Positions 1 through 64,000 of a DNA stretch of 64,000 bases are shown here, piece after piece (within the stretch, counting starts at the first letter, position 1; every line of letters starts with the position of its first letter). Made by a program: the position numbers and the translations under genes. The DNA comes from a virus. The stretch lies in IMG/VR virus record IMGVR_UViG_3300045141_000181, positions 1-64,000 of that record, one strand, 5' to 3'. Below the pieces are notes generated by a model. That model made no database searches. It worked only from the letters and a program-made list of their open reading frames with translations, and was not told the DNA's origin.

Positions 1-961
1 AGGGATTGGACCCATATTGCAAACAATCCCCGGCCGCTGGCGGGCTGCCGATCAGATACGCCATCGCCAATGTGCTTGATCCATTGCCGAACTGATACGT
101 GTTCGACCCGGTATCGTAGGCGATTGCCCCCGCAGCAGTTGGTGCGGCAGCGAGGGACGATGGGACAGTTAGGGCGGTAGACGCCGCAAAGCTGTATGCA
201 AATGCTCCGAACGTAGCGGCAGAGTCGGTGTATACCGTGGTAGAGAACTGTTGCGGCTTAGTCAGCGACGATTGCCCCTGAATCGATGAGGGAGACACCC
301 ATATAGCGACCTGCCCACTGCTGGGCGTCCCTGAACTCGTGACGTTTCCGCCGCCCGCAGGCGTTGCCCATGTCCCATCGCCGCGCCAGAATGTACTGGT
401 CGACGCTCCTGACCCGCTGGCTAGATTGGACACCGGCAAATTGCCGGATACATCTGAAGACAGGCTGACCGCGCTCCAAGTGGGCGCACCGGCCGCTCCG
501 TGCAGCACGGTAGTTGTGGTGCCTAGGGATAATCCCCCGAACGCGCCCGAGTTATTAAACTGCAATGCGCCATTTGCTCCTGCCGGACTTCCGCCACCAC
601 CGCCGCCGCCAGCCTGCGCCGTCCAGACGTTGGTGGCAGTACAGCCATACAGATTCGAGCCGGGAATCTGGGCGGTATTAAAGAACACCATCCCGACTGA
701 GCACGTGCTGGGATTCGTCGGTCCATTCGGTATCTGAAACTTTGCCGTTACGCTCAGTCCCGGTAGCGGACTATTCCCTGACAGAAACAGATCGAGAGAG
801 ACAAAGTTCTGATTGAGAGGGATATTCCAGTTAGGATCATGGGCATTGGGCAAATTCAGCCCAATATTCGGCGTGGTCTGCGCAAGCACCGCACCGCACG
901 CTGCGAGCGTAAGCACGCACGCTTTCATAACGCGCGCTAGGCGCAAAGGCAGACTATTCAT
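1..961 (-). CDS. Tail-fibre-like protein with signal peptide (3' end outside window)
   Basis: The frame is open from an ATG at 961 to the left edge, giving 320 residues without a stop. It begins with a basic segment and a hydrophobic core ending [10 protein letters not shown], a Sec signal that could also be read as a lipobox (LAAC). A fibre-type N-terminal segment follows ([18 protein letters not shown]), then a Gly-rich linker and the motif [12 protein letters not shown], which recurs in phage tail-fibre and baseplate proteins. It is the last gene visible in the late operon. Receptor-binding fibre is inferred from the motif and position. The export signal is at odds with a cytoplasmically assembled virion protein. 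Confidence 0.7.
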
Positions 962-984
962 TTTTGGGGTCCTGAAAAAGTGGT

Positions 985-1584
985 TTAGTTCTGAATCCAG
1001 AAACTGGTGGGCGGCTCAGTGGTCATAGTGAAGCCACCATTATGCGTGGTGCTGCAGTGTAGATAATCGCCAACAGCCATATGCTCAGAGAACGACACCT
1101 GGTTGGTAGTGAAGGCTATGCTCGTGATTACATTGGGCGCAATAGCAACTTCTGTATCAACCCCTCCAACGTTATGAAAGATTCTTACCTCGAAGAACCC
1201 GCTGGATGTGGTGTCGGCAGACTTGAATTGACATGAGCCGGTGTAGTTTCCAGCAACCGCCGCAATAAATCGTTCCGGATTTACCGTGTTCGAATGCGTG
1301 ATCGCTGAGCCGGTATTGTTGGCATTGTTTGTGTCGAATGACAAATCAGTATCGGTACTGTCTGGTATGACTTGCCCCGTTGACTGTGTCGCCTTTATCC
1401 ACGTCTTGGCACAGGACCCAGCAATCAATTGGCTACTGGAGTTGCTTCCTAGGCACGCTTGACTGGCAGGAACTGACGCGCCGTTGATAGTCGTGGCGTT
1501 CCCAGACGAGCCGCCTGCGGCTGGAAACTGCGTGATCTGCGCGTAGGCGAGTAGCGCGATGAATGATAAGGCTATGAGTCGCAT
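985..1584 (-). CDS. Secreted C1q/TNF-like jelly-roll protein, probable adhesin or fibre tip
   Basis: The start is taken at 1584 (199 aa) because an upstream ATG at 1629 would run into the preceding gene, which stops at 1592. Residues 1-15 ([15 protein letters not shown]) form a short signal peptide. The C-terminal half alternates beta-strand patterns such as [28 protein letters not shown] and [15 protein letters not shown], resembling C1q/TNF-like jelly-roll domains found at phage fibre tips and in bacterial adhesins. The middle is rich in Ser, Thr, Asn and Gly. It sits between two other signal-peptide proteins. The fold is inferred from pattern only. Confidence 0.6.
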
Positions 1585-1591
1585 GATTGGC

Positions 1592-2005
1592 CTAGTTGGT
1601 GAAAACGAATTCATAGGTGAGTCCGGCACCGCTCGCCTGCACGGTTATCCCGCTTTGCGCGAGCACGCCGAACGGCGCATTGAATACCACGTCCGTACCG
1701 GCCGCGATCACTTGCGCATCGAGCGGCAACGGTTGGGGCGATCCCTGTGCGTCCTTGATCGTGACCGTGACGCTGCTGCCACCGGTAGGATTGTGTAACC
1801 AGATGCCGATGATGTGGGCCGTGTGAGCCGTTACGACAGTTGATGTCTGCGGCATCACCTGTGAAACAAACTCTAATGGACCTCCAAACCCGAAGGAGTT
1901 ACCCTGCGGTGGCCATTGCCCATTACGGTTAATGATTGTCGGCGGGGCGGCCAACAGTCCGCAAGCACATAGACCTACGGCCAGCAGATACAACTTTCGC
2001 TTCAT
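1592..2005 (-). CDS. Small secreted beta-rich protein
   Basis: 137 aa starting MKRKLYLLAVGLCACGLLAA, a clear Sec-type signal sequence, followed by a beta-rich body with phrases such as HIIGIWLHNPTGGSSVTVTI. I do not recognise a family. It lies in the receptor-binding end of the late operon with 7 bp to the next gene. It may be a fibre-associated or surface protein; the signal peptide is the only firm functional statement. Confidence 0.55.
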   Translation of the reverse strand: MKRKLYLLAVGLCACGLLAAPPTIINRNGQWPPQGNSFGFGGPLEFVSQVMPQTSTVVTAHTAHIIGIWLHNPTGGSSVTVTIKDAQGSPQPLPLDAQVIAAGTDVVFNAPFGVLAQSGITVQASGAGLTYEFVFTN

Positions 2006-2033
2006 GATTTGCTCCAGATGAGGATTGGTGAGA

Positions 2034-2657
2034 CTAGAAACCGGACGGGGCGCTAAAATCTTCTACCGGCGCGGGCGGCGGTGCGCCTTGATACAGCCGC
2101 GCTCTCAAGACCCTACGTGGCGGCACGATGGCCACACGTCCACCGGGCGGCGTTACGGCGCGCGTAGCGGCGATGGTATACGGCAGGCTGGCCGGGGATG
2201 TCGCCGTGCTTTGGACCTCAACGCCTTCGGGAGAATGCGCTGTGACTACCGGCGCATCGGGAGGCAGTTGGCTCTTGTCTGGACTCCCCATCCCGAACTG
2301 CGTGCTGCCCAGTATTTCAGGTAATCGATTCTTGCGCGCTGCGGAGTGAATTGCAGCTTTCTTTATTTGCCCTGGATCGTAAGCGTATACATTGCCGTAG
2401 GAGTCACTCGTGATCGCCACTCCGGGCGGATAGCGCTGCGGCGCGGGCGTGCCTTTGGGCAGCATTACAACTTTACGCAGACCCTGACCCAATTGCGCGA
2501 GTTGCGTGGCAATTGTAGCCGGATGTTCGGGAACGGTGGCCGTTGCTGCCGTCGGAGGCAGCGGGGTGGTTGCGGTCACTCGCTGCACATCCGACGGCTC
2601 TGGCGGTTCCTTCTGCTCCAGCGGTTGCGAATCGACAATATCCCAACCGGATATCAT
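2034..2657 (-). CDS. Hypothetical Pro/Thr-rich protein of the tail operon
   Basis: 207 aa. The ATG at 2657 overlaps the stop of the upstream ejection-type gene in an ATGA junction, so the two are translationally coupled. The N-terminal 60 residues and the C-terminus are rich in Pro, Thr and Ala and probably disordered, around a short ordered centre (GVAITSDSYGNVYAYDPG). No family recognised. Position suggests a virion or virion-assembly protein. Confidence 0.55.
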   Translation of the reverse strand: MISGWDIVDSQPLEQKEPPEPSDVQRVTATTPLPPTAATATVPEHPATIATQLAQLGQGLRKVVMLPKGTPAPQRYPPGVAITSDSYGNVYAYDPGQIKKAAIHSAARKNRLPEILGSTQFGMGSPDKSQLPPDAPVVTAHSPEGVEVQSTATSPASLPYTIAATRAVTPPGGRVAIVPPRRVLRARLYQGAPPPAPVEDFSAPSGF

Positions 2658-4048
2658 TGCTGTCCGTCCACTTGGGTTATGGTGCCGTTCTCGTCTTTTC
2701 GGATGGTCAGGCCATTCCTGAATTTGTAGGTTCCCGGCGCTAGATTGGCCGTCACGTCAGGCGGCGGCGTCATGGCGGCAGCACCAAACCGGATTACGTT
2801 CTGTGGAATATGCGGCGCAACTGCAGCGGTCGCTTTTCCCAACTTCGTAGCCGCTGCGCGGCTGAGCGCAATACCGAGCTTCGATTTGACCTCGGGACTC
2901 TCCAGCGCCATGCGCAAGTAGTGCGCCGCCGCAATCGCCGTTCCCGTGCCGATACCGCCCTCTACGTGCCCAGTTCCCGCCCCCGCCGCAGCAGCCGCAA
3001 TCGCCGCGAAATAGGGGGTAATGCGCTTGTTTCCCTCGCGCACCACGAACGTACTCAGCGCCCGGTCTAGATCTATGAGGCTGCCTTCATTCTGGTTGAG
3101 CGATCCGATTAGCGGATACGCCTGCTCCAGTTCTTTGCGTAGCGCGTCCGCTAGAACCTGTTTGGCCTCGGTCTTCATCGGGACCGGTTCGCCCGTCCAT
3201 GCCTTCGGTGTCTCCCTGCGAACCTCATCATACAGAGCCTTCTTGGTGGTTTGCGCTTCCGGCCCGTTGAAGTTACCCCCCATTCCTTGTGGCGCGCCCT
3301 GAATTCCGCCGTGCCTGTTTAGGAAATTCTTCTCGACTTCGTCGATGGCGTTGATGTAGGACGGGTCGCCGGAACCCGCCGACCATTTCACGCGCAGATC
3401 ATTCAGCCCCTGGACGATTTTCTGCGGATCAATCTTTTTGTTCGGGTCCTGATGAATGATGTCTGTAATCTGATCATTCAGCGCTTCCCATGCTTGATGC
3501 GCTTGATTCTTTCCGGCTTCGCTTACCGGGATACGATTCTTCAGCCCAGCATCCACCACACTATTCGCATAGTCGATACCCTTGGACGGCGCAGGCATCA
3601 CCGAAGATTGATACAACTGCCTAGGATCTAGATAGCGCCCGAATGCCTTCCCGATGGCCGAAGTGATGAACCGCCCAGTGCCTTCGGATAGCCCCTGCCC
3701 GAGCGCATCCAATCCGACATTCTTGCCGAACTCCGCGAACGATTTGGGAGCTTCCGGAGATCCCAGCGCCACGTCCGAACCCTGCTTAATCGCCGATCCA
3801 GCCGCGCCACCCGCGCCCGCATAGAGCATTGCGGCAGGTATTCCAACTTCCGGCGCTAGAAGACTCCCGACCAAGCCACCCGCCGCTGGCAAATAGCTCG
3901 CCATGCGTTCAGGCAGGTCACTCGGTAGTGTCGGACTCACGTCGCTGTTGTGCGGCAGCAACGCTGGTGCTTGGTATTTCGCAAACGGATCACCAGCGGC
4001 ATCTGGTTGCGCCGGTTGCTGATACTTTGCAAATGGATCGTCAGCCAT
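2654..4048 (-). CDS. Probable internal virion / DNA-ejection protein 1
   Basis: 464 aa. The N-terminus contains a duplicated DPFAKYQ motif (residues about 5 and 21), followed by an Ala/Gly-rich amphipathic segment (residues about 50-90) and a long helical middle. Such low-complexity, Ala-rich proteins downstream of the tail nozzle gene are typical of podovirus ejection proteins, which leave the capsid and span the envelope during DNA entry. It starts directly after the stop of the upstream gene. The family is inferred from order and composition; no enzymatic motif was seen. Confidence 0.55.
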   Translation of the reverse strand: MADDPFAKYQQPAQPDAAGDPFAKYQAPALLPHNSDVSPTLPSDLPERMASYLPAAGGLVGSLLAPEVGIPAAMLYAGAGGAAGSAIKQGSDVALGSPEAPKSFAEFGKNVGLDALGQGLSEGTGRFITSAIGKAFGRYLDPRQLYQSSVMPAPSKGIDYANSVVDAGLKNRIPVSEAGKNQAHQAWEALNDQITDIIHQDPNKKIDPQKIVQGLNDLRVKWSAGSGDPSYINAIDEVEKNFLNRHGGIQGAPQGMGGNFNGPEAQTTKKALYDEVRRETPKAWTGEPVPMKTEAKQVLADALRKELEQAYPLIGSLNQNEGSLIDLDRALSTFVVREGNKRITPYFAAIAAAAAGAGTGHVEGGIGTGTAIAAAHYLRMALESPEVKSKLGIALSRAAATKLGKATAAVAPHIPQNVIRFGAAAMTPPPDVTANLAPGTYKFRNGLTIRKDENGTITQVDGQQ

Positions 4049-5707
4049 CTATTTGACTTTCGCGCCCGGGTGATCCTTTATGAACTGGTCCGCTTGGCTG
4101 GCGTGGATCTTGCCGGTTCGTCCGTCCGGCAGTGTCGCCGTAACCATTGCGTCTTGCGGGACCGCCTGCGCCGCTTCTCCCGGCCCAGTACCAGATTGGC
4201 CGCTACTGCTTGGCAAAGAGCCGCGCTTTTGTAGTCTCTGCCGGGTGGCATTGTCAAAATACTTGCCGGTAGGGAAGTCCTGATTGGTGGCCGCCCTGTA
4301 GCGCTGGTAAATTCCCTCAAACTGACTGTCCATCAACTGATTGACTTCGTCGAGAGCATCCTTACGCACGCTCTCTATCGGGGAGAGCAGGTTGGCCTCT
4401 GATCTCTTGGCTTGGTCTTGGGTCAGTACGCCGCCGCTCACGAGCTTTCCGAACTCCTCCGCGATTGCGTTCGAAACGATATGCAATCGCCGCTGAGCAC
4501 CAGTCGTATTCGTTCCGAGCAGCGGCGAGAACCCTAGTGCTGATGAATTCTTATCGAACCGATCCAGATGGCCCATGATGCGCGTGATGGTGCCAAGATT
4601 CTGCGCGTCTTTGCTGTTCTGGAAATTCTTCTTCCCGAGATAGCGCCCTTCTGTATACGTTGGGTCGATCTGGTAAACCCAGTCCATCGTCTGGTTGTAG
4701 TTTTTGCTACGTGGCGATGGTGCTGGAATGTCGCCGTTCGCAATTGCCTTGAGTCGCGGTAGATCTGATGCGGGTGGCGGCGTACTGACTTCCGCCCCAT
4801 TCCCCGCTGCCGGGGTTCTCATTTCGTGCGCCACTCGCACCTTGTCCGCTTGCTGCGCCCTCAGCGCTTTCGCAGGATCACCGCCGTTAGCGTCCAGATA
4901 GGATTGCCATTCGCTGGTGTTGTGTTCCTTGTTGTTGACTCCTACCGCCGCCTGATATAGCGAATTAGGTACGGCAGTTCCCGGCTTGACACCCATCACG
5001 CTTGCAAGGCCCGGATCCGTGACTACCATCGTCTTTTCTGGCTTCTCGTACTTGCCAGCCGCAACCCTGACGAGTTCAGTGGCGGTCGACGACGGGATCT
5101 TGCTTCCCACTTTCAGGATGTCTCCGCTGGCAGCCGCCATTTCCGGCGTAACTTCGACCAATGGCGGCGTGCGGCCCAAACCCTCCATGTAATCCGCGTG
5201 GGCCTTCTTGTAGGCGATATCCGCCGCAGTCCCGGCATTCTTCCACCACGCTTGATTGCGGGCGGTTTCTGTCTCTGCGGCTTGCTGAAGCGGCGCGACG
5301 CGCGATTTCCATTCGGCCAACTTCTGACCGTAACCCGGCGCGAGGATGTTCTGACTGAGTTCGTTCAGGTCGATCGGGTTGCGTGTTCGGCCTGCGGCAT
5401 TGGAATACCCGGCAGCGGCACCCGCACCCGCGCCTGCGAGTCTCTGCCACCACTTCGGTTCCGGTAGGACCGGCTGTTTAGCAAGCTCTGCTGCGAGTGC
5501 TTGGTTAGCCGGTCCCACGACGGGCGGGGGACCACCGGAATCCGTTGGCGGCGGTGCGATCGGAGGCGCGGCCACAGCGACAGGAGCGGGACCGACTGGC
5601 AACGCAGCGCCCGGATCAGGGACGCCTCCGCGCATTTGCGCAAGCTCCTCGTCGGTCATCGGAGGAAGCAAGTCCTCGTCGTCGCCGATGTAATTGACGC
5701 TAGCCAC
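4049..5707 (-). CDS. Probable internal virion / DNA-ejection protein 2
   Basis: 552 aa, starting with GTG at 5707, overlapping the previous stop by 8 nt and preceded by AAGGGG at good spacing. The N-terminus is acidic (DDEDLLPPMTDEELAQM), then comes a Pro/Ala-rich stretch and a large mostly helical body. A C-terminal part (VTATLPDGRTGKIHASQADQ) looks like a small beta domain with a DGR turn. No lytic transglycosylase motif was seen. Its place between two other Ala-rich proteins supports a role in the ejected inner core. Confidence 0.55.
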   Translation of the reverse strand: MASVNYIGDDEDLLPPMTDEELAQMRGGVPDPGAALPVGPAPVAVAAPPIAPPPTDSGGPPPVVGPANQALAAELAKQPVLPEPKWWQRLAGAGAGAAAGYSNAAGRTRNPIDLNELSQNILAPGYGQKLAEWKSRVAPLQQAAETETARNQAWWKNAGTAADIAYKKAHADYMEGLGRTPPLVEVTPEMAAASGDILKVGSKIPSSTATELVRVAAGKYEKPEKTMVVTDPGLASVMGVKPGTAVPNSLYQAAVGVNNKEHNTSEWQSYLDANGGDPAKALRAQQADKVRVAHEMRTPAAGNGAEVSTPPPASDLPRLKAIANGDIPAPSPRSKNYNQTMDWVYQIDPTYTEGRYLGKKNFQNSKDAQNLGTITRIMGHLDRFDKNSSALGFSPLLGTNTTGAQRRLHIVSNAIAEEFGKLVSGGVLTQDQAKRSEANLLSPIESVRKDALDEVNQLMDSQFEGIYQRYRAATNQDFPTGKYFDNATRQRLQKRGSLPSSSGQSGTGPGEAAQAVPQDAMVTATLPDGRTGKIHASQADQFIKDHPGAKVK

Positions 5708-6797
5708 GTTGCCCCTTATACGGCTGTCTGGTCTTGGCCGCTGGCATCTTCGCCATGCTTGGGCGGGTCTTTGCGCCAGCGCGGTAAGACAGCGGCACTA
5801 CCGCTTCGTTCTTTTGCAGCCGCACTTCCGTAGGCTGAGTGAAGATCCCGCCTCTGCCCTGCGGCATGCCTCCGTCTTCGAGATAGTGGTGAGCAATATT
5901 CCCCGCCGCTTCGCCGATCTCCTGATACGGCGTGACCTTGCTCCACGGCTGTTGAGTCATGGGTTGCTGTGGCTGTTGTGCGGCCATCTTGAGCCGCTGC
6001 AGCCATGAAGTAGGCGCGGATACTGGAGGCGCGCTCTCAGCAATCGCCACGTCCGGATACAGTTCATATCCACCCGATGGCGTTAGGTCTATCCCGCCGT
6101 CTTCGTAATAGTTGTTCGGCCCGCTCGGGCCGCTTTTCAAATCTATAATCTTTTCGGGACCAGCCTCGCCAACTACCGCAGGAGTTCCTCCACTTTCTAT
6201 TCCACCGTCTCCCAATTTCTTTAATCCGCCAAGACCACCAGCAACTGCGCCCACTATCTTGTCGAACGTGGAAGGCAATTGCGCTGCAGTCGTGGTGGCC
6301 TGCGCTTGTCTGCCGTACTCGTTCTGGGCATTCTGGTTCTGCTCCTGCTGCAATCCGCCGTAGTAGTTCAGCGCCTGATCCTGCTGTCCGAGCCGCGCAT
6401 TGCCGATAGTCTGCTCGCGTTGCGCTGCCGTATTCGATGCCGCAATGCGGGCCTGCGTCATGGCATCCCCAGCCGCCGCACCACCTTGCTGGGCCGCGCG
6501 GGCTCGATACGTGGCTAGCGCTGCGGGATTTCCTCCCGCTGCGGCTGCCGCCCGTTCCGCCGCTCCAACTGCGGCTTGATTTTGGACCCCGGCAGAGATA
6601 CCCGCGCCTGTGACGATTTGCTGTTGCTGTTCCGGTGTGAGTTCAATCCCAGCCGTTTCCGCTGCGTTATAACCGCCTAGACCCTGCGCAAGCGGGTCCT
6701 CAATTCCACCCAGATAGTCCTGCGTGGCGTTGCGCTGCTGCTCGGCGAGCTGCGCGCGCTGCTTTTCCTGATCGCTTAAATTAGTAAGACTTGCCAT
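5700..6797 (-). CDS. Probable internal virion / DNA-ejection protein 3
   Basis: 365 aa with AAAGGA 5 nt before the ATG. Residues 1-180 are Gln/Ala-rich and helical (repeated AAERAAAAAGG, QQEQNQNAQN). The second half contains VVGEAGPEKIID and VRLQKNEAVVPLSYR, short motifs that recur in tape-measure and internal virion proteins (GEAGPE...; ...EAVVPL). It overlaps the next gene. With the two following genes it forms a three-gene set like podoviral ejection proteins. Confidence 0.6.
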   Translation of the reverse strand: MASLTNLSDQEKQRAQLAEQQRNATQDYLGGIEDPLAQGLGGYNAAETAGIELTPEQQQQIVTGAGISAGVQNQAAVGAAERAAAAAGGNPAALATYRARAAQQGGAAAGDAMTQARIAASNTAAQREQTIGNARLGQQDQALNYYGGLQQEQNQNAQNEYGRQAQATTTAAQLPSTFDKIVGAVAGGLGGLKKLGDGGIESGGTPAVVGEAGPEKIIDLKSGPSGPNNYYEDGGIDLTPSGGYELYPDVAIAESAPPVSAPTSWLQRLKMAAQQPQQPMTQQPWSKVTPYQEIGEAAGNIAHHYLEDGGMPQGRGGIFTQPTEVRLQKNEAVVPLSYRAGAKTRPSMAKMPAAKTRQPYKGQRG

Positions 6798-6806
6798 GCA
6801 TGTCCT

Positions 6807-7070
6807 TTATGGGGTGAAGCTCTTGAGAATTCCGTTGGTGAAGGCCAGCGTGCTACTGCCGGTATTGGCCGCATTGCCAACTACCGCGCTCACCGTTGCC
6901 CCTGCTGTGATCTGCGCCTGAATAGCCGTTATGGCCTGCTGCATCGACGCGACGGTAGTTTGCATTATGTTGATCGTGGTCATCAGGTCGTCTAAATCCT
7001 TAGCGGCCGACTGCAACGCAGGCTGGCCGGTCGAGCGCAACTGCATTTGCGATTGAAGTTGGAAGGCCAT
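6807..7070 (-). CDS. Small coiled-coil structural protein
   Basis: 87 aa. Residues 20-55 form a probable coiled coil (DLDDLMTTINIMQTTVAS), followed by a Gly/Ala/Thr-rich tail. It is packed between the tail nozzle gene and the ejection genes (4 bp and 10 bp gaps). It could be a short trimeric fibre or tail needle component; no family recognised. Confidence 0.5.
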   Translation of the reverse strand: MAFQLQSQMQLRSTGQPALQSAAKDLDDLMTTINIMQTTVASMQQAITAIQAQITAGATVSAVVGNAANTGSSTLAFTNGILKSFTP

Positions 7071-7073
7071 AAA

Positions 7074-9434
7074 CTACCGGTTGAAAAGACCCTGTTTTTC
7101 GTAGGGCTTCAGCATTGACAACTCCCACCAATCCCCTACTGCGTTTGTGCCGACGCGAATCGTATAGTTCTCGATCTGCGAAATGTCAAACTTCAGCCCG
7201 TACATGATGCCAGGATCCGGAGTGAGCGTTGCCGGGACTCCTGCGGTAGATTGCAATTGCGGATTCACGCTGATCACGTGACCAGGACCATAGACCCAGC
7301 AAATCGCCGTTCCGCTTCCGCGTATCCACACATCGCAATAACCGACGCGAATCATGTTCGAAATGATCTCGTTCCCGCGCGCTAGGCCGCACTCCCAAAA
7401 ACTCTCGATGGCATGGCCTTGGTCGGCGCGCACCGTAGCGTCGAAATGCGCCATGCTCCCTGCGGCAGAAGGACCAATCCACAAATTAGATTGATTCGTG
7501 CTGTCTTCCTTGACTACGCCTAGCGCACTAAACACTGCCGGATTAAACACATCGATTCCGATATCCACCGTGTTGTACGTCAGTCCATTCGTGTAGTCGA
7601 TCACGAACATCGCATTTGGCTCAGTGACGCCCACTCCGAACGGACACCCAACATACAACTTGTGCGCTACCGTGTCATCGGCCATCTGAATTGCATAGGC
7701 CGCTTTCCAGTTGACGGTTGCCCATTCGTCCTGCAGATATGTCAGTGGCAATTCAGCGTATGACCCAGTGAAAAGATATACTCCCGATTCCGTAGTGATC
7801 CACGCATAATTCCCGCCCGTTCGATAGCAAACGCAATTCGCAAATGGAGCACCGAGCGCATCAGATACCCGGACCGGGGGTGCCCACGTCGCGGGAATGT
7901 CATTGTTGTCGGTCACGTACGCCGTCCAGCGGTCGCCCGTCAGGATAAGCGCCGTGCCTCCAGGCATTCCGAAGGCATAACCGAACTTGCGCTGGGATGG
8001 CATTAGGACCTGATTGCGGTCCTGCGCGATCGACTGCGGATTATTGATGTCTGAGGCGTATAGAATCGTGCCGTTCCCGTAGAGCATCCGCAGACCGTAA
8101 TTGCCGACAAACGAAGGATTGAATGGGCCAGCCCCTAGATCGTCCTGAGACAGAAGCAGGAATTGATCGTTAGCCGAATCAGCGGATGCCGCGAGATCCG
8201 CATCCGAGATATTTGCGGTAAACGGTAGATCGATCGCGTTGTTAAACGGTACTGGCTGCTCGCCTACTGATCCGGTCGTCAAGTCAGTTGGCACAAAGTA
8301 CCAATTCGCCGGATTATCCGCGCGGGTCATGATCAGAAACAGCATCGCCCCGCTGCCGCCGTCTGCAAGCGGAGGGAGAGTCACAGTTATGTCGATCCTG
8401 CGGTTGTCCGACGAAAGCGTAACCGACATCGGCGTACTGAAGATCGTAGTCGTTGGTCGGCCAGCATATCCAGTACGATTCTGATAAACGAAGCCAAGGA
8501 GATGCGTCCCAATGGTGCAGAATCCCGCTGCGGCATCGACGGCCGTAAAGTCCGTCGGTGTGATTGGACCGCGAAACGCCAGATCTACAGTATTGCCGTC
8601 CGTCACGCGCGTCTGAATTACGCCATTGCCGAGCGTATCGTATGCGGCAACGTACAGCCACTTGTCCAGCGGCGCGAAGCTTGGTTCCCGCGCGGTCGAT
8701 GTGTCCGCAACGATGGTAAGAATGTTTCCGTCAGACTGGCGATAGCGCTTGATGGCTCCCGGCGATACGCCCTCTTGATACATCACCAGATTTTGTTCGC
8801 TCGTGGCGGGGCTGTTGATGTAGAAGATTCCGTATGCCTGAATCGTATTGGCGGCCGAATCTGTCGCGACCACTTGCAGCAGATGAGCGCCCGCCGCTAG
8901 TCCGGAAGCATCTACCGTCAGCGCCCAGCCGAAATTAGGGGAGCCAGCCATTCCGGGCCTTGCTGCGGCTACGTCGGTGCGCGGAATGCCGATTGTCACA
9001 GTCCCGGCTGGCGCGATGCCGTCTATTACCATCGTCACGCCCGTAACCGTATTGACCGCTCCAGCGACTGCCCATCCGAAGAAATTGATATTTAGTACGC
9101 CACCGACCGGAGTGTAGACAAACGTGTGTGATGGCTCCGGATTGTCGATCTGGATCTCGAAATCTCCGTCAAGATTGTGATAGTTCCCGCCCGGTGCGCC
9201 TACAAGATTCTGGATTCCCGGCTCGATCCAGTTGTAAATACCGGTCACTTTAGCCGACACTGTTGGATTGATCGCGATGGTTCCAGGGCGCATACCGGAC
9301 ACTCCCGGAGAGATCCGCGCATTCTGCATTGCAGAGGCGCGCGCGGGCGTTCCCTTACGTTTCTGCGCAGTGGTCGACCATTGGCCCCTCGGCGTAGTGA
9401 TTTCCTTGCCGGGGGCAAATCCGCTGATTGACAT
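7074..9434 (-). CDS. Tail nozzle / tail tubular protein B-like, with Ig-like insertion
   Basis: 786 aa. It begins with a conserved-looking N-terminus (GMRPGTIAINPT...GIYNWIEPG), then an Ig-like domain at about residues 95-205, then a long beta-propeller-like region with repeated strands (ILTGDRWTAYVTDN, YAWITTESGVYLFTG). Its size, the propeller-like middle and its place between connector and ejection genes match podoviral tail nozzle proteins (T7 gp12 / P22 gp10 type). The start has no Shine-Dalgarno; the preceding bases on the coding strand are pyrimidine-rich, so coupling or hairpin-controlled initiation is possible. Assigned by architecture, not by search. Confidence 0.6.
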   Translation of the reverse strand: MSISGFAPGKEITTPRGQWSTTAQKRKGTPARASAMQNARISPGVSGMRPGTIAINPTVSAKVTGIYNWIEPGIQNLVGAPGGNYHNLDGDFEIQIDNPEPSHTFVYTPVGGVLNINFFGWAVAGAVNTVTGVTMVIDGIAPAGTVTIGIPRTDVAAARPGMAGSPNFGWALTVDASGLAAGAHLLQVVATDSAANTIQAYGIFYINSPATSEQNLVMYQEGVSPGAIKRYRQSDGNILTIVADTSTAREPSFAPLDKWLYVAAYDTLGNGVIQTRVTDGNTVDLAFRGPITPTDFTAVDAAAGFCTIGTHLLGFVYQNRTGYAGRPTTTIFSTPMSVTLSSDNRRIDITVTLPPLADGGSGAMLFLIMTRADNPANWYFVPTDLTTGSVGEQPVPFNNAIDLPFTANISDADLAASADSANDQFLLLSQDDLGAGPFNPSFVGNYGLRMLYGNGTILYASDINNPQSIAQDRNQVLMPSQRKFGYAFGMPGGTALILTGDRWTAYVTDNNDIPATWAPPVRVSDALGAPFANCVCYRTGGNYAWITTESGVYLFTGSYAELPLTYLQDEWATVNWKAAYAIQMADDTVAHKLYVGCPFGVGVTEPNAMFVIDYTNGLTYNTVDIGIDVFNPAVFSALGVVKEDSTNQSNLWIGPSAAGSMAHFDATVRADQGHAIESFWECGLARGNEIISNMIRVGYCDVWIRGSGTAICWVYGPGHVISVNPQLQSTAGVPATLTPDPGIMYGLKFDISQIENYTIRVGTNAVGDWWELSMLKPYEKQGLFNR

Positions 9435-9444
9435 TTGGAGGGAT

Positions 9445-9472
9445 GGCAGCCGCCCCGGTTAGAACGGCTGCC
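9445..9472 (-). promoter_or_regulatory. Hairpin between structural gene and tail nozzle gene
   Basis: GGCAGCCG (9445-9452) and CGGCTGCC (9465-9472) are perfect inverted repeats around a 12-nt loop in the 44-nt gap between two late genes. There is no T-run after it in the transcription direction, so it is not a standard terminator. It may be a processing or attenuation site setting the ratio of the abundant upstream protein to the nozzle, and it could hide the start of the nozzle gene. Confidence 0.45.
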
Positions 9473-9478
9473 GGTTTA

Positions 9479-10096
9479 CTACAGGGTTACGATTGAATAC
9501 CAGATCTGGACTTTTGCGGTTCCAGTTCCGGCCGCAAATGCCGTTGACCCGTTGGTGATATCGATACCGAGGTTCGCCGGTACAGTCAGCGCGGTTGCAC
9601 TCGCGTTACCGAGCACAACGTTCTGACTCCCAGCACCACCGGTTACAACGGCCGCAGCAATCGTTCCGGTATGAGCGATGCTTGATCCGTGGTAATCGAA
9701 CTCGACCGTGCCGCCTCCGGTGAATGCTGTCGATGTGCGCGTCATCTCAAACAAGATCTGCTTGACGACGATAGCCTTACCCGCCCCAGGTGCGGCGAGG
9801 ATGGAGACGGGTGCCCCGTTCATTGCAATGATATTGGCAGCCGTCAGGCTGACGGTTGCGGCAGAGAGCGTGGATCCGTCAGCAAATACGACGTTGTTGT
9901 TCGCGTCGACTCCAATGATGTTGACGACGCCCGTATTGGCCGCATTGATCGCAGTAACGAATTCGCCGTTGAGGATCGTCGGGGGTTGCCCGAATTGCGT
10001 AGACTCTCCCGTGTTGCCGAACCATCCATATTGCATGGTTCTGCGCAGAGAGGCTAGAAAGTTCGTTTTTGTTCCTGTTGCTGGTGCGAATGCCAT
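9479..10096 (-). CDS. Structural protein, possible capsid decoration
   Basis: 205 aa preceded by AGAGGAAA at good distance. The sequence is rich in Ala, Thr and Val with beta-strand periodicity (TGVVNIIGVDANNNVVFADG, ATALTVPANLGIDITNG) and has no Cys. It lies downstream of its own promoter region with a second beta-rich gene, as expected for abundant virion proteins. Exact role (decoration, stopper or fibre) is unknown. Confidence 0.55.
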   Translation of the reverse strand: MAFAPATGTKTNFLASLRRTMQYGWFGNTGESTQFGQPPTILNGEFVTAINAANTGVVNIIGVDANNNVVFADGSTLSAATVSLTAANIIAMNGAPVSILAAPGAGKAIVVKQILFEMTRTSTAFTGGGTVEFDYHGSSIAHTGTIAAAVVTGGAGSQNVVLGNASATALTVPANLGIDITNGSTAFAAGTGTAKVQIWYSIVTL

Positions 10097-10128
10097 GGTA
10101 GTTTCCTCTTTTCTCGGGAGACTACCCG

Positions 10129-10587
10129 CTAATTCACATTCTGGCCGCCGCGTGCATAGACGAGATAGAACGTTACCGTCTCGCTACATGCACCGTCGGC
10201 AAACTCAGTCGTACCGTTGTAAAGACGGATCGTGGCTGGGCAAGTCGCCAACTGTAAATCGGGTCGCACATTGGTCGATGATCCACCGGCGAACGGGTAC
10301 GTGGCAGGATTCGTGTATGTCGGCGTGCCAACGACCAGCGCGGCAGGCAGATACTTACCGGTCGACGATACTCCCTCTACCGACAATCCGACCACGTCAG
10401 CCGGATTAATGTAGGCCATCGAGAACGGTGCGGCTTGAGTGAGCGGGATGGTGAGGTCAATCGGTAGACCACCGCTTGCTGTGGCGTAAGTAGTGGCCGA
10501 TGCGACGACGGTCACTTGAATAAAAGACGGATCTGCGCCTACGGCGATTCTGCCGAAACTGGCGACACTTTGCGTGGTTGCAGCCAT
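10129..10587 (-). CDS. Structural beta-rich protein
   Basis: 152 aa. The start at 10587 is chosen because AAGGAG sits 7 nt upstream; a longer frame to 10635 lacks a ribosome site. The protein is beta-rich (VTVVASATTYATASGG, PATIRLYNGTTEFADG). It is the first gene after a terminator and a sigma70-like promoter, so it and the next gene could be expressed more strongly than the neighbouring late genes. Family unknown. Confidence 0.55.
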   Translation of the reverse strand: MAATTQSVASFGRIAVGADPSFIQVTVVASATTYATASGGLPIDLTIPLTQAAPFSMAYINPADVVGLSVEGVSSTGKYLPAALVVGTPTYTNPATYPFAGGSSTNVRPDLQLATCPATIRLYNGTTEFADGACSETVTFYLVYARGGQNVN

Positions 10588-10626
10588 TGAAATTCTCCTT
10601 ATTTCAATCTGATAAACGGTTCGGGG

Positions 10627-10654
10627 TTGATACAAACGCGGCGCACCGCGTCAA
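10627..10654 (-). promoter_or_regulatory. Sigma70-like promoter for the structural gene pair
   Basis: Reading the minus strand, TTGACG (10654-10649) is followed after 16 bp by TATCAA (10632-10627). The predicted start lies about 30 nt before the ATG at 10587, leaving a leader with a strong AAGGAG. It lies immediately downstream of a terminator, so the late region appears to be split into two transcription units here. Confidence 0.5.
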
Positions 10655-10684
10655 GACTTTGAGATTGTTGGTTTTCGACTTACA

Positions 10685-10724
10685 ATAGAAAAGGCCCCGC
10701 GCTATGCCAATAGCGCTAAGGGCC
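10685..10724 (-). terminator. Rho-independent terminator inside the late region
   Basis: On the minus strand GGCCC-tta-GCGCTAT-tggc-ATAGCGC-gGGGCC forms a long stem (core arms 10710-10716 and 10699-10705, loop 10706-10709), directly followed by TTTTCTATT. This matches an intrinsic terminator for transcripts from the connector/capsid side. On the plus strand it sits just upstream of the HNH gene. Confidence 0.7.
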
Positions 10725-10752
10725 ATGCACGCGAGCGATTGAGGCGCTCAAT

Positions 10753-11208
10753 ATGCACCCTAATTCTAAAACACTTGCCTGCCTTGGAAAGTTCATTAGT
10801 CCTGAACCCACTTCTGGCTGTTGGCTTTGGCTGGGATCTACCGACTCCGGCGGATACGGCGTGATAAAGATTTGTAGTACATTGCGCCAAGCGCACCGTA
10901 TTTTTTACGAAATGCTCAAGCATCCGATTCCTGAAGGTTTGGAGCTTGACCATCTTTGTAGAGTGCATTGTTGCGTGAACCCAGATCATCTGGAGCCGGT
11001 AACTCACGCAGAGAATCAGCGCAGATCACACACAGGTAATCGCAAAGGCAACGGAGGCATTAATAATGCCCGAAAGACGCATTGCCCTAAAGGTCATCCC
11101 TACGACGCAGTGAACACCCTGACGTGCAAGGGTAAGCGACATTGTCTTGCTTGTAATAGGTCCTACTACCGCGACCATGTATCTAGGCAATCCAGCCGAA
11201 CATCATAA
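10753..11208 (+). CDS. HNH homing endonuclease (family A, copy 1)
   Basis: 151 aa on the strand opposite to its neighbours. It contains SGCWLWLGSTDSGGYG, a catalytic core LELDHLCRVHCCVNPDHLEP with the HNH-type His and Asn, and a C-terminal zinc-knuckle (CPKGHPYDAVNT ... CLAC). It is closely related to the genes at 24869-25558 and 16046-16747. It overlaps the 3' end of the structural gene at 11183 by 26 bp, a sign of insertion next to an essential gene. Free-standing homing endonuclease is the family function; activity here is inferred. Confidence 0.85.
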   Translation: MHPNSKTLACLGKFISPEPTSGCWLWLGSTDSGGYGVIKICSTLRQAHRIFYEMLKHPIPEGLELDHLCRVHCCVNPDHLEPVTHAENQRRSHTGNRKGNGGINNARKTHCPKGHPYDAVNTLTCKGKRHCLACNRSYYRDHVSRQSSRTS

Positions 11209-11548
11209 TCGAGTCCCCAACTTGCGGCGTCTGACCAACCGAGAAGACCATATAGCGATTGCCAAACGATACGTCGTAATTCAGAGTCATAAGCACGCCG
11301 TTTCTCCAGATTTGAGCGCGGCGAAGCACCACCCCGACGTGAAAGATTCGGTTTGTCCCGTCAATCGGCCCTATGATCGTGCCGGGATACACGATGCTGT
11401 CGCCATATCCGCCCTCACCATAGCCGCCGTCGCCGTATCCGAGCAATACATCCTTGCTCGTGAACTGCATCGGTGGCGCGGACCCGAGATTGCCAAGGTA
11501 GCCGCCGTAGTTCGGAACCCCGAACCCGCCTTGTCCGAATCCACTCAT
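11183..11548 (-). CDS. Structural protein with IDGTN beta-domain (paralogue of the connector C-terminus)
   Basis: 121 aa. After a Gly/Tyr-rich N-terminus (residues 1-50) the remaining 70 residues (IIGPIDGTNRIFHVG ... QIWRNGVLMTLNYD ... PQVGDSIMM) align with the C-terminal domain of the upstream 333-aa protein (VVGVIDGTNTVFTLN ... ILVFRNGVGLTFLVDY ... PQPGDILTF). The two genes overlap in an ATGA junction. The domain probably makes repeated contacts in the neck or tail. Confidence 0.6.
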   Translation of the reverse strand: MSGFGQGGFGVPNYGGYLGNLGSAPPMQFTSKDVLLGYGDGGYGEGGYGDSIVYPGTIIGPIDGTNRIFHVGVVLRRAQIWRNGVLMTLNYDVSFGNRYMVFSVGQTPQVGDSIMMFGWIA

Positions 11549-12546
11549 GACGACGGTGCCAAATAGACCTCGAAGGTTAATATGTCTCCGGGCTGCGGTG
11601 CCGATCCGCTCATGAACGTGACGACATTGCTGATGTACGTGTAGTCCACCAGGAACGTTAGCCCGACGCCGTTACGAAACACAAGAATCTGGGAGACAAT
11701 GCCGAAAATGTTAAGCGTAAATACGGTATTGGTTCCGTCGATCACGCCCACGACAGAACCGTCGTTCGTGCCGGTCGATAGTTGAATAGGCACGTTTTGC
11801 GCGCCGCCGCCCGTTGTCCCTTGCTGCGCGGCCACGTACGGGATTGCGCGTCCCGCCCACAAGCGCCGCCCAGCCTGGAACGGTCTGTGCGCAATCTGCA
11901 CATTTTGCCGACTGCGCACGAGCGGCTGGATGAGCATGTAGAGCTGACCGCCCATCGAGCCTAGGAGGTACTTCGGCCCTACGGCCTGCAGGAAGCAACG
12001 CTGCGCGATGGCATCGTATCCCTTGCGCTGGCCCGCCACACCTACGGCATAGTTACTGAGGAAGGAAAGGCTAGAATCAACCATGACCTGAGTGGCATCG
12101 GCAGCAGGAGATACCGGCGCGGTGCCGGATGCTTCCCACTTGATTTCGAGTTGTATGTTCTGTGTGGCACCAATCCAATAAAATGTGTTATTCCTCCAGT
12201 TGAACCAGCGCAGCATATCGCTAGGCTGGCGCTGCGGAAGAACATCGACTGAGGTCATTTCGCGGAACTTATCGCTACTACCCAATGGCCGCTCGCGGAG
12301 GAAGACATAATCCCCGAAGTCCGCAATACCCATGTCGGCGGGCGTCATCCCGGTATTCATCGCCGGTACCGTGATCTGCTGCATCAACTCGATGCGCGGA
12401 CACTGCGCCGTAAGCATTGCGGCAAATAGAGAGTCAAAAGCCTCACCGAATGCCGCGTTGAATACATCGTCGGTAAACACGGCTCCGCTCGGGTCATCGA
12501 GCAAAGCCCGGAAGCGCGTCTTGACCATGCCGACGGTTGGATACAT
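11545..12546 (-). CDS. Head-to-tail connector / tail tubular A-like protein
   Basis: 333 aa. The first 220 residues are mainly helical with phrases typical of podoviral adaptor proteins (VFNAAFGEAFDSLFAAML, GVAGQRKGYDAIAQRCFLQA). From about residue 250 a separate IDGTN-type beta domain follows that is duplicated as the downstream gene. It lies between tailspike and structural genes. Connector (P22 gp4 / T7 gp11 type) is inferred from layout and helical content. Confidence 0.5.
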   Translation of the reverse strand: MYPTVGMVKTRFRALLDDPSGAVFTDDVFNAAFGEAFDSLFAAMLTAQCPRIELMQQITVPAMNTGMTPADMGIADFGDYVFLRERPLGSSDKFREMTSVDVLPQRQPSDMLRWFNWRNNTFYWIGATQNIQLEIKWEASGTAPVSPAADATQVMVDSSLSFLSNYAVGVAGQRKGYDAIAQRCFLQAVGPKYLLGSMGGQLYMLIQPLVRSRQNVQIAHRPFQAGRRLWAGRAIPYVAAQQGTTGGGAQNVPIQLSTGTNDGSVVGVIDGTNTVFTLNIFGIVSQILVFRNGVGLTFLVDYTYISNVVTFMSGSAPQPGDILTFEVYLAPSS

Positions 12547-12547
12547 C

Positions 12548-14746
12548 TTACGGGCAGCTCGTGCTTGTCAGAATTCCGCCGGTAAATACTAAGTTGCAAG
12601 CGCCGCCGCCACCACCAGTTACCGATATGGTCTGCGTAAGTCCAGCGGTGCCGCCCACGTTATAACCCCCGGTAACATTCAGATGCCCGGTAGTGAGCAA
12701 TTGCATAATCGGGGTGCCGGAAATAGGCGTATTGAACGTTTTAGAAAACCAGTCGAACGCGATAGAATCAGCGGAATAGCTCCACGCCAACGGATGCGCC
12801 ACGTTTGTCCCTTGGCTGGACCCAAATCCAGATGACCAATTCGGATCGCCTAGATTAATCTGCTCGTTGTAGTGATTCCCGCCGCTGTCTCCACCGGACG
12901 CCTCCAGGTTCATAACTTGCAATCCGGCCGAATCCGTTACATGCGTTCCGCTGATGTCCAATACAGGGTTGTACTTCGTCGTGTCGTTGACAATAGGATT
13001 CTGCGCGATTGTGCCCTTTGGCGTGCTCTTGAACACCAGAAGGTTCTGTAATGCCGCCGCGCTTAATACCCGGTCTGTAGCGCCTGATCCGCCCGGTCCC
13101 TGCGATGGCACCGTGTATAACTTCATGCCCGCCTCAGTCCCGTACGTTCCTATCCAGCACGCGCCGCCGTTATTGGTTCCATCCGTCTTTAGTCGCCAAT
13201 TGGTCCCGTCCCATGCGCAATTGACCCCAAGTCCGAACTGGAAACCATTCGACGAGCCGACCGATGGGATTAAGCCGGTGGCTGGATTGTCGACACCAAC
13301 AGACCGCGCGGCTATTTTTAGGCCAGTGCGCGGATCCATTCTCAACACTTGATTTAGCGGATTGGCGCATACATTTGTGGCATCGCCGAACCCTAGCGCG
13401 CAAAGGCTGAAAGTATTGTTAGCCGAGTCGAATATCGAGATGAACGGGCTAGATATGCTGTTGCCCGAAAAATACCCGAAGTTCATGATTCCGGCATTGT
13501 CGGCAGCAATGATTTGCGGCGTGACTGGCGTGCCGCCGATAGTCGCCGTGCCGGTATCCCACGATTGCGAAGTGTTTAAGGAAGTAACGCGCGCTACTTG
13601 CTGTTGCTTTGCTGCGCCGTCGTACACACCGGGGGTTATTACGCCTCCCGGAGACAAGATATTGACCGTGCCCCATCCCCAGAAGTTCCCGCTAGCCGTG
13701 ACGTGTACCGATTGCGCAGTATGCGCACCGCTGTACTCGCCCGTAACCATGTACTCGTTTTCGGCTACGTTTCCGTCGCTCTGGATGCATGTTGGCGGCG
13801 AAGTGAATGACGCACCATCGTCCATATTGCACGTGCTCGTAAAGCTCGTGTTGTACATGAATACGCCGGTCTTGAACCAGAATCCGATCTGTCCGGAATG
13901 CGCATTCGCCGACACATTTAGGAATCGGTTGTATCCAAAACTCGTGTTGGAAGGACTCCCAACCGTCTCAAAGATCCAGCCGGTCGTGTTGTAGGGATCG
14001 GTCGGATAAATCGATGTTGGAACGCCGCCCGCCCAGACGTTATCCCAGGTGTTTCGCTCAGTCCATGCGCCGCCGTTATCCGGGAAGCAATCCAGCCGAT
14101 CTTGAACGCGAATTCCAGCGGCGCTCGCTCCGGTGTAGCCGGTTGCGAAGATCTGTTGGAATACCGCTCCTACGATGCATCCGGTTTGTAGTCCAGCGGA
14201 TCCGGTTGCCGTTCCTACGATTCCAAATTTCCCGTAATATCCGGCAGGCTCAACGGAAAACGGACTCATTTGAATCACTACGCCGGGGATAAACGTCGCC
14301 GGAACGTGATGGATCAGCGCGCAGGATTCGTTTTCGCCCTCGAAGTTAACAAGTTGTGAATGAATTGTAAACGTCCCGGTAAGTCGATACGTGCCGCACG
14401 GCATGAAGATCGTCCCACCGCCCGCCGCTACTGCCGCCGCATATGTCGCATTGAACGCCGCCGTCTGATCGCCCGTGTCATCGCCCACCGCGCCAAATGC
14501 TTTCACGTTGAACACCGTAGACCCTGGATTGGATCCCGGCTGATAGTGTGAGCCGTCGCAGATGTAGAGCGTATCCGTGGTGGTGAGGTAGAACTGATTC
14601 CCGGCAATGGAGCACGAACTGGGAACCACCGTTCCCGACGTGATCGGCTTATTGCGGATCTGCGTGTTGTAGTCGATCATCGTCTGCGAGAACGCAGGCA
14701 CTGACCACACCATCAGAACCGACAAGTATAGGAAGTAGCGGCGCAT
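12548..14746 (-). CDS. Pectate-lyase-fold tailspike with signal peptide
   Basis: 732 aa. The start at 14746 is chosen because the reading upstream belongs to the preceding gene, and because it gives a clean signal sequence (MRRYFLYLSVLMVWSVPAFS). The motif FNVKAFGAVGDDTGDQTAAF followed by GGGTIFMPCGTYRLTG (about residues 75-120) is the classic start of a Pectate_lyase_3 right-handed beta-helix, used by phage tailspikes to bind or cut surface polysaccharide. The long repetitive middle suits a beta-helix. The Sec signal is unexpected for a virion protein. It begins 2 bp after the preceding stop. Confidence 0.75.
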   Translation of the reverse strand: MRRYFLYLSVLMVWSVPAFSQTMIDYNTQIRNKPITSGTVVPSSCSIAGNQFYLTTTDTLYICDGSHYQPGSNPGSTVFNVKAFGAVGDDTGDQTAAFNATYAAAVAAGGGTIFMPCGTYRLTGTFTIHSQLVNFEGENESCALIHHVPATFIPGVVIQMSPFSVEPAGYYGKFGIVGTATGSAGLQTGCIVGAVFQQIFATGYTGASAAGIRVQDRLDCFPDNGGAWTERNTWDNVWAGGVPTSIYPTDPYNTTGWIFETVGSPSNTSFGYNRFLNVSANAHSGQIGFWFKTGVFMYNTSFTSTCNMDDGASFTSPPTCIQSDGNVAENEYMVTGEYSGAHTAQSVHVTASGNFWGWGTVNILSPGGVITPGVYDGAAKQQQVARVTSLNTSQSWDTGTATIGGTPVTPQIIAADNAGIMNFGYFSGNSISSPFISIFDSANNTFSLCALGFGDATNVCANPLNQVLRMDPRTGLKIAARSVGVDNPATGLIPSVGSSNGFQFGLGVNCAWDGTNWRLKTDGTNNGGACWIGTYGTEAGMKLYTVPSQGPGGSGATDRVLSAAALQNLLVFKSTPKGTIAQNPIVNDTTKYNPVLDISGTHVTDSAGLQVMNLEASGGDSGGNHYNEQINLGDPNWSSGFGSSQGTNVAHPLAWSYSADSIAFDWFSKTFNTPISGTPIMQLLTTGHLNVTGGYNVGGTAGLTQTISVTGGGGGACNLVFTGGILTSTSCP

Positions 14747-14748
14747 TT

Positions 14749-15507
14749 TTATGCTGCGGGCTGGCTTGCGTTCGTCTTCGCCTGCTTGATCGCCGCGCCC
14801 TTGAGCGCTTCGCGTTCTGCCCATCGATCCATATCCACAACTTGCTGGCAGTGCGGGCAGACAACCGCCTCTTTCGAGATCGAGCGCGTGCACATCGGGC
14901 AATTGACCACATCGAGCGCCGCACCCTCGCGCATCCACGGCGCGACTACGCCGAAATGCGTTGCCGCGGCCCGCGCCGGTGGGGGCACCAGCGGAATGCG
15001 CTTAGGGTTGCCGTCGGTGAATGCGGTGGCATCTTGAATCAGCCGATGACCATAGATCTGGTTGGCATTGTGCGCCGCTGCTAGATCTTCATCCCACATC
15101 TGTTTCTTCTCTGCCGCAGTAGCGTCCCGATACAGCGCCTTTCCTTCGGCGTCCATCTGGATCTGCCCGTCCCGTTCCCCGCCTTCGTGAATCAGGGGAA
15201 TCGTCTCGCGAACCATAAAGATTCCCGGATGACATTCCGGCGTCATCATGTGGCCGCTTGCAGCCCACTCGTTGACGAGATCACGCGCGATGTCACCGGC
15301 GTTGATCAGGTAGCGACGCTTCTGGCGCTTGCCTCCCTGCCCGAGAATGTAGGGACCTTCCTCGACCTGGACCTTGTCGGTCAATTCAAGAATGATCGGA
15401 TCCGCGCCGCGTGGTACGGCCGGAATGTCGTAAGGCCCGTGGCCGAACGTGCTGCGATCGGCATGTACGGGATAGAAATAGACAGACGCTATGCGTGCTG
15501 TGCTCAT
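14749..15507 (-). CDS. Virion-region protein with C-terminal zinc ribbon
   Basis: 252 aa. The main body has no recognised family. Near the C-terminus CPMC (about residue 203) and CPHC, 16 residues later, form a probable four-Cys zinc ribbon. It overlaps the 157-aa upstream gene by 4 bp. Its position between capsid and connector suggests a neck or capsid-associated role; the zinc ribbon is the only clear motif. Confidence 0.55.
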   Translation of the reverse strand: MSTARIASVYFYPVHADRSTFGHGPYDIPAVPRGADPIILELTDKVQVEEGPYILGQGGKRQKRRYLINAGDIARDLVNEWAASGHMMTPECHPGIFMVRETIPLIHEGGERDGQIQMDAEGKALYRDATAAEKKQMWDEDLAAAHNANQIYGHRLIQDATAFTDGNPKRIPLVPPPARAAATHFGVVAPWMREGAALDVVNCPMCTRSISKEAVVCPHCQQVVDMDRWAEREALKGAAIKQAKTNASQPAA

Positions 15508-15977
15508 GATGTTGCTCCTCTGTAACCTGTTTGCTCGTAACTGTCGATCGCCGAGTAGTTCTGGTTCTGAACGTACTCAGTCCATTCGTCATCTACGGTT
15601 TGTATTTGGCGCTCCATGTCGGCGTTGACTGAGCGCATTTCCTTCGCGAATGTCGTTGACATCTGCGCATCGAGCGCGCGGATTGCTTTCTGGGTCAGTT
15701 CGTCCGACGGCTCTTGTCCGACCGGCAGCGCCCATTCGACATAGGCGTGATACATGCCGTTTTCCGGGTACGGATAGCGGCTATTAAATTCTTTGTGCCA
15801 TCGCTCGCGCGGCCAGTTTGGTTTGTCCCAATGGGTCATAACCCACTGATCGCTGAGATGCTTCGACCAGAAGATGAGGCTTGGACCCCACGCCCAGCGG
15901 AATCGCGGTTGTGTTCCTCCCCGAACAAATCCTAAAGACTCTCCGAGCTTCCGGTTGAGCCGGTCAATATGTGTCAT
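15504..15977 (-). CDS. Hypothetical protein of the head region
   Basis: 157 aa, Trp-rich in the first half (FRWAWGPSLIFWSKHLSDQW) and helical with charged residues in the second half. It is coupled to the zinc-ribbon protein by a 4-bp overlap. No family recognised. Likely a head-associated small protein, from location only. Confidence 0.5.
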   Translation of the reverse strand: MTHIDRLNRKLGESLGFVRGGTQPRFRWAWGPSLIFWSKHLSDQWVMTHWDKPNWPRERWHKEFNSRYPYPENGMYHAYVEWALPVGQEPSDELTQKAIRALDAQMSTTFAKEMRSVNADMERQIQTVDDEWTEYVQNQNYSAIDSYEQTGYRGATS

Positions 15978-16045
15978 GTGTTTTGAAAAAGAGGGGCGGC
16001 GTTATGGGTCACCGCCCCGTAATGGAGGAAAGAGAATCGCCGCGT

Positions 16046-16747
16046 TTACTGTTCTGCCGCCTTGCGGCGGTCGTACATTCCCTTTTGACGAATGTGGCAG
16101 CACTCCCTACAGCGCTTTTGAACTCCCCACTTCGTCTTGTAGAACAAGACATTGTCTGCCGTGAGCGCGTGCCCGCGCAGGCATTCTTTCTTGAACTTTG
16201 CAGGATCCTTTTTATGCTTAGGGCGAATCCGCTTCGCGTCTCGATGTGACTGTGCCTTGATACGGTCACAAGCCCTGCATTCCCGGTGACCACGCACATT
16301 GATGCGCGTGTTTTCCGGCGTGTACGGGTGCCCTGCAGCGCAACAGTCACGATGTGCGGCAATGCTTGAAGCCGTTCCGGGGGTCAACTCTACGATGTGC
16401 TCTCGTGGCGTGACCGATAGCGTGTGTTCTGGATTCGCGCACGCGCGCCCAGTACATCTGATCGGTTCTTCTACCTGATGGTGTACGTGGCGTTCCGGTG
16501 GCACTGGGCCATAGGTAAGCTCGTGGCACAGCCGATGAACGGATAGATTACCAGTCTTTCTTAGGCTACGGATTTTGACGACGCCGTAACCAGCAACGCA
16601 TGATCTTTTCCAGAGCCAACAGCCCGTAGCCGGTGAATAGTCCATATTTCCCAGCAAGCGTTCTATCTTCTCTTTTCCAATGCCGAGATGGTCATTGAAT
16701 ATTGCTGGGGATGCGATCGATGATTGAATTGCTTCTAGCACTGTCAC
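16046..16747 (-). CDS. HNH homing endonuclease (family A, copy 3, longest)
   Basis: 233 aa. It shares SPATGCWLWKR, AGYGVV and the HNH-type core (RHVHHQVEEPIRCTG ... CANPEHTLSV) with the other two family A copies, and carries two zinc-knuckles (CAAGHPYTPENT and CLRGHALTADNV, each followed by CxxC). It sits between capsid and neck genes on the same strand. It is more diverged in the core (HHQVEEP for the usual DHLCRV), so it may be an older insertion. Confidence 0.75.
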   Translation of the reverse strand: MTVLEAIQSSIASPAIFNDHLGIGKEKIERLLGNMDYSPATGCWLWKRSCVAGYGVVKIRSLRKTGNLSVHRLCHELTYGPVPPERHVHHQVEEPIRCTGRACANPEHTLSVTPREHIVELTPGTASSIAAHRDCCAAGHPYTPENTRINVRGHRECRACDRIKAQSHRDAKRIRPKHKKDPAKFKKECLRGHALTADNVLFYKTKWGVQKRCRECCHIRQKGMYDRRKAAEQ

Positions 16748-16821
16748 ATCCCCATTTTACTTCAGACTTGCACCAGTGTATAATCTTACTGGATTAGATT
16801 TTTCGTTGCCTTCTGCTATCT

Positions 16822-18093
16822 TTATGAATAATAAGACGATAGCGGAAGATTATTGATAAGACCCTGCTCCCCTGGGTTTATGCAATATAGATCTTGATCG
16901 CGAGTGAGTCCGAACCATACGCCCGCAGCCGGACCACCCGACGCGCCGTACAGCTGAATGAATCGCGCGTCAGGGCCGCTCTTGCCGGGAGTCTCGAAGA
17001 ACCCATCTGGCGCGAGTTGCGCACGTCCCCAAGTGCTCGGATCGATGTAGGGCACAACCGTCTGCGATTGGTGGATGTCCACGTAGTGCGGAATGCCGCC
17101 CCACATGAACGATTCCTTGCCCTTGATCTTCGGCAAGCGATCGACCACCGGAGCAGTGCCGCCGTCGAGCAGCGACATCTGAATCGCCATCATCTGGGTG
17201 TAAGCGTACGCGCGCTGCGCGGGCGCTGCGATTCCCAGAAGATTCGGCACTTCGCCACGATCCATCAAGATGCGGTCATACAGAGCCATGACCGCTTCAG
17301 TCGTCAGGCCGTTGGTGCCGTCTACCGATTTGGAAATGATCTGATTGGTCAATGCGCGGTCGATACCGGCAGTTGTGCCCGATGCGGCATTGCTGATCCA
17401 GTACTGCAGACCGCGAGGACCGGCAGGCTGAGCGCCCGAAACGCCTTCAAACGCGATTAGGTCGCCCGATGCCCCACCAGGCACCACGCCCGATAGAGTC
17501 AGCGTGCGAGCTTGCGTGCCAATCTGAGTCGCCCACAGAACCCCGGCGCTCTTAACCGTAGTGCCGGTCGAGTCGTAGACCGTGTAATACTGCCCGATGC
17601 GTAGCAACTGCGTACCGAACGCATTGGTCATCGTGTAGACCGATACGCCGGTGCCGGTGGAATAGGCGTTGGACGTCGCCAAGAATGCGGTGCCGTTGCC
17701 GTGGATGATCTTGTCCCACAGCAGTTGATTTTCCTTCCACCCGTCCGCGATGCATTGCAGAAACGGATTCTGTACGGCGATTTTCTTGTTGGTCGTCGCC
17801 TTGATCTGCATCTGATCAAATTCGAAGTTAAGTCTCCAACTGAAGAACGACTGGAACATCACGTTGCCGGTCGGTGAAGAGCCGCGCCCCATGTCGCCCA
17901 ATTGGTTGTCGTAGTGACCGCCTCGGCCACCGAACGTTAACTTGAACGGAATGCGGTAGTCACGCTCACCGACAATCTCGATCTCGCCTTTGCTGATGAA
18001 GTCGGACAGCACCTTGAAGTCCGCCTCTGCCCAGAACGGGAAGAGTTTGGTGCGGACTACTTCGGACTGCTGCCAGAGTGTATTTGAAGCCAT
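16822..18093 (-). CDS. Major capsid protein (position-based)
   Basis: 423 aa with GGGGAA before the ATG. It follows the scaffold-like gene directly, as in most tailed phages. The sequence has an N-terminal helix region (residues 1-60), a central beta-rich domain (about 150-220) and a C-terminal part with many Gly and aromatic residues (GPAAGVWFGLTRDQDLYCI), compatible with an HK97-type fold. It contains no other functional motif. The call rests on gene order, size and composition. Confidence 0.7.
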   Translation of the reverse strand: MASNTLWQQSEVVRTKLFPFWAEADFKVLSDFISKGEIEIVGERDYRIPFKLTFGGRGGHYDNQLGDMGRGSSPTGNVMFQSFFSWRLNFEFDQMQIKATTNKKIAVQNPFLQCIADGWKENQLLWDKIIHGNGTAFLATSNAYSTGTGVSVYTMTNAFGTQLLRIGQYYTVYDSTGTTVKSAGVLWATQIGTQARTLTLSGVVPGGASGDLIAFEGVSGAQPAGPRGLQYWISNAASGTTAGIDRALTNQIISKSVDGTNGLTTEAVMALYDRILMDRGEVPNLLGIAAPAQRAYAYTQMMAIQMSLLDGGTAPVVDRLPKIKGKESFMWGGIPHYVDIHQSQTVVPYIDPSTWGRAQLAPDGFFETPGKSGPDARFIQLYGASGGPAAGVWFGLTRDQDLYCINPGEQGLINNLPLSSYYS

Positions 18094-18122
18094 TGGTTAA
18101 TTCCCCTGATTGTTTTGCACTC

Positions 18123-19574
18123 TCACAGGCCGAGCCGCTTCATTTGCGCTGCCGCTGTTTTCGGGTCATACACGCCGTCTTTGAAAGCCGGAAAGTCTTT
18201 GGGTATGAGCGAACGCGGCACCGTTCCTGTAGCGGATTTCGGTGCGGTGCGGTTCTGAGCGCTTGCTTGCCGCTCGTGTCTCTGGTCGGCCTGCTGTTTC
18301 AACCGGTTTGCGGCGAATTCGAGGACCGGCTTTTTAACCGCCTCTGCCGCCAACTTGGCGCGATTAACTACAATCCTCTTCATTTCCTGACCAATCTCGT
18401 CTCGTCTCTGTGCAGAAACGGCGCGTTTGGCTTGGCTGTCTAGTTGATTGAGTCGTGCATTGAAACCCTCGTCGCTCTTTAGAACTTCGTTAACCTTCTT
18501 GTGCAAGCGGTCAACTACCAGATCGTTATAGTCGTCGGGGAATTTTTCCCAAGACTTCTCGACAGAAGACAAAGCAGGCTTGATTACCTCGTCGAGAACT
18601 CCTGTTTTTACTGCTTTAGATGTCGCCGTTTGCCACGCGTCAAACTGTTCAGCTTGGGTGGCAGTCGAACGTCCATCTACTATTGCCTGTAAACGCTGTA
18701 ATTCCGCACGCATCGCTGCGTCCGGCTTAGCGGCCCCAGGCTTCATTCCGGGCATTTCCTCAAGCGAGAAAAACGGAATCTTTTGACGGCTGGCGATATC
18801 CCGCATTTGGGATACATCTGCAATCCCATCCGCATTGGCCAACGTTCTCGCCAGTATTTGCGTAGAGGTAAATAAATCACGGTTACCCTTCTCCGCAGCC
18901 TCTGCGAACATCTCGCCAATAAAGTCTCGGGCGGCCATCATCCGCAGATTTGCGTAGCCATCCGGCGACCGCTCCTTCAGTTGCGAATACACCGCCTCCC
19001 CGAACGGGACACTCGAATCGACGCCGGTTTCCCCGGTTTCGCGCGCGCGCTTCATTTCATCCAGGAAGGTGTTGACGATATTCTTCTGAGTGGTTACATC
19101 CCCAGCGCCCAGGTCGCCGTATAGGTTCTCCTGCGCTAGATAGGCTTCGTGGCGTAACTGGAGCGCTTCAGCAGTTGCCGGTTCGCCCAGCATCTCGGAA
19201 ACTTTCTGTACGAGCTGGTGATTTCCGTAAATATTGTGGTAGCGGTTCTCTTCGAGGAAAAACCCCGGTTTTCCGTTGCGATCCTTGCCGCGCTTGACGC
19301 CCTCAGGCAGTTCTTCCTCGTCGGGCTTGGCTTCTTCCGGCTTCTCGGATTCTTCTTCGGGCAGTTCTTCGGTTCCCGGCTGCGGTTCTACTTCCGGTTG
19401 CTCGACTTCGGGCGCTTCCTGTGTATCAATTTCGGATTCGCCGATATCAGGTTGCGCATCTGCGCCCTGATCTGAGGTGCTATCAGTCCCCGCATCGAGA
19501 CCGGAGAATAGATCGGCTGGCGCGGCATTGACTAGATCCGCACCGCTACTTACAACAAGTGGCATGGTTGCCAT
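18123..19574 (-). CDS. Scaffolding protein
   Basis: 483 aa. Residues 30-95 are strongly acidic and Pro/Glu-rich (EELPEEESEKPEEAKPDEEE). The rest is helical and charged, ending in a basic C-terminus, the usual layout of phage scaffolds whose basic end contacts the capsid protein. It lies immediately upstream of the capsid gene. Confidence is good for the role, low for family. Confidence 0.65.
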   Translation of the reverse strand: MATMPLVVSSGADLVNAAPADLFSGLDAGTDSTSDQGADAQPDIGESEIDTQEAPEVEQPEVEPQPGTEELPEEESEKPEEAKPDEEELPEGVKRGKDRNGKPGFFLEENRYHNIYGNHQLVQKVSEMLGEPATAEALQLRHEAYLAQENLYGDLGAGDVTTQKNIVNTFLDEMKRARETGETGVDSSVPFGEAVYSQLKERSPDGYANLRMMAARDFIGEMFAEAAEKGNRDLFTSTQILARTLANADGIADVSQMRDIASRQKIPFFSLEEMPGMKPGAAKPDAAMRAELQRLQAIVDGRSTATQAEQFDAWQTATSKAVKTGVLDEVIKPALSSVEKSWEKFPDDYNDLVVDRLHKKVNEVLKSDEGFNARLNQLDSQAKRAVSAQRRDEIGQEMKRIVVNRAKLAAEAVKKPVLEFAANRLKQQADQRHERQASAQNRTAPKSATGTVPRSLIPKDFPAFKDGVYDPKTAAAQMKRLGL

Positions 19575-19626
19575 ATTCGTGATGTCCTTTGGTAATTCGT
19601 CGCGAATGCGACTAGATGGGTGTGAC

Positions 19627-19878
19627 TTAGAAAGATTCTGGCTTCGCGATCGATCTCACGAGAGCCATGAATCCTTTTTGTAGATCTGTCTTGGCGATGG
19701 CAAACCAGCGTGCATCAGCTACGCCTTCCGGCGCATCGCCACCACCCGGATTTCCGTAGCTTATGCCGTCGAGTAGTTCCTTGACCTGCTCGCCTGTCGC
19801 CTTGATTTTGTTCATTAGGTCTATTTCGACCTGCGATAGATCACGATAGCCCTTAATTTTTTGGTGTTGATTTTCCAT
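19627..19878 (-). CDS. acb2: Acb2/Tad1-family anti-defence protein (cyclic-nucleotide sponge)
   Basis: 83 aa. Two helical blocks match the Acb2/Tad1 hairpin family: an N-terminal YRDLSQVEIDLMNKIK (residues 11-26) and a C-terminal RWFAIAKTDLQKGFMALVRS (residues 57-76) followed by IAKPE, joined by a Gly-rich loop. Family members are phage proteins that bind and sequester the cyclic di- and trinucleotides of CBASS, or the signal molecules of Thoeris, blocking abortive defence. Tyr11 and Lys26 lie at the positions I recall as ligand contacts in Acb2. The gene lies in the head operon between portal and scaffold with short gaps. Ligand choice (CBASS or Thoeris) cannot be told from sequence. Confidence 0.85.
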   Translation of the reverse strand: MENQHQKIKGYRDLSQVEIDLMNKIKATGEQVKELLDGISYGNPGGGDAPEGVADARWFAIAKTDLQKGFMALVRSIAKPESF

Positions 19879-19899
19879 TGTGATGTCCTTTGAGTTTTG

Positions 19900-22272
19900 T
19901 TACTGAATTGGCTGCGGCATCTGCCCTTTAGGCAGCGCCGTCAACGGCGGCAGCGGTTCGGCTTGCTGCTGTCCGCCCATCGGCGCCGGAGCACTGAAGT
20001 TTGCCGGAGCGCCGGGGGCCGCAGGGGTTGCGGGGATCTGCGGCGGTCCCGGCTGTCCGGTGATCCCGGCGCTCTGTAAGAACTCTGGGATCAAATTTGG
20101 CACGTCTTCGGCCTTCAGTGTCACATTCAAGCCGCTGCGCATCGGTGGAGGCGCGAGAGGCGGCGGAGGCACGGCCAGTTCTTGATGTGCAGCTTGGAAC
20201 GCCACGACATTGTCGAATCCGGCTGGATTGGATTGCCGCGCGGTCTGACCGGTCTTCGAAACGAGCCACTTGCCCAACAGATTCGCCACGATCACGTGAT
20301 TGTCGAAGGAATCGGGCGGAATCGACGGCTGTTTTGGTCCCGGTAGTCCATCCGGCCCCGGAGCTCCAGGAATCGGCTGCGATTGCAGCAATTGCGCCAC
20401 ATCTACCGACAGCGTCTTGTTGACTTGCTCTCTCACCGCGCTTTCGAAGCCGGGGAGTTCGATCAATTCGAAGATCGACTCGATATTCATCGGATCCAGC
20501 AGTGAAAGAGCTTGCTGGACGTCGGGCGGGAACTGTTCCAGCGCCTGCAGCAGCGAATCGCGCGTATCCGCGGCGGTCATCGGCCAGGAATCGTCCGCTT
20601 CCGCGTGCCAGCCGCTATCTTTGAGCGCCGCCATATCTACCATGTCGATTTCGGTCCCATACGCGCCTTTACGCTGCGCTTTGACCGTCCCGGAACCGTA
20701 TTTCGCGCGCAATTTGACCAGTAATGTAGCTGTTTCCGCTGCGGCGTAGCGCATTTCGTCCGCTTGCGGCGCGAGTTGCAACAAAGCCTGATCCCTGCGC
20801 TGCCGGGCCTCGCGATAAGTCTGTGTCGGCTCCCCGCCACCCGTCAATTCGGGCCGGATGCCGTTGATGTCCTGCCACCAGTTGCGAACCAGTCCGATGA
20901 CCGGGATAACTTGGTCCCCCAGCCGCGCCGGTGGGATCTGCGCCATCTGTTTGTTGATGTCGCCGTCGATCGGCGTGGCCGTGAGGATAATTTCTCCCGG
21001 AATCGCCTCTTTCGTGCTGTACGCCTCGCGGTCGATCAGCATCGAGTTCATGATGGTCTGCGGAATTGCCCGCAAAACCGTCTCGATGGTCATTCCGACG
21101 AGGTCATTAATGGCCGTCTGTAACGGAACCGTGTCCGCGCATATCGGGCGGTCGTTAATTCGCTCGGTATGGCCTACTTTGCAGACCGTCCAGACCTCGG
21201 TAGCGGCCTGATTCTCAATCTTCATCGTCAGACTGCCGACTTTGGAGATATACAGGCCGTCGGGAAAGTGATCTTCGAAGATTTTGCGCGCTTCCGCGTC
21301 CGTGATGGCCTGATAAAGGTGTGGCTGCGCCCAAATCTCCGAATGTCGCCATTGATTCTGCTTTTTGGAGTATTCCGTGCCGCTCGGCGTGAAGGAACTC
21401 TCGCGCACCGCCGCCGCAGTAGTCGACGCGCCCGTCATATCGTCGTCCGGCACATCTCCGGTACGGTACTGCTCCAGTTTTCCGGCCGTTCCGTCGGCAT
21501 CGGAGTACTCTTTGAGCAGTTCCCACTTAGACCGCATAACTTCGCACTTCAGGAACCCGCATTCGTCGATGGTTTTGGAGTGCCACGGCGCGGAAACCTC
21601 AAGAATGGAGTAAACGCGCGGCTCGGCATCGCCGTTTACGTACTCTTTTTGGCCGACTTCGACCGGCACCGGCACTCCGTCCTGGCCCTCCTGCACTTCT
21701 AGCTGCGGTTCGGTCGACGAACCGTACTTTTTGCGGTCGGTATTCCAAAAACAGCGGATAAATGCCGGTCCCGTTGCATACTGATGGAACGCAACCGTGC
21801 GCCACAGCCGATCAATCTCGTTTTTCTCCCACAAATCGCGTATATTGGCGTCCGCATTGTGCGCTGCGTCGGCAGATTCGCCATCGTGCGGATCGTCGGC
21901 GATCGCTTTAACTTGCGGCGCGCGTTGGCCGAGCACCGCCGTGTATTTCCAACAGTCGCCACCGATGAAATTGATGGGCGGGCAGAGCCGAACGTTCGCG
22001 CCGTTCTGGTCTCCGTCTTCCCCGCCGTCAGCAAACGGCAGATAATCGACATAGTTGCCGAATTCGCCGCCGACTAAGCCCGGAACTCCGAACTGCTGGC
22101 CGCGGATCTTCATGATCTGCTGGCGCGCACAGTTCAGAAGGAAAATACGCTCAGCGTCGTACTGGGTCTCGACGCAGGCTTTACAGATGGCCTCCACAGC
22201 GCCGGGATATTTCTTCAGAATGTCGTCCGCAGACAACGATTCTTCAGGGCTTGCTGGTCCGATTACTTCCAC
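19900..22272 (-). CDS. Portal protein
   Basis: 790 aa, the size of podoviral portal proteins with a barrel. The middle shows typical portal phrases (ETQYDAERIFLLNCARQQ near the start; DINGIRPELTGGGEPTQTYR; ARQRRDQALLQLAPQADEM) and the last 150 residues are Pro/Gly/Ala-rich. It lies one small gene cluster downstream of the large terminase and upstream of the scaffold, the standard order. The portal forms the dodecameric DNA gate of the procapsid. Confidence 0.85.
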   Translation of the reverse strand: MEVIGPASPEESLSADDILKKYPGAVEAICKACVETQYDAERIFLLNCARQQIMKIRGQQFGVPGLVGGEFGNYVDYLPFADGGEDGDQNGANVRLCPPINFIGGDCWKYTAVLGQRAPQVKAIADDPHDGESADAAHNADANIRDLWEKNEIDRLWRTVAFHQYATGPAFIRCFWNTDRKKYGSSTEPQLEVQEGQDGVPVPVEVGQKEYVNGDAEPRVYSILEVSAPWHSKTIDECGFLKCEVMRSKWELLKEYSDADGTAGKLEQYRTGDVPDDDMTGASTTAAAVRESSFTPSGTEYSKKQNQWRHSEIWAQPHLYQAITDAEARKIFEDHFPDGLYISKVGSLTMKIENQAATEVWTVCKVGHTERINDRPICADTVPLQTAINDLVGMTIETVLRAIPQTIMNSMLIDREAYSTKEAIPGEIILTATPIDGDINKQMAQIPPARLGDQVIPVIGLVRNWWQDINGIRPELTGGGEPTQTYREARQRRDQALLQLAPQADEMRYAAAETATLLVKLRAKYGSGTVKAQRKGAYGTEIDMVDMAALKDSGWHAEADDSWPMTAADTRDSLLQALEQFPPDVQQALSLLDPMNIESIFELIELPGFESAVREQVNKTLSVDVAQLLQSQPIPGAPGPDGLPGPKQPSIPPDSFDNHVIVANLLGKWLVSKTGQTARQSNPAGFDNVVAFQAAHQELAVPPPPLAPPPMRSGLNVTLKAEDVPNLIPEFLQSAGITGQPGPPQIPATPAAPGAPANFSAPAPMGGQQQAEPLPPLTALPKGQMPQPIQ

Positions 22273-22275
22273 GGT

Positions 22276-22662
22276 TTAACTTTGGGAATACAGATTCTTG
22301 ACGAACTCAAGCGAGGCGTTCGAAACCGCTTCGCTCGGCAACTGTCGGCCACGTCGGCCGACCGGCTCATTGCTTTCTTGCGCGTGTTGACGTACCGGCA
22401 AATGCGGTGCATCTGGGTATGGAACCCCGCCACCCTGCCTCTGGATACTCAGGTTTACGTGCATCTGGTACGCGATCTTCATTTCGTCGATCGATTTGGC
22501 CATCAGATCCCAGAGCTTCGTACGATCCGCGAGCGCCGCTTCCAGCCTGTCTTCGAGGCGCAACTTTTCCTGCACACTCACTTGCAAGGCTTCGCGCACC
22601 AGCGCCAAGTCATCCTCAAGCGCCCGGAATTCGGGCAGCCGATATAGAAGCCAGCGAAACAC
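22276..22662 (-). CDS. Small coiled-coil protein next to portal
   Basis: 128 aa. Residues 10-60 are a predicted coiled coil (LEDDLALVREALQVSVQEKL), followed by a polar tail. It overlaps the previous gene by 1 bp and ends 3 bp before the portal start. No family recognised; probably a packaging or head-assembly accessory. Confidence 0.5.
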   Translation of the reverse strand: MFRWLLYRLPEFRALEDDLALVREALQVSVQEKLRLEDRLEAALADRTKLWDLMAKSIDEMKIAYQMHVNLSIQRQGGGVPYPDAPHLPVRQHAQESNEPVGRRGRQLPSEAVSNASLEFVKNLYSQS

Positions 22663-22952
22663 TAATACCCAGGCCCCTGACCGCTTTCGGGAGTTGCGGG
22701 CGCACTCGGCGGCGCGCCGGAATCGTCGCCTTGATCTCCCTGATCGCTGCCGTCGTCCGTCATGCTCATGATGTAGTTGATGAGCTTGTCGGCGGTCGCC
22801 TGCGGAATCTTGGGCACGTCGGAATCGTCGCCCATGTCTTCTTTCGGCGGCATCGGCGCTTTGGTATCGCCGAAACCTGCGGGCGCTCCGAAGTCCCCGC
22901 CGCCCATCGGCTTTTTGCCGATACCTACCTTGATTGCTAATCCGTTTGCCAT
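22662..22952 (-). CDS. Small Gly/Pro/Asp-rich protein
   Basis: 96 aa, Gly-rich at the start, with a short helix (TADKLINYIMSMT) and an acidic, Pro-rich, probably disordered C-terminus. It sits 10 bp after the large terminase. Function unknown; part of the head operon. Confidence 0.5.
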   Translation of the reverse strand: MANGLAIKVGIGKKPMGGGDFGAPAGFGDTKAPMPPKEDMGDDSDVPKIPQATADKLINYIMSMTDDGSDQGDQGDDSGAPPSAPATPESGQGPGY

Positions 22953-22962
22953 TCTTTTTCTC

Positions 22963-24951
22963 CTAATTCAGCCGGTGCCGTGCGCTTCCAGTTCGCGGAA
23001 GCGTCAGTGTTTTGGATAATCCGGCATGCTGCCTGTCGAATCGAGCGCTTTGCGTCGCCGCGATCATCGCGAGCCGGGTATTGTCCGTCAATTCTTCGCC
23101 AAACGCCTGCACATGCCGTTCTTGCGCCTGCGTCATTTGCTCATTCAGCCAATACGACTTCGGCATGACCGCCTCGACTTCCTTGTAGCCCATCGCGAGA
23201 TACCGCAGGCAGTCCAAGCCGTCATCGCCGCCCACGCCGTCAACCGCGTCCCACTTGCGTACGTCCTCAGACTTCGGCGGCTCGTCGTGCATGGCTTCCG
23301 TCAGCCCGCGAATAGCTTCCGTACACTTCGACCAGAGCACCATCTTCGGCAACTTCTCTTCACCGTGGCCTTTGGCGCGGCCGAGTTCCTTCTCGTACGC
23401 CTCAACACCGGCCCGCGTAAACGTCGCCTGCAACCGTTCTTTCAATTCGTCCTGCGTCTCAACCAAGACCGGCCTGAAGCGCAGCAACTCGTGAAGGTAA
23501 GACCACCCGGCAAGCCGGTCATTATTCGCCGGTTTCAGCGCAATACAGATCTGACCGCGCGCCATCTCGCCCTTCCGGCGCTCAAATAACATCTGCGCCA
23601 TCTTGGGATCTTTGCCCATCGCCATGCGCTCGTCATCGTTGTAGCGGAGCAGAAACGCCCCGTACGGCCCGAGTACGTCTTTGATCCCGTCGGCCATCTG
23701 TTCGGCGCGAGTTCTGGTTGCATCGGTTTTCGAAAAGGCATCTGGCGAAAGCGCTAACGTGATTTGCTTGTCGGGCAAGTATTCCAGATCCGGCAGCCAC
23801 CACTTTGCGATCATGGTCCCGAGTTCGTAGGAACCTATGCCGCGCACGGCCATCTCGTCATAAACGTGGATTTTGCCGTCCTTCTCGTTGCGGCACGCCT
23901 TATGCACGACCGACAAGTGGCCGAAACCGATATCGCATCCGGAGAAGCGACGCCACCACGGCTTTAATTCGACCGGCTCAATGACGTGCCGCGCCCAGGG
24001 ATATCGCGCTTCCTCGTCCGATCCTACGGGACCATCCGGCCGGAATTCCGTGAAGTACTGACCGGCTCCTGCGTCCCAATCCCCATCCATCCATTGTTTG
24101 CGAGTGACTGGGTCCTGAGAAAGCAACATTCCTTCGTACTGCTTGTTGTCCCTAAGAAATGGGTTGTCGGAGAGGCGCATCGGAACGAATATGCGCCGCA
24201 ATCCAGAGATCGGATCCCGCATCGGCGTGTTCCACGGGATTAACTTCCCGTCGGACGAGTACACCTTCACGAAACGCTTTTTGACCCATTCCTTACCGAC
24301 ACCGTCCGGATTCGTGGTAGAGAGAATCTGGCAACGCATTGGCTCAAATGTCTGCTTGCCGTGCACCCGGATCTGCTTCTTATTGCGCAATGAGCCGAGT
24401 AGCTTCAGATACCAGCGCTCCTCTGGAATCTGCGTCAACTCTTCTACGCCGATCTTGGTTAGTCCGTGGCCACGATATTTCTCGTACGCTTCGCGGTCGC
24501 CCAAGTGGTTCGTGTATATCTTTGGCCCGTCTTTGCCGCCCTTGCGCTGGAATATAACCGGGTCATCGTGCGGATAGAGATCAAAGGCCCGGAGGAAGTC
24601 GGCCGCTTCGTCCACAAATTCGGCCATTGCCTGATATTCCCTTCTCAAAATGAGTGCCCTAAATGACGGCTCATTCAAATACGAATACCTTGCGGGATCG
24701 TTTTCCGCTAGCGATAGGTCTCCCATGGCTAGCCACGCAATAAGCGCGGCTGTTTTTGATCCGCCGCGCCGACCACCAATAACTATTTCATCGAACGGAC
24801 AGAGTAGAACCCAAGTCTGCGGCCCCCTATTTGAACGCCAATGGACTTCTCCTTCGCGCTTCCTGATCTCAATCTGAAAATCCGGAGATGGCATTACCCC
24901 CAGTAGCCACGCCGGGATGGGTGGTGTCGGATATTTTTCTTGTTGATCCAC
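22963..24951 (-). CDS. terL: Terminase large subunit
   Basis: 662 aa. The ATPase has GGRRGGSKT (residues 59-67) as Walker A, ALILRREY (99-106), IGVEELTQI as Walker B with catalytic Glu (167-175) and STTNPDG (211-217) as the coupling motif. The nuclease half follows with GCDIGFGHLSVVH and SPDAF carrying the metal-binding acids. It packages DNA through the portal. Two possible starts exist (24951 and 24894). The 5' end overlaps the upstream HNH gene by 83 bp (or 26 bp), which suggests that gene inserted at the terminase start. Confidence 0.93.
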   Translation of the reverse strand: MDQQEKYPTPPIPAWLLGVMPSPDFQIEIRKREGEVHWRSNRGPQTWVLLCPFDEIVIGGRRGGSKTAALIAWLAMGDLSLAENDPARYSYLNEPSFRALILRREYQAMAEFVDEAADFLRAFDLYPHDDPVIFQRKGGKDGPKIYTNHLGDREAYEKYRGHGLTKIGVEELTQIPEERWYLKLLGSLRNKKQIRVHGKQTFEPMRCQILSTTNPDGVGKEWVKKRFVKVYSSDGKLIPWNTPMRDPISGLRRIFVPMRLSDNPFLRDNKQYEGMLLSQDPVTRKQWMDGDWDAGAGQYFTEFRPDGPVGSDEEARYPWARHVIEPVELKPWWRRFSGCDIGFGHLSVVHKACRNEKDGKIHVYDEMAVRGIGSYELGTMIAKWWLPDLEYLPDKQITLALSPDAFSKTDATRTRAEQMADGIKDVLGPYGAFLLRYNDDERMAMGKDPKMAQMLFERRKGEMARGQICIALKPANNDRLAGWSYLHELLRFRPVLVETQDELKERLQATFTRAGVEAYEKELGRAKGHGEEKLPKMVLWSKCTEAIRGLTEAMHDEPPKSEDVRKWDAVDGVGGDDGLDCLRYLAMGYKEVEAVMPKSYWLNEQMTQAQERHVQAFGEELTDNTRLAMIAATQSARFDRQHAGLSKTLTLPRTGSARHRLN

Positions 24952-25558
24952 GTGCCGCTGAGAGCTTTTTATTTCTGGCGTTTTCCCGGTTCCTAATGCA
25001 TATCCTGCATTGTCGACCGCTGGAATTACTAAGTGTGTTGTCGGGGGCTAATTCATGACCCCTGAGGCAATGGGTTCTTGGTTTCCTGGGTGGGGTAGGG
25101 CCGCGAGCTGCTTTAATTACAGCCCAATTATCAACACTTCTCTTTTGGGTGCACGCTATACACTCCCGCCCACCGGCATGAATTCCTGTCCTGATATGCG
25201 TGTTCTCTTCATTGTATGGATGCCCCTGCGGGCAATGCGTCTTTGCGCGCATGCGTTCACCCGCGCGGATTCCAGCCACGCCTCGACGAATATTCTCAGA
25301 CTTTGTAACCGCCTCAAGATGATCCGGATTGACACAGCAACGAACCCTGCAAAGGTGATCTATTTCTAAGCCTTCCGGTATGGGACCGCGCATCTCCTCA
25401 TACGCAATCCTATGCGCCATGTATGAGAGCCCGGCGGGACGCTGCATTCGGCCATACCCTTCGCCCGTCTGCCCCAACCATAGCCAACAACCGGAATTTG
25501 GTTCTGGAGAAACAAATGTTAGGAATCTCTCAAGTACTGTAAGCTTGGATCGGGCCAT
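24869..25558 (-). CDS. HNH homing endonuclease (family A, copy 2)
   Basis: 229 aa. The start at 25558 has a strong GAAAGGAG four bases upstream. It contains NSGCWLWLGQTGEGYG, the HNH core LEIDHLCRVRCCVNPDHLEA, and two zinc-knuckles (CPQGHPYNEENT ... CIAC, and CLRGHELAPDNT ... CRIC). The core is nearly identical to the copy at 10753-11208. Its 3' end runs into the large terminase coding region in another frame, so its last residues are encoded by terminase DNA. Confidence 0.85.
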   Translation of the reverse strand: MARSKLTVLERFLTFVSPEPNSGCWLWLGQTGEGYGRMQRPAGLSYMAHRIAYEEMRGPIPEGLEIDHLCRVRCCVNPDHLEAVTKSENIRRGVAGIRAGERMRAKTHCPQGHPYNEENTHIRTGIHAGGRECIACTQKRSVDNWAVIKAARGPTPPRKPRTHCLRGHELAPDNTLSNSSGRQCRICIRNRENARNKKLSAARGSTRKISDTTHPGVATGGNAISGFSD

Positions 25559-25625
25559 GTGACTCCTTTCAGTCGCATCGGTCAAGGGCTACTCGGTGCT
25601 AGTCACACCGCGTGGCCCGCCTCTA

Positions 25626-25877
25626 TTATCCCTTACTTTCCACCGGTAAAGCTTCTAAATACGCCGTGCCATCGCGCACGCTCAAGACGGCTCCGGAGAC
25701 TTCGAGCCAACCCTTGGGTGCACCGAGCGGAGCGTTCACGTCGAATACCGTCGTGGCTTCCACGCCCTTACCGAGAATGACCCACTGCACATGAATCTCG
25801 CTGCTCTGGTTCCCACTGTCCACTGACCAGACTTGCGGCGCGTTTTCGGTGCGATGGTAATACAACCGGTAATTCAC
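25626..25877 (-). CDS. Small hypothetical protein
   Basis: 83 aa, beta-rich (RLYYHRTENAPQVWSVDSGN), with no recognised family. Its ATG overlaps the stop of the upstream gene by 4 bp. It belongs to a run of small genes between the two terminase genes. Confidence 0.5.
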   Translation of the reverse strand: MNYRLYYHRTENAPQVWSVDSGNQSSEIHVQWVILGKGVEATTVFDVNAPLGAPKGWLEVSGAVLSVRDGTAYLEALPVESKG

Positions 25878-26068
25878 TTTCCGTATGGCTTGCGCTTCTT
25901 ATTGGCGTTTACTGCGAATCTGGCTTTCTCGCCGACTTTGCCTTTGGCGTGGTAATGATCCCGCGCGAACTCCATCGGGCTTTCGCCCGCTTTCTTGGCG
26001 ATGCGCGTCAGGGAACCCTTTTCCTTCGGGTCAACCGCTTTCTGGATCCAGTTGGTATTACTCGCCAT
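25874..26068 (-). CDS. Small basic protein of a common phage family
   Basis: 64 aa. The start at 26068 forms a TGATG junction with the upstream stop. The layout NWIQKAVDPKEKGSLTRIAKK, GESPMEFARDH, KARFAVNANKKR resembles a small basic protein often found near phage terminase genes (WI..A, then GSL...AKKAG, then R.A.A). Function not known. Basic character suggests nucleic-acid binding. Confidence 0.6.
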   Translation of the reverse strand: MASNTNWIQKAVDPKEKGSLTRIAKKAGESPMEFARDHYHAKGKVGEKARFAVNANKKRKPYGK

Positions 26069-26466
26069 CACTCGCCCTTTCTGAATCCGCCCCAAAAGCC
26101 GCGCTTTTCTTCGACAGACTCTGGCTCCGGAAGGTATGCCGGATTGATCTGGTTTCCTGCCGCATCAGCGGGCGGCACGGGCGGCCATACCGCTGCGACC
26201 GGCTTGCCCCGATGCTCCTCGATCAACTTGACCAGCGCAGGTTCTGCTGGCTTCCCGTCGACCCAATCCGGATATTTCTCGTTGTTGCCTGCCGCCTCGG
26301 GTTCGAACGTCAGAACAATCTTACCGGGAAGGTATAAATAGCCAGCGGTCAAGCCGTCCAGCGTCATCGTGTCGGCCGTTACTTCCCCGCCCGCGTCACG
26401 TATCGCTTGCACAATCTCCAGATAGTGATGTGGGCTTACCCTGAACTCGTAATGCAGATTGGTCAT
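26068..26466 (-). CDS. Hypothetical protein
   Basis: 132 aa. The N-terminal half looks like an alpha/beta fold (YLEIVQAIRDAGGEVTADTM) and the C-terminal half is Pro-rich. Coupled to both neighbours by overlaps. No family recognised. Confidence 0.5.
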   Translation of the reverse strand: MTNLHYEFRVSPHHYLEIVQAIRDAGGEVTADTMTLDGLTAGYLYLPGKIVLTFEPEAAGNNEKYPDWVDGKPAEPALVKLIEEHRGKPVAAVWPPVPPADAAGNQINPAYLPEPESVEEKRGFWGGFRKGE

Positions 26467-26675
26467 ATCTTCGCTCCGTAGTACTTGCGTTTGGGTCTGA
26501 ATGGTTTGGGCGCGGCAGGCGCGGTTTCCGGCAAGCCTTTTTCCGGAGTCGACGCGAAATCACTCATCTGTTGCTTGTTCATTCCGCTGGGCATTTTCCC
26601 TTCTGCGCGTGCCTGCGCGGGATTGTGCTCGGCCCAGGCAAAGTATCGTCGCTGTTTGATTGACGTGGCGGGCAT
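26463..26675 (-). CDS. DUF3008-like small phage protein
   Basis: 70 aa. The start at 26675 has GGGGGAG upstream. MPATSIKQRRYFAWAEHNPA followed by MNKQQMSDFASTPEKGLPE resembles small DUF3008-type phage proteins (MPA.S..Q, then a MS..ELxxFA-like helix). Family role unknown. Overlaps the next gene by 4 bp. Confidence 0.55.
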   Translation of the reverse strand: MPATSIKQRRYFAWAEHNPAQARAEGKMPSGMNKQQMSDFASTPEKGLPETAPAAPKPFRPKRKYYGAKI

Positions 26676-26676
26676 G

Positions 26677-26868
26677 TCATCTCCCCCACCGGTACGGCGC
26701 AACCACCGGCCCCGGCAACAGCCCGACAATCCCCAGCAGCCATAGAAGCACGACCAGAATCACCAGCACGCGGATGATCGTTTTGATCGTCGCGTCCATC
26801 GGAATGAGTTGGATCAGATACAGCACCACCCCGATAATGATCAGCGCAACTATGAGTTCAATCAGCAT
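26677..26868 (-). CDS. Small two-helix membrane protein, possible holin-like
   Basis: 63 aa with two hydrophobic segments (residues 3-22 and 32-52) separated by PMDATIKTII. Proteins of this design are widespread in phages and bacteria (Thivi_2564-type). It lies away from the lysis cassette, so a holin role is only a possibility; an envelope protein of unknown use is equally likely. Confidence 0.55.
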   Translation of the reverse strand: MLIELIVALIIIGVVLYLIQLIPMDATIKTIIRVLVILVVLLWLLGIVGLLPGPVVAPYRWGR

Positions 26869-26877
26869 GGGACCTCC

Positions 26878-27090
26878 CTACAACTTCGCGTACTCTTCCA
26901 GATCACAAGGCGTCTTGTGTCCGTCCCGATTGGGGTGATGCACCAGCAACGAAGGAATTTCCAGCACTTCGCCTAATTGGTGCTTCTCGATAGCCTTATT
27001 CGCGTCGTCGAGAGAATCGAATACCCCCACGCAATCCCCGCATCCGCCGCCGGGATAATATCCTCGATAGCCAAACGCGATAAACTTCAC
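26878..27090 (-). CDS. Small hypothetical protein
   Basis: 70 aa starting MKFIAFGYRGYYPGGGCGDC, with a helix SLDDANKAIEKHQLG and a His/Cys-containing end. The beta-then-helix pattern with DxLDDAN resembles small phage proteins of unknown role. Overlaps the upstream gene by 4 bp. Confidence 0.5.
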   Translation of the reverse strand: MKFIAFGYRGYYPGGGCGDCVGVFDSLDDANKAIEKHQLGEVLEIPSLLVHHPNRDGHKTPCDLEEYAKL

Positions 27091-27359
27091 GTAATCAGCA
27101 CCGGCTTTTCTTTCGGCTTCTGCATCCCCTCAAGTTCCGTCACCATGTCGGCCAGCGCCGTCAGCACCGCGTTTCCTCGCTCTTTCGCATCGGCATCCTT
27201 GTGAATCTGCGCCACGTCTTCTTGCACTCGCATCAGAACCGCCGCACAGCCGAGAAAGAAAGCTTCCTGCAGCATCCGGTACGGGCGGCTCTCTTCCCGC
27301 AACCCCGCATGCTTCGCGCCGTAAAAACGCGACCAGGAATGCTCTAGCGAATCGCTCAT
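27087..27359 (-). CDS. Small helical hypothetical protein
   Basis: 90 aa. The start at 27359 forms an ATGA overlap with the upstream stop; a longer frame to 27458 is out of register with gene packing. It is largely helical and charged (FFLGCAAVLMRVQEDVAQIH). Family unknown. Confidence 0.5.
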   Translation of the reverse strand: MSDSLEHSWSRFYGAKHAGLREESRPYRMLQEAFFLGCAAVLMRVQEDVAQIHKDADAKERGNAVLTALADMVTELEGMQKPKEKPVLIT

Positions 27360-27673
27360 ACCGCAACCGCCTGCACCGCATTCCAAGAATCGATCGCTTC
27401 CTGCGTCGTCGGGAACTCCGCGCTCCTGCACAGCGAAGACTGCGTACATTTGCCGCAATTAGACGGAACCGGCTCAATCCAGATTCCGCCGTGACCATCC
27501 TTTGTCACCATCGTGACTGGGCACGTCCGCGCCCCGCATCTCGCACAATCCACCGCGGCAGTCGCGCCCGTTCCATTAATGTTCTTCTGCGCCGTCTCCA
27601 TCGCTTCAAGCACCTGCTCGCTCAACGGCTTCTCTACTTCGTGTTCCGTCCATCCCATATTTCGATTATCCAC
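27356..27673 (-). CDS. Lar-like zinc-ribbon protein (possible restriction alleviation)
   Basis: 105 aa, GTG start at 27673 (an ATG at 27658 is the alternative). The C-terminal 65 residues have CARCGARTCPV, then GGIWIEPVPSNCGKC, then the ending TTQEAIDSWNAVQ. This resembles the Lar family layout (CPFCG ... C..C ... EEAIxAWN), small zinc ribbons first known from restriction alleviation by the Rac prophage. Many Lar-like proteins have no tested function, so anti-restriction is only a suggestion. Confidence 0.6.
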   Translation of the reverse strand: MDNRNMGWTEHEVEKPLSEQVLEAMETAQKNINGTGATAAVDCARCGARTCPVTMVTKDGHGGIWIEPVPSNCGKCTQSSLCRSAEFPTTQEAIDSWNAVQAVAV

Positions 27674-27740
27674 CGGTTTACCGAATTACCGCTCCGCAAT
27701 TCTACCGGCCAACGCTAAAATCGGTTGGTAATAATACGGC

Positions 27741-27926
27741 ATGGATGCCGAGCTCAACGCTGTTTTAGCGGATCAAGGGGTCCTTCCCCTGGACAAGATG
27801 AAGTTGGCTCGCCAGATTGTAGAGAAAGATCCACGCACCGTAATGCTTCGCGATTCTCTTTCACAAATTCAGGACTTCCAATCCATCGAAGATATTTTAA
27901 GGAATTTTCAAGGGCCGATCCAATAG
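27741..27926 (+). CDS. Possible small plus-strand gene (weak)
   Basis: 61 aa, helical and protein-like (LPLDKMKLARQIVEKDPRTV), in a gap between minus-strand genes. A minus-strand frame (27754-27954) overlaps it. No Shine-Dalgarno and no good promoter precede it. Kept because composition looks like a real polypeptide, but evidence is thin. Confidence 0.3.
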   Translation: MDAELNAVLADQGVLPLDKMKLARQIVEKDPRTVMLRDSLSQIQDFQSIEDILRNFQGPIQ

Positions 27927-27944
27927 CCCTTCGTGTTTCTAAAT

Positions 27945-28163
27945 TCACGCACAATTCTCCCTTTTCCCGGCCCGCTCATCCTGTCCATGCTCATCGGGAA
28001 TCTTGCATGAACCGCTTTTCTTACGTCCGGTCGCCCACATTGCACATACTTTCAGCACCGCTATCTGTTGCTTGAATGTTCCGCTCTCCCAGTACACCTC
28101 CAGCAACTTGGCCCCATCGAATCCCGGATATGCCAACTCAATCGCTTCAACCATCGGATCCAT
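27945..28163 (-). CDS. Small hypothetical protein
   Basis: 72 aa with AAAGGAGA upstream of the ATG. VEAIELAYPGFDGAKLLEVY is an alpha/beta start, followed by a basic, polar end. First gene after the 244-nt gap below the small terminase, so it may be the first gene of its transcript. Confidence 0.55.
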   Translation of the reverse strand: MDPMVEAIELAYPGFDGAKLLEVYWESGTFKQQIAVLKVCAMWATGRKKSGSCKIPDEHGQDERAGKRENCA

Positions 28164-28407
28164 TTAACTCTCTCCTTTGGGAATCACAGCGCCCGCGTGT
28201 GAGTTTTAGGCCCATGGCCCGGAGTTTTAAGTACCTAACGATTTCGGGTATGGGGGTGGGTGCCGGGTCCTTCTGAAAAAGAATTACTTGCTCGCCCTAG
28301 CGCACTAGAATCAGCGCTGTCCTGCCTCAACATTGGGACATCGTTGGTACATCTTCTTTGCTCTCAACACTTTCGTTGCATGTGCATCTGATTAGGAATC
28401 CGATGTA
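28164..28407 (-). other. 244-nt gap downstream of the small terminase gene
   Basis: No coding frame is convincing here. It contains two near-direct repeats of GAGTTTTA (around 28203 and 28222) and a G-rich patch (28249-28269) before a run of A. I see no clear terminator or promoter. In phages this position can hold cos or pac DNA, but nothing here proves it. Confidence 0.4.
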
Positions 28408-28971
28408 CTAGCGTTTCGGTAGCGCAATGTCGATTGTCTGATACGCTGCAGGCTCTGTAAGGTCTGCTGTAAGGCTTTGTAAGGTTTGCGGTTGCGAAGC
28501 GGGATAAACGATCTGTATTGCCACGCTGTTGTTTGCAACGCTCTCCAGCTCGCCAGTCGCGCGTCCCAGGATCTCACAGTTCTTATGTGCTTGATTTATA
28601 AGGGGTGCAAGTAAGTGAATGTCGCCATCCGCCTTCGCCTTCTCGATCGACTCATCGGTTACGCCCCAAAGTTTTTCAACTCTTTCCCTGAAGGGCGACG
28701 ACTTCACGATATCCCTTGTAAGGCTTGTTTGTTCTGCAACCCTTACAGCGTTAGGTTTCGTAACTCCTTGCAGCGCTTGGACTTTCTGAGCGGTGAGAAT
28801 TGCTGGGAGCAGAACCTTTGTCTTATACTCGCCAACCTGCTGAGCGCTGATTCCGACCAGTTTCGCAACTTTGCGCAACGGCTGACCCGCAAGAAGTGCG
28901 TCAACCACTTTAGATCGTTGCACTTCCGGGAGATTATCAATGACGGATCTGGATGTTTTAACGGCAGGCAT
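28408..28971 (-). CDS. terS: Terminase small subunit
   Basis: 187 aa. The N-terminal third has a helix-turn-helix (LLAGQPLRKVAKLVGISAQQ), the middle is helical, and the end of the conserved part reads CEILGRATGELES followed by NNSVAIQIVYP, a typical small-terminase ending. The small subunit recognises the packaging site and feeds DNA to the large subunit. It lies just downstream of an HNH gene, a common arrangement. TGTAAGG repeats lie inside its 3' part and directly upstream. The two terminase genes are separated by about ten small genes and one HNH gene. Confidence 0.75.
   Translation of the reverse strand: MPAVKTSRSVIDNLPEVQRSKVVDALLAGQPLRKVAKLVGISAQQVGEYKTKVLLPAILTAQKVQALQGVTKPNAVRVAEQTSLTRDIVKSSPFRERVEKLWGVTDESIEKAKADGDIHLLAPLINQAHKNCEILGRATGELESVANNSVAIQIVYPASQPQTLQSLTADLTEPAAYQTIDIALPKR
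28456..28484 (+). repeat. TGTAAGG repeat cluster inside terS
   Basis: Three copies of TGTAAGG start at 28456, 28468 and 28478, spaced 12 and 10 bp. Single copies lie at 28717 (direct) and 28741 (inverted, CCTTACA). They fall in the coding region for the C-terminal part of the small terminase, where some phages keep their packaging site. Confidence 0.7.
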
Positions 28972-28981
28972 GTCAGGGCTT

Positions 28982-29020
28982 TGTAAGGGCTTATAAGGTT
29001 TATGTAAGGTTTATGTAAGG
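28982..29020 (+). repeat. Helically phased TGTAAGG repeats upstream of terS
   Basis: TGTAAGG at 28982, TATAAGG at 28992, TGTAAGG at 29003 and 29014: steps of 10, 11 and 11 bp, one DNA turn. The best two copies extend to TTATGTAAGGT. They begin 11 bp upstream of the small terminase start codon on the minus strand. Candidate binding site for the small terminase (packaging site, autoregulation, or both). Confidence 0.75.
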
Positions 29021-29120
29021 TTTGGGGTTGAATAAGGCTCACCCTTGCCAGGGGTGTCGCGCACTTTCTTAGGGTGCGGCCGGTGTCTGTGCGGCTGGCT
29101 TGACGCGCAACGCGTCGGCC

Positions 29121-29696
29121 CTAACGATCCCGCACAACGCCATTTGCCCGAATGATTCCGCTTTGTATCGCGTTTCCAGAGAGGTGCTGGCTCCTGGCTT
29201 CATTCTTCGGGCCGACCATCCCAGCTAGTGCTGGCATATGGTCACCGGTGCGACCTTGCGACCGTTCTACTTTTTTGCGCTCCAAACGCTGGCGCTTTGC
29301 CTTCTTGACGGCCTTGATTTCTTTTGCGGCGCTCGGGATTCCGTGGTAAGCGCGATGGCAGTCATCGCACGTCACAACCACGTCCGTAGGCAGTTCTTTG
29401 CCGAGGCGCTCGTAGGTCAAATGATGAATCTGTGGATGCTTGGTGTACGCTTTGCACACTTCGCACGCAGAGCCACGTTGCGCGAGCGTATTCATGCGGA
29501 ATATGCGCCATTCGGCTGAGCGCAGATACGTTTTGTATTTGCTCTCTTTGGGCCTGAATTGTTCAGCACGCTTGCGTTTGGCCGCTTTTCGCTCGGTTGG
29601 CGTCAGTGACGTATGAGTCGCGTATTCCAGCGACATCGCGCGCAGTTTCATCATCTTACGCGCACGCTCACGGACTAATTTATTCGGTTGCGGCAT
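29121..29696 (-). CDS. HNH endonuclease next to small terminase
   Basis: 191 aa. A basic N-terminus leads to YLRSAEWRIFRMNTL, then CEVC, QIHHLTYERLGKE, and VVVTCDDCHRAYHG, the classic Cys-pair/His-His/Cys-pair HNH domain (about residues 60-120). HNH proteins next to terminase genes take part in DNA packaging in several phages of the HK97/phi11 type. Distinct from the homing family A in this window because it lacks SGCWLW and the GH knuckles. Confidence 0.8.
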   Translation of the reverse strand: MPQPNKLVRERARKMMKLRAMSLEYATHTSLTPTERKAAKRKRAEQFRPKESKYKTYLRSAEWRIFRMNTLAQRGSACEVCKAYTKHPQIHHLTYERLGKELPTDVVVTCDDCHRAYHGIPSAAKEIKAVKKAKRQRLERKKVERSQGRTGDHMPALAGMVGPKNEARSQHLSGNAIQSGIIRANGVVRDR

Positions 29697-29723
29697 TAGC
29701 CCAAATCTTTTTTCACTTTGTTC

Positions 29724-29752
29724 TTGACTTAAGCAGCTAGCAGCTTTAGTAT
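29724..29752 (+). promoter_or_regulatory. Sigma70-like promoter P1 with palindromic spacer, leaderless
   Basis: TTGACT (29724-29729), 17-bp spacer, TAGTAT (29747-29752), then 6 nt to the ATG at 29759. The spacer is a 16-bp palindrome AAGCaGCTAGCaGCTT (29731-29746). With initiation about 7 nt after the -10 box the transcript would begin at the start codon. Confidence 0.75.
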
Positions 29753-29758
29753 TGAGCC

Positions 29759-29992
29759 ATGGAACATATAGCAGATCGGATCAAGGCGCACTTGGCAGCC
29801 GATCCGAACAATGTGATCGTGGTGGCCACGTATACGAAGGCTTGGCAGATCCAGCAGAAGGACATCGATAAATTCGCCAAACGCGGTTATGAGCTAATCA
29901 GCAAGCGTGACGGCGAATCCGGATTCTACATGCAGCAGGGTAAATCCAAGGTCTATTGCACTGGCGGTGTTCGCTTCGGAGCTTACCGCTAA
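29759..29992 (+). CDS. Small hypothetical protein, first gene of the plus-strand block
   Basis: 77 aa: HIADRIKAHLAADPNNVIVV, then a helix, then SGFYMQQGKSKVYCTGG. It looks like a compact alpha/beta protein. No family recognised. It has no Shine-Dalgarno and starts 6 nt after a -10 box. As the first early gene in a phage accessory block it could counter host functions, but that is inference from position. Confidence 0.65.
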   Translation: MEHIADRIKAHLAADPNNVIVVATYTKAWQIQQKDIDKFAKRGYELISKRDGESGFYMQQGKSKVYCTGGVRFGAYR

Positions 29993-30006
29993 ACCGGGAG
30001 CCTAAC

Positions 30007-30177
30007 ATGCCACTCAGCCAAATCCTAGAAGCTATCAACGATTGCCACTTAAGCCAGGAGGAACTGCGCGATGTTTACTCGGCAGTCACTCAACGATTGG
30101 CCCAGAACGAAACGCAAGAAATGGAATTCGACCCAGACGAAAATTATTTTGCATTAGCTCTTGACATAACCAGCTAG
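30007..30177 (+). CDS. Small acidic protein
   Basis: 56 aa. ATG at 30007 with CGGGAG six bases upstream; a longer frame from 29956 overlaps the previous gene. Sequence is helical and acidic (ILEAINDCHLSQEELRDVYS; EMEFDPDENYF). Cotranscribed with the previous gene. Function unknown. Confidence 0.6.
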   Translation: MPLSQILEAINDCHLSQEELRDVYSAVTQRLAQNETQEMEFDPDENYFALALDITS

Positions 30178-30189
30178 CAGGTTTAATAT
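30161..30189 (+). promoter_or_regulatory. Promoter P2, same design as P1
   Basis: TTGACA (30161-30166), 17-bp spacer, TAATAT (30184-30189), 6 nt to the ATG at 30196. The spacer holds the palindrome AACCaGCTAGCaGGTT (30168-30183), sharing the core AGCTAGCA with P1 at the same distance from the start codon. It overlaps the end of the preceding gene. Confidence 0.75.
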
Positions 30190-30195
30190 AAGGAC

Positions 30196-30414
30196 ATGAG
30201 CAAAACGACAGTATGCCCAGAGAATCTAAAACAGCTAGCTAGGAATGTAGGGTTAAGAGCAAAGTCTAGCGATGGCCAGATAGTTATCTATGCGGACGGA
30301 AAGCAAATTTGGAATTTCACAATCCAGGAAGCCCTTAGCACTATTGAAGCTTATGCTGGAAGCCATGAGAACTATGAGATGGCGCTTAAAAATTATAAGG
30401 CATTATCCGCATAG
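30196..30414 (+). CDS. Small hypothetical protein
   Basis: 72 aa, alpha/beta (NVGLRAKSSDGQIVIYADGK, then FTIQEALSTIEAYAGSHENY). Driven by P2 and probably leaderless. Family not recognised. Confidence 0.6.
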   Translation: MSKTTVCPENLKQLARNVGLRAKSSDGQIVIYADGKQIWNFTIQEALSTIEAYAGSHENYEMALKNYKALSA

Positions 30415-30423
30415 GAGCATGAC

Positions 30424-30627
30424 ATGTTTACAAACGAAACCATCGAACAATATCGGCCAGCCGTTGAGCTATTTGCCGATGCATTCGGCAGACCGGAAGC
30501 AGTTCTGTTGAACTTTGAGACCGGCGAACTTACCGCCATCGAGGATATGCGGTGCTTGCCTGAATTGCGCTATTCGATTCGCGCGGAGTACATCTACAGT
30601 ACTCCGTGGTCTGGAGGTGCTGTTTGA
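30424..30627 (+). CDS. Small hypothetical protein
   Basis: 67 aa with TAGGAGC before the ATG, 9 bp after the previous gene. TIEQYRPAVELFADAFGRPE is helical; the rest is acidic with several aromatics. The stop codon overlaps the TTG start of the next gene. Confidence 0.6.
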   Translation: MFTNETIEQYRPAVELFADAFGRPEAVLLNFETGELTAIEDMRCLPELRYSIRAEYIYSTPWSGGAV

Positions 30628-30821
30628 CATCCTACAAACCAGTCTGGGATCTAACCACGATCCCAGATCCCCAATTCAATTCCGAACACGCGCGCCGCAA
30701 TAGCGCGAAGCGCAAGACCCATTCCGGGGGCAAGGACGGCAGGCCGCGAACCGATGCGCCTAGATGCGCTTGTGGGCTCATGACGGCTAGATTGGCTACA
30801 ATCCGTAAGCATATCTGTTAG
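30624..30821 (+). CDS. Small protein with C-terminal zinc ribbon, TTG start
   Basis: 65 aa. TTG at 30624 is chosen because GGAGGT lies 5 nt before it and TTGA overlaps the upstream stop. The order PVWDLTTIPDPQFNSEHARR, then NSAKRKTHSGGKDGRPRTDA, then a C-terminal CACGLM...HIC resembles small bacterial proteins carrying WDL..(I/V)PD..F.SE..RRN.AKR and a final metal site. Likely DNA- or RNA-binding; function unknown. Confidence 0.65.
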   Translation: MTSYKPVWDLTTIPDPQFNSEHARRNSAKRKTHSGGKDGRPRTDAPRCACGLMTARLATIRKHIC

Positions 30822-30991
30822 GCGCTAGCGCTCTTCGCCTTCTCAAACCCGCGCAATTGCAGGAACTTAGCGATCGATCCGTTTGGCTGAACTAGAATGT
30901 CCAATTCCTCAAGAATGCCCGCAAGATCCGACACTTGCTTTTCCAGGCTTCTCACTTTGGCTTCGAGGTCGGCTTTTGTGTCGACAGCCAC
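30818..30991 (-). CDS. Small coiled-coil protein on the opposite strand
   Basis: 57 aa from a GTG at 30991 to TAA at 30818. The translation is clearly protein-like: DLEAKVRSLEKQVSDLAGIL continues as a heptad-patterned coiled coil, then VQPNGSIAKFLQLRGFEK. No good Shine-Dalgarno was seen. It fills the gap between two plus-strand genes and its stop overlaps the stop of the convergent gene. Confidence 0.45.
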   Translation of the reverse strand: MAVDTKADLEAKVRSLEKQVSDLAGILEELDILVQPNGSIAKFLQLRGFEKAKSASA

Positions 30992-31013
30992 AAAAATAAA
31001 TCCATTTTTCTTC

Positions 31014-31042
31014 TTGACTCTCTACATGCACGCATGTAATAT
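31014..31042 (+). promoter_or_regulatory. Promoter P3, same geometry
   Basis: TTGACT (31014-31019), 17-bp spacer, TAATAT (31037-31042), 6 nt to the ATG at 31049. A palindrome TACATGCacGCATGTA spans 31023-31038. Sequence downstream of the -10 (TTGAGaCATGGAA) is nearly identical to that of P1 (TTGAGcCATGGAA). Confidence 0.75.
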
Positions 31043-31048
31043 TGAGAC

Positions 31049-31339
31049 ATGGAAACGAAACCGGCTTCTAAAGTTTTCTCAGAGATTCGGCGGTTGCTTG
31101 CTTCCGCTAACTCGCGGGCTAATGGGCTGTACGTCTACTTGTCTACCAACCAAGAACGAGACCTCTTGAGGTTGGTGAGCGATGCCAGATTCCGGGGTGG
31201 CCTACAGACTCATTCCGAATATCGTGGCTCCTCAAGAGCGTTGCTGATCGGGCGCAACCAATACTCTATCGTTGACGGATGCCTTATGGACATGCTGGAA
31301 GAGTCTAGGCGCATCGCATCGGAGGCGGAAAATGTCTAA
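31049..31339 (+). CDS. Small hypothetical protein
   Basis: 96 aa, helical N-terminus (ASKVFSEIRRLLASANSRAN) then alpha/beta. Driven by P3, probably leaderless. Its end overlaps the next start. Family not recognised. Confidence 0.6.
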   Translation: METKPASKVFSEIRRLLASANSRANGLYVYLSTNQERDLLRLVSDARFRGGLQTHSEYRGSSRALLIGRNQYSIVDGCLMDMLEESRRIASEAENV

Positions 31340-31832
31340 CCGGATCGACTGGAACGCGCTGGAGGGAGTCGCAAAACGAATCCATGAACTCAATAAAATC
31401 AACGATGCGGCCTCACACTTGCGAGTAGCGCTCTCGCAAGTAATTCCACAAGATGACCGGGTGATTATCGGACATATAGAAGCGGCATTGCACGCGCTGG
31501 AGTCGTGCCATTTGGCCGATGACGAACCATCGAAAGATCCGCCCATGAGACGCAACCTACCCACCGATCCAGCTTGGACTTGTCCGCCATGTAAAACGAC
31601 CAACCTGCCAGACGCCGAGAACTGCCGGGTGTGTGGCTATCCAACTCACGATTTAACCACCGTACCGGACGAACAACTATACTCCGAAACGCAGCGTAGG
31701 CGAGCGCTAAAGCGTTCGTATCAACTGAAAACATCCAAGAGCGAGACAGTGAACGAATCCCGTCGCAAGAAACGTGAGGCGATGCGCAAGTATCGGGAAA
31801 AGCTGAAGTCAAGGCTTCTTAGTGCTCACTAG
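31332..31832 (+). CDS. RanBP2-type zinc-finger protein
   Basis: 166 aa. ATG at 31332 follows GGAGGCGG. A helical N-terminal half precedes WTCPPCKTTNLPDAENCRVCG (about residues 79-99), a zinc-finger of RanBP2 type (W..C..C...N......C..C), and then a basic Lys/Arg-rich helix. Such fingers bind single-stranded RNA or protein. The 3' end overlaps the convergent gene at 31809 by 24 bp. Confidence 0.6.
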   Translation: MSNRIDWNALEGVAKRIHELNKINDAASHLRVALSQVIPQDDRVIIGHIEAALHALESCHLADDEPSKDPPMRRNLPTDPAWTCPPCKTTNLPDAENCRVCGYPTHDLTTVPDEQLYSETQRRRALKRSYQLKTSKSETVNESRRKKREAMRKYREKLKSRLLSAH

Positions 31833-31979
31833 CCATTGGTGCGTCGCAATCCCGTACACACCGCGCAAGTAATCGCGGGCAAACGCTTTGAATTGCTTCC
31901 AGTTGAGCGGCATGACGGTTTGATTCTTGGCGATTGCGGATGTTTTGGTCAGATAGAACGTCTGCGCGGGCTGCGTCAT
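31809..31979 (-). CDS. Small basic protein downstream of lysis cassette
   Basis: 56 aa. Start at 31979 overlaps the upstream stop (ATGA). NWKQFKAFARDYLRGVYGIA is a basic amphipathic helix region. No family recognised. Last gene of the minus-strand lysis operon. Confidence 0.45.
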   Translation of the reverse strand: MTQPAQTFYLTKTSAIAKNQTVMPLNWKQFKAFARDYLRGVYGIATHQWLVSTKKP

Positions 31980-32194
31980 TGCGTGCGCAGCCAAACGCGG
32001 AACTGAGTGCCTTTGGGGAACTGAATCACCCGACGAATCGTGCGCACGTGATTCTTGACGCTCTGCTCCGTGATGCTCAGCTCTTCGGCCGTATCGCTGT
32101 TGCGATAGCCGCTCAGGATACAGTCCAGCACTTCGTTCTCGCGCGCGGAGAGTAGTGGACGCTTATCGGCCAATACCTCAAGCCTCGCGACCAT
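31976..32194 (-). CDS. Stand-alone LuxR/GerE-type HTH protein
   Basis: 72 aa. LSARENEVLDCILSGYRNSD then TAEELSITEQSVKNHVRTIR is a complete GerE helix-turn-helix (about residues 15-58). There is no receiver or autoinducer domain. The start at 32194 shares a TGATG junction with the RlpA-like gene, so it is translated with the lysis genes. It may regulate lysis or the nearby promoters; target sites are not known. Confidence 0.75.
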   Translation of the reverse strand: MVARLEVLADKRPLLSARENEVLDCILSGYRNSDTAEELSITEQSVKNHVRTIRRVIQFPKGTQFRVWLRTQ

Positions 32195-32562
32195 CAGACG
32201 AACTCCCACTCAACATCGGTGTTGTCTTTCATCTCCAGCCAATCCCAAACCAGTTGCCCGAGGTCGATGCCGGCGCCGTTTGTGGTGTGGGCTTCGATCG
32301 GCTGGTTGTACATCTTGCGCTGATTGCTTTCAGACAACGGCCGCGCACCACGCAGCACATATTCGTCATCCTGCTCAGACCACGGGCCGGTGTCCAACAC
32401 TTCGGCCTGTATTACCTTACCGTTCAATGGGTTGCGAACACGTACCCAACGCTTCTTGACTGCCACAGATGGCAGCGCTACAAACGCGCGCTCATTGCTG
32501 ATTGGCCAACCGGTTGAGGTCTGGCCGCCCTCGAGACCTTCTCTCGTGGCCTTAACGATCAT
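32194..32562 (-). CDS. RlpA-like double-psi beta-barrel protein of the lysis cassette
   Basis: 122 aa. KATREGLEGGQTSTGWPISN leads to RWVRVRNPLNGKVIQAEVLD-TGPW and GAGIDLGQLVWDWL, the arrangement of RlpA/3D-type barrels (VRNxxNG ... V.D.GP ... IDL). In phages such proteins often stand next to holin genes and are suspected to act on peptidoglycan. No signal peptide. It is the best candidate lysin here, but catalytic activity is not proven by the sequence. Confidence 0.6.
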   Translation of the reverse strand: MIVKATREGLEGGQTSTGWPISNERAFVALPSVAVKKRWVRVRNPLNGKVIQAEVLDTGPWSEQDDEYVLRGARPLSESNQRKMYNQPIEAHTTNGAGIDLGQLVWDWLEMKDNTDVEWEFV

Positions 32563-32837
32563 TTGGGAGGCTCAACCGTGGTGGATTGCACTGCGGGCTG
32601 ATTCGGTGGTGGCTGCCAACGCTTGTACAGCGACAGCACAGCTCCACCGATGGCGATAGCGGAGAGCCGATGGAAATCAATCTTGTTCAGCTCGATCTTG
32701 CCTTTGGACAGATCCACAGCTTGCACGTAGATATCGCCCAGCGCACCAACTGCGCCGCCGACGGCAATACTAAACGTTGATTTCAGCCAAACCTGCCATG
32801 ACGGCGGGAGTTCAATGGAAATCAGCTTAAGAGCCAT
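32559..32837 (-). CDS. Holin-like membrane protein
   Basis: 92 aa with two membrane segments (about residues 15-40, SIAVGGAVGALGDIYV, and 58-72, LSAIAIGGAVLSLYKRW) and a polar Pro-rich tail. Size, topology and coupling (4-bp overlap) to the RlpA-like gene fit a phage holin that permeabilises the inner membrane. Confidence 0.6.
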   Translation of the reverse strand: MALKLISIELPPSWQVWLKSTFSIAVGGAVGALGDIYVQAVDLSKGKIELNKIDFHRLSAIAIGGAVLSLYKRWQPPPNQPAVQSTTVEPPK

Positions 32838-32881
32838 AGCAACAGCCTGAAGAACGGATCGTATAGAATCGGCGGAAGCGT

Positions 32882-33172
32882 TTAGTTCTCCGCAGCCTTA
32901 GCCTGCCTGCGCTTCACTTTGGCCGCTTCGTAATCCCAGACCTTTTGCGCGAGAAAGTCGTTTTTCACGTGCAACTGATCGCAAGCCGTCTTTTCGTGCT
33001 TCAGTTCTGCCCGGGCGACTTCCAGATCAAAATCTAGCTTCGTGATGCGCTTTTCGAGAATCCGGCCGGTAATCGTCCATGCAATGGCGGCTCCCAGCGT
33101 CGCGCCGGATGCGGCACCCCAGAACACCGGAATGGCATGTGCTAACGGTCCCATCCGTCCGCGCGGCCCCAT
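32882..33172 (-). CDS. Spanin-like protein (membrane anchor plus coiled coil)
   Basis: 96 aa from the ATG at 33172 (33154 is also possible). A membrane segment (IPVFWGAASGATLGAAIAWT) is followed by a coiled coil (LEKRITKLDFDLEVARAELK, ending KVKRRQAK). This is the layout of an inner-membrane spanin (Rz-like), and it lies next to the holin. No partner lipoprotein (Rz1-like) was recognised, so this is tentative. Confidence 0.5.
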   Translation of the reverse strand: MGPRGRMGPLAHAIPVFWGAASGATLGAAIAWTITGRILEKRITKLDFDLEVARAELKHEKTACDQLHVKNDFLAQKVWDYEAAKVKRRQAKAAEN

Positions 33173-33528
33173 TCCAAGCCTGGTTCCAGCACGGCCGCCT
33201 TCGTTGTGCGCCAGCACTCTTGCCATTTGGAGGGCCTGGATTCTAGCCGTATCCATTTGACACGCTTGGACTTCCAGCAAATCGTGTACTCGTTACGGCG
33301 CAGCCGTACAATAGCTTGGCGCGGTTCGATTGATAGGCTTGAGCCATCCAGCAGGAGCTTCACCTTGGGATGGTCAGGGCGCTCTAGAAGCGCAATCGCC
33401 TGCTCTGCTTTGTAGGACACGTGGAAGGGAATCAAAAGGGTTCGCGATGGAACCCGGCACGCGATCAGATTGGCCCCTGAGCGAATACTTCCTTTGGGCG
33501 GCAAAGCGCGGGGTAGGCGCTCTCGCAA
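33142..33528 (-). CDS. Hypothetical basic protein
   Basis: 128 aa, beta-rich and basic (VKLLLDGSSLSIEPRQAIVR, then NEYTICWKSKRVKWIRL). It overlaps the next gene. No good ribosome site was found, so the true start may be downstream. Function unknown. Confidence 0.4.
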   Translation of the reverse strand: MRERLPRALPPKGSIRSGANLIACRVPSRTLLIPFHVSYKAEQAIALLERPDHPKVKLLLDGSSLSIEPRQAIVRLRRNEYTICWKSKRVKWIRLESRPSKWQECWRTTKAAVLEPGLEWGRADGWDR

Positions 33529-33564
33529 CGCTTCACCCCGCCTTGTTCAAATGCTTTGTTGTTT

Positions 33565-33587
33565 GTAGGGTATAGTACTTTCCCTAC
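33565..33587. promoter_or_regulatory. Inverted repeat in the divergent gap (33529-33695)
   Basis: GTAGGG (33565-33570) and CCCTAC (33582-33587) form an inverted repeat around TATAGTACTTT, followed by the palindrome CTACGTAG. The gap separates the minus-strand lysis block from the plus-strand gene at 33696, so it may hold an operator. No convincing minus-strand promoter was found. Confidence 0.35.
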
Positions 33588-33660
33588 GTAGTAAATAGCG
33601 TAGGCGGGGCTACTGTGGAAAGCCTGTTAAAAGTATTTACCGCTTTACCGAAGATTTCTC

Positions 33661-33689
33661 TTGCAATGTGGTAGGCATGCCTATATAGT
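33661..33689 (+). promoter_or_regulatory. Promoter P4, same geometry
   Basis: TTGCAA (33661-33666), 17-bp spacer, TATAGT (33684-33689), 6 nt to the ATG at 33696. The spacer ends in a perfect palindrome TAGGCATGCCTA (33672-33683). Fourth promoter with exactly this spacing and start-codon distance. Confidence 0.75.
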
Positions 33690-33695
33690 TATGAC

Positions 33696-33965
33696 ATGAG
33701 GATTGAAGCGAAAAACCTAAAAGGAATCCTAAGAACTCGTCGCACTTACGATGTGAGAGTAGATTCCAAAACTGGTCAGAAATCTGAAGTATCGCCGCTT
33801 GAATGTACGTGCTGCCACAAGCAGATTTACATTGTCTCCGAATTGGAGAATGGGGATCTTGTCGGCTCTGAATGCCAAGGGCTTCTTTCGATTCCGGTAT
33901 ATCGCCTAGGTCGCACATTGACCACTAAACAAGCCGCTTACGCGGGAGCGCGGGGATTGCTATGA
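33696..33965 (+). CDS. Small protein with Cys pair
   Basis: 89 aa. EVSPLECTCCHKQIYIVSEL has a Cys cluster and is followed by NGDLVGSECQGLL; the three or four Cys could hold a metal. Probably leaderless from P4. The end overlaps the next start (ATGA). Family not recognised. Confidence 0.6.
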   Translation: MRIEAKNLKGILRTRRTYDVRVDSKTGQKSEVSPLECTCCHKQIYIVSELENGDLVGSECQGLLSIPVYRLGRTLTTKQAAYAGARGLL

Positions 33966-34135
33966 CGCTGAGGCTTAAATGTCTACGGTGTGGCCATGAA
34001 TGGCTGAGGCGCAATCTTGATAAGCTACCTGCGAATTGCCCAAACCGTGAATGCAACTCGCCGTACTGGAACAAGGAAAGAAAGCTCGCCGCGATTCGGA
34101 AGCACAAATGCAACGCAGAGGAAGGAACAAAATGA
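33962..34135 (+). CDS. Zinc-ribbon protein
   Basis: 57 aa, too short to stand out but clear: LRLKCLRCGHEWLRRN followed by LPANCPNRECNSPYWNKE forms a four-Cys zinc ribbon of a type common in phages and bacteria (KCLRCGHEW ... P..CP...C.SPYW). It overlaps both neighbours by 4 bp. Possible DNA-binding or antitoxin-like small protein; function unknown. Confidence 0.7.
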   Translation: MTLRLKCLRCGHEWLRRNLDKLPANCPNRECNSPYWNKERKLAAIRKHKCNAEEGTK

Positions 34136-34365
34136 AAAAAACCGCAGTGGAAATACGCTCTGAAGTATATCTTGCCAATCAGATAGTCGACTTGGAGGAT
34201 GAGAACAAACGGCTGCGGAATGAGATCGCGCGGAAGGATGAGATTATCCGGCTAATGTGGAACGGAAACGACTACTTTTTATCGCTAGAGATAGCGGAGC
34301 GCAACGCACGAGAGGCAATTGAGCGTACATTATCCGCAGACCAGAAGAACGCGCCATTCGACTAG
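34132..34365 (+). CDS. Small coiled-coil protein
   Basis: 77 aa from the ATG at 34132 with GGAAGGA upstream. IVDLEDENKRLRNEIARKDE is a leucine-zipper-like coiled coil (about residues 18-40). Coupled to the zinc-ribbon gene. Function unknown. Confidence 0.6.
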   Translation: MKKTAVEIRSEVYLANQIVDLEDENKRLRNEIARKDEIIRLMWNGNDYFLSLEIAERNAREAIERTLSADQKNAPFD

Positions 34366-34447
34366 GGATATGCGGACCGCTGGCGTGTGCAATCGCTTCG
34401 CCAGCGGCCTTCAGATCCAAAAGATCGAGAAGGGGAATAGAGAGTAA

Positions 34448-34645
34448 ATGAAAAAACTATTGGTTGTGGTAGCGGTTTCCGCCTTGACAACGTTCGCCGC
34501 CACCACACCCGTACAGGCTACCCGTGTTATCGAAAAGCCTGTCGTTCATGCTATCACCGTCAACGTGAAGCAGGAGTTGCCAGTCCAGACGAGCCAAAGT
34601 ATTTGGGGAGACCTCCAAGCGCTTGCTGGCTTCTTCTCGTTGTAG
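34448..34645 (+). CDS. Small exported protein
   Basis: 65 aa with a Sec signal (MKKLLVVVAVSALTTFAATT) and a short mature part. Preceded by GAAGGGGAAT. Followed by a terminator. Secreted by the host and possibly a superinfection or surface-altering protein; no family recognised. Confidence 0.55.
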   Translation: MKKLLVVVAVSALTTFAATTPVQATRVIEKPVVHAITVNVKQELPVQTSQSIWGDLQALAGFFSL

Positions 34646-34656
34646 ATAGGAGCGTG

Positions 34657-34683
34657 CCGGGAGCCCCGACTGTGGGCTCCCGG
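34657..34683 (+). terminator. Terminator-like hairpin
   Basis: CCGGGAGCCC (34657-34666) and GGGCTCCCGG (34674-34683) form a perfect 10-bp stem with a 7-nt loop just after the stop of the small exported protein. The T-run is weak (TTCCCAACTTT). Ends the plus-strand operon that starts at P4. Confidence 0.7.
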
Positions 34684-34730
34684 TTCCCAACTTTAACCCT
34701 TAATTCTCCGATTTTATGTTAAATGCACGC

Positions 34731-34759
34731 TTGTATTGCCAGATTGTTACGGCTATACT
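34731..34759 (+). promoter_or_regulatory. Promoter P5 for the PEP-CTERM gene
   Basis: TTGTAT (34731-34736), 17-bp spacer, TATACT (34754-34759). Unlike P1-P4 it gives a leader of about 65 nt with CGGAGG before the ATG at 34832. ATGCACGCTTGTA (34723-34735) repeats the P3 operator sequence ATGCACGCATGTA with one change. Confidence 0.65.
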
Positions 34760-34831
34760 ACGCGCAATTCAGCCCCGCCTATTGCGACCGGGCTATGTAG
34801 TCTCCCTAAACCGAACCAATCGGAGGTTCTC

Positions 34832-35635
34832 ATGAAATTCCCTACATTTGTTCTCATCGCAGTATCCCCGCTTTTCGCCTCGCCCATCATCACCAACAGT
34901 GTCACGTGCGGCGCAACCGGATTTCAATCAACCACAGGCACAACGTTCTGCGAAGCAGGCTTGGCGTCTAGTCCTATATCGCCGCAATACAACCCGCCGT
35001 ACGGTACGGCATCCAGTTCGGCAAGCGTACAACTGCAGCAGCAAGCCAGCGATCAACTGGTTATCAATATCCTAAGCAGCGCAACGTCAAGAGACGGCCT
35101 GTCTTGGTATCAGACGCAAGGGCAGTATTTGGATCGCGCCATCTCAGCTCCAGGCTTCGCGGCGGCCGAGACAACTCTTCACATTGATCTATCCACGGAT
35201 GGCCCGCAACGTCAGGGCATCTTCACCATGCAAGTAACCCCGATCTGGCAGGGCGGATTTGGCGATACGAGCGCAATGGCCACTTTCAGCATCGGATCGC
35301 ATCACTACACCTGTGCTGGCGCTGGCTCATCTTCGCCCAACTGCGACACGCCTGGGATATTCTCGACTGATCCGCTCACGCTCATGTTGGGAACGTCATT
35401 CACATTCGATAGCGATGTTAAATTCTCGAACGAAGCGGATAATGGCAACCAGAACGGCTTCGCGGGCCTATTGCTTAAGTTCAATTTTTACGAAGCAGAC
35501 GGCATTACGCCAGTGCTCGCGATTGATCCGCCTGATTCAGTGCCCGAGCCCGCCACGTGGGGGTTCATGGGATTGGCTAGCCTCGGCTGCGCCATTCATG
35601 CGTGGCGAAAGAGCGAAGGAAGGGGGAAGGGATGA
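34832..35635 (+). CDS. PEP-CTERM surface protein
   Basis: 267 aa. ATG at 34832 has CGGAGG upstream and gives a clear signal peptide (MKFPTFVLIAVSPLFAS). The C-terminus is a complete sorting tail: PDSVPEPATW, a hydrophobic segment GFMGLASLGCAIHAW, then Arg/Lys residues. Exosortase processes such tails at the cell surface. The middle is beta-rich (LHIDLSTDGPQRQGIFTMQV). A phage or plasmid carrying this needs a host with exosortase. Likely changes the host surface or extracellular matrix; role not known. Next gene overlaps by 4 bp. Confidence 0.8.
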   Translation: MKFPTFVLIAVSPLFASPIITNSVTCGATGFQSTTGTTFCEAGLASSPISPQYNPPYGTASSSASVQLQQQASDQLVINILSSATSRDGLSWYQTQGQYLDRAISAPGFAAAETTLHIDLSTDGPQRQGIFTMQVTPIWQGGFGDTSAMATFSIGSHHYTCAGAGSSSPNCDTPGIFSTDPLTLMLGTSFTFDSDVKFSNEADNGNQNGFAGLLLKFNFYEADGITPVLAIDPPDSVPEPATWGFMGLASLGCAIHAWRKSEGRGKG

Positions 35636-35874
35636 GCTTAGAAGAATTTCGATCAAACCTCGACGATCTCTACACGATCACTCTAGCTTCTGATTCTCAC
35701 ACCATGACTAGACTAACCGCACATATTGAAATAAGCGAAGCGTGCGGCGTACAGTCTACGTTCTACCGCATAAAAGGACCGGAAGCCAATCTTAGGACGC
35801 AAAGCATAGCAGAAGCTACCAGAGCTTACTATGGTCTAGTCTACGCCGCGAAGGAAGGAGCGAAGGGGAGATGA
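35632..35874 (+). CDS. Small hypothetical protein
   Basis: 80 aa. ATGA overlap with the PEP-CTERM stop, with a purine-rich ribosome site (AAGGGGGAAGGG). LEEFRSNLDDLYTITLASDS is helical; the middle looks alpha/beta. Cotranscribed with the surface protein. Family not recognised. Confidence 0.55.
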   Translation: MSLEEFRSNLDDLYTITLASDSHTMTRLTAHIEISEACGVQSTFYRIKGPEANLRTQSIAEATRAYYGLVYAAKEGAKGR

Positions 35875-36290
35875 CGAAAGATCAGGAAGCAATACTTGCA
35901 TTAACCGGACAACTAGCCGCATCCCAGAAGCGCGAAGCTGGGTTGACTAAGGACGTAGCTGACTGGAAGCAGATGTATGAGGAACAGACGCAAGCCTACA
36001 CCTACCTACGCGACACGGCGGGCAAGCTACAGGCGGAAAAGGAAGCGTTGCGGATTGAACGCGACCAGATCCAGGGATATTTGACACTGGCTGACGAAGT
36101 GAAGGATATCCAGTGCAAAATGATCGGTAAATTGACGCAAGAAAACGACCGGTTGCGGGCTGCGTTGGTCCGCTCGCGTAAATGGGCTATGGTTGACGCG
36201 GATCGAATGACAGAAGAGGATATCGACCGATACAACGAAGATGCGGAGTTTATCAAGCAAGCGCTAGCCGGAACAACGGAGGTCAAATGA
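35871..36290 (+). CDS. Coiled-coil protein
   Basis: 139 aa, almost entirely coiled coil (QAYTYLRDTAGKLQAEKEAL; LTQENDRLRAALVRSRKWA), ending EFIKQALAGT. Overlaps both neighbours by 4 bp. The end is similar to the next protein's end. Function unknown. Confidence 0.6.
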   Translation: MTKDQEAILALTGQLAASQKREAGLTKDVADWKQMYEEQTQAYTYLRDTAGKLQAEKEALRIERDQIQGYLTLADEVKDIQCKMIGKLTQENDRLRAALVRSRKWAMVDADRMTEEDIDRYNEDAEFIKQALAGTTEVK

Positions 36291-36514
36291 CACGAGACGA
36301 GAACTTTAGAAGAGTGCTCAGGGCGAGCAGATTAGCCAGCGAGGGTGTAACGATGGAATCACTTATCGAAGAAAACGACCGGCTGCGGTCTGCGTTGAAA
36401 TTAATTCAGTTTACGGCTGAGCCTCTAGATTCATTAGGCGCTGATTTGATCGCTCATACAGCCAAGCAAGCGCTCGCCGGGGAGAAGGTTCAGGAAGCAA
36501 CGCCCACCGCATAG
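36287..36514 (+). CDS. Small coiled-coil protein, partial paralogue of the previous one
   Basis: 75 aa. LIEENDRLRSALKLIQFTAE and HTAKQALAGEK echo the C-terminal half of the previous protein (QENDRLRAAL ... FIKQALAG). Its 3' end overlaps the convergent relaxase gene by 25 bp. Confidence 0.55.
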   Translation: MTRDENFRRVLRASRLASEGVTMESLIEENDRLRSALKLIQFTAEPLDSLGADLIAHTAKQALAGEKVQEATPTA

Positions 36515-39405
36515 CCGCGAATCTCTTCCTCGGCCAGCGCCTTTGGTTTTAATTGCTGTCTGAGTGCTGGCGAGTTCTCTCCAAGCAACGTCGCCCTATC
36601 GTCGGTGAAAACATGCAATGTCTGCGCCGCCCGCGAACCACCTACATACACAAGCGACTTGTCCATCAGTGAACGTATGCGCGAATCCCCGGTATCAAGA
36701 TGCAACAGAACATTCTCGGCGGTCGCATACTGCAAGCTGTAGCTCGTCATGGCATAGGAGTAGTCGACATGCGGCATGGCGCGCGCATCCCAGCGCACCT
36801 TGCGCCCATCCTCAAACTCCAAGACTCCTCGCCCTTTAGCATCTAGCGCCTTAATTGTGGTCATCGCGCGGTTGGGTATCCGTTCGTTCTTATTGAGTCG
36901 CCACGGTCGCGTAATCTGGACCCGCTCGCCCACTGCTAGTTTGCGGCGCTCCGCATTGTAGATCTCGACGCCATAAGCCAGCCTGGGGTTGTATGTCTTC
37001 TCGACGCCGTAGACGTCGATCGTGACCAGATTCTTTGCCGTATCCGTGCGGACCACGGGCGTATAGTCGCCGCTCTTTACCCCCAGCATGGCCACGCCTT
37101 TCCCCCACCGGATCACGTTACCCGCTTCGTACATCACGGCTAACTTGCGGTCTGCCTCGCGTACATCGCGCGTGCCGACAAGGATTGTGGCCTCGTACCG
37201 ATCCGCTCCCAACTTCTCGACCTTGCGCATCTCAACGCGCGCCGCGGCGTTCAACTCTGCGATCGATCGGTTATCCGGCGCAACCATGAGCGTGTCGTCA
37301 TGGGCCGCATACCACTGCGCCATTGCCTGAAACCGTTTCTTGCGGTCAGGCACTTGCCACACATGGGCCTGCTCATCCAGTTTCTTCAGCCCTTCTGTGA
37401 TTCGGCCTTCCTTCCAGTCGTTCACCACTTCGAGCAAAGCCGGATTATTCCGCTGGCGTACGATCTTTTCCACCTGAAACATGGGCACCCCGGCCATCTT
37501 CATTTCTTCGATGATTCGGCCCGCCTCTACAGATTGGTGTTGTCTCAGGTCGCCCGCCACTACATAGCGATCCTCGGGCCTAATGCTGCGCAGGAAAGTG
37601 TAGAACTGCCGTGTGCCGATCAATGAGCCCTCATCCAGGATGTAGAGGCGCTTATTCTCCGATGGATCAACCGACGCATGATTATGCGCCTGAATTGTCA
37701 TGGGCTCGATTCCCAGTGTGCGCAAGTTCTCTGCTGCCTTGGATGCGCTGGCCATTCCGATGACCGTATAGCCCTGCTCTCTGGCTACCTCCGCAATCGG
37801 CTCCAAGGATGTGGTCTTGCCGGTGCCCGCCGCGCCGAATACCAGCATGCCTTGATGCGGAGAGGTTAAGACATTGAACCCTATGCGCATCTGGCCACCA
37901 TTCGGAATGATGACCTTGTCGCCCTTTTTGCGCTCCTGGTAGCGCTCCCTGAATTCATCGGCGGTCAGATCAGGCGCAATCGGGGTTACAGTTCCCTTTC
38001 CGGCCAGCATTACCTCAATGCTCTGCCGCTCCATCTGCTGCATGGCTTTTGTCGTATAGCGCGCGCCAGGAGCGTTTTCCCGGTAATGCCCTACCCTAAC
38101 GAACTCCTGCCGCCCCGCAAACGCTTCCTCAACGTCCTGGAGTCGCAAATGCCCCAATCCGGCTCTTAGGGCATCGCGCATTAGCTCGTAATGGTCATTT
38201 ACCGCTTGGTGCTCGAAAAGCCGGTCGCGAGCGTGGTCTATCGAACGGTGCGCCCGTTTGCCCAGCTCGGCGGGGGAAAGTATGTGAACCTGACGCGCCT
38301 TCGATTCTGCCACGATGCGCTCCGGATGCTGGCCGAACTCTTCCGCCTGCCGTCGGTGTTCGGCTTTTAACGCCCCCGGATCCCATTCCTGTTTTGGCTG
38401 GCGCAGCGCTTTGTTGATAATCTCGTCGGCGGCGGCACCGGTTACGCCGCGGCGCTCTTTCTCGGCTTCAATCTCATTCGTGCGGGCCGAGATGCTTTCC
38501 AGGTACTCATCCGAATAGCCCTTGATGCGTGTGCTGAAGTTTTTCCCGTGCTCCAGTTCGAATCCGCCCGCCCATGCTTGTCGAGCAAGTGACGCCTCGT
38601 ATACGGCATTCATGTAGCTTTGAATGGCGAAGATTTCCCACGTCAGGAGCGCCCTCACCTTCCCATCCGCGTCCGTCATGTTCATAATCACGCAATGTGT
38701 GTGTAATTGCGGATCCGGCGCACGATTCTCAACGGGGCGAGATGTGTCATGTACGAACCTAGCAACCGCCCAATTGCCGGTAGTGTACGGCAACCGCGCC
38801 TTGCCCATTCGGGTTTGCGCGTAGAGTTCTCCAGCGTCGAGCATTTCCGTCACCGCGCGATTGTGCCAATCCACAATGCGCTTGTCCCCACCGACCAACG
38901 CGGACGCACTGTAGCTTTTGTGGGGCGAAACGACTACATCCCAGGATGCTACATGTAGAGACGGTGCCTTAGCTTCCTTCTCCGGCTTACCAGGCGGCAC
39001 AACACGGAACTCGACGGGGTCCAATTCGAGCGGGTCGACTTCGTCCATGAATTCGCGCACGCCTTCCGGCAACTGCGCACGCTCGCCAAGTGCCCATAGA
39101 TTCCTTACGTGTTCCTCCCACGCTACATGGTCAGTGAGCCATTTCGGTTCCCATAGTTTTGGATCGGGCGCCGGCAATCGGTGCTTGATTAATTGCTCCT
39201 CGGTATGGGGATGTTTCCCGGCAGCCAGCAGATCATAGTGCGCCATGTCGATCGGCCCGACCAGTCCCCACTTTTCCGCAAGTTTGCCGTGCCAAGTTCC
39301 GGGAGCGTGCGCGCCTTCCGTGTAATAGTAGGCGTTCTGTTGTTCGCGCGGATAGTCTTTTGTGTGCGCTTCCCCGAGCGGCTTCGATACCTTGGCTACA
39401 CCCAT
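36490..39405 (-). CDS. trwC: MobF relaxase-helicase (TrwC/TraI-like)
   Basis: 971 aa with both halves of a conjugative relaxase. N-terminal relaxase: tyrosine cluster NAYYYTEG (residues 24-31, Tyr26-28) and GTWHGKLAEKWGL, then PDPQLHTHCVIMN with the metal-binding His pair near residue 236. C-terminal SF1 helicase: Walker A FGAAGTGKTTS near residue 525, LYILDEGSLI as Walker B, and VVAGDLRQHQSV. It nicks oriT, unwinds and is transported into the recipient. Last gene of the conjugation operon. The family normally pairs with a TrwB-like coupling protein, which is present. Confidence 0.92.
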   Translation of the reverse strand: MGVAKVSKPLGEAHTKDYPREQQNAYYYTEGAHAPGTWHGKLAEKWGLVGPIDMAHYDLLAAGKHPHTEEQLIKHRLPAPDPKLWEPKWLTDHVAWEEHVRNLWALGERAQLPEGVREFMDEVDPLELDPVEFRVVPPGKPEKEAKAPSLHVASWDVVVSPHKSYSASALVGGDKRIVDWHNRAVTEMLDAGELYAQTRMGKARLPYTTGNWAVARFVHDTSRPVENRAPDPQLHTHCVIMNMTDADGKVRALLTWEIFAIQSYMNAVYEASLARQAWAGGFELEHGKNFSTRIKGYSDEYLESISARTNEIEAEKERRGVTGAAADEIINKALRQPKQEWDPGALKAEHRRQAEEFGQHPERIVAESKARQVHILSPAELGKRAHRSIDHARDRLFEHQAVNDHYELMRDALRAGLGHLRLQDVEEAFAGRQEFVRVGHYRENAPGARYTTKAMQQMERQSIEVMLAGKGTVTPIAPDLTADEFRERYQERKKGDKVIIPNGGQMRIGFNVLTSPHQGMLVFGAAGTGKTTSLEPIAEVAREQGYTVIGMASASKAAENLRTLGIEPMTIQAHNHASVDPSENKRLYILDEGSLIGTRQFYTFLRSIRPEDRYVVAGDLRQHQSVEAGRIIEEMKMAGVPMFQVEKIVRQRNNPALLEVVNDWKEGRITEGLKKLDEQAHVWQVPDRKKRFQAMAQWYAAHDDTLMVAPDNRSIAELNAAARVEMRKVEKLGADRYEATILVGTRDVREADRKLAVMYEAGNVIRWGKGVAMLGVKSGDYTPVVRTDTAKNLVTIDVYGVEKTYNPRLAYGVEIYNAERRKLAVGERVQITRPWRLNKNERIPNRAMTTIKALDAKGRGVLEFEDGRKVRWDARAMPHVDYSYAMTSYSLQYATAENVLLHLDTGDSRIRSLMDKSLVYVGGSRAAQTLHVFTDDRATLLGENSPALRQQLKPKALAEEEIRGYAVGVAS

Positions 39406-39408
39406 CCC

Positions 39409-39795
39409 TTATCCGTTCAGCCAGCGCATGAATTTACTCTTTTTGCTAGGCGCTTGCTTGACGGGTTTTGGCGTTCGTTTTACGGCGCGCTTTTTCCTGC
39501 GAAGTTCTTCGATTTCCGCTAAAGCGCGTTGAAGTTCTCGCGTTTGAGCCATGTGCGCATCGGACAGCCCATCTAGCGACGCGTCTGCCTCTTCCCAGAG
39601 ACATATGGCGCATTTGTCCATTCCATCTACACCAACCCAGCACTGCAACGAATGTCCACATGGTCCGATCGCTTTTGCTTCAGCTAGTTCGCTACGCAGC
39701 AACGCGACCGTCTTATCGTAAAGCTCGATCTGGGCACGCTTTGTGGCAACTTCAAATTCTAATTCCGCGAGGGTTGGTTTCCCTGTATCGCTCAT
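39409..39795 (-). CDS. Small coiled-coil protein between coupling protein and relaxase
   Basis: 128 aa. Start at 39795 gives an ATGA overlap with the coupling protein gene. LAELEFEVATKRAQIELYDK is coiled coil; CGHSLQCWVGVDGMDKCAIC could form a zinc knuckle; the C-terminus is strongly basic. Possibly a relaxosome or coupling accessory protein. Confidence 0.55.
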   Translation of the reverse strand: MSDTGKPTLAELEFEVATKRAQIELYDKTVALLRSELAEAKAIGPCGHSLQCWVGVDGMDKCAICLWEEADASLDGLSDAHMAQTRELQRALAEIEELRRKKRAVKRTPKPVKQAPSKKSKFMRWLNG

Positions 39796-41720
39796 ATCCC
39801 CTCCGTAAGCGGATTCGGATTCGGCGCTTGCTTTGCGGTTTTCTTCGGCAACCGCAACGGTTCCGGCTCCTCGTCGCGCGTCGGGATAGTGATAGGCATT
39901 TTGCGCGGGATTGGCGCAGGCGTGACATCCTCCGCAGCGGGAGTTTGTTCCGGTTCCTCCAGACGAGGAATCAATCTTTCCATGCGGCAAGTTCTCGTCT
40001 TGCGCGGTAACGGTTGTATGTTGATCTTCACTGTTTTTCCTTGCTGCTTTAGCCAGCCCTCGAACAGCGGCACGCCTTGCACTTCGGACCCCATGACCGG
40101 GTCAATCGTTGGAGTCTGATTAGACCAAGAACGCGATCGGTTATGTTTCGCCATCATGTGAGCTGGTCGGCTTTCTGTCATGCGCTCGATTTCTTCTTTA
40201 CCAATCAGTCCAGCCATTTCCGCTGCTGCCTTGTCGCTTTCGGTTTGCAGAATGATATTCGTTGCGGCCTGCGATGTGACAGTGACCGCGCCGTTGTCGC
40301 CGTAGCGATCCTTAAGTTGCGCCATGTCGTGAATTCCCAGGATCAGCACGTTACCAGACGCGCGTTGTTTCGTCATGCCGGATTGCAACTGCGGTAGCCG
40401 TTGCATACTGGCTAGTTCGTCCAGAACAAACCACACCTTGGGAAGCTTTACACCGGGAGCGGGCGGCGCTTGTGTACTGAGAATCAGCAGATCGATCACG
40501 GCAGATTGCAAAGGCAATAGCGCCTCTGCGGTGAGTGGATCGCTGGTCATAAAAATCCACCCTGTACGCTTCGCTGCAAATTCCCTGACAGAGAACTGCC
40601 TACGACCTTCCGGAGTTGCTGGCATCATGCGGAGCGCTTTGGATACTTCGCCAAGCGTGGCCCATATTCCGGCTCCCTGTTGCGGCGCTTTCGGATCTGT
40701 CGCAACCGCAAATTCCGTACCCTTTAGCTTTGGTGCCACTTCTTTTTCTGGATGTGCCAGCCAATAACCAAGAGTGGACATCGGAGCGGGATAGCGAGAC
40801 ATCAGAAACGAAAAGATTCCTTTGGCGTAATTCCGAAAGAATGGCTGCGAACGCGGCAGTTCTGGCCAAAAGGCAGAACCCCAAGGCGTGGCCTGCGCTT
40901 CATCTTTTGCCTCTGACTCAAACGCATGATATACGCCTCTGGAATCCGTTGGATCATAGATCGAGTCCCCGCGCGACTCGTCGTAAAACTCATCCCTGAA
41001 TTCGCCCTTTGGATCGTAGATGACCGCCGTCTCGCCTCGGGCCTGCACTTGGTGCAAGATCTCCCTAATGAGCGTAGACTTGCCACGACCCGTCGCGCCG
41101 AATATTCCGAAGTGGTACGCAAGAAACTGCTCAGCGATGTGGATCTTTTGCCACGACCGTTTGCCAACTCGCAGTGTCAACCCGACCGGCTTAGGCGACT
41201 CCGAATTGAACCGGCTCCGGCTCACCATGCGCGTGCCGCGCACATGTACGCCCCACTGTCCCATGCGCTGGCGGCGACGGTCATACTCCACGCCCACCGC
41301 CACGCACAGAACGAACCAACCGCAGAACAACAACCCGAACACTCGGAATGTGCTTAGGATGTCGCCCGCGTACACGTCCTTTTCGAGCCACGTGCGCAAC
41401 TTGGACGGAACGGCTTGCACCATTTGCACGCGCTCCTCTGCAACCGGCTGCGTCACCAGGTGCGGCGCGTTTGCCGGACCCGTAACCACCATCGGGTACC
41501 ACTTCCATCGCTCCGTCTTGTGCAATCCAGACAGCGCACTTTGCGCAACCGTGCGCACGTACGTTGACAAGTAGTATTGCTGCAAGATTGGTCGATAGTG
41601 TACGCCGACTTTCCACCAGACCGGTACCAACACTAGCGCAAGCAGAATGCCGCACAGTTTGCCGATCGGTGCGCGTATCGGGAACGGTCCCCAGCGGCCA
41701 GGCGTTGCGCGCTCAGACAT
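39792..41720 (-). CDS. virD4: Type IV coupling protein (VirD4/TrwB/TraD-like)
   Basis: 642 aa. Start at 41720 has AAGGA five bases upstream. Two membrane segments at the N-terminus (about residues 22-40 and 125-145), then FGIFGATGRGKSTL with Walker A (residues about 208-216), VIYDPKGEF, VWFVLDELASMQRLPQLQSG as Walker B region and a conserved TraD/TrwB-type tail (ASGNVLILGIHDMAQLKDRY). It links the relaxosome to the secretion channel and pumps DNA. Pro-rich C-terminus. Confidence 0.9.
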   Translation of the reverse strand: MSERATPGRWGPFPIRAPIGKLCGILLALVLVPVWWKVGVHYRPILQQYYLSTYVRTVAQSALSGLHKTERWKWYPMVVTGPANAPHLVTQPVAEERVQMVQAVPSKLRTWLEKDVYAGDILSTFRVFGLLFCGWFVLCVAVGVEYDRRRQRMGQWGVHVRGTRMVSRSRFNSESPKPVGLTLRVGKRSWQKIHIAEQFLAYHFGIFGATGRGKSTLIREILHQVQARGETAVIYDPKGEFRDEFYDESRGDSIYDPTDSRGVYHAFESEAKDEAQATPWGSAFWPELPRSQPFFRNYAKGIFSFLMSRYPAPMSTLGYWLAHPEKEVAPKLKGTEFAVATDPKAPQQGAGIWATLGEVSKALRMMPATPEGRRQFSVREFAAKRTGWIFMTSDPLTAEALLPLQSAVIDLLILSTQAPPAPGVKLPKVWFVLDELASMQRLPQLQSGMTKQRASGNVLILGIHDMAQLKDRYGDNGAVTVTSQAATNIILQTESDKAAAEMAGLIGKEEIERMTESRPAHMMAKHNRSRSWSNQTPTIDPVMGSEVQGVPLFEGWLKQQGKTVKINIQPLPRKTRTCRMERLIPRLEEPEQTPAAEDVTPAPIPRKMPITIPTRDEEPEPLRLPKKTAKQAPNPNPLTEGI

Positions 41721-41976
41721 GCTTTTCCTTGTGCCACTCTTGTATGGAATCGGCATCGGCCAGTTCCTGCAACAAAGCACTAGCGCGATATCCAGCGGCA
41801 CCAAGTAGCGTTGCTAATTCTTCTACATAGCTGAAGTATGTCTCCAATTCATCTGGATCAAGTGGAGGCTTTCCAGCAATCGCCCTTTGAATTACACTGT
41901 GAGCTTTCGCCAGCGCACAGCACGCCATGATTAACGCAGTGTCTAGCGTCTCCATGTCCAGCGGTTCTTCAGTCAC
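41713..41976 (-). CDS. Small helical protein of the relaxosome region
   Basis: 87 aa from GTG at 41976, chosen because GGAGG lies 9 nt before it and it overlaps the previous stop; an ATG at 41955 is the alternative. Helical (TALIMACCALAKAHSVIQRA) with acidic end. No family recognised. Overlaps the coupling protein start by 8 bp. Confidence 0.45.
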   Translation of the reverse strand: MTEEPLDMETLDTALIMACCALAKAHSVIQRAIAGKPPLDPDELETYFSYVEELATLLGAAGYRASALLQELADADSIQEWHKEKHV

Positions 41977-42292
41977 GTTTGCACGCCTCCGTACAGATCT
42001 CCCGGTACTCTTCATGCGTCATTGGTACGTGTCCGTTATCAATTTCCCATTCCTTGATGAATCTCGTGACACGCAAAAGATCGCCCAACTTTTTACGGAT
42101 GATGCGAATGCTTTCCGAATCTTCTGCGCTACCACTGCTTGCTTCACCGTTGCCGACAATCTCGCGCAATATCAGATGCCGAATATACGAACTTTCGTCC
42201 ATGCCCCGACCGCTCGCCAAACCACGAAACAAAGCGGCCTGTTCCTCGCTCAGCTTCGTCCCAACCGACACCGTTTTTGATCCGTTTTTCAT
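41969..42292 (-). CDS. Ribbon-helix-helix relaxosome accessory protein (TraJ/MobC/TrwA-like)
   Basis: 107 aa. TVSVGTKLSEEQAALFRGLA followed by SSYIRHLILREIV is a ribbon-helix-helix DNA-binding unit (about residues 7-45). Proteins of this design bind oriT and help the relaxase. It borders the non-coding region with the inverted repeat proposed as oriT. Confidence 0.65.
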   Translation of the reverse strand: MKNGSKTVSVGTKLSEEQAALFRGLASGRGMDESSYIRHLILREIVGNGEASSGSAEDSESIRIIRKKLGDLLRVTRFIKEWEIDNGHVPMTHEEYREICTEACKRD

Positions 42293-42400
42293 GTGTATTC
42301 TACTTAACCCCAGTAACCCCAGTAACCGATCTGAATTCCAGAGACGTCATCTCAGGGGGGAGTAAACCCGTGTCGCCTTTTTGGTTTACCGTTGGCTCTA
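42293..42400. other. Candidate oriT region
   Basis: This non-coding stretch between relaxosome genes has a tandem repeat (AACCCCAGTAACCCCAGTAA, from about 42306) and an inverted repeat GTAAACC (42362-42368) / GGTTTAC (42383-42389) around a 14-nt loop. oriT of MobF systems lies next to the accessory gene and holds such repeats. No nic consensus was recognised, so this is a candidate only. Confidence 0.45.
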
Positions 42401-42652
42401 TCACGTTATGGGTTGCTTGGCTAGTTCTTCTTGGCATTCACACCAATAGGCTGCAAGGCATACCGCCATTTCCACTTCAGACAGAAGTTCGCCACCATCC
42501 CTAGCCATCATCTGCGCAGCCATCCGTCTAGCAACACGCTCTTGCACTGGGTTGGTTAGGCTTAGCTCTCGCAACGCCCTTTCGCACCTAGCCTGTATGT
42601 TTGGGCGCATGGCAAGCCTTATTTTTGCCGCCATGCCAATGACCCACCTCAT
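42401..42652 (-). CDS. Small helical protein
   Basis: 83 aa with GGAGGGAT upstream. Helical, Ala/Arg-rich (AAKIRLAMRPNIQARCERAL). No family recognised. Its 3' end borders the oriT candidate. Confidence 0.45.
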   Translation of the reverse strand: MRWVIGMAAKIRLAMRPNIQARCERALRELSLTNPVQERVARRMAAQMMARDGGELLSEVEMAVCLAAYWCECQEELAKQPIT

Positions 42653-42695
42653 AGCCGATATCCCTCCGAAACCGCCATAACCTCGCGCCCAACAC

Positions 42696-42911
42696 TCATG
42701 GAACTATCTCTCCGTCTATCCAGTGACCCAGCCATTTGCCTAAGCTACCGTCAGGATTTTGTTCAAAGACAATGGGTGCCGACGGCAGCATTTCCGCCAA
42801 GTCGTACCACGCCAGAAGGCACTCAAGAAGCGATTGCCCGATATAACTTTCAGTATTCGATAACCCACAAACGAAGTACATCCACCGAAAGAGCATCTGG
42901 CGCAGATTCAT
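42696..42911 (-). CDS. Small hypothetical protein
   Basis: 71 aa, with hydrophobic N-terminal half (LFRWMYFVCGLSNTESYIG) and a Trp-rich end. ATGA overlap with the upstream gene. Function unknown. Confidence 0.45.
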   Translation of the reverse strand: MNLRQMLFRWMYFVCGLSNTESYIGQSLLECLLAWYDLAEMLPSAPIVFEQNPDGSLGKWLGHWIDGEIVP

Positions 42912-43135
42912 ATCCCATATCCCTCAGAAATCTCCTTCACTTCTCTCTGCGCTGCGACTTCTCTATCGATTGCTGCATTCCTAATCGGAGTAGCGCCAAT
43001 GCGTAATTTATCCAGGAATGATAGGTAATCCTTGCGTCCGTATTCATCACCCATCCACGGCGGGCCGCCGTCATATTTGTCAAGATACGCCCTCCTGACA
43101 ATCCGCACCTCGTCTTCAATCTGATCACTTTTCAT
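42908..43135 (-). CDS. Small hypothetical protein
   Basis: 75 aa, acidic and helical (DEVRIVRRAYLDKYDGGPPW). ATGA overlap with the 330-aa gene. Function unknown. Confidence 0.45.
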   Translation of the reverse strand: MKSDQIEDEVRIVRRAYLDKYDGGPPWMGDEYGRKDYLSFLDKLRIGATPIRNAAIDREVAAQREVKEISEGYGI

Positions 43136-44124
43136 AGCCGATACCCTTCTGATTGAACAAACTTTTCTTCGTTTTTTATGCCCTCCTTTTTCATATGGGT
43201 AACGTATTTGTCAAGCATTTCTACGGCGGTAATGCCCGGCTGCTCGCGTCCCATTTCGTTCATTCGTCTACTTACCTCTTCCGGCGTATGCCGCTCTCTC
43301 ATTAGCCAGTACAGATTATCTTGTGCTGACTCTTCCAGAATTTGTTTTTCTACTTGCATATAGCCCCCACTTCCAGAAACCGCCATAACCTCGCGCTCTT
43401 GCTGCGCGTACACATGCGCCTGCCCCGTGTTTACCGTGTAGCCCTTTTCGCGCGCTTCGACGATCATTTCGGCGAGCTTTCCGAGCGCTTTGTTGTGCGC
43501 TTCCTGCGCCTTCTCCGGGCTGTCCGTAATGTACGTTTGGCTGAGATCTATGGTCCGATTCCCAACTGACAATTGATTCGAGAAGTCGCGCGCCATGGCC
43601 GATACAGGTAGCTCGATGCGCATGTGCTCAACGTCAACGAGTTGGATCTTTCCGTTGACTTCTTTCTCCATCTTGCCGTCGGCATAATTGAGCAGAATCT
43701 CTGCCATCTTTAGGCGCGATTCATGCTCTGGCACCCAGTTCGAAATGGCTTGCTGCGCACCTTGGTGGTAGCGATATTCGACGAAGTTTATCGCACCCTT
43801 TTCTGTCGTATCGAACTGCAATGCAGCCGCTGTCGCGAATGGCATAATGCGGCGTTGGTGGTCATTCAATAGCTCGTCCAACTGCTGCATATTGCGCGGG
43901 AACGGTTCAGCCTGGAGGCGCTTCATTTCGGCCTCGTAGCCAAGCTTTTCCGGGTCAGCCTTAATCAACTGATGCTCTATTTCCTTGATTCGTCCGTACC
44001 CTTTGTCGAGATTCAGCATGCGCTCGTTGGGTGCCAAATCGTTCACATGGCTGAGCTGATCGATGATTAAGGCCCGCTCAGCGGCGAGCCTTTCGCGAAC
44101 GCTTTCCTGCGCCTGAGCTTCCAT
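43132..44124 (-). CDS. Large helical protein of the conjugation region, unknown
   Basis: 330 aa. AAGGTGG before the ATG. Mostly helical with coiled-coil N-terminus (ERLAAERALIIDQLSHVNDL) and a middle alpha/beta part (GKIQLVDVEHMRIELPVSAM). No recognised family. Between a ribbon-helix-helix gene and relaxosome genes, so it could serve DNA processing, but this is inferred only from position. Confidence 0.5.
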   Translation of the reverse strand: MEAQAQESVRERLAAERALIIDQLSHVNDLAPNERMLNLDKGYGRIKEIEHQLIKADPEKLGYEAEMKRLQAEPFPRNMQQLDELLNDHQRRIMPFATAAALQFDTTEKGAINFVEYRYHQGAQQAISNWVPEHESRLKMAEILLNYADGKMEKEVNGKIQLVDVEHMRIELPVSAMARDFSNQLSVGNRTIDLSQTYITDSPEKAQEAHNKALGKLAEMIVEAREKGYTVNTGQAHVYAQQEREVMAVSGSGGYMQVEKQILEESAQDNLYWLMRERHTPEEVSRRMNEMGREQPGITAVEMLDKYVTHMKKEGIKNEEKFVQSEGYRL

Positions 44125-44346
44125 CTACGCCACCTTTCGGATAGCTTCTTTAGCGGCCTTTGTGCGCCGCTGTTTGGCCGGTTTGTCGCTCGGCAGAACC
44201 TGATCAAGGATCTGGCCGACGACGTAGTCCACGCTGCTGTCGAGCGATTCGGCGTACCCGATTAGCCGAGTTATCAACTCCGGATGCACCTTAATCGTGA
44301 GCGCTTCCGGTATTGCTTTGTCTTCTGGTTTAATGTCAATCTTCAT
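44125..44346 (-). CDS. Ribbon-helix-helix DNA-binding protein
   Basis: 73 aa. Start at 44346 has AAGGAGG upstream. EALTIKVHPELITRLIGYAE then SSVDYVVGQILDQVL is a ribbon-helix-helix unit (strand then two helices) with a basic tail. Likely operator-binding or relaxosome protein. Confidence 0.6.
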   Translation of the reverse strand: MKIDIKPEDKAIPEALTIKVHPELITRLIGYAESLDSSVDYVVGQILDQVLPSDKPAKQRRTKAAKEAIRKVA

Positions 44347-44623
44347 TACTTTTCTCCTCCTTAAATCGGTCACACTTCCCACATGGGCAGTTGCGGACAT
44401 CATCTCCGTCAATGCCTATGTAATGTCGGTCTCTTATGCACCCACAGGCGGCGCATTTGGTGTTTCTCTTCTCTTCCAGTAGGCGTTCGTATTCGCGATC
44501 GCATTCCCAAAAGCACGTTACCGGGCGCGGACAAGTCTCTCCGGTTTCTGGACAAATCCTCATTCCGCGCATGGTTCCACAATTGACTCTGTTTTGTACT
44601 TCCTCTTCATTGGGCCATCGCAA
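44336..44623 (-). CDS. Cys-rich small protein
   Basis: 95 aa (start could be 44572 or 44563). Eleven Cys in 80 residues, with CETG-like spacing CPETGETCPRPVTCFWECD and CAACGCIRDRHY. Probably binds metal. Overlaps both neighbours. Function unknown. Confidence 0.45.
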   Translation of the reverse strand: MRWPNEEEVQNRVNCGTMRGMRICPETGETCPRPVTCFWECDREYERLLEEKRNTKCAACGCIRDRHYIGIDGDDVRNCPCGKCDRFKEEKSNED

Positions 44624-44792
44624 CTATAAGCCCAAAAAACAACGGCAACACGCCAAACGTAATCACCCCGGACAGCAAGCAATAACGGAACTTTGCATGC
44701 CGCCGTAGCCACCGAAATACCGTCACCAGAAACCACACCGTACCGGCAATACAGCACGCCGATTGAGCCACCCAAATCAAAGGCCAAATCAT
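44607..44792 (-). CDS. Small two-helix membrane protein
   Basis: 61 aa. Start at 44792 has GGAGATAAC upstream. Two membrane segments (about residues 5-25 and 38-58). Follows traF directly. Could be a membrane accessory of mating-pair formation. Confidence 0.5.
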   Translation of the reverse strand: MIWPLIWVAQSACCIAGTVWFLVTVFRWLRRHAKFRYCLLSGVITFGVLPLFFGLIVAMAQ

Positions 44793-44793
44793 G

Positions 44794-45336
44794 TTATCTC
44801 CAGTTCGCCGTAAATACCGGCTTCGCATAAAACGCAATCTGTTGCGGTGCAACGACTCCAAAATAACGAGAGTCGAAACTGTCAGGACTGAAGTCGCTAA
44901 TGGCCCAATAGCCGTAGTGATATCTTCCAAAGTCGTAGTGTGTGAGGGGCTTTCCGGCCAACGATACTTTCTTGGGTGCGGTGTTCGGCAGCAGCTTTCC
45001 GTCTACATAAAAGCCTTCTGCGGCCAACTTGATCGGATTGTCCATAGTGGCCTCGTATACCGGCTTAAGAATCGGCTGCAGGCCAGTGTTGGGGCACTCC
45101 CCAGGGCGCAGGTCGATGCCAGCTGCAACTGCCGGTGCGAGTTGTTCCATAGACAGGCAGATCGCGGCATATCGCGCTGTGCTGGTGGTCCGGTAATACA
45201 TGCCTACAGGGACAGATTTGGAGAGATTCAGCCGCAGATTTGAAGCGCGCAGGGTGTCGCCAATCACGAAGTATGCCGGGAATCCTACAGCCACAACCAG
45301 AGCGGCAATTGTTACGGTCTTGATGTTAATTTTCAT
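44794..45336 (-). CDS. traF: TraF conjugal peptidase (S26-type)
   Basis: 180 aa. N-terminal membrane anchor, then LRLNLSKSVPVGMYYR with the catalytic Ser in SxPxG, LKPVYEATMD with the general-base Lys region, and a C-terminal GYWAISDFSPDSFDSRYFG signature. TraF cyclises or matures the pilin (TrbC) in IncP-type systems. The coding region overlaps trbI by 4 bp. Confidence 0.85.
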   Translation of the reverse strand: MKINIKTVTIAALVVAVGFPAYFVIGDTLRASNLRLNLSKSVPVGMYYRTTSTARYAAICLSMEQLAPAVAAGIDLRPGECPNTGLQPILKPVYEATMDNPIKLAAEGFYVDGKLLPNTAPKKVSLAGKPLTHYDFGRYHYGYWAISDFSPDSFDSRYFGVVAPQQIAFYAKPVFTANWR

Positions 45337-46625
45337 TTGATCTCCGTAGGCTGATAAGGACCGGGGAATACGATATTTTTCTTAACGAAGATCTCGAAAT
45401 TGTCGCCCGGGCGGATCTTGATAGTTGGCTGAATATTTAGATTCTTGCTTGTGATCTGCTGCCCGACCGTAGCCGCTTGCTGGGCGATTGCGGCACTGGC
45501 TATCTGCGCGTTTGACGGATAGGCCAATACACCGCCAGCGCCGCCGTTTGCATGATTCTGCGAAATCTGGAGACCAGCCGCAAACAAAGAACTGAGAGCC
45601 ACTCCGCCAATTAAACGTTTATAGTGGTTATCCACTTGATCTTTTAACCCGGCTGAACCATCGGCGGAATGGCCCGGAAATCTAGCCAGATCGACATACG
45701 ATCCGTCGGGAAACCGCAGATACGTCCATGCGATCTGAACCCTGTTCTGGCCATACGACACTGACGAATTGTATTCGCCAGCGAGAAGCGATCCTGCGGG
45801 AATCATGACGTACCTGTGTGTCGGCGTATCGTATACGTCGCGCTTCACCATTGCGATAAGATCACCCGGCAAATCAGACACAACCTTGTTGGGCAGACCG
45901 GCCGGAATAACCTCTCCCTTTTCGACAATCCAGCGGCTCAAGGGCGCGATGCGTGTTGTCTTCATGTAGTCGTCGGTGTCGGCAGGTTCAGAGTTAAACT
46001 TGCGCTTTTGCTCCTGTCCATTAGGATCATCTTCCATGGCTTGCTGGTTAGCTTGAGGCGCACCGGAAGGCCCCACCTGACCAGCCAGTGAGCGGATGCG
46101 ATCCACCTCTGCTTGGTAAGGATCTTGCGGCGCCACTTGCGGCTGTGACTGCGCCTTGCTGGTTGCTCCCGTTGGCGCTTCCAGTGCTGCTTGATGGCGC
46201 TCGTATTGATGCGCTAATTCCTGCGCCTTTATGGTTTCCGCTGGGCTTTGCCTTCCGGCTTCCGCATCATACGGTGGCACATACGAAGGCGCATAATACG
46301 GAGTCGGTGCTGGCTGATTGGCTGGTATATGCGCGACGACGGGCGTGACTGTTGGACTGGGCTCAGCGAGCGTACTGGCCGGTTGACTGTTTGGCCCGTC
46401 CGTCTGTCCACCCCGGACTTGGGGGCGGTTACTCACTGCCGCATCTCCAGCCGCAACATGCTCTTGTGCGGCGTGCTTTCGCTCCTCTTTCTGTTTGATG
46501 CGTACGTGAAAGCCCCAGATCACCACCACAACCAAGAGGATTATCAGGGCTACGCCAGTAGCCAGTAACCGGCCCGATACCGTGCGCTGGATCATCGGAA
46601 TGCGCCCCCGAAGATTGATCGCCAT
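45333..46625 (-). CDS. trbI: TrbI/VirB10 channel protein
   Basis: 430 aa. One membrane segment near residues 20-38, a Pro/Gln-rich periplasmic linker, then a conserved beta-domain with APLSRWIVEKGEVIPAGLPN and YVMIPAGSLLAGEYNSSVSY and a C-terminal NFEIFVKKNIVFPGPY. Forms the core that spans both membranes. Order trbG-trbI-traF in transcription direction. Confidence 0.88.
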   Translation of the reverse strand: MAINLRGRIPMIQRTVSGRLLATGVALIILLVVVVIWGFHVRIKQKEERKHAAQEHVAAGDAAVSNRPQVRGGQTDGPNSQPASTLAEPSPTVTPVVAHIPANQPAPTPYYAPSYVPPYDAEAGRQSPAETIKAQELAHQYERHQAALEAPTGATSKAQSQPQVAPQDPYQAEVDRIRSLAGQVGPSGAPQANQQAMEDDPNGQEQKRKFNSEPADTDDYMKTTRIAPLSRWIVEKGEVIPAGLPNKVVSDLPGDLIAMVKRDVYDTPTHRYVMIPAGSLLAGEYNSSVSYGQNRVQIAWTYLRFPDGSYVDLARFPGHSADGSAGLKDQVDNHYKRLIGGVALSSLFAAGLQISQNHANGGAGGVLAYPSNAQIASAAIAQQAATVGQQITSKNLNIQPTIKIRPGDNFEIFVKKNIVFPGPYQPTEIK

Positions 46626-47620
46626 TAGTTGGCCGCTCCCTTCAATCCGTTGTTTTTGATGCAGGCCCGTTGCTGCTTTTTACCTACGCCTTCCAGTAGG
46701 CAGGCATTTTCAAAGAGAGCATCTACAATGAGTTCGTTACCCGCTTCCCAGTGCATATTTGCCGGAATGGTCCCCTGCGCATCTTTGATCTCGATTACCG
46801 GCAAGCCACGATAGCGGGCCTCGTCCGACATCTTTATGTGCGTGTGGATTCCGTCATCGCCAATCTGAATCGGCTTCATGAATTGTGCATCTTTGCCGTG
46901 CAGTTCGACCGTATAATCCCAGTTCTTAATTGGGCCTACCGTATTCAACTGGGCGAGCTTTTCGGCCTCTAACTTTTGCCGTTCTGCGGCTTCAACCTGC
47001 GCCGCCGCTTCTGCTTTCTTTCGGGCCGCTTCCTCGTCTGGGTAGGAGAAGGCAACCCGCGCCATATGCTCGGCCGATGTGGAAATTAGGCGGATGTAGT
47101 AGGACCGGCGATCTGTGCCGATCGTCAGTGTCGTATCGAGTCCCACCTGGGTAGGTTTAACCACCACATAAACGAACTGATTGGAGCCGGATCCAGCGGT
47201 GCGGCTAGCAATCTGCCAGCGCGTATCTCCCCAATCCAGTGCGTCAGCGGTTAGCTTCTCCCCCGGCTCCAGATCTACTTCGCACACCTGGAGAATGGCG
47301 CATACTACGGTTGGCAGGATCTGGCCGTACCTGAAAAGCACTCGGCCACTCTTTGCTTCTGGCAGGGGGCCGTTATTGAGCCATTCTCTTGATAGATTTA
47401 GAGCCGTGCGCGCGGCTGGCGTCAAGACCAGTTGCCGCTCAACCGTTACCGTGTCCAGCGTTGCCTCGGGCGCGGGTTTCTTTTTTCGGCTCTTGGCGTC
47501 GGGCGCGTCCTCAACGATACGCTTGGCTTGCAGATAAACATCTGGCCCCGGCATCGGAGGCGCGGGCTGTTGTGCTACGCCTAACAGCGAACACGCTAAG
47601 AATAGAATTGATAGCTTCAT
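46625..47620 (-). CDS. trbG: TrbG/VirB9 outer-membrane channel protein
   Basis: 331 aa. Start at 47620 has GGAAGGAAAC and gives a signal peptide (MKLSILFLACSLLGVAQQ); longer frames run into trbF. YGQILPTVVCAILQVCEVDLEPGE and SYYIRLISTSAEHMARVAFS are VirB9/TrbG signatures. Contacts TrbI in the outer-membrane core. Overlaps trbI by 1 bp. Confidence 0.85.
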   Translation of the reverse strand: MKLSILFLACSLLGVAQQPAPPMPGPDVYLQAKRIVEDAPDAKSRKKKPAPEATLDTVTVERQLVLTPAARTALNLSREWLNNGPLPEAKSGRVLFRYGQILPTVVCAILQVCEVDLEPGEKLTADALDWGDTRWQIASRTAGSGSNQFVYVVVKPTQVGLDTTLTIGTDRRSYYIRLISTSAEHMARVAFSYPDEEAARKKAEAAAQVEAAERQKLEAEKLAQLNTVGPIKNWDYTVELHGKDAQFMKPIQIGDDGIHTHIKMSDEARYRGLPVIEIKDAQGTIPANMHWEAGNELIVDALFENACLLEGVGKKQQRACIKNNGLKGAAN

Positions 47621-47631
47621 GTTTCCTTCCC

Positions 47632-48345
47632 TTACTGAACCGGCTCGGCTTGCAACTCGGTAATGAGAATGCCTAGCGGGTTTTCTTCGCGGGCCTTCTC
47701 GGCCGTGGGGATGCGAATCGAGTAGACGATACGCGCTCGCCATGACTTCTGAGCCGTCACTTCGCCGCTGGTAGATGTTGTCGTCTCGGTCCACCAGATC
47801 CCATACGTGTGTTGGCCTTCGACATCGTAGGTCTTGTACTGCACCGTTACGAGGTGCCCGTCGTCGGCAGCCTTGATTGGATCGTGCTCTTGATACCACG
47901 TCGCCACAACCCGCTTGGCTTGGCTGGCATCGCCGAGATAAGAGAAGCTCCTATCCCATGCGGTTGCTTGCGCGGTGCGGTCGCTCGTTACCGTGCGCCA
48001 TGACTCAATGAACCGCTTGAGAGATTGGACCTTAACCGCGTCCCATGTTGCAGCATCCATATCCGCAGGCTTGGTCGGCCCGGAATAGGAGACTTGATTA
48101 GCCGCATCTCGCTGTAGCACATATACGTCGGTCTTTGACAGCGTAGCCACATGCCAGAGGGCGGCGACCAGTGCGGCAACGATCCCTATCAGCCCGAAAG
48201 CCGCCAGCATCCAGTTGCGCCTACCGGCCGCAAGGTTGCTCCATGACTCTTCCCATGCGCGTGCGGCGAGCTTTGACCGAATCGCCGGGTCCTTATCGGC
48301 AGACTCTGCCTTGGTTCTTTGAAGTGTTTCTAGAGTGTGTGCCAT
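47632..48345 (-). CDS. trbF: TrbF/VirB8-like assembly protein
   Basis: 237 aa. Cytoplasmic N-terminus, membrane segment (residues about 46-65), then the periplasmic fold with KRFIESWRTVTSDRTAQATA and SWRARIVYSIRIPT, typical of TrbF. It helps assemble the channel. 11 bp before trbG. Confidence 0.85.
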   Translation of the reverse strand: MAHTLETLQRTKAESADKDPAIRSKLAARAWEESWSNLAAGRRNWMLAAFGLIGIVAALVAALWHVATLSKTDVYVLQRDAANQVSYSGPTKPADMDAATWDAVKVQSLKRFIESWRTVTSDRTAQATAWDRSFSYLGDASQAKRVVATWYQEHDPIKAADDGHLVTVQYKTYDVEGQHTYGIWWTETTTSTSGEVTAQKSWRARIVYSIRIPTAEKAREENPLGILITELQAEPVQ

Positions 48346-48353
48346 ATTTTTCC

Positions 48354-49571
48354 CTAATGATTGAATCCGTTGAATCTTGGCGTGCTACCGCCCGCGCCGG
48401 AATGCGGCATGCGGGCCGCTGAATTGACCGCAACCTGCGCCATGCTGACAGCGCCGCGCGCCATAGCTCCTGATGCTGCCGAGCGACCGCCACCAGGGGA
48501 CACTTGCGGTGTTTCATTACCGCCCGATGGTGAGCCACCCGGCGCTACTCCATTAACAGAGTTCGCTGCACTGGCAGCACCAGAGACCGCACCACCTACC
48601 GCTGCCGTAGCGCCGCCGCTGGCGAACCCTGCCGCCACCATTGCCCCGGACACTGCGGCGCCTATTGCTGGCGCGACAAAGCTCAACATGTCGCTATGGC
48701 TAAGGTTTGGAGAGCCACCCAGTAGACCGGCAATGTGCGACGGCAGAAACCAGCAGACCGATGCGTACAGAACTGCACCGGCCGCGATCAGATAGGAAGC
48801 CTGCACACCGGCCTGAGTGAATGGGATGGCTTGCGCTGCCGCTATCCAGGAATTCGTCATCATCCAGCCCGCACCGATGAGCAAATACATCATCATCAGG
48901 CGGATTCCTGCCCCGAACGAATACGCGAAGTATCGCTCAACATACGAACTGGTATAGCCAGATCCGCCGAACCCCAGGAACAAGACACCCGCACCAAGCG
49001 CGACGAACGTTTGTACTTTGGCGATTATGAATTGTATGGTGATGACCAAAAAGCACGCGATGATCACCGTCCCGGCAAACACAAGCGCATGCGCTGTGGC
49101 GATATCGGCCATCAAGCCGTGCTTGAATGCTTCCCATAGCAGCTTGCCGAATATCTTGAAGCCCTGGAGAAGCACTACTGACGGAGCTATAGAGGGCACC
49201 CCGCTTGCAGCTTTGCCGATCTGCACAAAGCTGTTGATAATCGCGCCCATCCATGTGCCAGCATTCATCAGTAGGGCCAAAAACATTCCAATCATCAGAA
49301 TTTTGTTGGTAGCAGTGAAGATTACGCTTCGGATATCCTGCCCATTCCATGTACGCCACAGCGTCCAACCCAGAAAGGCCATTTCCAGGCCTGCCAACGC
49401 CCAAAAAATCTCAAATGCGAATGGAGAGATGGACGTGAACCATACAGTGGATACTTGCTCAATTGCCTGAGTAAGCGAGGACGGATCAGAGATGACCGGC
49501 GCGGACGGAGGGCCGAATTGCCCAAACAATACTGGCGCTAATAACAGGCCGAGCAAAAGGCGTTTATTCAT
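48354..49571 (-). CDS. trbL: TrbL/VirB6 membrane protein
   Basis: 405 aa. Signal-like start (MNKRLLLGLLLAPVLFGQ) then about six membrane segments and a Gly/Ser/Pro-rich C-terminus. IFWALAGLEMAFLGWTLWRT and NSWIAAAQAIPF are TrbL-like. Start chosen as ATG at 49571; a GTG at 49583 is possible. Forms the inner-membrane part of the channel. Confidence 0.85.
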   Translation of the reverse strand: MNKRLLLGLLLAPVLFGQFGPPSAPVISDPSSLTQAIEQVSTVWFTSISPFAFEIFWALAGLEMAFLGWTLWRTWNGQDIRSVIFTATNKILMIGMFLALLMNAGTWMGAIINSFVQIGKAASGVPSIAPSVVLLQGFKIFGKLLWEAFKHGLMADIATAHALVFAGTVIIACFLVITIQFIIAKVQTFVALGAGVLFLGFGGSGYTSSYVERYFAYSFGAGIRLMMMYLLIGAGWMMTNSWIAAAQAIPFTQAGVQASYLIAAGAVLYASVCWFLPSHIAGLLGGSPNLSHSDMLSFVAPAIGAAVSGAMVAAGFASGGATAAVGGAVSGAASAANSVNGVAPGGSPSGGNETPQVSPGGGRSAASGAMARGAVSMAQVAVNSAARMPHSGAGGSTPRFNGFNH

Positions 49572-49576
49572 TGGAG

Positions 49577-49897
49577 TTACCACGCCCGCGATCTGTCGGC
49601 GAGCGGTTCAGGTGCCGGGGTAGCCATCATTGCGGCGCGGCAGACGGTGCCTTCAGAACTGCGCCCCCAACTTGCTGTAGCGTTCAATTGCCGCTGCTGG
49701 CATGCCGTAGAAATCTCCGTTGCCAGCGTGGGACGATTGGCGAACCACGTTCCCAGACTCAAGGCGTCAAAGGTGGACAGATCCCCAGCACCCGCCGCCT
49801 CAACCCGGCGCACGATTGCCGATTGCTGAGCGTTCGGGTCATAGCAACCGATCAAGGAAATTATTCCCAGCATGGCTACACCTAGCCGACTAAACAT
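49577..49897 (-). CDS. Entry-exclusion lipoprotein (TrbK/EexN-like)
   Basis: 106 aa. GGAGGCCACGC before the ATG. N-terminal lipobox LIGC at residue 18 after a hydrophobic core. Later LGTWFANRPTLATEISTACQ and GTVCRAA resemble the EexN-type pattern (Y..N...L...L..C ... C..A). Such proteins sit between trbJ and trbL and block repeated entry of related elements. Exclusion is inferred from motif and position. Confidence 0.65.
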   Translation of the reverse strand: MFSRLGVAMLGIISLIGCYDPNAQQSAIVRRVEAAGAGDLSTFDALSLGTWFANRPTLATEISTACQQRQLNATASWGRSSEGTVCRAAMMATPAPEPLADRSRAW

Positions 49898-50165
49898 GCG
49901 TGGCCTCCGTATCAGTGCAGGCGAGTTTGGTCTCCGATATGACCGGTGGTGCTCCGCAAAACATGTATACTAAGCTCACCACCACGACCTGCATAACGGC
50001 AAACGCATTGCCGAATAGACGCACATCGGCTTCATAAGCGGCGGGCAAATCCCCAAACTTCAGAACCGCCCAGCACACACATAATGGCCATATTGCTACA
50101 ACCAGAAGCCCTATCACGTGCCTATATCTAGAGACAAATGATGCCGCTATCTTTATAGTTTTCAT
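49890..50165 (-). CDS. Small membrane protein of the trb operon
   Basis: 91 aa. Two membrane segments (HVIGLLVVAIWPLCVCWAVL and AVMQVVVVSLVYMF). Lies between trbJ and the exclusion lipoprotein. No standard trb homologue recognised. Confidence 0.55.
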   Translation of the reverse strand: MKTIKIAASFVSRYRHVIGLLVVAIWPLCVCWAVLKFGDLPAAYEADVRLFGNAFAVMQVVVVSLVYMFCGAPPVISETKLACTDTEATHV

Positions 50166-50171
50166 ATTGCC

Positions 50172-50897
50172 TTACCATGCCCTCGTATCTGCTGAAATGC
50201 TGCTCGGGTCGCCAAACCCAGAAGTGGCCGCCTGAATCTGTGCCTGCTGGGTATTAATCTGCTGTGCCGAAATAGCGGCCTTGGCTGCCATGTCAGCAGC
50301 AAAGAGTGCGCGCAGCTTCATGAGTTGAGCGACCGTTTCTGTGCCTACCGAAACGCCGAGCTGCAGACTTTGATTGCGTCCCTGCGGAGTAACCATTAGC
50401 GCTTGAATCCGCGCCATGAATTGCTGATCGTTGGCTAAGCTGTTACCCTGCATTCCGGCCGTATTGGCCACGCCCTGAATGGTCTTTAGTGCGGTATCTG
50501 ACCAAGTGTTGTATGCCGTAGCGTAAGTTTGCGTGCCTGTAGAAGCAAACGGTACGTAGACCGCGCGGAATTGATTGTCCATCTGCGCAAAGTCAAGCGC
50601 TAAGCCGCGCGACTGCTGCAAGATACTTCCAAAACTTGAAATATCCGCCAAGATGTTCGTGCTCGGATGTTGCGCCAGATCAACCCCTTCTCGCACCATG
50701 ATTTGAGCCATTTGCACGGCATTTAACGCGGTTTGGGCCTCCTTCACGTAATTTGATAGAAGCTGGGCGTGGTTGAGAAGCTGGGTAATTTCTGATGCTG
50801 CTAGTGGGTTCCAGAACTGCGCCCGCGCTTCCTCTGCCGGAACAAGCAAGAGCGCTGCCGGAAGAATCACAAGTGGGAAAGTGGATAGTTTACGCAT
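50172..50897 (-). CDS. trbJ: TrbJ/VirB5-like pilus-associated protein
   Basis: 241 aa with signal peptide (MRKLSTFPLVILPAALLLVP). The mature part is helical and Gln/Ala-rich, with LNHAQLLSNYVKEAQTALNA, typical of TrbJ. Minor pilus tip component. Overlaps trbE by 8 bp. Confidence 0.82.
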   Translation of the reverse strand: MRKLSTFPLVILPAALLLVPAEEARAQFWNPLAASEITQLLNHAQLLSNYVKEAQTALNAVQMAQIMVREGVDLAQHPSTNILADISSFGSILQQSRGLALDFAQMDNQFRAVYVPFASTGTQTYATAYNTWSDTALKTIQGVANTAGMQGNSLANDQQFMARIQALMVTPQGRNQSLQLGVSVGTETVAQLMKLRALFAADMAAKAAISAQQINTQQAQIQAATSGFGDPSSISADTRAW

Positions 50898-53382
50898 ACT
50901 GGGCCGTCTCCTTTTCGGCCAGATTAGAAATCTGCGAATAGTAGTCTGCCCATTCGTTGAGTCCTCGCGAGCGAAGCCAAGTGGCTACCCAGCCGTGCCC
51001 ATTGCGAGCGATCATATTGTCAACGCGAGCGCGATCCGCATCAGTGGATGCCGCCACAAACGACAATGTGAGCGCACCCAATTCCAGCGCGATAAGGCGC
51101 TTCCCGTCGGGCGACATCACGTAGTAGTCGGACTTCAGCTCTGCATGTGCGATCTTTTCACGGTCCAGCGAATTGCAGCCCATCGCCTCGTACGCCGCCG
51201 CGCCCTCCAGAATTGCTTGCGGATTAGGCAGGCACACTTTCGTTAAGCATTGATCCAGAACCGCCGATTTCAGCGGAGAAGCGAAGACCTTGGACAATTC
51301 CTGAAGAACCAGCCAAACCGACATGTTGAGCTTTCGCCCCTCAAGCAGGAATTCCTCGAAGCATTTAGCGGCCATCGGATGCGATAGCGCCTCTCGGAAT
51401 TCATCAACCGTAACGAGAGTCGGAACGTCCGAGCGAAGGCGCTTGCGGATCTTGTGGAAGATATAAAACAGGGCTCCATTCATGGTCTTTTTGTCGAGAC
51501 GATACAGTTCATCCATCTCGAACACGACCATGCGGCTTAGCTCTAAATTATCCTTTTCCCCGTCAAGGATGCCACCGCAGTAGAACTTCAGCGCTTCCTT
51601 TACCTCAATCGAAGCCACGGCCATCCTAAAATCCGTAAGGGAGCGCCCGCCCTTGCTGCCCGCGAGCAATTGCAGCGCTTCCGCTACATCATTGCGGATA
51701 TCTGGAGTTACCGTTAAGCCGTTCTGATCCAGAAGAAGCTCGATCCACTGAGATGCCCAATCTAGATCCCGCTTTGTCTCTAATTGCGCCAGCGGACAAA
51801 GCAGCGTCTCGCCTGAATCGGGGCTGATATCTATGAAGTCGCCACCCATCGCCTTCGTGAGCGTATAAAGGGCGCGCTTCTTATCGAATGCATATACCTG
51901 CGCGCCTGGGTAGCGGAACCACTGCGCGATAGAGAGCCCCAGCCATGTGGTCTTACCGCTGCCGGTCGGGCCGGTTATCAATTGATGGCCTACGTCTTTA
52001 ACTAATGGATGGAAGCGATACGCGCTGCCACCACTCGTAACCGCATGAAAGAGTGGTGGAGACTTATATGGAAAGTATGGCGACGGGCAAAACTCCAAGC
52101 CACGGAATGGTGCCGACAATGGCATCATATGCACTAAGTTTTCCGTAGTCACGATAAACGTGCGCGGGTCCTTGTACTGCTGTCCTGGAAATGTAGCCAG
52201 CCATGCCGCTACCGCGTTGGTGGTCTCGACCCGACAAGAAAATCCGCAATTCTGGCGAATAACCCTTGTGATGGCCTGGGCCGCTTCGCGCAAACGCTCC
52301 ACGCTTGACTCCATAACTATGACCTTGCCCGAATACCGCACCGAGACCTCGCGTCCATGCTCTGCGAGATTCATGGCGCGCAACGCATCGCCCTCCAACT
52401 CAGCGGCTACCGTATCCGCAAGCTCCGGGGATGCATTCTGCATCAATTTGCTCTTGATGGAGGTCTTTTTGCTTTTCCACTTTCCCTTGTTCGCCTCATG
52501 CGCTTTCGTGGCTTCCTGCGCGTCCATGAGAGCACCCTGCTGGCAGAAGCGGAAATCATAAGGGATGGAGTCCAGTTCGCGCATAATACCGGCAAAGCTT
52601 AACTGTGGGAATCCATCTATCGCGATGACACAGATGCGCTTTCCGGGGACCAGTTCATTCATTGGATCGCCCAGCTCCGGCTCCCCGCCACCCGTGAAAT
52701 CATCCGCGGCCAAATATTGATTCAGGTGCGCCGGAACGTCTGGGATAGCGAATGGGAATTCTTCTCCACAGATACACCAGCGCACGTATTCCAGAAGCTC
52801 ATCGCAGACCATAGTGGCCTCGCCTACGCGCTTCTCATAACTCTTGAGACGGCGCACGCCGGGAAGATTCGCCCGCAGAAGTGAATCGATCTCGGATACC
52901 TTCTTTCCAAATACTGCGAGGTCTTTTTCATCAGATCCGCCGCCCTGCGTTGCGTCGAATAGAAACCGGGCGGCTTTCGCTGATCCTCCCGCGCCAGCCT
53001 CATACGAGACAGCCATAAAATAGCGGCTGAGTCTCGTTCCGCTTTCGTCGGCCAGCATATAGCGATTGCGGCGCTCATGGTCGATCATGTGCGAGACCGC
53101 ATCGGGCCAGTCGGCACTTGGTGAATACTCCGACTTCTGGGAACGGATTAAATCGCAATGAATCGTCCAGCCCTTCCCCATGCGCAACTTACTAGACATG
53201 CGCTTGGCGATCTGCCAGCACTCCTCAATGGGCAGTGCGTCCATATCCGGACCCCAGAATTCCCATGCGGCCACAAGCACATTCGTAGATAGAAGCAGCA
53301 CGCCATCGTCCGCAAGCGCGAAGTAGTCAATCAGGTCTGACAGACCATTAGCGTTTTTTCTGGCTTCAGCCTGAATAAACAT
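50890..53382 (-). CDS. trbE: TrbE/VirB4 ATPase
   Basis: 830 aa. Walker A in LITGPTGSGKTTWLGLSIAQ (residues about 468-487) and LVTVDEFREALSHP with the Walker B acids; NMSVWLVLQELSKVF follows. N-terminal CagE/VirB4-type domain present. Powers pilus assembly and substrate transfer. Confidence 0.93.
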   Translation of the reverse strand: MFIQAEARKNANGLSDLIDYFALADDGVLLLSTNVLVAAWEFWGPDMDALPIEECWQIAKRMSSKLRMGKGWTIHCDLIRSQKSEYSPSADWPDAVSHMIDHERRNRYMLADESGTRLSRYFMAVSYEAGAGGSAKAARFLFDATQGGGSDEKDLAVFGKKVSEIDSLLRANLPGVRRLKSYEKRVGEATMVCDELLEYVRWCICGEEFPFAIPDVPAHLNQYLAADDFTGGGEPELGDPMNELVPGKRICVIAIDGFPQLSFAGIMRELDSIPYDFRFCQQGALMDAQEATKAHEANKGKWKSKKTSIKSKLMQNASPELADTVAAELEGDALRAMNLAEHGREVSVRYSGKVIVMESSVERLREAAQAITRVIRQNCGFSCRVETTNAVAAWLATFPGQQYKDPRTFIVTTENLVHMMPLSAPFRGLEFCPSPYFPYKSPPLFHAVTSGGSAYRFHPLVKDVGHQLITGPTGSGKTTWLGLSIAQWFRYPGAQVYAFDKKRALYTLTKAMGGDFIDISPDSGETLLCPLAQLETKRDLDWASQWIELLLDQNGLTVTPDIRNDVAEALQLLAGSKGGRSLTDFRMAVASIEVKEALKFYCGGILDGEKDNLELSRMVVFEMDELYRLDKKTMNGALFYIFHKIRKRLRSDVPTLVTVDEFREALSHPMAAKCFEEFLLEGRKLNMSVWLVLQELSKVFASPLKSAVLDQCLTKVCLPNPQAILEGAAAYEAMGCNSLDREKIAHAELKSDYYVMSPDGKRLIALELGALTLSFVAASTDADRARVDNMIARNGHGWVATWLRSRGLNEWADYYSQISNLAEKETAQYA

Positions 53383-53384
53383 TC

Positions 53385-53687
53385 TTAAGTTCTCCAGCGC
53401 TTCGCCCGGATCGGCTTAGCCGTCCAGAATCCTCGGTTGTAGCGTTGCGAATTGTGGTGGACCTCGATGAGGCGTGGGTCATCCTTAGCCATTTCTTGGA
53501 GCATTTTGCGGAGAAAAAAGAAAAGGCCAATCGACAGCCCAATCCCGTAACGATTGGGCACCGACAGCACCACCACCACGCACAATACCCCTACAAGCAC
53601 TATCGCGGCCGGTTCGCACCCAACAAGTAAGTGTGTCCGATTAGACGACTCGTGGAACTTTGCGCAAAAGCTAGGGTGAATATCCAT
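53385..53687 (-). CDS. trbD: TrbD/VirB3 membrane protein
   Basis: 100 aa with two close membrane segments (AIVLVGVLCVVVVLSV and GIGLSIGLFFFLRKML) followed by a basic region ending RAKRWRT. Size and position between trbC and trbE fit TrbD. 2 bp before trbE. Confidence 0.85.
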   Translation of the reverse strand: MDIHPSFCAKFHESSNRTHLLVGCEPAAIVLVGVLCVVVVLSVPNRYGIGLSIGLFFFLRKMLQEMAKDDPRLIEVHHNSQRYNRGFWTAKPIRAKRWRT

Positions 53688-53699
53688 TGGCCTTTTGAG

Positions 53700-54017
53700 T
53701 TAAATAATTGCGCCCTGGACGCCAGGGATAAAGCTGAGCAGTGAAGCGCTGCCCAAGGCGATTCCAGCAACCGCCAGAGTTCCCATTGCTCCGTTACCTA
53801 CCGCGCCCATATCGTGGTGGTGCCGATACCATGAGATCGCGCCAACCACCACCATGATTAGCGAGAGCCCATAAGCCAGAGGGCCAGCCACTTCGTTTGA
53901 TAGCCCGAAAATCGCTTCAGTGGCTACTAGCCTTCCACCACCGACAGCAAGCATGTGCGGGGCCGTTAGCAGGCTCGACAATATAAATCCAGAAGCACGT
54001 AATGCAAACTTTTTCAT
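53700..54017 (-). CDS. trbC: TrbC/VirB2 pilin
   Basis: 105 aa. Start at 54017 has AAAGGAAATTAGAG upstream and gives a signal sequence (MKKFALRASGFILSSLLTAP). Two hydrophobic segments (LAYGLSLIMVVVGAIS and GTLAVAGIALGSASLL) make the mature pilin, probably processed by TraF. Overlaps nothing; trbB ends 13 bp upstream. Confidence 0.85.
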   Translation of the reverse strand: MKKFALRASGFILSSLLTAPHMLAVGGGRLVATEAIFGLSNEVAGPLAYGLSLIMVVVGAISWYRHHHDMGAVGNGAMGTLAVAGIALGSASLLSFIPGVQGAII

Positions 54018-54030
54018 CTCTAATTTCCTT

Positions 54031-55113
54031 TCAGACAAATCGATATGCGTAATCCTGTTTTTCTCGGTCGAATCCATCGATGAGCAGGATTTCGCGAACC
54101 TTTCGACCAGCGGAGACTCGGTCTTCGCCATCAATGAAAATCACCATGTTGATCGCTGACGCGATTCTTTCTCTGGTGGATGCCTCATGGCCACCCACCA
54201 AAGTCTCTAGCTTTCTAAGACCCTGTACGGCATCGTCAGCGTGGAGTGTAGCCAATCCACCCGAATGTCCCGTATTCCAAGCGCTTAATAGCGTGCGCGC
54301 TGGATGCTCCTCTCGCACTTCTCCAACCACGATGCGTTTCGGTATCAGGCGCAACGTCGTAGTTAGCAGTTCCGCTTGCGATATGTGCGCGGTTGACAAT
54401 AACTGCACATGATTAGGCAAACTGCATTGCAACTCGGGCGTGTCCTCGATTATTACGACCCGATCTCCCGGCGTGGATTCTAGCCAATCGTGAATCACGC
54501 TGTTCGCTGCGGTGGTTTTGCCGCTGCCTGTAGGCCCAACCATCAAAATATTCCTGCGATGACGATTGGCGGCTCGAATTACGTCAACGTGGTCAAGCGA
54601 CGACGACTCCATTTCTCGGCTGAACTCGTCGCGATTGCGTTTACTGTTGAGTGGATCGTCCTTTCGGGTTGTTATTCCGCCATCGTGCATATCCTGCAAA
54701 GAGAAGATTTTCTTCTGTCTGGTGCGGATGGCGAACACTGGAGATGTAACCACCGGGCTACATACCCCCTCTATTCGGTCCCCTGTCAACGGGAAGATTG
54801 TTTCCAGGATTGGGTGGTCATGATCAAATTGAATGCCGCGAACTGTTGCGATTCCAGAAAGCAGCAACGCGCTTGAGTTTGGCGGAAAATGATCCACACA
54901 CATAAACCCATAACCCAATCGATTTACCCACAGCCTAGAGTCTGCGTTCACCACCACATCAAGCGTTAACGGATCCTGAAGGAGTTCGACGATCGGACCA
55001 GCATGGCAAGCCAGATTGTGTAATTGCCGCCTCTCCTGGTCCGATGTCGTCTTCATAGATACTTTCGCTCCAATCGCAGATGTAACCGGTGTAGCCATCG
55101 CCTCATGATTCAT
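54031..55113 (-). CDS. trbB: TrbB/VirB11 ATPase, first gene of the conjugation operon
   Basis: 360 aa. Walker A GPTGSGKT (residues 193-200), Asp box VIIEDTPELQC (220-230), Walker B with PKRIVVGEVREEHP and the His box (NTGHSGGLATLHAD). Hexameric ATPase at the base of the secretion channel. ATG at 55113 (55098 is the alternative). Leader contains an 8-bp GC hairpin and AAGGA. Confidence 0.93.
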   Translation of the reverse strand: MNHEAMATPVTSAIGAKVSMKTTSDQERRQLHNLACHAGPIVELLQDPLTLDVVVNADSRLWVNRLGYGFMCVDHFPPNSSALLLSGIATVRGIQFDHDHPILETIFPLTGDRIEGVCSPVVTSPVFAIRTRQKKIFSLQDMHDGGITTRKDDPLNSKRNRDEFSREMESSSLDHVDVIRAANRHRRNILMVGPTGSGKTTAANSVIHDWLESTPGDRVVIIEDTPELQCSLPNHVQLLSTAHISQAELLTTTLRLIPKRIVVGEVREEHPARTLLSAWNTGHSGGLATLHADDAVQGLRKLETLVGGHEASTRERIASAINMVIFIDGEDRVSAGRKVREILLIDGFDREKQDYAYRFV

Positions 55114-55126
55114 TCCTTTTTGTTTT

Positions 55127-55152
55127 GCGCGGCGAGTGGTTGCCCGCCGCGC
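55127..55152 (-). promoter_or_regulatory. GC-rich hairpin in the trb operon leader
   Basis: GCGCGGCG (55127-55134) and CGCCGCGC (55145-55152) are a perfect 8-bp inverted repeat with a 10-nt loop, just upstream of the AAAACAAAAAGGA ribosome region of trbB. No T-run follows, so it is not a terminator. It may set translation or RNA stability of the conjugation operon. Confidence 0.5.
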
Positions 55153-55198
55153 TATGTCGTCACCCTTTGGTTTTAAGTACTATCTCCTCCTAGTTCAT

Positions 55199-55244
55199 AC
55201 TGTACACATTTTTGTTTACACTGTCAACCATTATCTTGTATAAT
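55199..55244. promoter_or_regulatory. Divergent promoters sharing a palindrome, conjugation switch
   Basis: Plus strand: TTTACA (55215-55220), 18 bp, TATAAT (55239-55244). Minus strand: TTGACA (55227-55222), 17 bp, TACAGT (55204-55199). The palindrome GTTnACAnTGTnAAC (55214-55228) covers both -35 boxes, so one repressor could shut both directions: conjugation (minus) and the ribbon-helix-helix gene (plus). Confidence 0.7.
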
Positions 55245-55279
55245 TCTTTGTAGATAATGGATTACACTTATGCCAAGGG

Positions 55280-55462
55280 ATGAAAACTAAACAGCCCGTG
55301 AAGAAGCGTAGAGACGACGTTGAGCGAGCCCCAGTCAATATACGAAATGTTGCAAAACGAGACTGGGAGAACATAAAAGACATCGCCAAACAGGAAGGCT
55401 TGAGCCTCTGGATGGTACTCGATGAGATGTTTCATGATTGGCTTAAGAAGCACCGCCATTAG
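55280..55462 (+). CDS. Ribbon-helix-helix regulator
   Basis: 60 aa. Basic N-terminus, then VNIRNVAKRDWENIKDIAKQ and LSLWMVLDEMFHDWLKK: strand followed by two helices, as in Arc/CopG-type repressors. AAGGG lies directly before the ATG. It is divergent to trbB and could bind the shared palindrome. Its stop overlaps the convergent gene. Confidence 0.65.
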   Translation: MKTKQPVKKRRDDVERAPVNIRNVAKRDWENIKDIAKQEGLSLWMVLDEMFHDWLKKHRH

Positions 55463-55773
55463 GCTGCTCGTTTCCCCGTCAATTCCTCGATCAATCCCCG
55501 AATCACCCACTCCAGCTCCATATCAACCGCCCGCTGCGCATCCACCATCCGGCACGCATAAATCACGGTGGCGTGATTCTTCCCGCCGAAGTATCGTCCG
55601 ATCCACGGAAAGCTATTGCCGTTGATCGTTCGCATCAGGTACATCGCAATCTGGCGCGGATGCACAATCGCATGGCGTCCATCACGCCTACGCAGATCTT
55701 TCGATTCCAGCCCATAGCGGACAGCAACGGCCCGCAGTATCGCGTCTGGTGCAACGCGACGAGGCAGAGTCAC
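55459..55773 (-). CDS. Stand-alone DnaA domain IV-like protein
   Basis: 104 aa. RDGRHAIVHPRQIAMYLMRT then FPWIGRYFGGKNHATVIYAC (about residues 30-74) matches the DnaA box-binding domain of DnaA (PRQ.AMYL...; IG..FGG..H.TV..AC). No AAA+ domain. It may mark the element's origin, or compete with host DnaA. First gene of the minus-strand replication block's end. Confidence 0.8.
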   Translation of the reverse strand: MTLPRRVAPDAILRAVAVRYGLESKDLRRRDGRHAIVHPRQIAMYLMRTINGNSFPWIGRYFGGKNHATVIYACRMVDAQRAVDMELEWVIRGLIEELTGKRAA

Positions 55774-55952
55774 GCGCGTCGCCTCTTGGCCGCTAACCGT
55801 TTCCAGCGCCTACTCTCGCGTGCGCGTTTGTATCTGTCCGCGCAACCCATACAGCAGAACTTGGCATTGGGTCCGTAGGGCGCAAACCAGCGACCACAGA
55901 GACATTGCTTCTCTTTCGGGAGATTCTTGCCGAGGAATATTCCTTGAATCAC
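55770..55952 (-). CDS. Small zinc-finger protein
   Basis: 60 aa. KQCLCGRWFAPYGPNAKFCC followed by MGCADRYKRARESRRW has four Cys in a CxC...CC..C layout common in phage zinc-ribbon proteins. Overlaps both neighbours. Confidence 0.55.
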   Translation of the reverse strand: MIQGIFLGKNLPKEKQCLCGRWFAPYGPNAKFCCMGCADRYKRARESRRWKRLAAKRRRA

Positions 55953-56299
55953 AACCGAACCCCAGCAAGTCGCGACATGTGCTCCAAGATCGCCGGGTTT
56001 TTGTAGTAATCCGCTGCGGCGGCTACCTGCTTCGCAAAATACTCGTTACCGGCTTTTCCTACCCAGTCATCCACACGTGGCTCAGCCGGTCGGCTTGCGC
56101 GTTCCGCATCTCGCGCAGCCCGCTTCTTCGCATTCCGTGCATTTTGCAGTTTTCTCGAACAGGCGCGACAGCGTCTCGACCGTGTTATCCCCGTTTGCCA
56201 GATGTGACAGATTACGCAGCTCTCGTATCCCGCATCCCAGAGCCAGCGCTTCATGCGCATTTCCAGGTACGTTTTGCAACCGAACTTTGGGTACTTCAT
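55949..56299 (-). CDS. Hypothetical Cys-containing basic protein
   Basis: 116 aa. CVICHIWQTGITRSRRCRAC is a likely zinc knuckle; a basic helix follows (RKLQNARNAKKRAARDAERA). No family recognised. Four-bp overlap with the next gene. Confidence 0.5.
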   Translation of the reverse strand: MKYPKFGCKTYLEMRMKRWLWDAGYESCVICHIWQTGITRSRRCRACSRKLQNARNAKKRAARDAERASRPAEPRVDDWVGKAGNEYFAKQVAAAADYYKNPAILEHMSRLAGVRL

Positions 56300-56457
56300 G
56301 CAGCTCTCTTTTCTTCCGGCTTCACTGGCTCTAAACCTAGCGACCAGAGCTTGCTGTTTGCCCGCTTCAGCGCAATCTCGGTGGCCTCCAGCTTATTTTC
56401 CAGATTCTCGATTTCGTCTTCCCACCAGAACCGATGCTCAGGCGACTGAATAGGCAT
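56296..56457 (-). CDS. Small coiled-coil protein
   Basis: 53 aa. Start at 56457 with GGAGGACGGC upstream (longer frame rejected). DEIENLENKLEATEIALKRA is a coiled coil. Overlaps the previous gene by 20 bp. Confidence 0.5.
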   Translation of the reverse strand: MPIQSPEHRFWWEDEIENLENKLEATEIALKRANSKLWSLGLEPVKPEEKRAA

Positions 56458-56620
56458 TGCCGTCCTCCAGTTCCTCCAGCGCAATCTTTTCCGACAGCCA
56501 GTCAACGTGTCCCAGCGTCGCGCCAAATCGCTCCGTGGCCGTCAGGCTTTCGTCCCGCGCGTTCTTCAGGCATAGTTCCGCTTGCTTGGCGCAGTATTCG
56601 ATGTGCTCGTCTCTAGTCAT
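56438..56620 (-). CDS. Small helical protein
   Basis: 60 aa, helical (HIEYCAKQAELCLKNARDES). Overlaps dnaB stop in an ATGA junction. Function unknown. Confidence 0.5.
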   Translation of the reverse strand: MTRDEHIEYCAKQAELCLKNARDESLTATERFGATLGHVDWLSEKIALEELEDGNAYSVA

Positions 56621-57942
56621 GCCGCTACTGGCCTTTCTTCGACCTCGTCAAATCGCGCATATCGCGAAGTGAAGATCAGATTTCCGTGTCCCTTGGGACC
56701 GCCACGCTGCTTCTTGAGTCGGATTATGAACGGCTGCACGTCGGCCTCGTCATCGTCCGTTACGCGCTCAAGGAAGATCACGTGATTCGCGTCTTGCTCG
56801 ATGCCCGACGATTCCTTCAAGTCGGTAAGCTTGCGGTTCTTTGTGTTGCCGCTTTTTTCCGGCCTGCTGAATTGAGACAGCACCATGACGGGGATATCAA
56901 AGTCTTGCGCAATCTGCTTCATCCCCCGGCTCAGACTGGCGACTTCCTCGGCGCGCGTTCCAAATCTCCCGATACCGCTCATGAGTTGCAAATAATCGAC
57001 CACTAGGAACTCAATGGGCTTGCCAATGGACCGATAGCGGTGTAGGTCCTGCCGTAGCATCGGGATCGTGATAGTCCCGGTGTCGCGATACAAAATCAGA
57101 TCCCCGAGTTCAGCGATCTTCCAGGCCGTAGCACATGCCTTGCCGCGCTCGTCTTCCTCGCCCAGCCCGATACTCAGCCGGTGCATGTTGACGCGCCCGA
57201 CTTGCCCGATGATGCGGCACAGTACCTCCTCGTTGCTCATCTCCATCGAGTAAAGCGCCGTTCTTTTGCCAGCGTGCGCCGCCGAGTAAATCGACTGCAT
57301 GGCGCATGCTGTTTTCCCTTCTCCGGTATTCGCCGCCAGCACCGTAAGCGTTTTGCGCTTAAACCGCATCCTCGACCGCAGCCAAGCGAATGGAGGCTCG
57401 ATGCCGTTCTGTGATGGCCTGATTAGGTCGTTGATGCCAACGCGCTCGATGATCTGGTCGGCCGTCTCGAAAGCTTTCTCACCCTTCGGCTGCATGCCCT
57501 CCCCGACGCGCCGTAGCTCTTCCGCCAGATCCCCAGGTGATTCGCCGCGATAGGCCCGCGATTTGATGCTCTCGACATCGCAGATCAACTTCCGCAGCAT
57601 CGCTTTTTCCCTCAAGATGCTGATGTAGTTGTCGATGTGATGAACATGAGGCAGTCCGTCATCCAACGAGACCAGATAGCTCAATCCGTCGACCGAGGCC
57701 AGTTCACCGTGGCGCTGCAATTCCTCAGCGACCGTGACGCGATCGATCTTGCCGCCCCGCTGCTGGATCTCGCCCATGCGCAGGAAAATCCGCTTATGCT
57801 TCTCAAGCGAGAAGTCAGTCTGCGCCAAGCTCGTCATGATCGCCTCGACAGGCGTTCTGGCCGGGTCCGCGCTCATCAGCGCACCGAGCACAAGTCTCTC
57901 GCAGTCCAGGTTGTCGGGTAACGGTAAGTCTTCAGTATTCAT
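56617..57942 (-). CDS. dnaB: Replicative DnaB-type helicase
   Basis: 441 aa. N-terminal DnaB domain (DNLDCERLVLGALMSADP), then the RecA-like core: TVLAANTGEGKTACAMQSIY with Walker A, RTALYSMEMSNEEV, FLVVDYLQLMSG with Walker B, MVLSQFSRPEKSG and the C-terminal FIIRLKKQRGGPKGHGNL. Full length for the family. It unwinds DNA for replication of the element. Coupled to the DUF1376 gene by a 4-bp overlap. Confidence 0.95.
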   Translation of the reverse strand: MNTEDLPLPDNLDCERLVLGALMSADPARTPVEAIMTSLAQTDFSLEKHKRIFLRMGEIQQRGGKIDRVTVAEELQRHGELASVDGLSYLVSLDDGLPHVHHIDNYISILREKAMLRKLICDVESIKSRAYRGESPGDLAEELRRVGEGMQPKGEKAFETADQIIERVGINDLIRPSQNGIEPPFAWLRSRMRFKRKTLTVLAANTGEGKTACAMQSIYSAAHAGKRTALYSMEMSNEEVLCRIIGQVGRVNMHRLSIGLGEEDERGKACATAWKIAELGDLILYRDTGTITIPMLRQDLHRYRSIGKPIEFLVVDYLQLMSGIGRFGTRAEEVASLSRGMKQIAQDFDIPVMVLSQFSRPEKSGNTKNRKLTDLKESSGIEQDANHVIFLERVTDDDEADVQPFIIRLKKQRGGPKGHGNLIFTSRYARFDEVEERPVAA

Positions 57943-58730
57943 CGCAAAAAAATCTCTCCCAGGGGTCTAGTGTCTACGGCCGGTACATCCCGTACGGGAG
58001 AGGCGCGGGCCGCGAAAAGCGTGGGCGGCTCCTGCTCGTAACGCTCCATCGTGGCCGCGAGATAGTTGCTGAGGGCCTTCGCGTACTCGCCGCCGTTTTT
58101 AGTCCAGTCCTCGGATTCTGACTTTGCTTGGTGGATGGCAACGATTTTCCGCACATATGCCGCAGTTTCATCAAGCGGCTTTCCCTCAGCAGTCACCAAC
58201 CGTTTATGCTTCAGAATCGCCACGAGCCGTTTTCTAACTTCGCTCGGGCCAATGTCGCGCCTATTCGGCGGATGGGTCTGGTGAATGTCGGTGGAGGCTT
58301 GATCGAGTACTGCCTGAAAGGGACTTAAGGGTTTATCTGAAGATGAAGACAGAAGAAGTAATGTTGAACCACCCTTGGGTAGCTGGTTGGTTTTTTGTAA
58401 CTTCTTACTTTCTGCGGAGTTACGCCCACCTGTACTAGACTTTTCGGCCCATTTCTGCTGCTTTTCGCGCTCCAACTCCAGCCTCTTGTGAACCAACCTT
58501 GTGTTGTCGGTTGCCGAGTGGCTGAAGCATTTTGTAACCACCCTTAATACGGTGCTGTCTGCACCCTTGCATAACCGTGAGAGCATGACTTCATCGGCAG
58601 GAATGCTGCCCTCTCGCCAGCAGTAGGACAGCAGCCGGATATACGCGCCTTCTTCCTCAAGGGTCATCAACTGTACTTGCTCGTCGGCAAGGTAGTCGGC
58701 AGCGTAAAACTGAAAAGCTGGAGCCTTCAT
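57939..58730 (-). CDS. DUF1376-type replication protein
   Basis: 263 aa. N-terminal PAFQFYAADYLADEQVQLMT, then LEEEGAYIRLLSYCWREGSI is the DUF1376 layout, a winged-helix-like domain found in phage replication proteins next to DnaB. A Ser/Lys-rich linker and helical C-terminus follow. Probably loads DnaB at the origin; role inferred from family and position. Confidence 0.75.
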   Translation of the reverse strand: MKAPAFQFYAADYLADEQVQLMTLEEEGAYIRLLSYCWREGSIPADEVMLSRLCKGADSTVLRVVTKCFSHSATDNTRLVHKRLELEREKQQKWAEKSSTGGRNSAESKKLQKTNQLPKGGSTLLLLSSSSDKPLSPFQAVLDQASTDIHQTHPPNRRDIGPSEVRKRLVAILKHKRLVTAEGKPLDETAAYVRKIVAIHQAKSESEDWTKNGGEYAKALSNYLAATMERYEQEPPTLFAARASPVRDVPAVDTRPLGEIFLR

Positions 58731-59422
58731 GCTGTGGCCTCCGCGTCGAACGAGAACACTTCCTGACTTAGCCGCTCGGCAGCTATTTCGCAGTAGCGCT
58801 CCTCCCGTTCAATACCCACATACGGAATGCCCAATTCATGGCACGCGTGCGCCGTAGTGCCGGAACCCATAAACGGGTCGCAGACGCTTGTTCCGCCGAA
58901 GTATTTTAGAAGCCACCGCGCATGCTGTGGCTTCCTGGGTGTTGGATGGCGCAATGTGGCGATTGCCTCGTCTGTAGCGATTTTGTTGCGGCCATTGCCA
59001 CGCGCAAACCCCTTGTCGTTTCGTGTGGCGACTATTCGCCCCGGAATTACATGAGCCCCCTCGCGCGAAGGGGGGGGCTCACCAAAGGCATAGGCCACGT
59101 CTGCCGTATAAAGCAGGCGTCCGATGTAGTTCGGGCAGGCCAGTTCCAGCCAACATACGCGAAAGAAAGCAAATCGGGCCGGAACTGCTGCCAGAAATCT
59201 AGGATCGGAATTGCATCCCAGATGGATCACTATTCGCTTGGTCTCCTTGCCGCATTTATCTAATGCCTCACCAAGAAGCGCTTGTGGGTCTTCGATGTCA
59301 AGAAAGACCGAATTAGGCCAAACGGGATCAGTGATTATGGCTTCTGCCTCGACCTGCGGCAGCACTTCCCGGCAATCGCCGTGATAGATGGTTATTCCAG
59401 CGTGCTGATAGTACGGCTTCAC
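58727..59422 (-). CDS. DNA methyltransferase with altered motif IV (DPVW)
   Basis: 231 aa. Motif IV reads TDPVWPN (residues 31-37) where N4/N6-amino methyltransferases usually have DPPY/DPPW; motif I is at the end, DPFMGSGTTAHACHELG (182-198) and YVGIEREERYCEIA, so the order is IV-I (beta-type). It probably marks element DNA. An 8-G tract (59070-59077) lies inside the coding region. No restriction partner is visible. Confidence 0.75.
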   Translation of the reverse strand: MKPYYQHAGITIYHGDCREVLPQVEAEAIITDPVWPNSVFLDIEDPQALLGEALDKCGKETKRIVIHLGCNSDPRFLAAVPARFAFFRVCWLELACPNYIGRLLYTADVAYAFGEPPPSREGAHVIPGRIVATRNDKGFARGNGRNKIATDEAIATLRHPTPRKPQHARWLLKYFGGTSVCDPFMGSGTTAHACHELGIPYVGIEREERYCEIAAERLSQEVFSFDAEATA

Positions 59423-59688
59423 TTCTGTCGCTCCTCGATCGCCGCGGTCTCAGCCGCCAGCCTGCGCACGTCCTCGTAATCCGCCTCAAGCCGCGCCAGG
59501 GCTGCGCGCGTACGGCGTCTCTCGCTGGCACTCTTTTTCTGCCACGGCGCATTGCCATCGTTTTTGCACCGTCCGTGATCCAAATGGAGCCGAGCATCCT
59601 GCTCCGTGTAACCGCATGACGGACAATATTCGCGCGTTTCCTCTATGCGGCGGCGCAGCTCTGCCATCAGGCCGGTTATGGGGGTCAT
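59419..59688 (-). CDS. Small Cys/His-rich coiled-coil protein
   Basis: 89 aa. YCPSCGYTEQDARLHLDHGR resembles a small HNH/zinc motif, then a basic coiled coil (LARLEADYEDVRRLAAETAA). Overlaps both neighbours. Could be a remnant or small nuclease; function unclear. Confidence 0.45.
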   Translation of the reverse strand: MTPITGLMAELRRRIEETREYCPSCGYTEQDARLHLDHGRCKNDGNAPWQKKSASERRRTRAALARLEADYEDVRRLAAETAAIEERQK

Positions 59689-60185
59689 GCGGCCGCTTCT
59701 CCCCTTGGGAAGTTTAGAATTGCAAACTCCCCGAACAACTCTAGTGCTTTGGCGTCATAGGCGCGGGCGGCCTCTTCCGCCGTTGCGAAGCGACCTATGT
59801 TTATCTGTTTGCGATTCAGCCCAATGGTCGCGCTCCACTTACCGCTCCTGGTAGCCGCCACTCCGCGATACGGGCGATTTCCACGCTTTGGCATCACCCT
59901 GTTTGCGTTGTTCTGAGTGCGGGTAGCCACTCGTAGATTCAATCTGCAGCAATTTAATCCGTCGCGGTCACGATGATCAACGTGCTGATCCGGTCCGGCC
60001 TCCAGCAGGAATCGATGAAGGTAAATCATCTTTCCGGCTTCCATACGCACGGCATAAAGGATGTCCCTGCGCTTTCCGGTTCTCAGTAGTGACCACGTGT
60101 ATTGAGCCACTAGGCGATAGTCGTCCCGGTCAATAGTGGCGAATTCGCCACGCGAGAGCGGTATCCGGAGCGTGGCCGACGTCAT
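59685..60185 (-). CDS. HNH endonuclease with AP2 DNA-binding domain
   Basis: 166 aa. HNH_3-type core (QHVDHRDRDGLNCCRLNLRV, about residues 70-89, with YLHRFLLEA before it) and an AP2-like C-terminus (YRGVAATRSGKWSATIGLNR; ATAEEAARAYDAKALELFGE). Typical mobile homing endonuclease. Unrelated to the three family A copies. It borders the attP region. Confidence 0.85.
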   Translation of the reverse strand: MTSATLRIPLSRGEFATIDRDDYRLVAQYTWSLLRTGKRRDILYAVRMEAGKMIYLHRFLLEAGPDQHVDHRDRDGLNCCRLNLRVATRTQNNANRVMPKRGNRPYRGVAATRSGKWSATIGLNRKQINIGRFATAEEAARAYDAKALELFGEFAILNFPRGEAAA

Positions 60186-60221
60186 TTACGGTCCCCTATC
60201 CGGTACACATAGGTGCAGTTA

Positions 60222-60416
60222 ATTGGGACAGCCGGGCTTGTCTTGCCGCTTAAGTTATTGAGCCGGCAGGGGGAGTTGAACCCCCGCCTTCGGATTACAA
60301 ATCCGACGTATTCCCTATCGCCACGTGTTGTGGTGTTGCTTTTCAATATATTCACGTCGCCGGTTTGTCGCCATGTGCTCCACTTTTGCCCACCAATACC
60401 GCAAACATTGGGACAG
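60222..60416. other. attP region with arm-type repeats
   Basis: Direct repeats ATTGGGACAG at 60222-60231 and 60407-60416 flank a tRNA 3'-half core and lie directly downstream of the integrase gene. This layout (core plus arm sites) is that of a phage attP. Further imperfect repeats CGCCACGTG and CGCCATGTG lie between. No coding region is seen in 60186-60417. Confidence 0.7.
60261..60306 (-). tRNA. 3' half of tRNA-Thr(TGT), attP core, not a complete gene
   Basis: On the minus strand, anticodon stem TCGGA / TCCGA with loop TTTGTAA (anticodon TGT, Thr; 60290-60306), variable part, T-arm GGGGGTTCAACTCCCCC (60269-60285) and acceptor strand TGCCGGC plus T (60261-60268). No D-arm or 5' acceptor strand is found upstream. 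The sequence is the identity segment for integration into a host tRNA-Thr gene and restores the 3' end of that gene. Confidence 0.85.
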
Positions 60417-60417
60417 G

Positions 60418-61491
60418 TCATTTGACCCTCCGCAACAGCGGTTTTTCAGCTCGCCCCATGCTTCGCTTCTCTCTGGCGATATCAAGGTTTTCCTTGTCCA
60501 CGATTCCGTAGCGCCGGTCGATCGACGGCGTCTTCATCCCCATAACCTTCATGCGGACGCCTTCTGGAATACCGCAGTCACGCATGCCCATGTTGGCCGA
60601 GCGCCGCAGATCATGGAAGCGCAAACCGGGGAACCCGGCACGTTTGCAAGCGCTGGCCCACGCCTTGCGGATCGTCTTCAACCGCCGCCCGTTGTGCGTA
60701 AATAGGGCCGGTTCGCCAGGGCATACCGAATCGTGATAGATCAGTTCCTCAGTGAGCAGATCCAGCATCGGCCCATCGAATATAGGGACCTCTCGCGGCT
60801 CACCATTTTTTGTCTTCCGAAGGTATATCGCCAGCCCATCCAGATTGAGGTCAGACACATCGACCGACAGCCACTCTCCCCGGCGAGCGCCAGCGTAGAA
60901 TGCGCAAGCGCTGACGGCCCTCAGGTAGCGAGGCAATTCCGGCAACAGTTTCTTCTCGAAGTCCTCGTCGCGGATGAACCCTTGGCGCACGTTGTCTTTC
61001 TCTGACTCCATCGGGAAATGCGGCAGAGTGGGGAGCGCCTTGGGGCGACGCTCCGCCAAGTCGTTCATAGCTGACCGCAGGAACGCCAATTCCCGATTGA
61101 TGGAGGTCTGACTGGTGCGCGGCTGCTTCTCGCGTTGCTCCCGGTAGTCGGTCAGCATGTCCGTTGTGATGCGTGTCAGCAACGTGTCGCCAAAGAACGG
61201 GTTGAGGTGCTTCCGGGCTTGCGATGCATAGGTCTTGTGTGTGCCGACGGCGAGCTTCTTGCGCTTCAGGAACGACTCCAGGAGTTCCGGGACAGTCAGT
61301 GTGTCCCGCCCATTGCTAAGCGTTCCAGCAGCGGCTTTCTGCTGTAATTGCAGTAACAGCTCGACAGCCTTCCCGCGATCGCTGCTGCCGGTGGCGTATT
61401 CCTTACCGTGGAACCGCACAGACCAACGCTGACCGCGCTGAAAGACTCGACCGAATCCGTACTGGCGCGTGCGTTTGCGCTTGATACGCAT
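60418..61491 (-). CDS. int: Tyrosine integrase
   Basis: 357 aa. SAM-like N-terminal binding domain (about residues 65-145) and catalytic domain with Arg in GARRGEW (201-207), His293-x-x-Arg296 in FHDLRRS and nucleophile Tyr328 in RRYGIV. The usual second His (GHKT) is Met319 (GMKT). It catalyses integration at the adjacent attP core. Start at 61491 is just before the upstream stop. Confidence 0.92.
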   Translation of the reverse strand: MRIKRKRTRQYGFGRVFQRGQRWSVRFHGKEYATGSSDRGKAVELLLQLQQKAAAGTLSNGRDTLTVPELLESFLKRKKLAVGTHKTYASQARKHLNPFFGDTLLTRITTDMLTDYREQREKQPRTSQTSINRELAFLRSAMNDLAERRPKALPTLPHFPMESEKDNVRQGFIRDEDFEKKLLPELPRYLRAVSACAFYAGARRGEWLSVDVSDLNLDGLAIYLRKTKNGEPREVPIFDGPMLDLLTEELIYHDSVCPGEPALFTHNGRRLKTIRKAWASACKRAGFPGLRFHDLRRSANMGMRDCGIPEGVRMKVMGMKTPSIDRRYGIVDKENLDIAREKRSMGRAEKPLLRRVK

Positions 61492-61670
61492 TAAGCTAGT
61501 ACCGCCGCCGAGTATGTACTGATCGCTTCTTTAATGCCTTCCATCCATGCCGCCTTTACTTCTTGGGGCACCTCGTCCCAGGAAAGTACATACTTAGAAT
61601 TCCGGAATGCTTGTCTGTATGCCTCATAGGCAACCTGCGCCAAAGCCATCCAGTTCCATTGTTGGTTCAT
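61491..61670 (-). CDS. Small helical protein
   Basis: 59 aa. Start at 61670 overlaps the excisionase stop (ATGA). Helical with many aromatics (QQWNWMALAQVAYEAYRQAF). Sits between integrase and excisionase; may modulate recombination, but this is only position-based. Confidence 0.5.
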   Translation of the reverse strand: MNQQWNWMALAQVAYEAYRQAFRNSKYVLSWDEVPQEVKAAWMEGIKEAISTYSAAVLA

Positions 61671-61924
61671 GCGATCCTCTCTACTGACCTTGCCGCCCAC
61701 TCGTCCAGGTCCACCCGGCGAAACTGCATCGACCTATCCGCCCGCACTGCGGGGATTTGGCCGAACCGGTGTAGATTGCGAAGCGCCTGAACGGAGCGGT
61801 CTATATATTCGGCGGCCGTCTCGATCGACATCACCGCTGGCCAGTCATGTCTATCGGGCTGCTTTTTACTGATCCGCTCAGAAATAGCATCCGCCAATTC
61901 GTCCAAGAATGTCTTGTCGAACAT
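61667..61924 (-). CDS. xis: Excisionase-like helix-turn-helix protein
   Basis: 85 aa. MSIETAAEYIDRSVQALRNL then GQIPAVRADRSMQFRRVDLD is a MerR-like winged helix of the excisionase type (about residues 32-76). Next to integrase, so probably controls excision direction. Confidence 0.75.
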   Translation of the reverse strand: MFDKTFLDELADAISERISKKQPDRHDWPAVMSIETAAEYIDRSVQALRNLHRFGQIPAVRADRSMQFRRVDLDEWAARSVERIA

Positions 61925-62136
61925 CAGGCTTCCCCCAACTTGCGCAATTGGCTGACTCTCCAGAATCCGCCGCCCTCAAAGAACGCTATGGCCTCTAAGT
62001 TCGGGAATCTTTCGAGGGCGTCTTTACCGTACACTTTGACTTCCTCCACTTTGCACGTAAACGGCGAGCCATCTGGGTTATACCCCCAGTTCGGTCCGGT
62101 GACGATATCGCCGGGTTGACATTCACACACCTTCAT
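61924..62136 (-). CDS. Small hypothetical protein
   Basis: 70 aa, beta-rich (CQPGDIVTGPNWGYNPDGSP). No family recognised. One-bp overlap with excisionase start. Confidence 0.5.
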   Translation of the reverse strand: MKVCECQPGDIVTGPNWGYNPDGSPFTCKVEEVKVYGKDALERFPNLEAIAFFEGGGFWRVSQLRKLGEA

Positions 62137-62613
62137 CTACGCCGCCTTTCCGCTAATTTTCGAGATGTCGTACCCGTAGACGCTGACGGCCAGTGCTGCC
62201 CACATATGGCTTGCGATGCCGAACGTAGGACCGGGCGCTTTGCGATTTCCGGGAGGTCCAAGCCGGTCAATCAAAGCTTCCCGCACATGTGAGTCGTTCG
62301 CTCTGGCAACCCCGCATAGATGCGTCTTGATGGTAGGTCTGGTCGCAAACTCCGGCATCGTTCGCAGATCCTTCCAGCGCTGAGTAAATCGCCCCGTCCA
62401 GAGGATCGTCTTGATGGTTGATGACCCCATCTGCGTGCCGTAGTTCTGCACCATTTCGATGAAGCAGGTCGGGTACTCCAGTTCTGCCCACGCCTTTAGT
62501 TGCCACTCTTCCAGTTCGTCATTGTCGTAGATTCCGTAGCCGATAATTCGCGCGCCGTCCCACATAACCGCTGCTGATTTATCGCTGCCGGGATCGATGC
62601 CCAGAATTGTCAT
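62137..62613 (-). CDS. RuvC-like / RNase H-fold nuclease
   Basis: 158 aa. MTILGIDPGSDKSAAVMWDG has the first catalytic Asp of the RuvC fold (D7), IEMVQNYGTQMG carries the second acidic position, and GPTFGIASHMWAALAVSVYG is a typical C-terminal block of phage RuvC-like proteins. Probable Holliday-junction resolvase helping recombination and packaging. Confidence 0.75.
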   Translation of the reverse strand: MTILGIDPGSDKSAAVMWDGARIIGYGIYDNDELEEWQLKAWAELEYPTCFIEMVQNYGTQMGSSTIKTILWTGRFTQRWKDLRTMPEFATRPTIKTHLCGVARANDSHVREALIDRLGPPGNRKAPGPTFGIASHMWAALAVSVYGYDISKISGKAA

Positions 62614-62798
62614 TTGCGTTTCTTCTCCACGGGCTTAGCCCACTCGCGGGAGAAGCCCCAACCCGGATGCGCGGCCTCGCACGGAATAATGCCAACACCC
62701 ATGCGGCGGCCGTGAGCGGGTATTTGCCCGCGCTCAGTTAGATCGACCGTCTCGGCACATACCGGACATTGAATTGCCTTTTGCTCGTCCTGTTTCAT
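62610..62798 (-). CDS. Small zinc-binding protein
   Basis: 62 aa. IQCPVCAETVDLTERGQIPA followed by a His/Cys pair is a small phage zinc-ribbon type. Overlaps both neighbours by 4 bp. Confidence 0.6.
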   Translation of the reverse strand: MKQDEQKAIQCPVCAETVDLTERGQIPAHGRRMGVGIIPCEAAHPGWGFSREWAKPVEKKRK

Positions 62799-62941
62799 CG
62801 ACGCCCTCCCAATAACTCACGCACTTTATTCAGCGCCCAGAACCATGTCGGCCCGAATCCTTCCAGTCGCGCATCCCTGATGCGGTACACGTGCCACCAG
62901 CCGGATTCGCGGCAGATTCGGTATTGGGCGGATTGCTTCAT
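62795..62941 (-). CDS. Very small Trp-rich protein
   Basis: 48 aa from ATG at 62941 to TGA at 62795. QYRICRESGWWHVYRIRDAR and PTWFWALNKVRELLGG are clearly protein-like; it is coupled to the zinc-ribbon gene by ATGA. The gene is easily missed because of its length. Function unknown. Confidence 0.6.
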   Translation of the reverse strand: MKQSAQYRICRESGWWHVYRIRDARLEGFGPTWFWALNKVRELLGGRR

Positions 62942-62942
62942 C

Positions 62943-63314
62943 TCAATCGACAAATTCAAACTCAATTCGGGTTACTTCCGTCTCTGGCGCGCAGCCCTTA
63001 TGGGATGCGCAGAAGAACTTAACGAACTCTGACGGGAATCGCAATGTAGGGTGATAGGCAAACCCTTCCTTGACGCATTCTGCTATCCCGTATCTGACAT
63101 CGTCGGTCATTCTATTAAGCGGCTCTTGAGAGGTATCTACTACTCGAATTACGGCAAGTTTGGTGATCTTCTCGCCCCTCTTTAATCCTTGACTCTTCAG
63201 AACTCCCTGAAGCAGCGTTCCCGGCTTGAGCGCCCGCCAGCCATTCCTGCGCGTAACGGTCTTCGTCCGATTCCGGATCTGTTCCCTCGTTAAAGCGAAC
63301 GATATATTTCTCAT
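62943..63314 (-). CDS. ASCH-like small protein
   Basis: 123 aa. SFALTREQIRNRTKTVTRRN then WRALKPGTLLQGVLKSQGLK and a final TEVTRIEFEFV resemble ASCH-type phage proteins (..TVTRR.GW..LKPG...). The ASCH fold binds nucleic acid; role here unknown. Confidence 0.6.
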   Translation of the reverse strand: MRNISFALTREQIRNRTKTVTRRNGWRALKPGTLLQGVLKSQGLKRGEKITKLAVIRVVDTSQEPLNRMTDDVRYGIAECVKEGFAYHPTLRFPSEFVKFFCASHKGCAPETEVTRIEFEFVD

Positions 63315-63322
63315 CTATTGCC

Positions 63323-64000
63323 CTATCGTGGAATATCCGCATCAGTAATGCTTGTCCGCTTCTCCATCTGTATTGCGGTCCAAATCTCTAGCAATGCTGG
63401 CCGTGCGCCACTGGTCTTCTCGCCGCGAAACTGATTGCTCCGCTCTACACCTTGCGCGCGCAACGCTGCGCGATAGATACTCTCCGCTTCGTTGATTCCA
63501 ATCAGCTCTTCTAGTGCTTCCTTGAGCCGCTGGAACACCTTAACCGTGGAAGCAATATCCGTCATCTCCTCACAGAGCACCAGCAACGCATCCGGCGTTA
63601 TGTCTTCCTCGGTTTCCGGCTGTGCAAACTCGCGCTTGGCCTTGATGGACTGGAACAGTAGCTTGGCTACTTCGCGCTTTTGCTCTAAGTCCAACTCGCT
63701 CGACTTGGTAACATTGAACCGCTTGATTATGCGGTCCAGTTCGGCCTTGGCATCTTCGGCTTTGAAGTACTTCGGCATCTCCATCTGCACCAGATTCGTC
63801 AGGACGACGTTGACTTGGTTTAGGCTGGCCTGTTTGATCTGCTGATTGAATCGCTCGGAATCGGATAGGTTCTCATCCACAGTGGGCGGTTCTTCACGTC
63901 GAATCTGCTGTAGTTTTCTGTCTCTTACTTCCTCTGCCGCCTGCCTGCTTCCGTTCAATCCGCTACCCTCGTTTCCGTCGTCATCCTCTGGAGCGATCCC
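63323..64000 (-). CDS. Hypothetical helical protein (5' end outside window)
   Basis: The frame is open to the right edge; an internal TTG at 63958 is unlikely to be the start since upstream codons (GIAPEDDDGNEGSG) are in frame. At least 225 aa, helical and charged (LGNQ-type patterns with QIKQASLNQVNVVLTNLVQM and TDIASTVKVFQRLKEALEEL). No family recognised. Probably a replication or recombination accessory. Confidence 0.5.
   Translation of the reverse strand, partial: GIAPEDDDGNEGSGLNGSRQAAEEVRDRKLQQIRREEPPTVDENLSDSERFNQQIKQASLNQVNVVLTNLVQMEMPKYFKAEDAKAELDRIIKRFNVTKSSELDLEQKREVAKLLFQSIKAKREFAQPETEEDITPDALLVLCEEMTDIASTVKVFQRLKEALEELIGINEAESIYRAALRAQGVERSNQFRGEKTSGARPALLEIWTAIQMEKRTSITDADIPR

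Follow-up and report, generated by a model that had tools for sequence, protein, structure and literature searches.

Mobile elements are classed by their mode of movement, either inside capsids or via mating pores. Among P1-like plasmids and phage-plasmids, the described cases gained mobilization (a relaxase or oriT) after the loss of phage genes, or are cointegrates, and phage-plasmid cointegrates are thought to be impaired as phages (PMC10879196; PMC12977533). For the prophage Phi1207.3, conjugation-like transfer was reported, with a mechanism said to need elucidation (PMC4260502). The sequence studied here may likewise link a prophage to conjugation-type transfer, but it encodes a relaxase and type IV secretion genes, which the text of the Phi1207.3 paper does not mention (PMC4260502).

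The window, by which we mean the whole stretch of DNA analysed, is 64.0 kb of the 72,812-bp record IMGVR_UViG_3300045141_000181 (IMG/VR). It probably comes from a temperate tailed phage whose hosts are soil bacteria of the Acidobacteriota (class Terriglobia) and which carries a complete conjugation module; we read it as joining two known kinds of element, the temperate phage and the integrative conjugative element (ICE), in one.

Phage, conjugation and replication genes

The presence of TerL, portal and major capsid genes places the element among the Caudoviricetes, and 16 late genes (terL, portal, capsid and tail genes) are collinear with those of the circular phage G001. The phage features are as follows (window positions; (-), minus strand; percentages are identities to the homologue named).

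1-961 (-): beginning of a late gene (707 aa) across the closure of the circle, continuing at contig 72685-71523 (ORF on the rotated circle)
1592-6797 (-): late genes o2-o6; among them, ORFs of 464 and 207 aa stand where relatives have a giant late-operon protein of 1600-5792 aa
7074-9434 (-): 786-aa conserved tail gene, the 'nozzle' of the initial annotation (putative role); 54% to G001
9479-12546 (-): three conserved late genes (9479-10096, 10129-10635, 11545-12546), putative tail/connector, with homologues in G001; the third matches a tail fiber profile (2.7e-4)
12548-14938 (-): tailspike, pectate-lyase-like (PF12708, 1.8e-8; phrog_2234, 1.9e-7)
14749-15507 and 15504-15977 (-): two conserved late genes; 48-50% to G001
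16822-18093 (-): major capsid protein (phrog_14242, 0.0029); 81% to G001
18123-19574 (-): putative scaffold, by its position between portal and capsid; 53% to G001
19900-22272 (-): portal protein (phrog_156, 1.5e-4); 57% to G001
22963-24951 (-): terminase large subunit (phrog_2, 1.1e-24); 72% to G001
28408-28971 (-): HTH protein, candidate small terminase (HTH_23, 0.008); 50% to G001, kept in relatives
32194-33280 (-): candidate lysis cassette of 122, 92 and 132 aa (weak Rz-like spanin match, 0.02); 52% to G004 for 32194-32562

Eight of ten members of the capsid family match phrog_14242 ('major head protein'; best 1.3e-8). Distant homologues of the window capsid occur in 54 of 399 Terriglobia genomes; there was no match in INPHARED or PLSDB. 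PDB profile searches returned nothing for the capsid and chance matches only for the portal, an AlphaFold model of the capsid (pLDDT 34) is too poor for use, and a Pfam scan of the candidate lysis cassette gave no match. Of the large protein that relatives encode in the late operon, the window element keeps 671 aa, a reduction that could alter particle function.

MobF, the coupling protein and the trb/VirB set lie between the phage-type lysis and replication blocks.

36490-39405 (-): MobF relaxase-helicase (TrwC family), 971 aa (TrwC, 1.8e-63, plus helicase; HUH histidines and Walker A present)
39792-41804 (-): type IV coupling protein, TrwB/VirD4 (PF10412, 5.6e-67; Walker A)
43132-44124 (-): transfer-region protein of no assigned function; 27% homologue at the matching place in G008
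44794-45336 (-): TraF-type pilin maturation peptidase (PF10502, 0.0016); 53% to G008
45333-46625 (-): TrbI/VirB10 (Pfam, 1.9e-52)
46625-47899 (-): TrbG/VirB9 (CagX, 4.5e-32); real start probably internal
47632-48345 (-): TrbF/VirB8 (Pfam, 2.6e-26)
48354-49583 (-): TrbL/VirB6 (Pfam, 1.2e-21)
49577-49897 (-): small lipoprotein in the TrbK/VirB7 position (lipobox LIGC; homologues found)
50172-50897 (-): TrbJ/VirB5 position; 52% to L021-L023 (homology only, no Pfam match)
50890-53382 (-): TrbE/VirB4 ATPase (Pfam, 8.8e-6; Walker A); 66-67% to Acidobacteriaceae MAGs
53385-53687 (-): TrbD/VirB3 (5.7e-4); syntenic homologues 63-64%
53700-54134 (-): TrbC/VirB2 pilin (6.4e-6); syntenic homologues 51-58%
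54031-55113 (-): TrbB/VirB11 ATPase (5.6e-29); homologues 59-67%

Besides the coupling protein, the set comprises VirB2-VirB6 and VirB8-VirB11, with VirB5 assigned by homology only and VirB7 by position only; no VirB1 was found. The VirB2 (6.4e-6) and VirB3 (5.7e-4) scores fall below the Pfam curated cut-off, and both genes have syntenic homologues (51-64%). The catalytic motifs of the relaxase are in place, residues Y18, Y27, H219, H235 and H237 being invariant in the alignment. A search for oriT identified none; next to the mob genes, the inverted repeats seen were weak.

The replication, integration and recombination genes follow.

55459-55773 (-): DnaA C-terminal-domain protein (Bac_DnaA_C, 4e-23; one of 42 scanned proteins, assigned here by sequence)
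56617-57942 (-): DnaB helicase (Pfam, 3.7e-49)
57939-59422 (-): DUF1376 replication-type protein and DNA methylase (profile matches)
60418-61491 (-): tyrosine integrase (Pfam, 4.2e-11)
62137-62613 (-): RuvC-like Holliday junction resolvase (phrog_1770, 3.8e-13)
63323-64000 (-): ERF-family recombinase (ERF, 5.7e-21); gene extends to contig 64606

The one tyrosine recombinase is of the kind expected in an ICE or a temperate phage. The scanned proteins gave matches to DnaB and DnaA_C and a weak one to RHH, but to no plasmid Rep or ParA/ParB family; the plasmid replication and partition genes that mark a phage-plasmid were thus not found among them. The att search gave no match to the eight tRNA genes of the loci compared, and no integrated copy of the element was found.

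The initial annotation had placed phage virion genes and a conjugation machine on one sequence; Pfam and PHROG profiles, homology and the collinearity with G001 agree. Its MobF relaxase, VirD4-type coupling protein, trb set and traF are borne out by Pfam and homologues (TrbJ by homology only), as are its DnaB replication/integration block, in which DUF1376 and methylase genes were also matched, and its single integrase. Profiles also uphold the large terminase, portal, capsid and tailspike labels, whereas 'connector', 'nozzle' and 'ejection' are named by no profile and reflect position and conservation only.

Relatives of the two modules and a second circular phage

The closest phage relatives, G001 (3300036856_000059) and G004 (3300005529_000032), are Acidobacteriota-associated and share with the window element a collinear late operon (capsid 76-81%, TerL 66-72%), circularity (67-70 kb) and a tyrosine recombinase. 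Unlike it, they have no MobF, TrbI or homologue of any other type IV secretion system (T4SS) gene of the window; they carry a giant gene of 4252-4377 aa that is reduced in the window element, and their replication genes differ (VapE and YqaJ in G001). The transfer genes of the window had no match in the ten other contigs of the family (two circular), none of which has this T4SS; no close relative carries the mix.

The closest relatives of the transfer genes, MobF and coupling protein included, are Acidobacteriaceae contigs (47-67%). In a Silvibacterium MAG contig (G008) and its kin, the trb/VirB genes are 47-67% identical per gene and ordered as in the window, and MobF ICEs of Terriglobia (e.g., G268) have MobF, a coupling protein and trb/VirB genes as well; unlike in the window, no virion genes were matched nearby in either. 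The window capsid had no match in the MAGs carrying the nearest trb loci, and no relatives came up when viral contigs were scanned for VirB4 and DnaB. Since the T4SS is 47-67% identical to Acidobacteriaceae MAGs and distant capsid homologues occur in Terriglobia genomes, both modules point to Terriglobia. The widespread MobF/T4CP loci of Terriglobia were considered as conjugative prophages; five of these loci were read, and neither phage head nor terminase genes were matched in them.

The initial annotation had proposed a search for relatives with the same mix. By that measure, the combination is unique to the window within its own phage family; outside it, one unrelated case was found. G415 (IMGVR_UViG_3300005719_000013) is a circular phage of 62,774 bp with an HK97-type portal, capsid-protease and terminases, and its MobF, T4CP, VirB11, VirB6, TrbI and VirB4 genes lie between terL and capsid/portal. 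In this it resembles the window element: a closed genome in which MobF, T4CP and type IV secretion genes lie amid those of a phage. It differs in its HK97-type head genes, in a T4SS of another lineage (VirB4 23% over part) and in the site of this T4SS, which in the window lies between lysis-side and replication genes. A contig from another assembly (G413) is 100% identical to G415 and spans its closure; G415 has no repeats, and codon usage is equal between its modules.

Phage-linked MobF relaxases are scattered over different places of the tree, which probably reflects repeated capture. In G412, MobF and T4CP are 72-91% identical to those of chromosomal mobilizable islands, so this locus may represent an island of that kind next to a prophage. 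Among the annotated phages searched (INPHARED, 50,697 phages), no virion and full conjugation set were found together: MobF/TrbI/VirB4 matches were partial helicase matches (four annotated phage records), and the others fell on short unannotated 'Bacteriophage sp.' faecal scaffolds. One INPHARED record with tra genes is a Salmonella genomic island filed among phages.

We see an even chance that conjugative phages form a recurrent, unrecognised class in which soil-phage lineages independently captured full relaxase/coupling/T4SS modules and so have two routes, with the window element and G415 as closed examples and G412 as a possible third.

Integrity of the molecule and rival explanations

The ends of the record share a 127-bp exact terminal repeat, so that it closes as a 72,685-bp circle, and the 707-aa late gene reads through the closure. 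None of the signs of an artefact (shared repeat, open ends, compositional break between modules) was seen: the record holds no exact repeat >21 bp able to join two genomes, a repeat search found no duplicated ends, and the codon usage of the virion and T4SS modules is indistinguishable (distance 0.79; within-module noise 0.72-0.76), yet both modules lie further from their respective homologues (1.03 and 0.94). At 72.7 kb (the two circular relatives have 67.3 and 70.5 kb), the genome stays within its relatives' range because the giant gene (4252-4377 aa in circular relatives) is cut here to 464+207 aa.

An assembler might have joined a phage to an ICE or conjugative plasmid that shared its host, as would fit phage relatives without a T4SS and nearest T4SS loci without virion genes; shared codon usage is also expected of two elements from one host. 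De Bruijn joining, however, requires shared k-mers, for which the record offers no exact repeat of sufficient length, and the closed circle with a gene across its closure and the unrelated closed circle G415, on which a second assembly agrees, speak against it. A chimera is now unlikely, with a slight chance at best. The single element proposed by the initial annotation is strongly supported by these observations, with G415 as the decisive one, and by the fact that genes of phage type flank the trb block on either side.

The reduced giant protein, together with described cointegrates and phage-derived plasmids that gained mob or oriT (PMC12977533; PMC10879196), would suit a conjugative element (ICE or plasmid) into which a now decaying prophage had integrated, or a phage-plasmid cointegrate of recent origin, with conjugation as the one route still working. 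We regard this as unlikely: the remaining late genes keep their collinear order and, for the most part, their full length, phage-type genes flank the T4SS on either side, plasmid replication/partition families and duplicated ends were not found in the scans described above, and the genome keeps within the size range of its circular relatives. It is also conceivable that a phage retains the T4SS to exclude superinfecting phages, to export effectors or DNA, or for a pilus that acts as receptor, rather than for self-transfer. That the search identified no oriT agrees with this, the position of the TrbK-like lipoprotein suggests exclusion, and pili, which are common phage receptors, could serve as such here. 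Export or exclusion alone would not need a relaxase with intact HUH histidines, a helicase and a coupling protein, all of which are retained, and we give this reading a slim chance.

Two proposed routes of movement and comparison with known systems

For a phage and ICE in one, gene content suggests movement both in virions and by mating. The complete module (MobF, VirD4/TrwB, RP4/Ti-like trb) would have been acquired between lysis-side and replication genes. In a lysogen, maintained through the tyrosine integrase or as an episome, the trb apparatus would be expressed, and MobF would nick a predicted oriT; the genome would then move, as a single strand, into a neighbouring cell with no lysis. 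Upon induction, the circle would replicate (DnaB, DUF1376, ERF, RuvC), TerL would package it through the portal, and virions would leave the cell.

Such an element could spread as a prophage without killing its host, switch route with conditions and extend to cells without the phage receptor; it would enter as single strands; it would directly join phage and plasmid gene pools. Conjugation and virion genes cannot serve as exclusive labels in sorting metagenomic contigs, and concrete contigs are now available for testing. Phage-plasmids and P1-like plasmids with mob or oriT stand, like the window element, between the phage and plasmid worlds and have gained conjugation functions; in contrast to them, the window element has a full mating apparatus beside an intact-looking virion operon.

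Gene content of the element

The initial annotation had read virion genes and a full conjugation set on this DNA, and this reading of its gene content was right: both modules were identified.

55,113 down to 36,490, minus strand, the same as the virion module: conjugation module (profile matches and homology)
24,951 down to 1,592, minus strand: virion module (PHROG matches, collinearity and position)
within the virion module, minus strand: TerL (PHROG, 1.1e-24)
within the virion module, minus strand: portal (PHROG, 1.5e-4)
within the virion module, minus strand: scaffold-position protein, named from its place
within the virion module, minus strand: capsid (own match weak; 8 of 10 family members match 'major head protein', best 1.3e-8)
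within the virion module, minus strand: tailspike (1.9e-7)
within the virion module, minus strand: further tail genes
55.4-64.6 kb: replication block (DnaA_C-domain protein, DnaB, DUF1376, methylase, HNH, tyrosine integrase, RuvC, ERF)

Sixteen virion-module genes are collinear with those of G001, a circular phage of the same family (67,457 bp with a terminal repeat of 127 bp). For most of them the collinearity extends to a second such phage, G004 (70,593 bp, 80-bp repeat). Identities to G001 and G004 are 81% and 76% for the capsid, and 72% and 66% for TerL. The 'nozzle' and 'connector' labels, deduced from position, are putative. Three HNH-type endonuclease genes (10753-11208, 16046-16747, 24869-25585; 33-48% alike; three HNH_3 matches in the protein scan) are dispersed through the late operon.

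The late operons of G001 and G004 contain a gene of 4252-4377 aa, in each case a giant single ORF (4377 aa in G001, 47642-60775, L012:7642 onward in locus numbering; 4252 aa in G004, 52542-65300), and G010, a further relative, has a late-operon ORF of 5792 aa (75120-92498). The G001 gene encodes SNF2 helicase and Eco57I-methylase-like domains, which we take to be reminiscent of P1 DarB; the giant ORFs probably encode large polyvalent virion proteins. In this place the window has ORFs of 464 and 207 aa, of which the 207-aa one alone has a clear match. Relative to the circular phages about 11 kb was lost and about 19 kb gained, so that the circle remains close to 70 kb; a limit on packaging would presumably select for such a balance.

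The transfer genes run VirB11, VirB2, VirB3, VirB4, the VirB5 position, a small lipoprotein, VirB6, VirB8, VirB9, VirB10, TraF, an unknown, the coupling protein (T4CP) and MobF, an arrangement that presumably corresponds to trbBCDEJKLFGI as known from RP4/Ti-type systems. The relaxase retains its conserved tyrosines, HUH histidines and helicase Walker A; Walker A is also retained in T4CP, VirB4 and VirB11. The closest type IV secretion system (T4SS) homologues, in the same gene order, are on contigs of Acidobacteriaceae/Silvibacterium MAGs (VirB4, 66-67%; other transfer genes, mostly 47-65%). A 21-bp repeat in the transfer region (42668-42688, intergenic; 43376-43396, inside a 330-aa ORF) is possibly a regulatory or oriT-linked element.

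Of 399 Terriglobia genomes, 136 have relaxases like that of the window, frequently several in one genome. Among Terriglobia MobF loci L094-L107, five were read: four carry MobF and T4CP but no T4SS and are apparently mobilizable islands, and one (G268) has T4SS genes too. G314 holds one such island in tandem duplicate (0.2-4.5 and 12.1-17.3 kb).

The genes at 55.4-64.6 kb are a phage-type replication block, and no plasmid Rep or Par families were found among the window proteins scanned. An Acb2/Tad1 hairpin-domain match (2.3e-17), to a family of anti-CBASS sponge proteins, was found in one of the 42 window proteins of alignment set A6, perhaps that at 27087-27458. A 299-aa protein at 34736-35635 has a PEP-CTERM motif (1e-3, just under the cut-off), unusual for a phage.

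One element or two

The IMG/VR virus record is 72,812 bp long, with the window covering bases 1-64,000; the remaining part was read too and joined to it by script. The first 127 bases of the record equal its last 127, presumably the overlap expected when a circle is assembled from 127-mers, and the element is therefore a 72,685-bp circle. An ORF search on this circle recovered a 707-aa reading frame spanning the closure point. The element contains no exact direct repeats >21 bp and no inverted repeats ≥20 bp.

Codon-usage distance (samples of fifteen 60-codon blocks) was 0.79 ± 0.13 between virion and T4SS genes vs. 0.76 and 0.72 for splits inside one module; it was 1.03 between virion genes of the window and G001, and 0.94 between T4SS genes of the window and G008, a Silvibacterium MAG contig among those with the nearest T4SS. 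Since the distance between modules is close to that within them, the modules share a history in one host or genome, a result that alone is also compatible with two elements of the same host. Together with the closure, the lack of repeats and the phage-type genes that flank the transfer block at either end, it makes the single element proposed in the initial annotation the most likely reading.

Relatives and probable repeated capture

TrwC is absent from all ten other contigs of the phage family and TrbI from all six tested; tblastn revealed no homologues of the T4SS genes in same-family contigs. None of these family contigs has the same mix; the combination was found in G415, an unrelated viral contig. 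The Acidobacteriaceae MAGs whose T4SS is nearest to that of the window show no match to its capsid, and INPHARED has none either. Distant capsid homologues (about 30%) occur in 54 of 399 Terriglobia genomes (loci L034-L045, L060-L079), adjoined by TerL and portal homologues in the five loci read; these loci apparently represent a widespread Acidobacteriota prophage group.

G415 (IMGVR_UViG_3300005719_000013; 62,894 bp, 120-bp terminal repeat) was found by scanning viral contigs with the MobF alignment. It encodes a portal (2.3e-72), capsid and S78 protease, TerL (1.8e-52), TerS and head-tail adaptors, along with MobF (7e-80), T4CP (1.1e-72), VirB11, VirB6, TrbI (3.2e-41) and VirB4, all on a single strand, with the transfer genes between terL and the capsid/portal genes. 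G413, a contig from another assembly (not necessarily an independent sample), is identical to G415 over its own 47,242 bp and crosses the G415 closure. G415 has no repeat of a length able to join two genomes, and its codon usage is equal in both modules.

A 15-kb linear contig, G412, encodes TerS, TerL and capsid with T4CP and MobF nearby. Its status as a further phage with conjugation genes is ambiguous, because its MobF and T4CP resemble those of chromosomal mobilizable islands (72-91%). In a MobF tree, made by a quick method and containing long branches, the window joins the Silvibacterium MAG, G415 clusters with a further viral contig, and G412 is placed among loci from Terriglobia chromosomes; these differing places probably reflect separate captures.

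Proposed working and known systems

The element is most likely a temperate phage with two putative exits: the lysogen would transfer by mating, without lysis, and virions would follow induction. Its genes and circularity are established, and expression, an oriT, particles and transfer are predicted.

Among 50,697 phage records (INPHARED), queries with MobF, TrbI and VirB4 of the window and VirB4 of G415 recovered no such system in annotated phages; the hits consisted of partial helicases, faecal scaffolds lacking annotation, and a single Salmonella genomic island. The last, AB571791.1, carries tra and resistance genes and stands among the phage entries of the database. P1-like elements acquired mob or oriT after phage genes were lost (PMC10879196), fused phage-plasmid elements are seen as probably impaired phages (PMC12977533), and Phi1207.3 has been termed a conjugative prophage, its mechanism still to be found (PMC4260502). 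The element described here joins two known kinds, with priority unproven in a comparison limited to the open literature. If both routes are proved to work, and given G415 as a second case, it would merit a class of its own.
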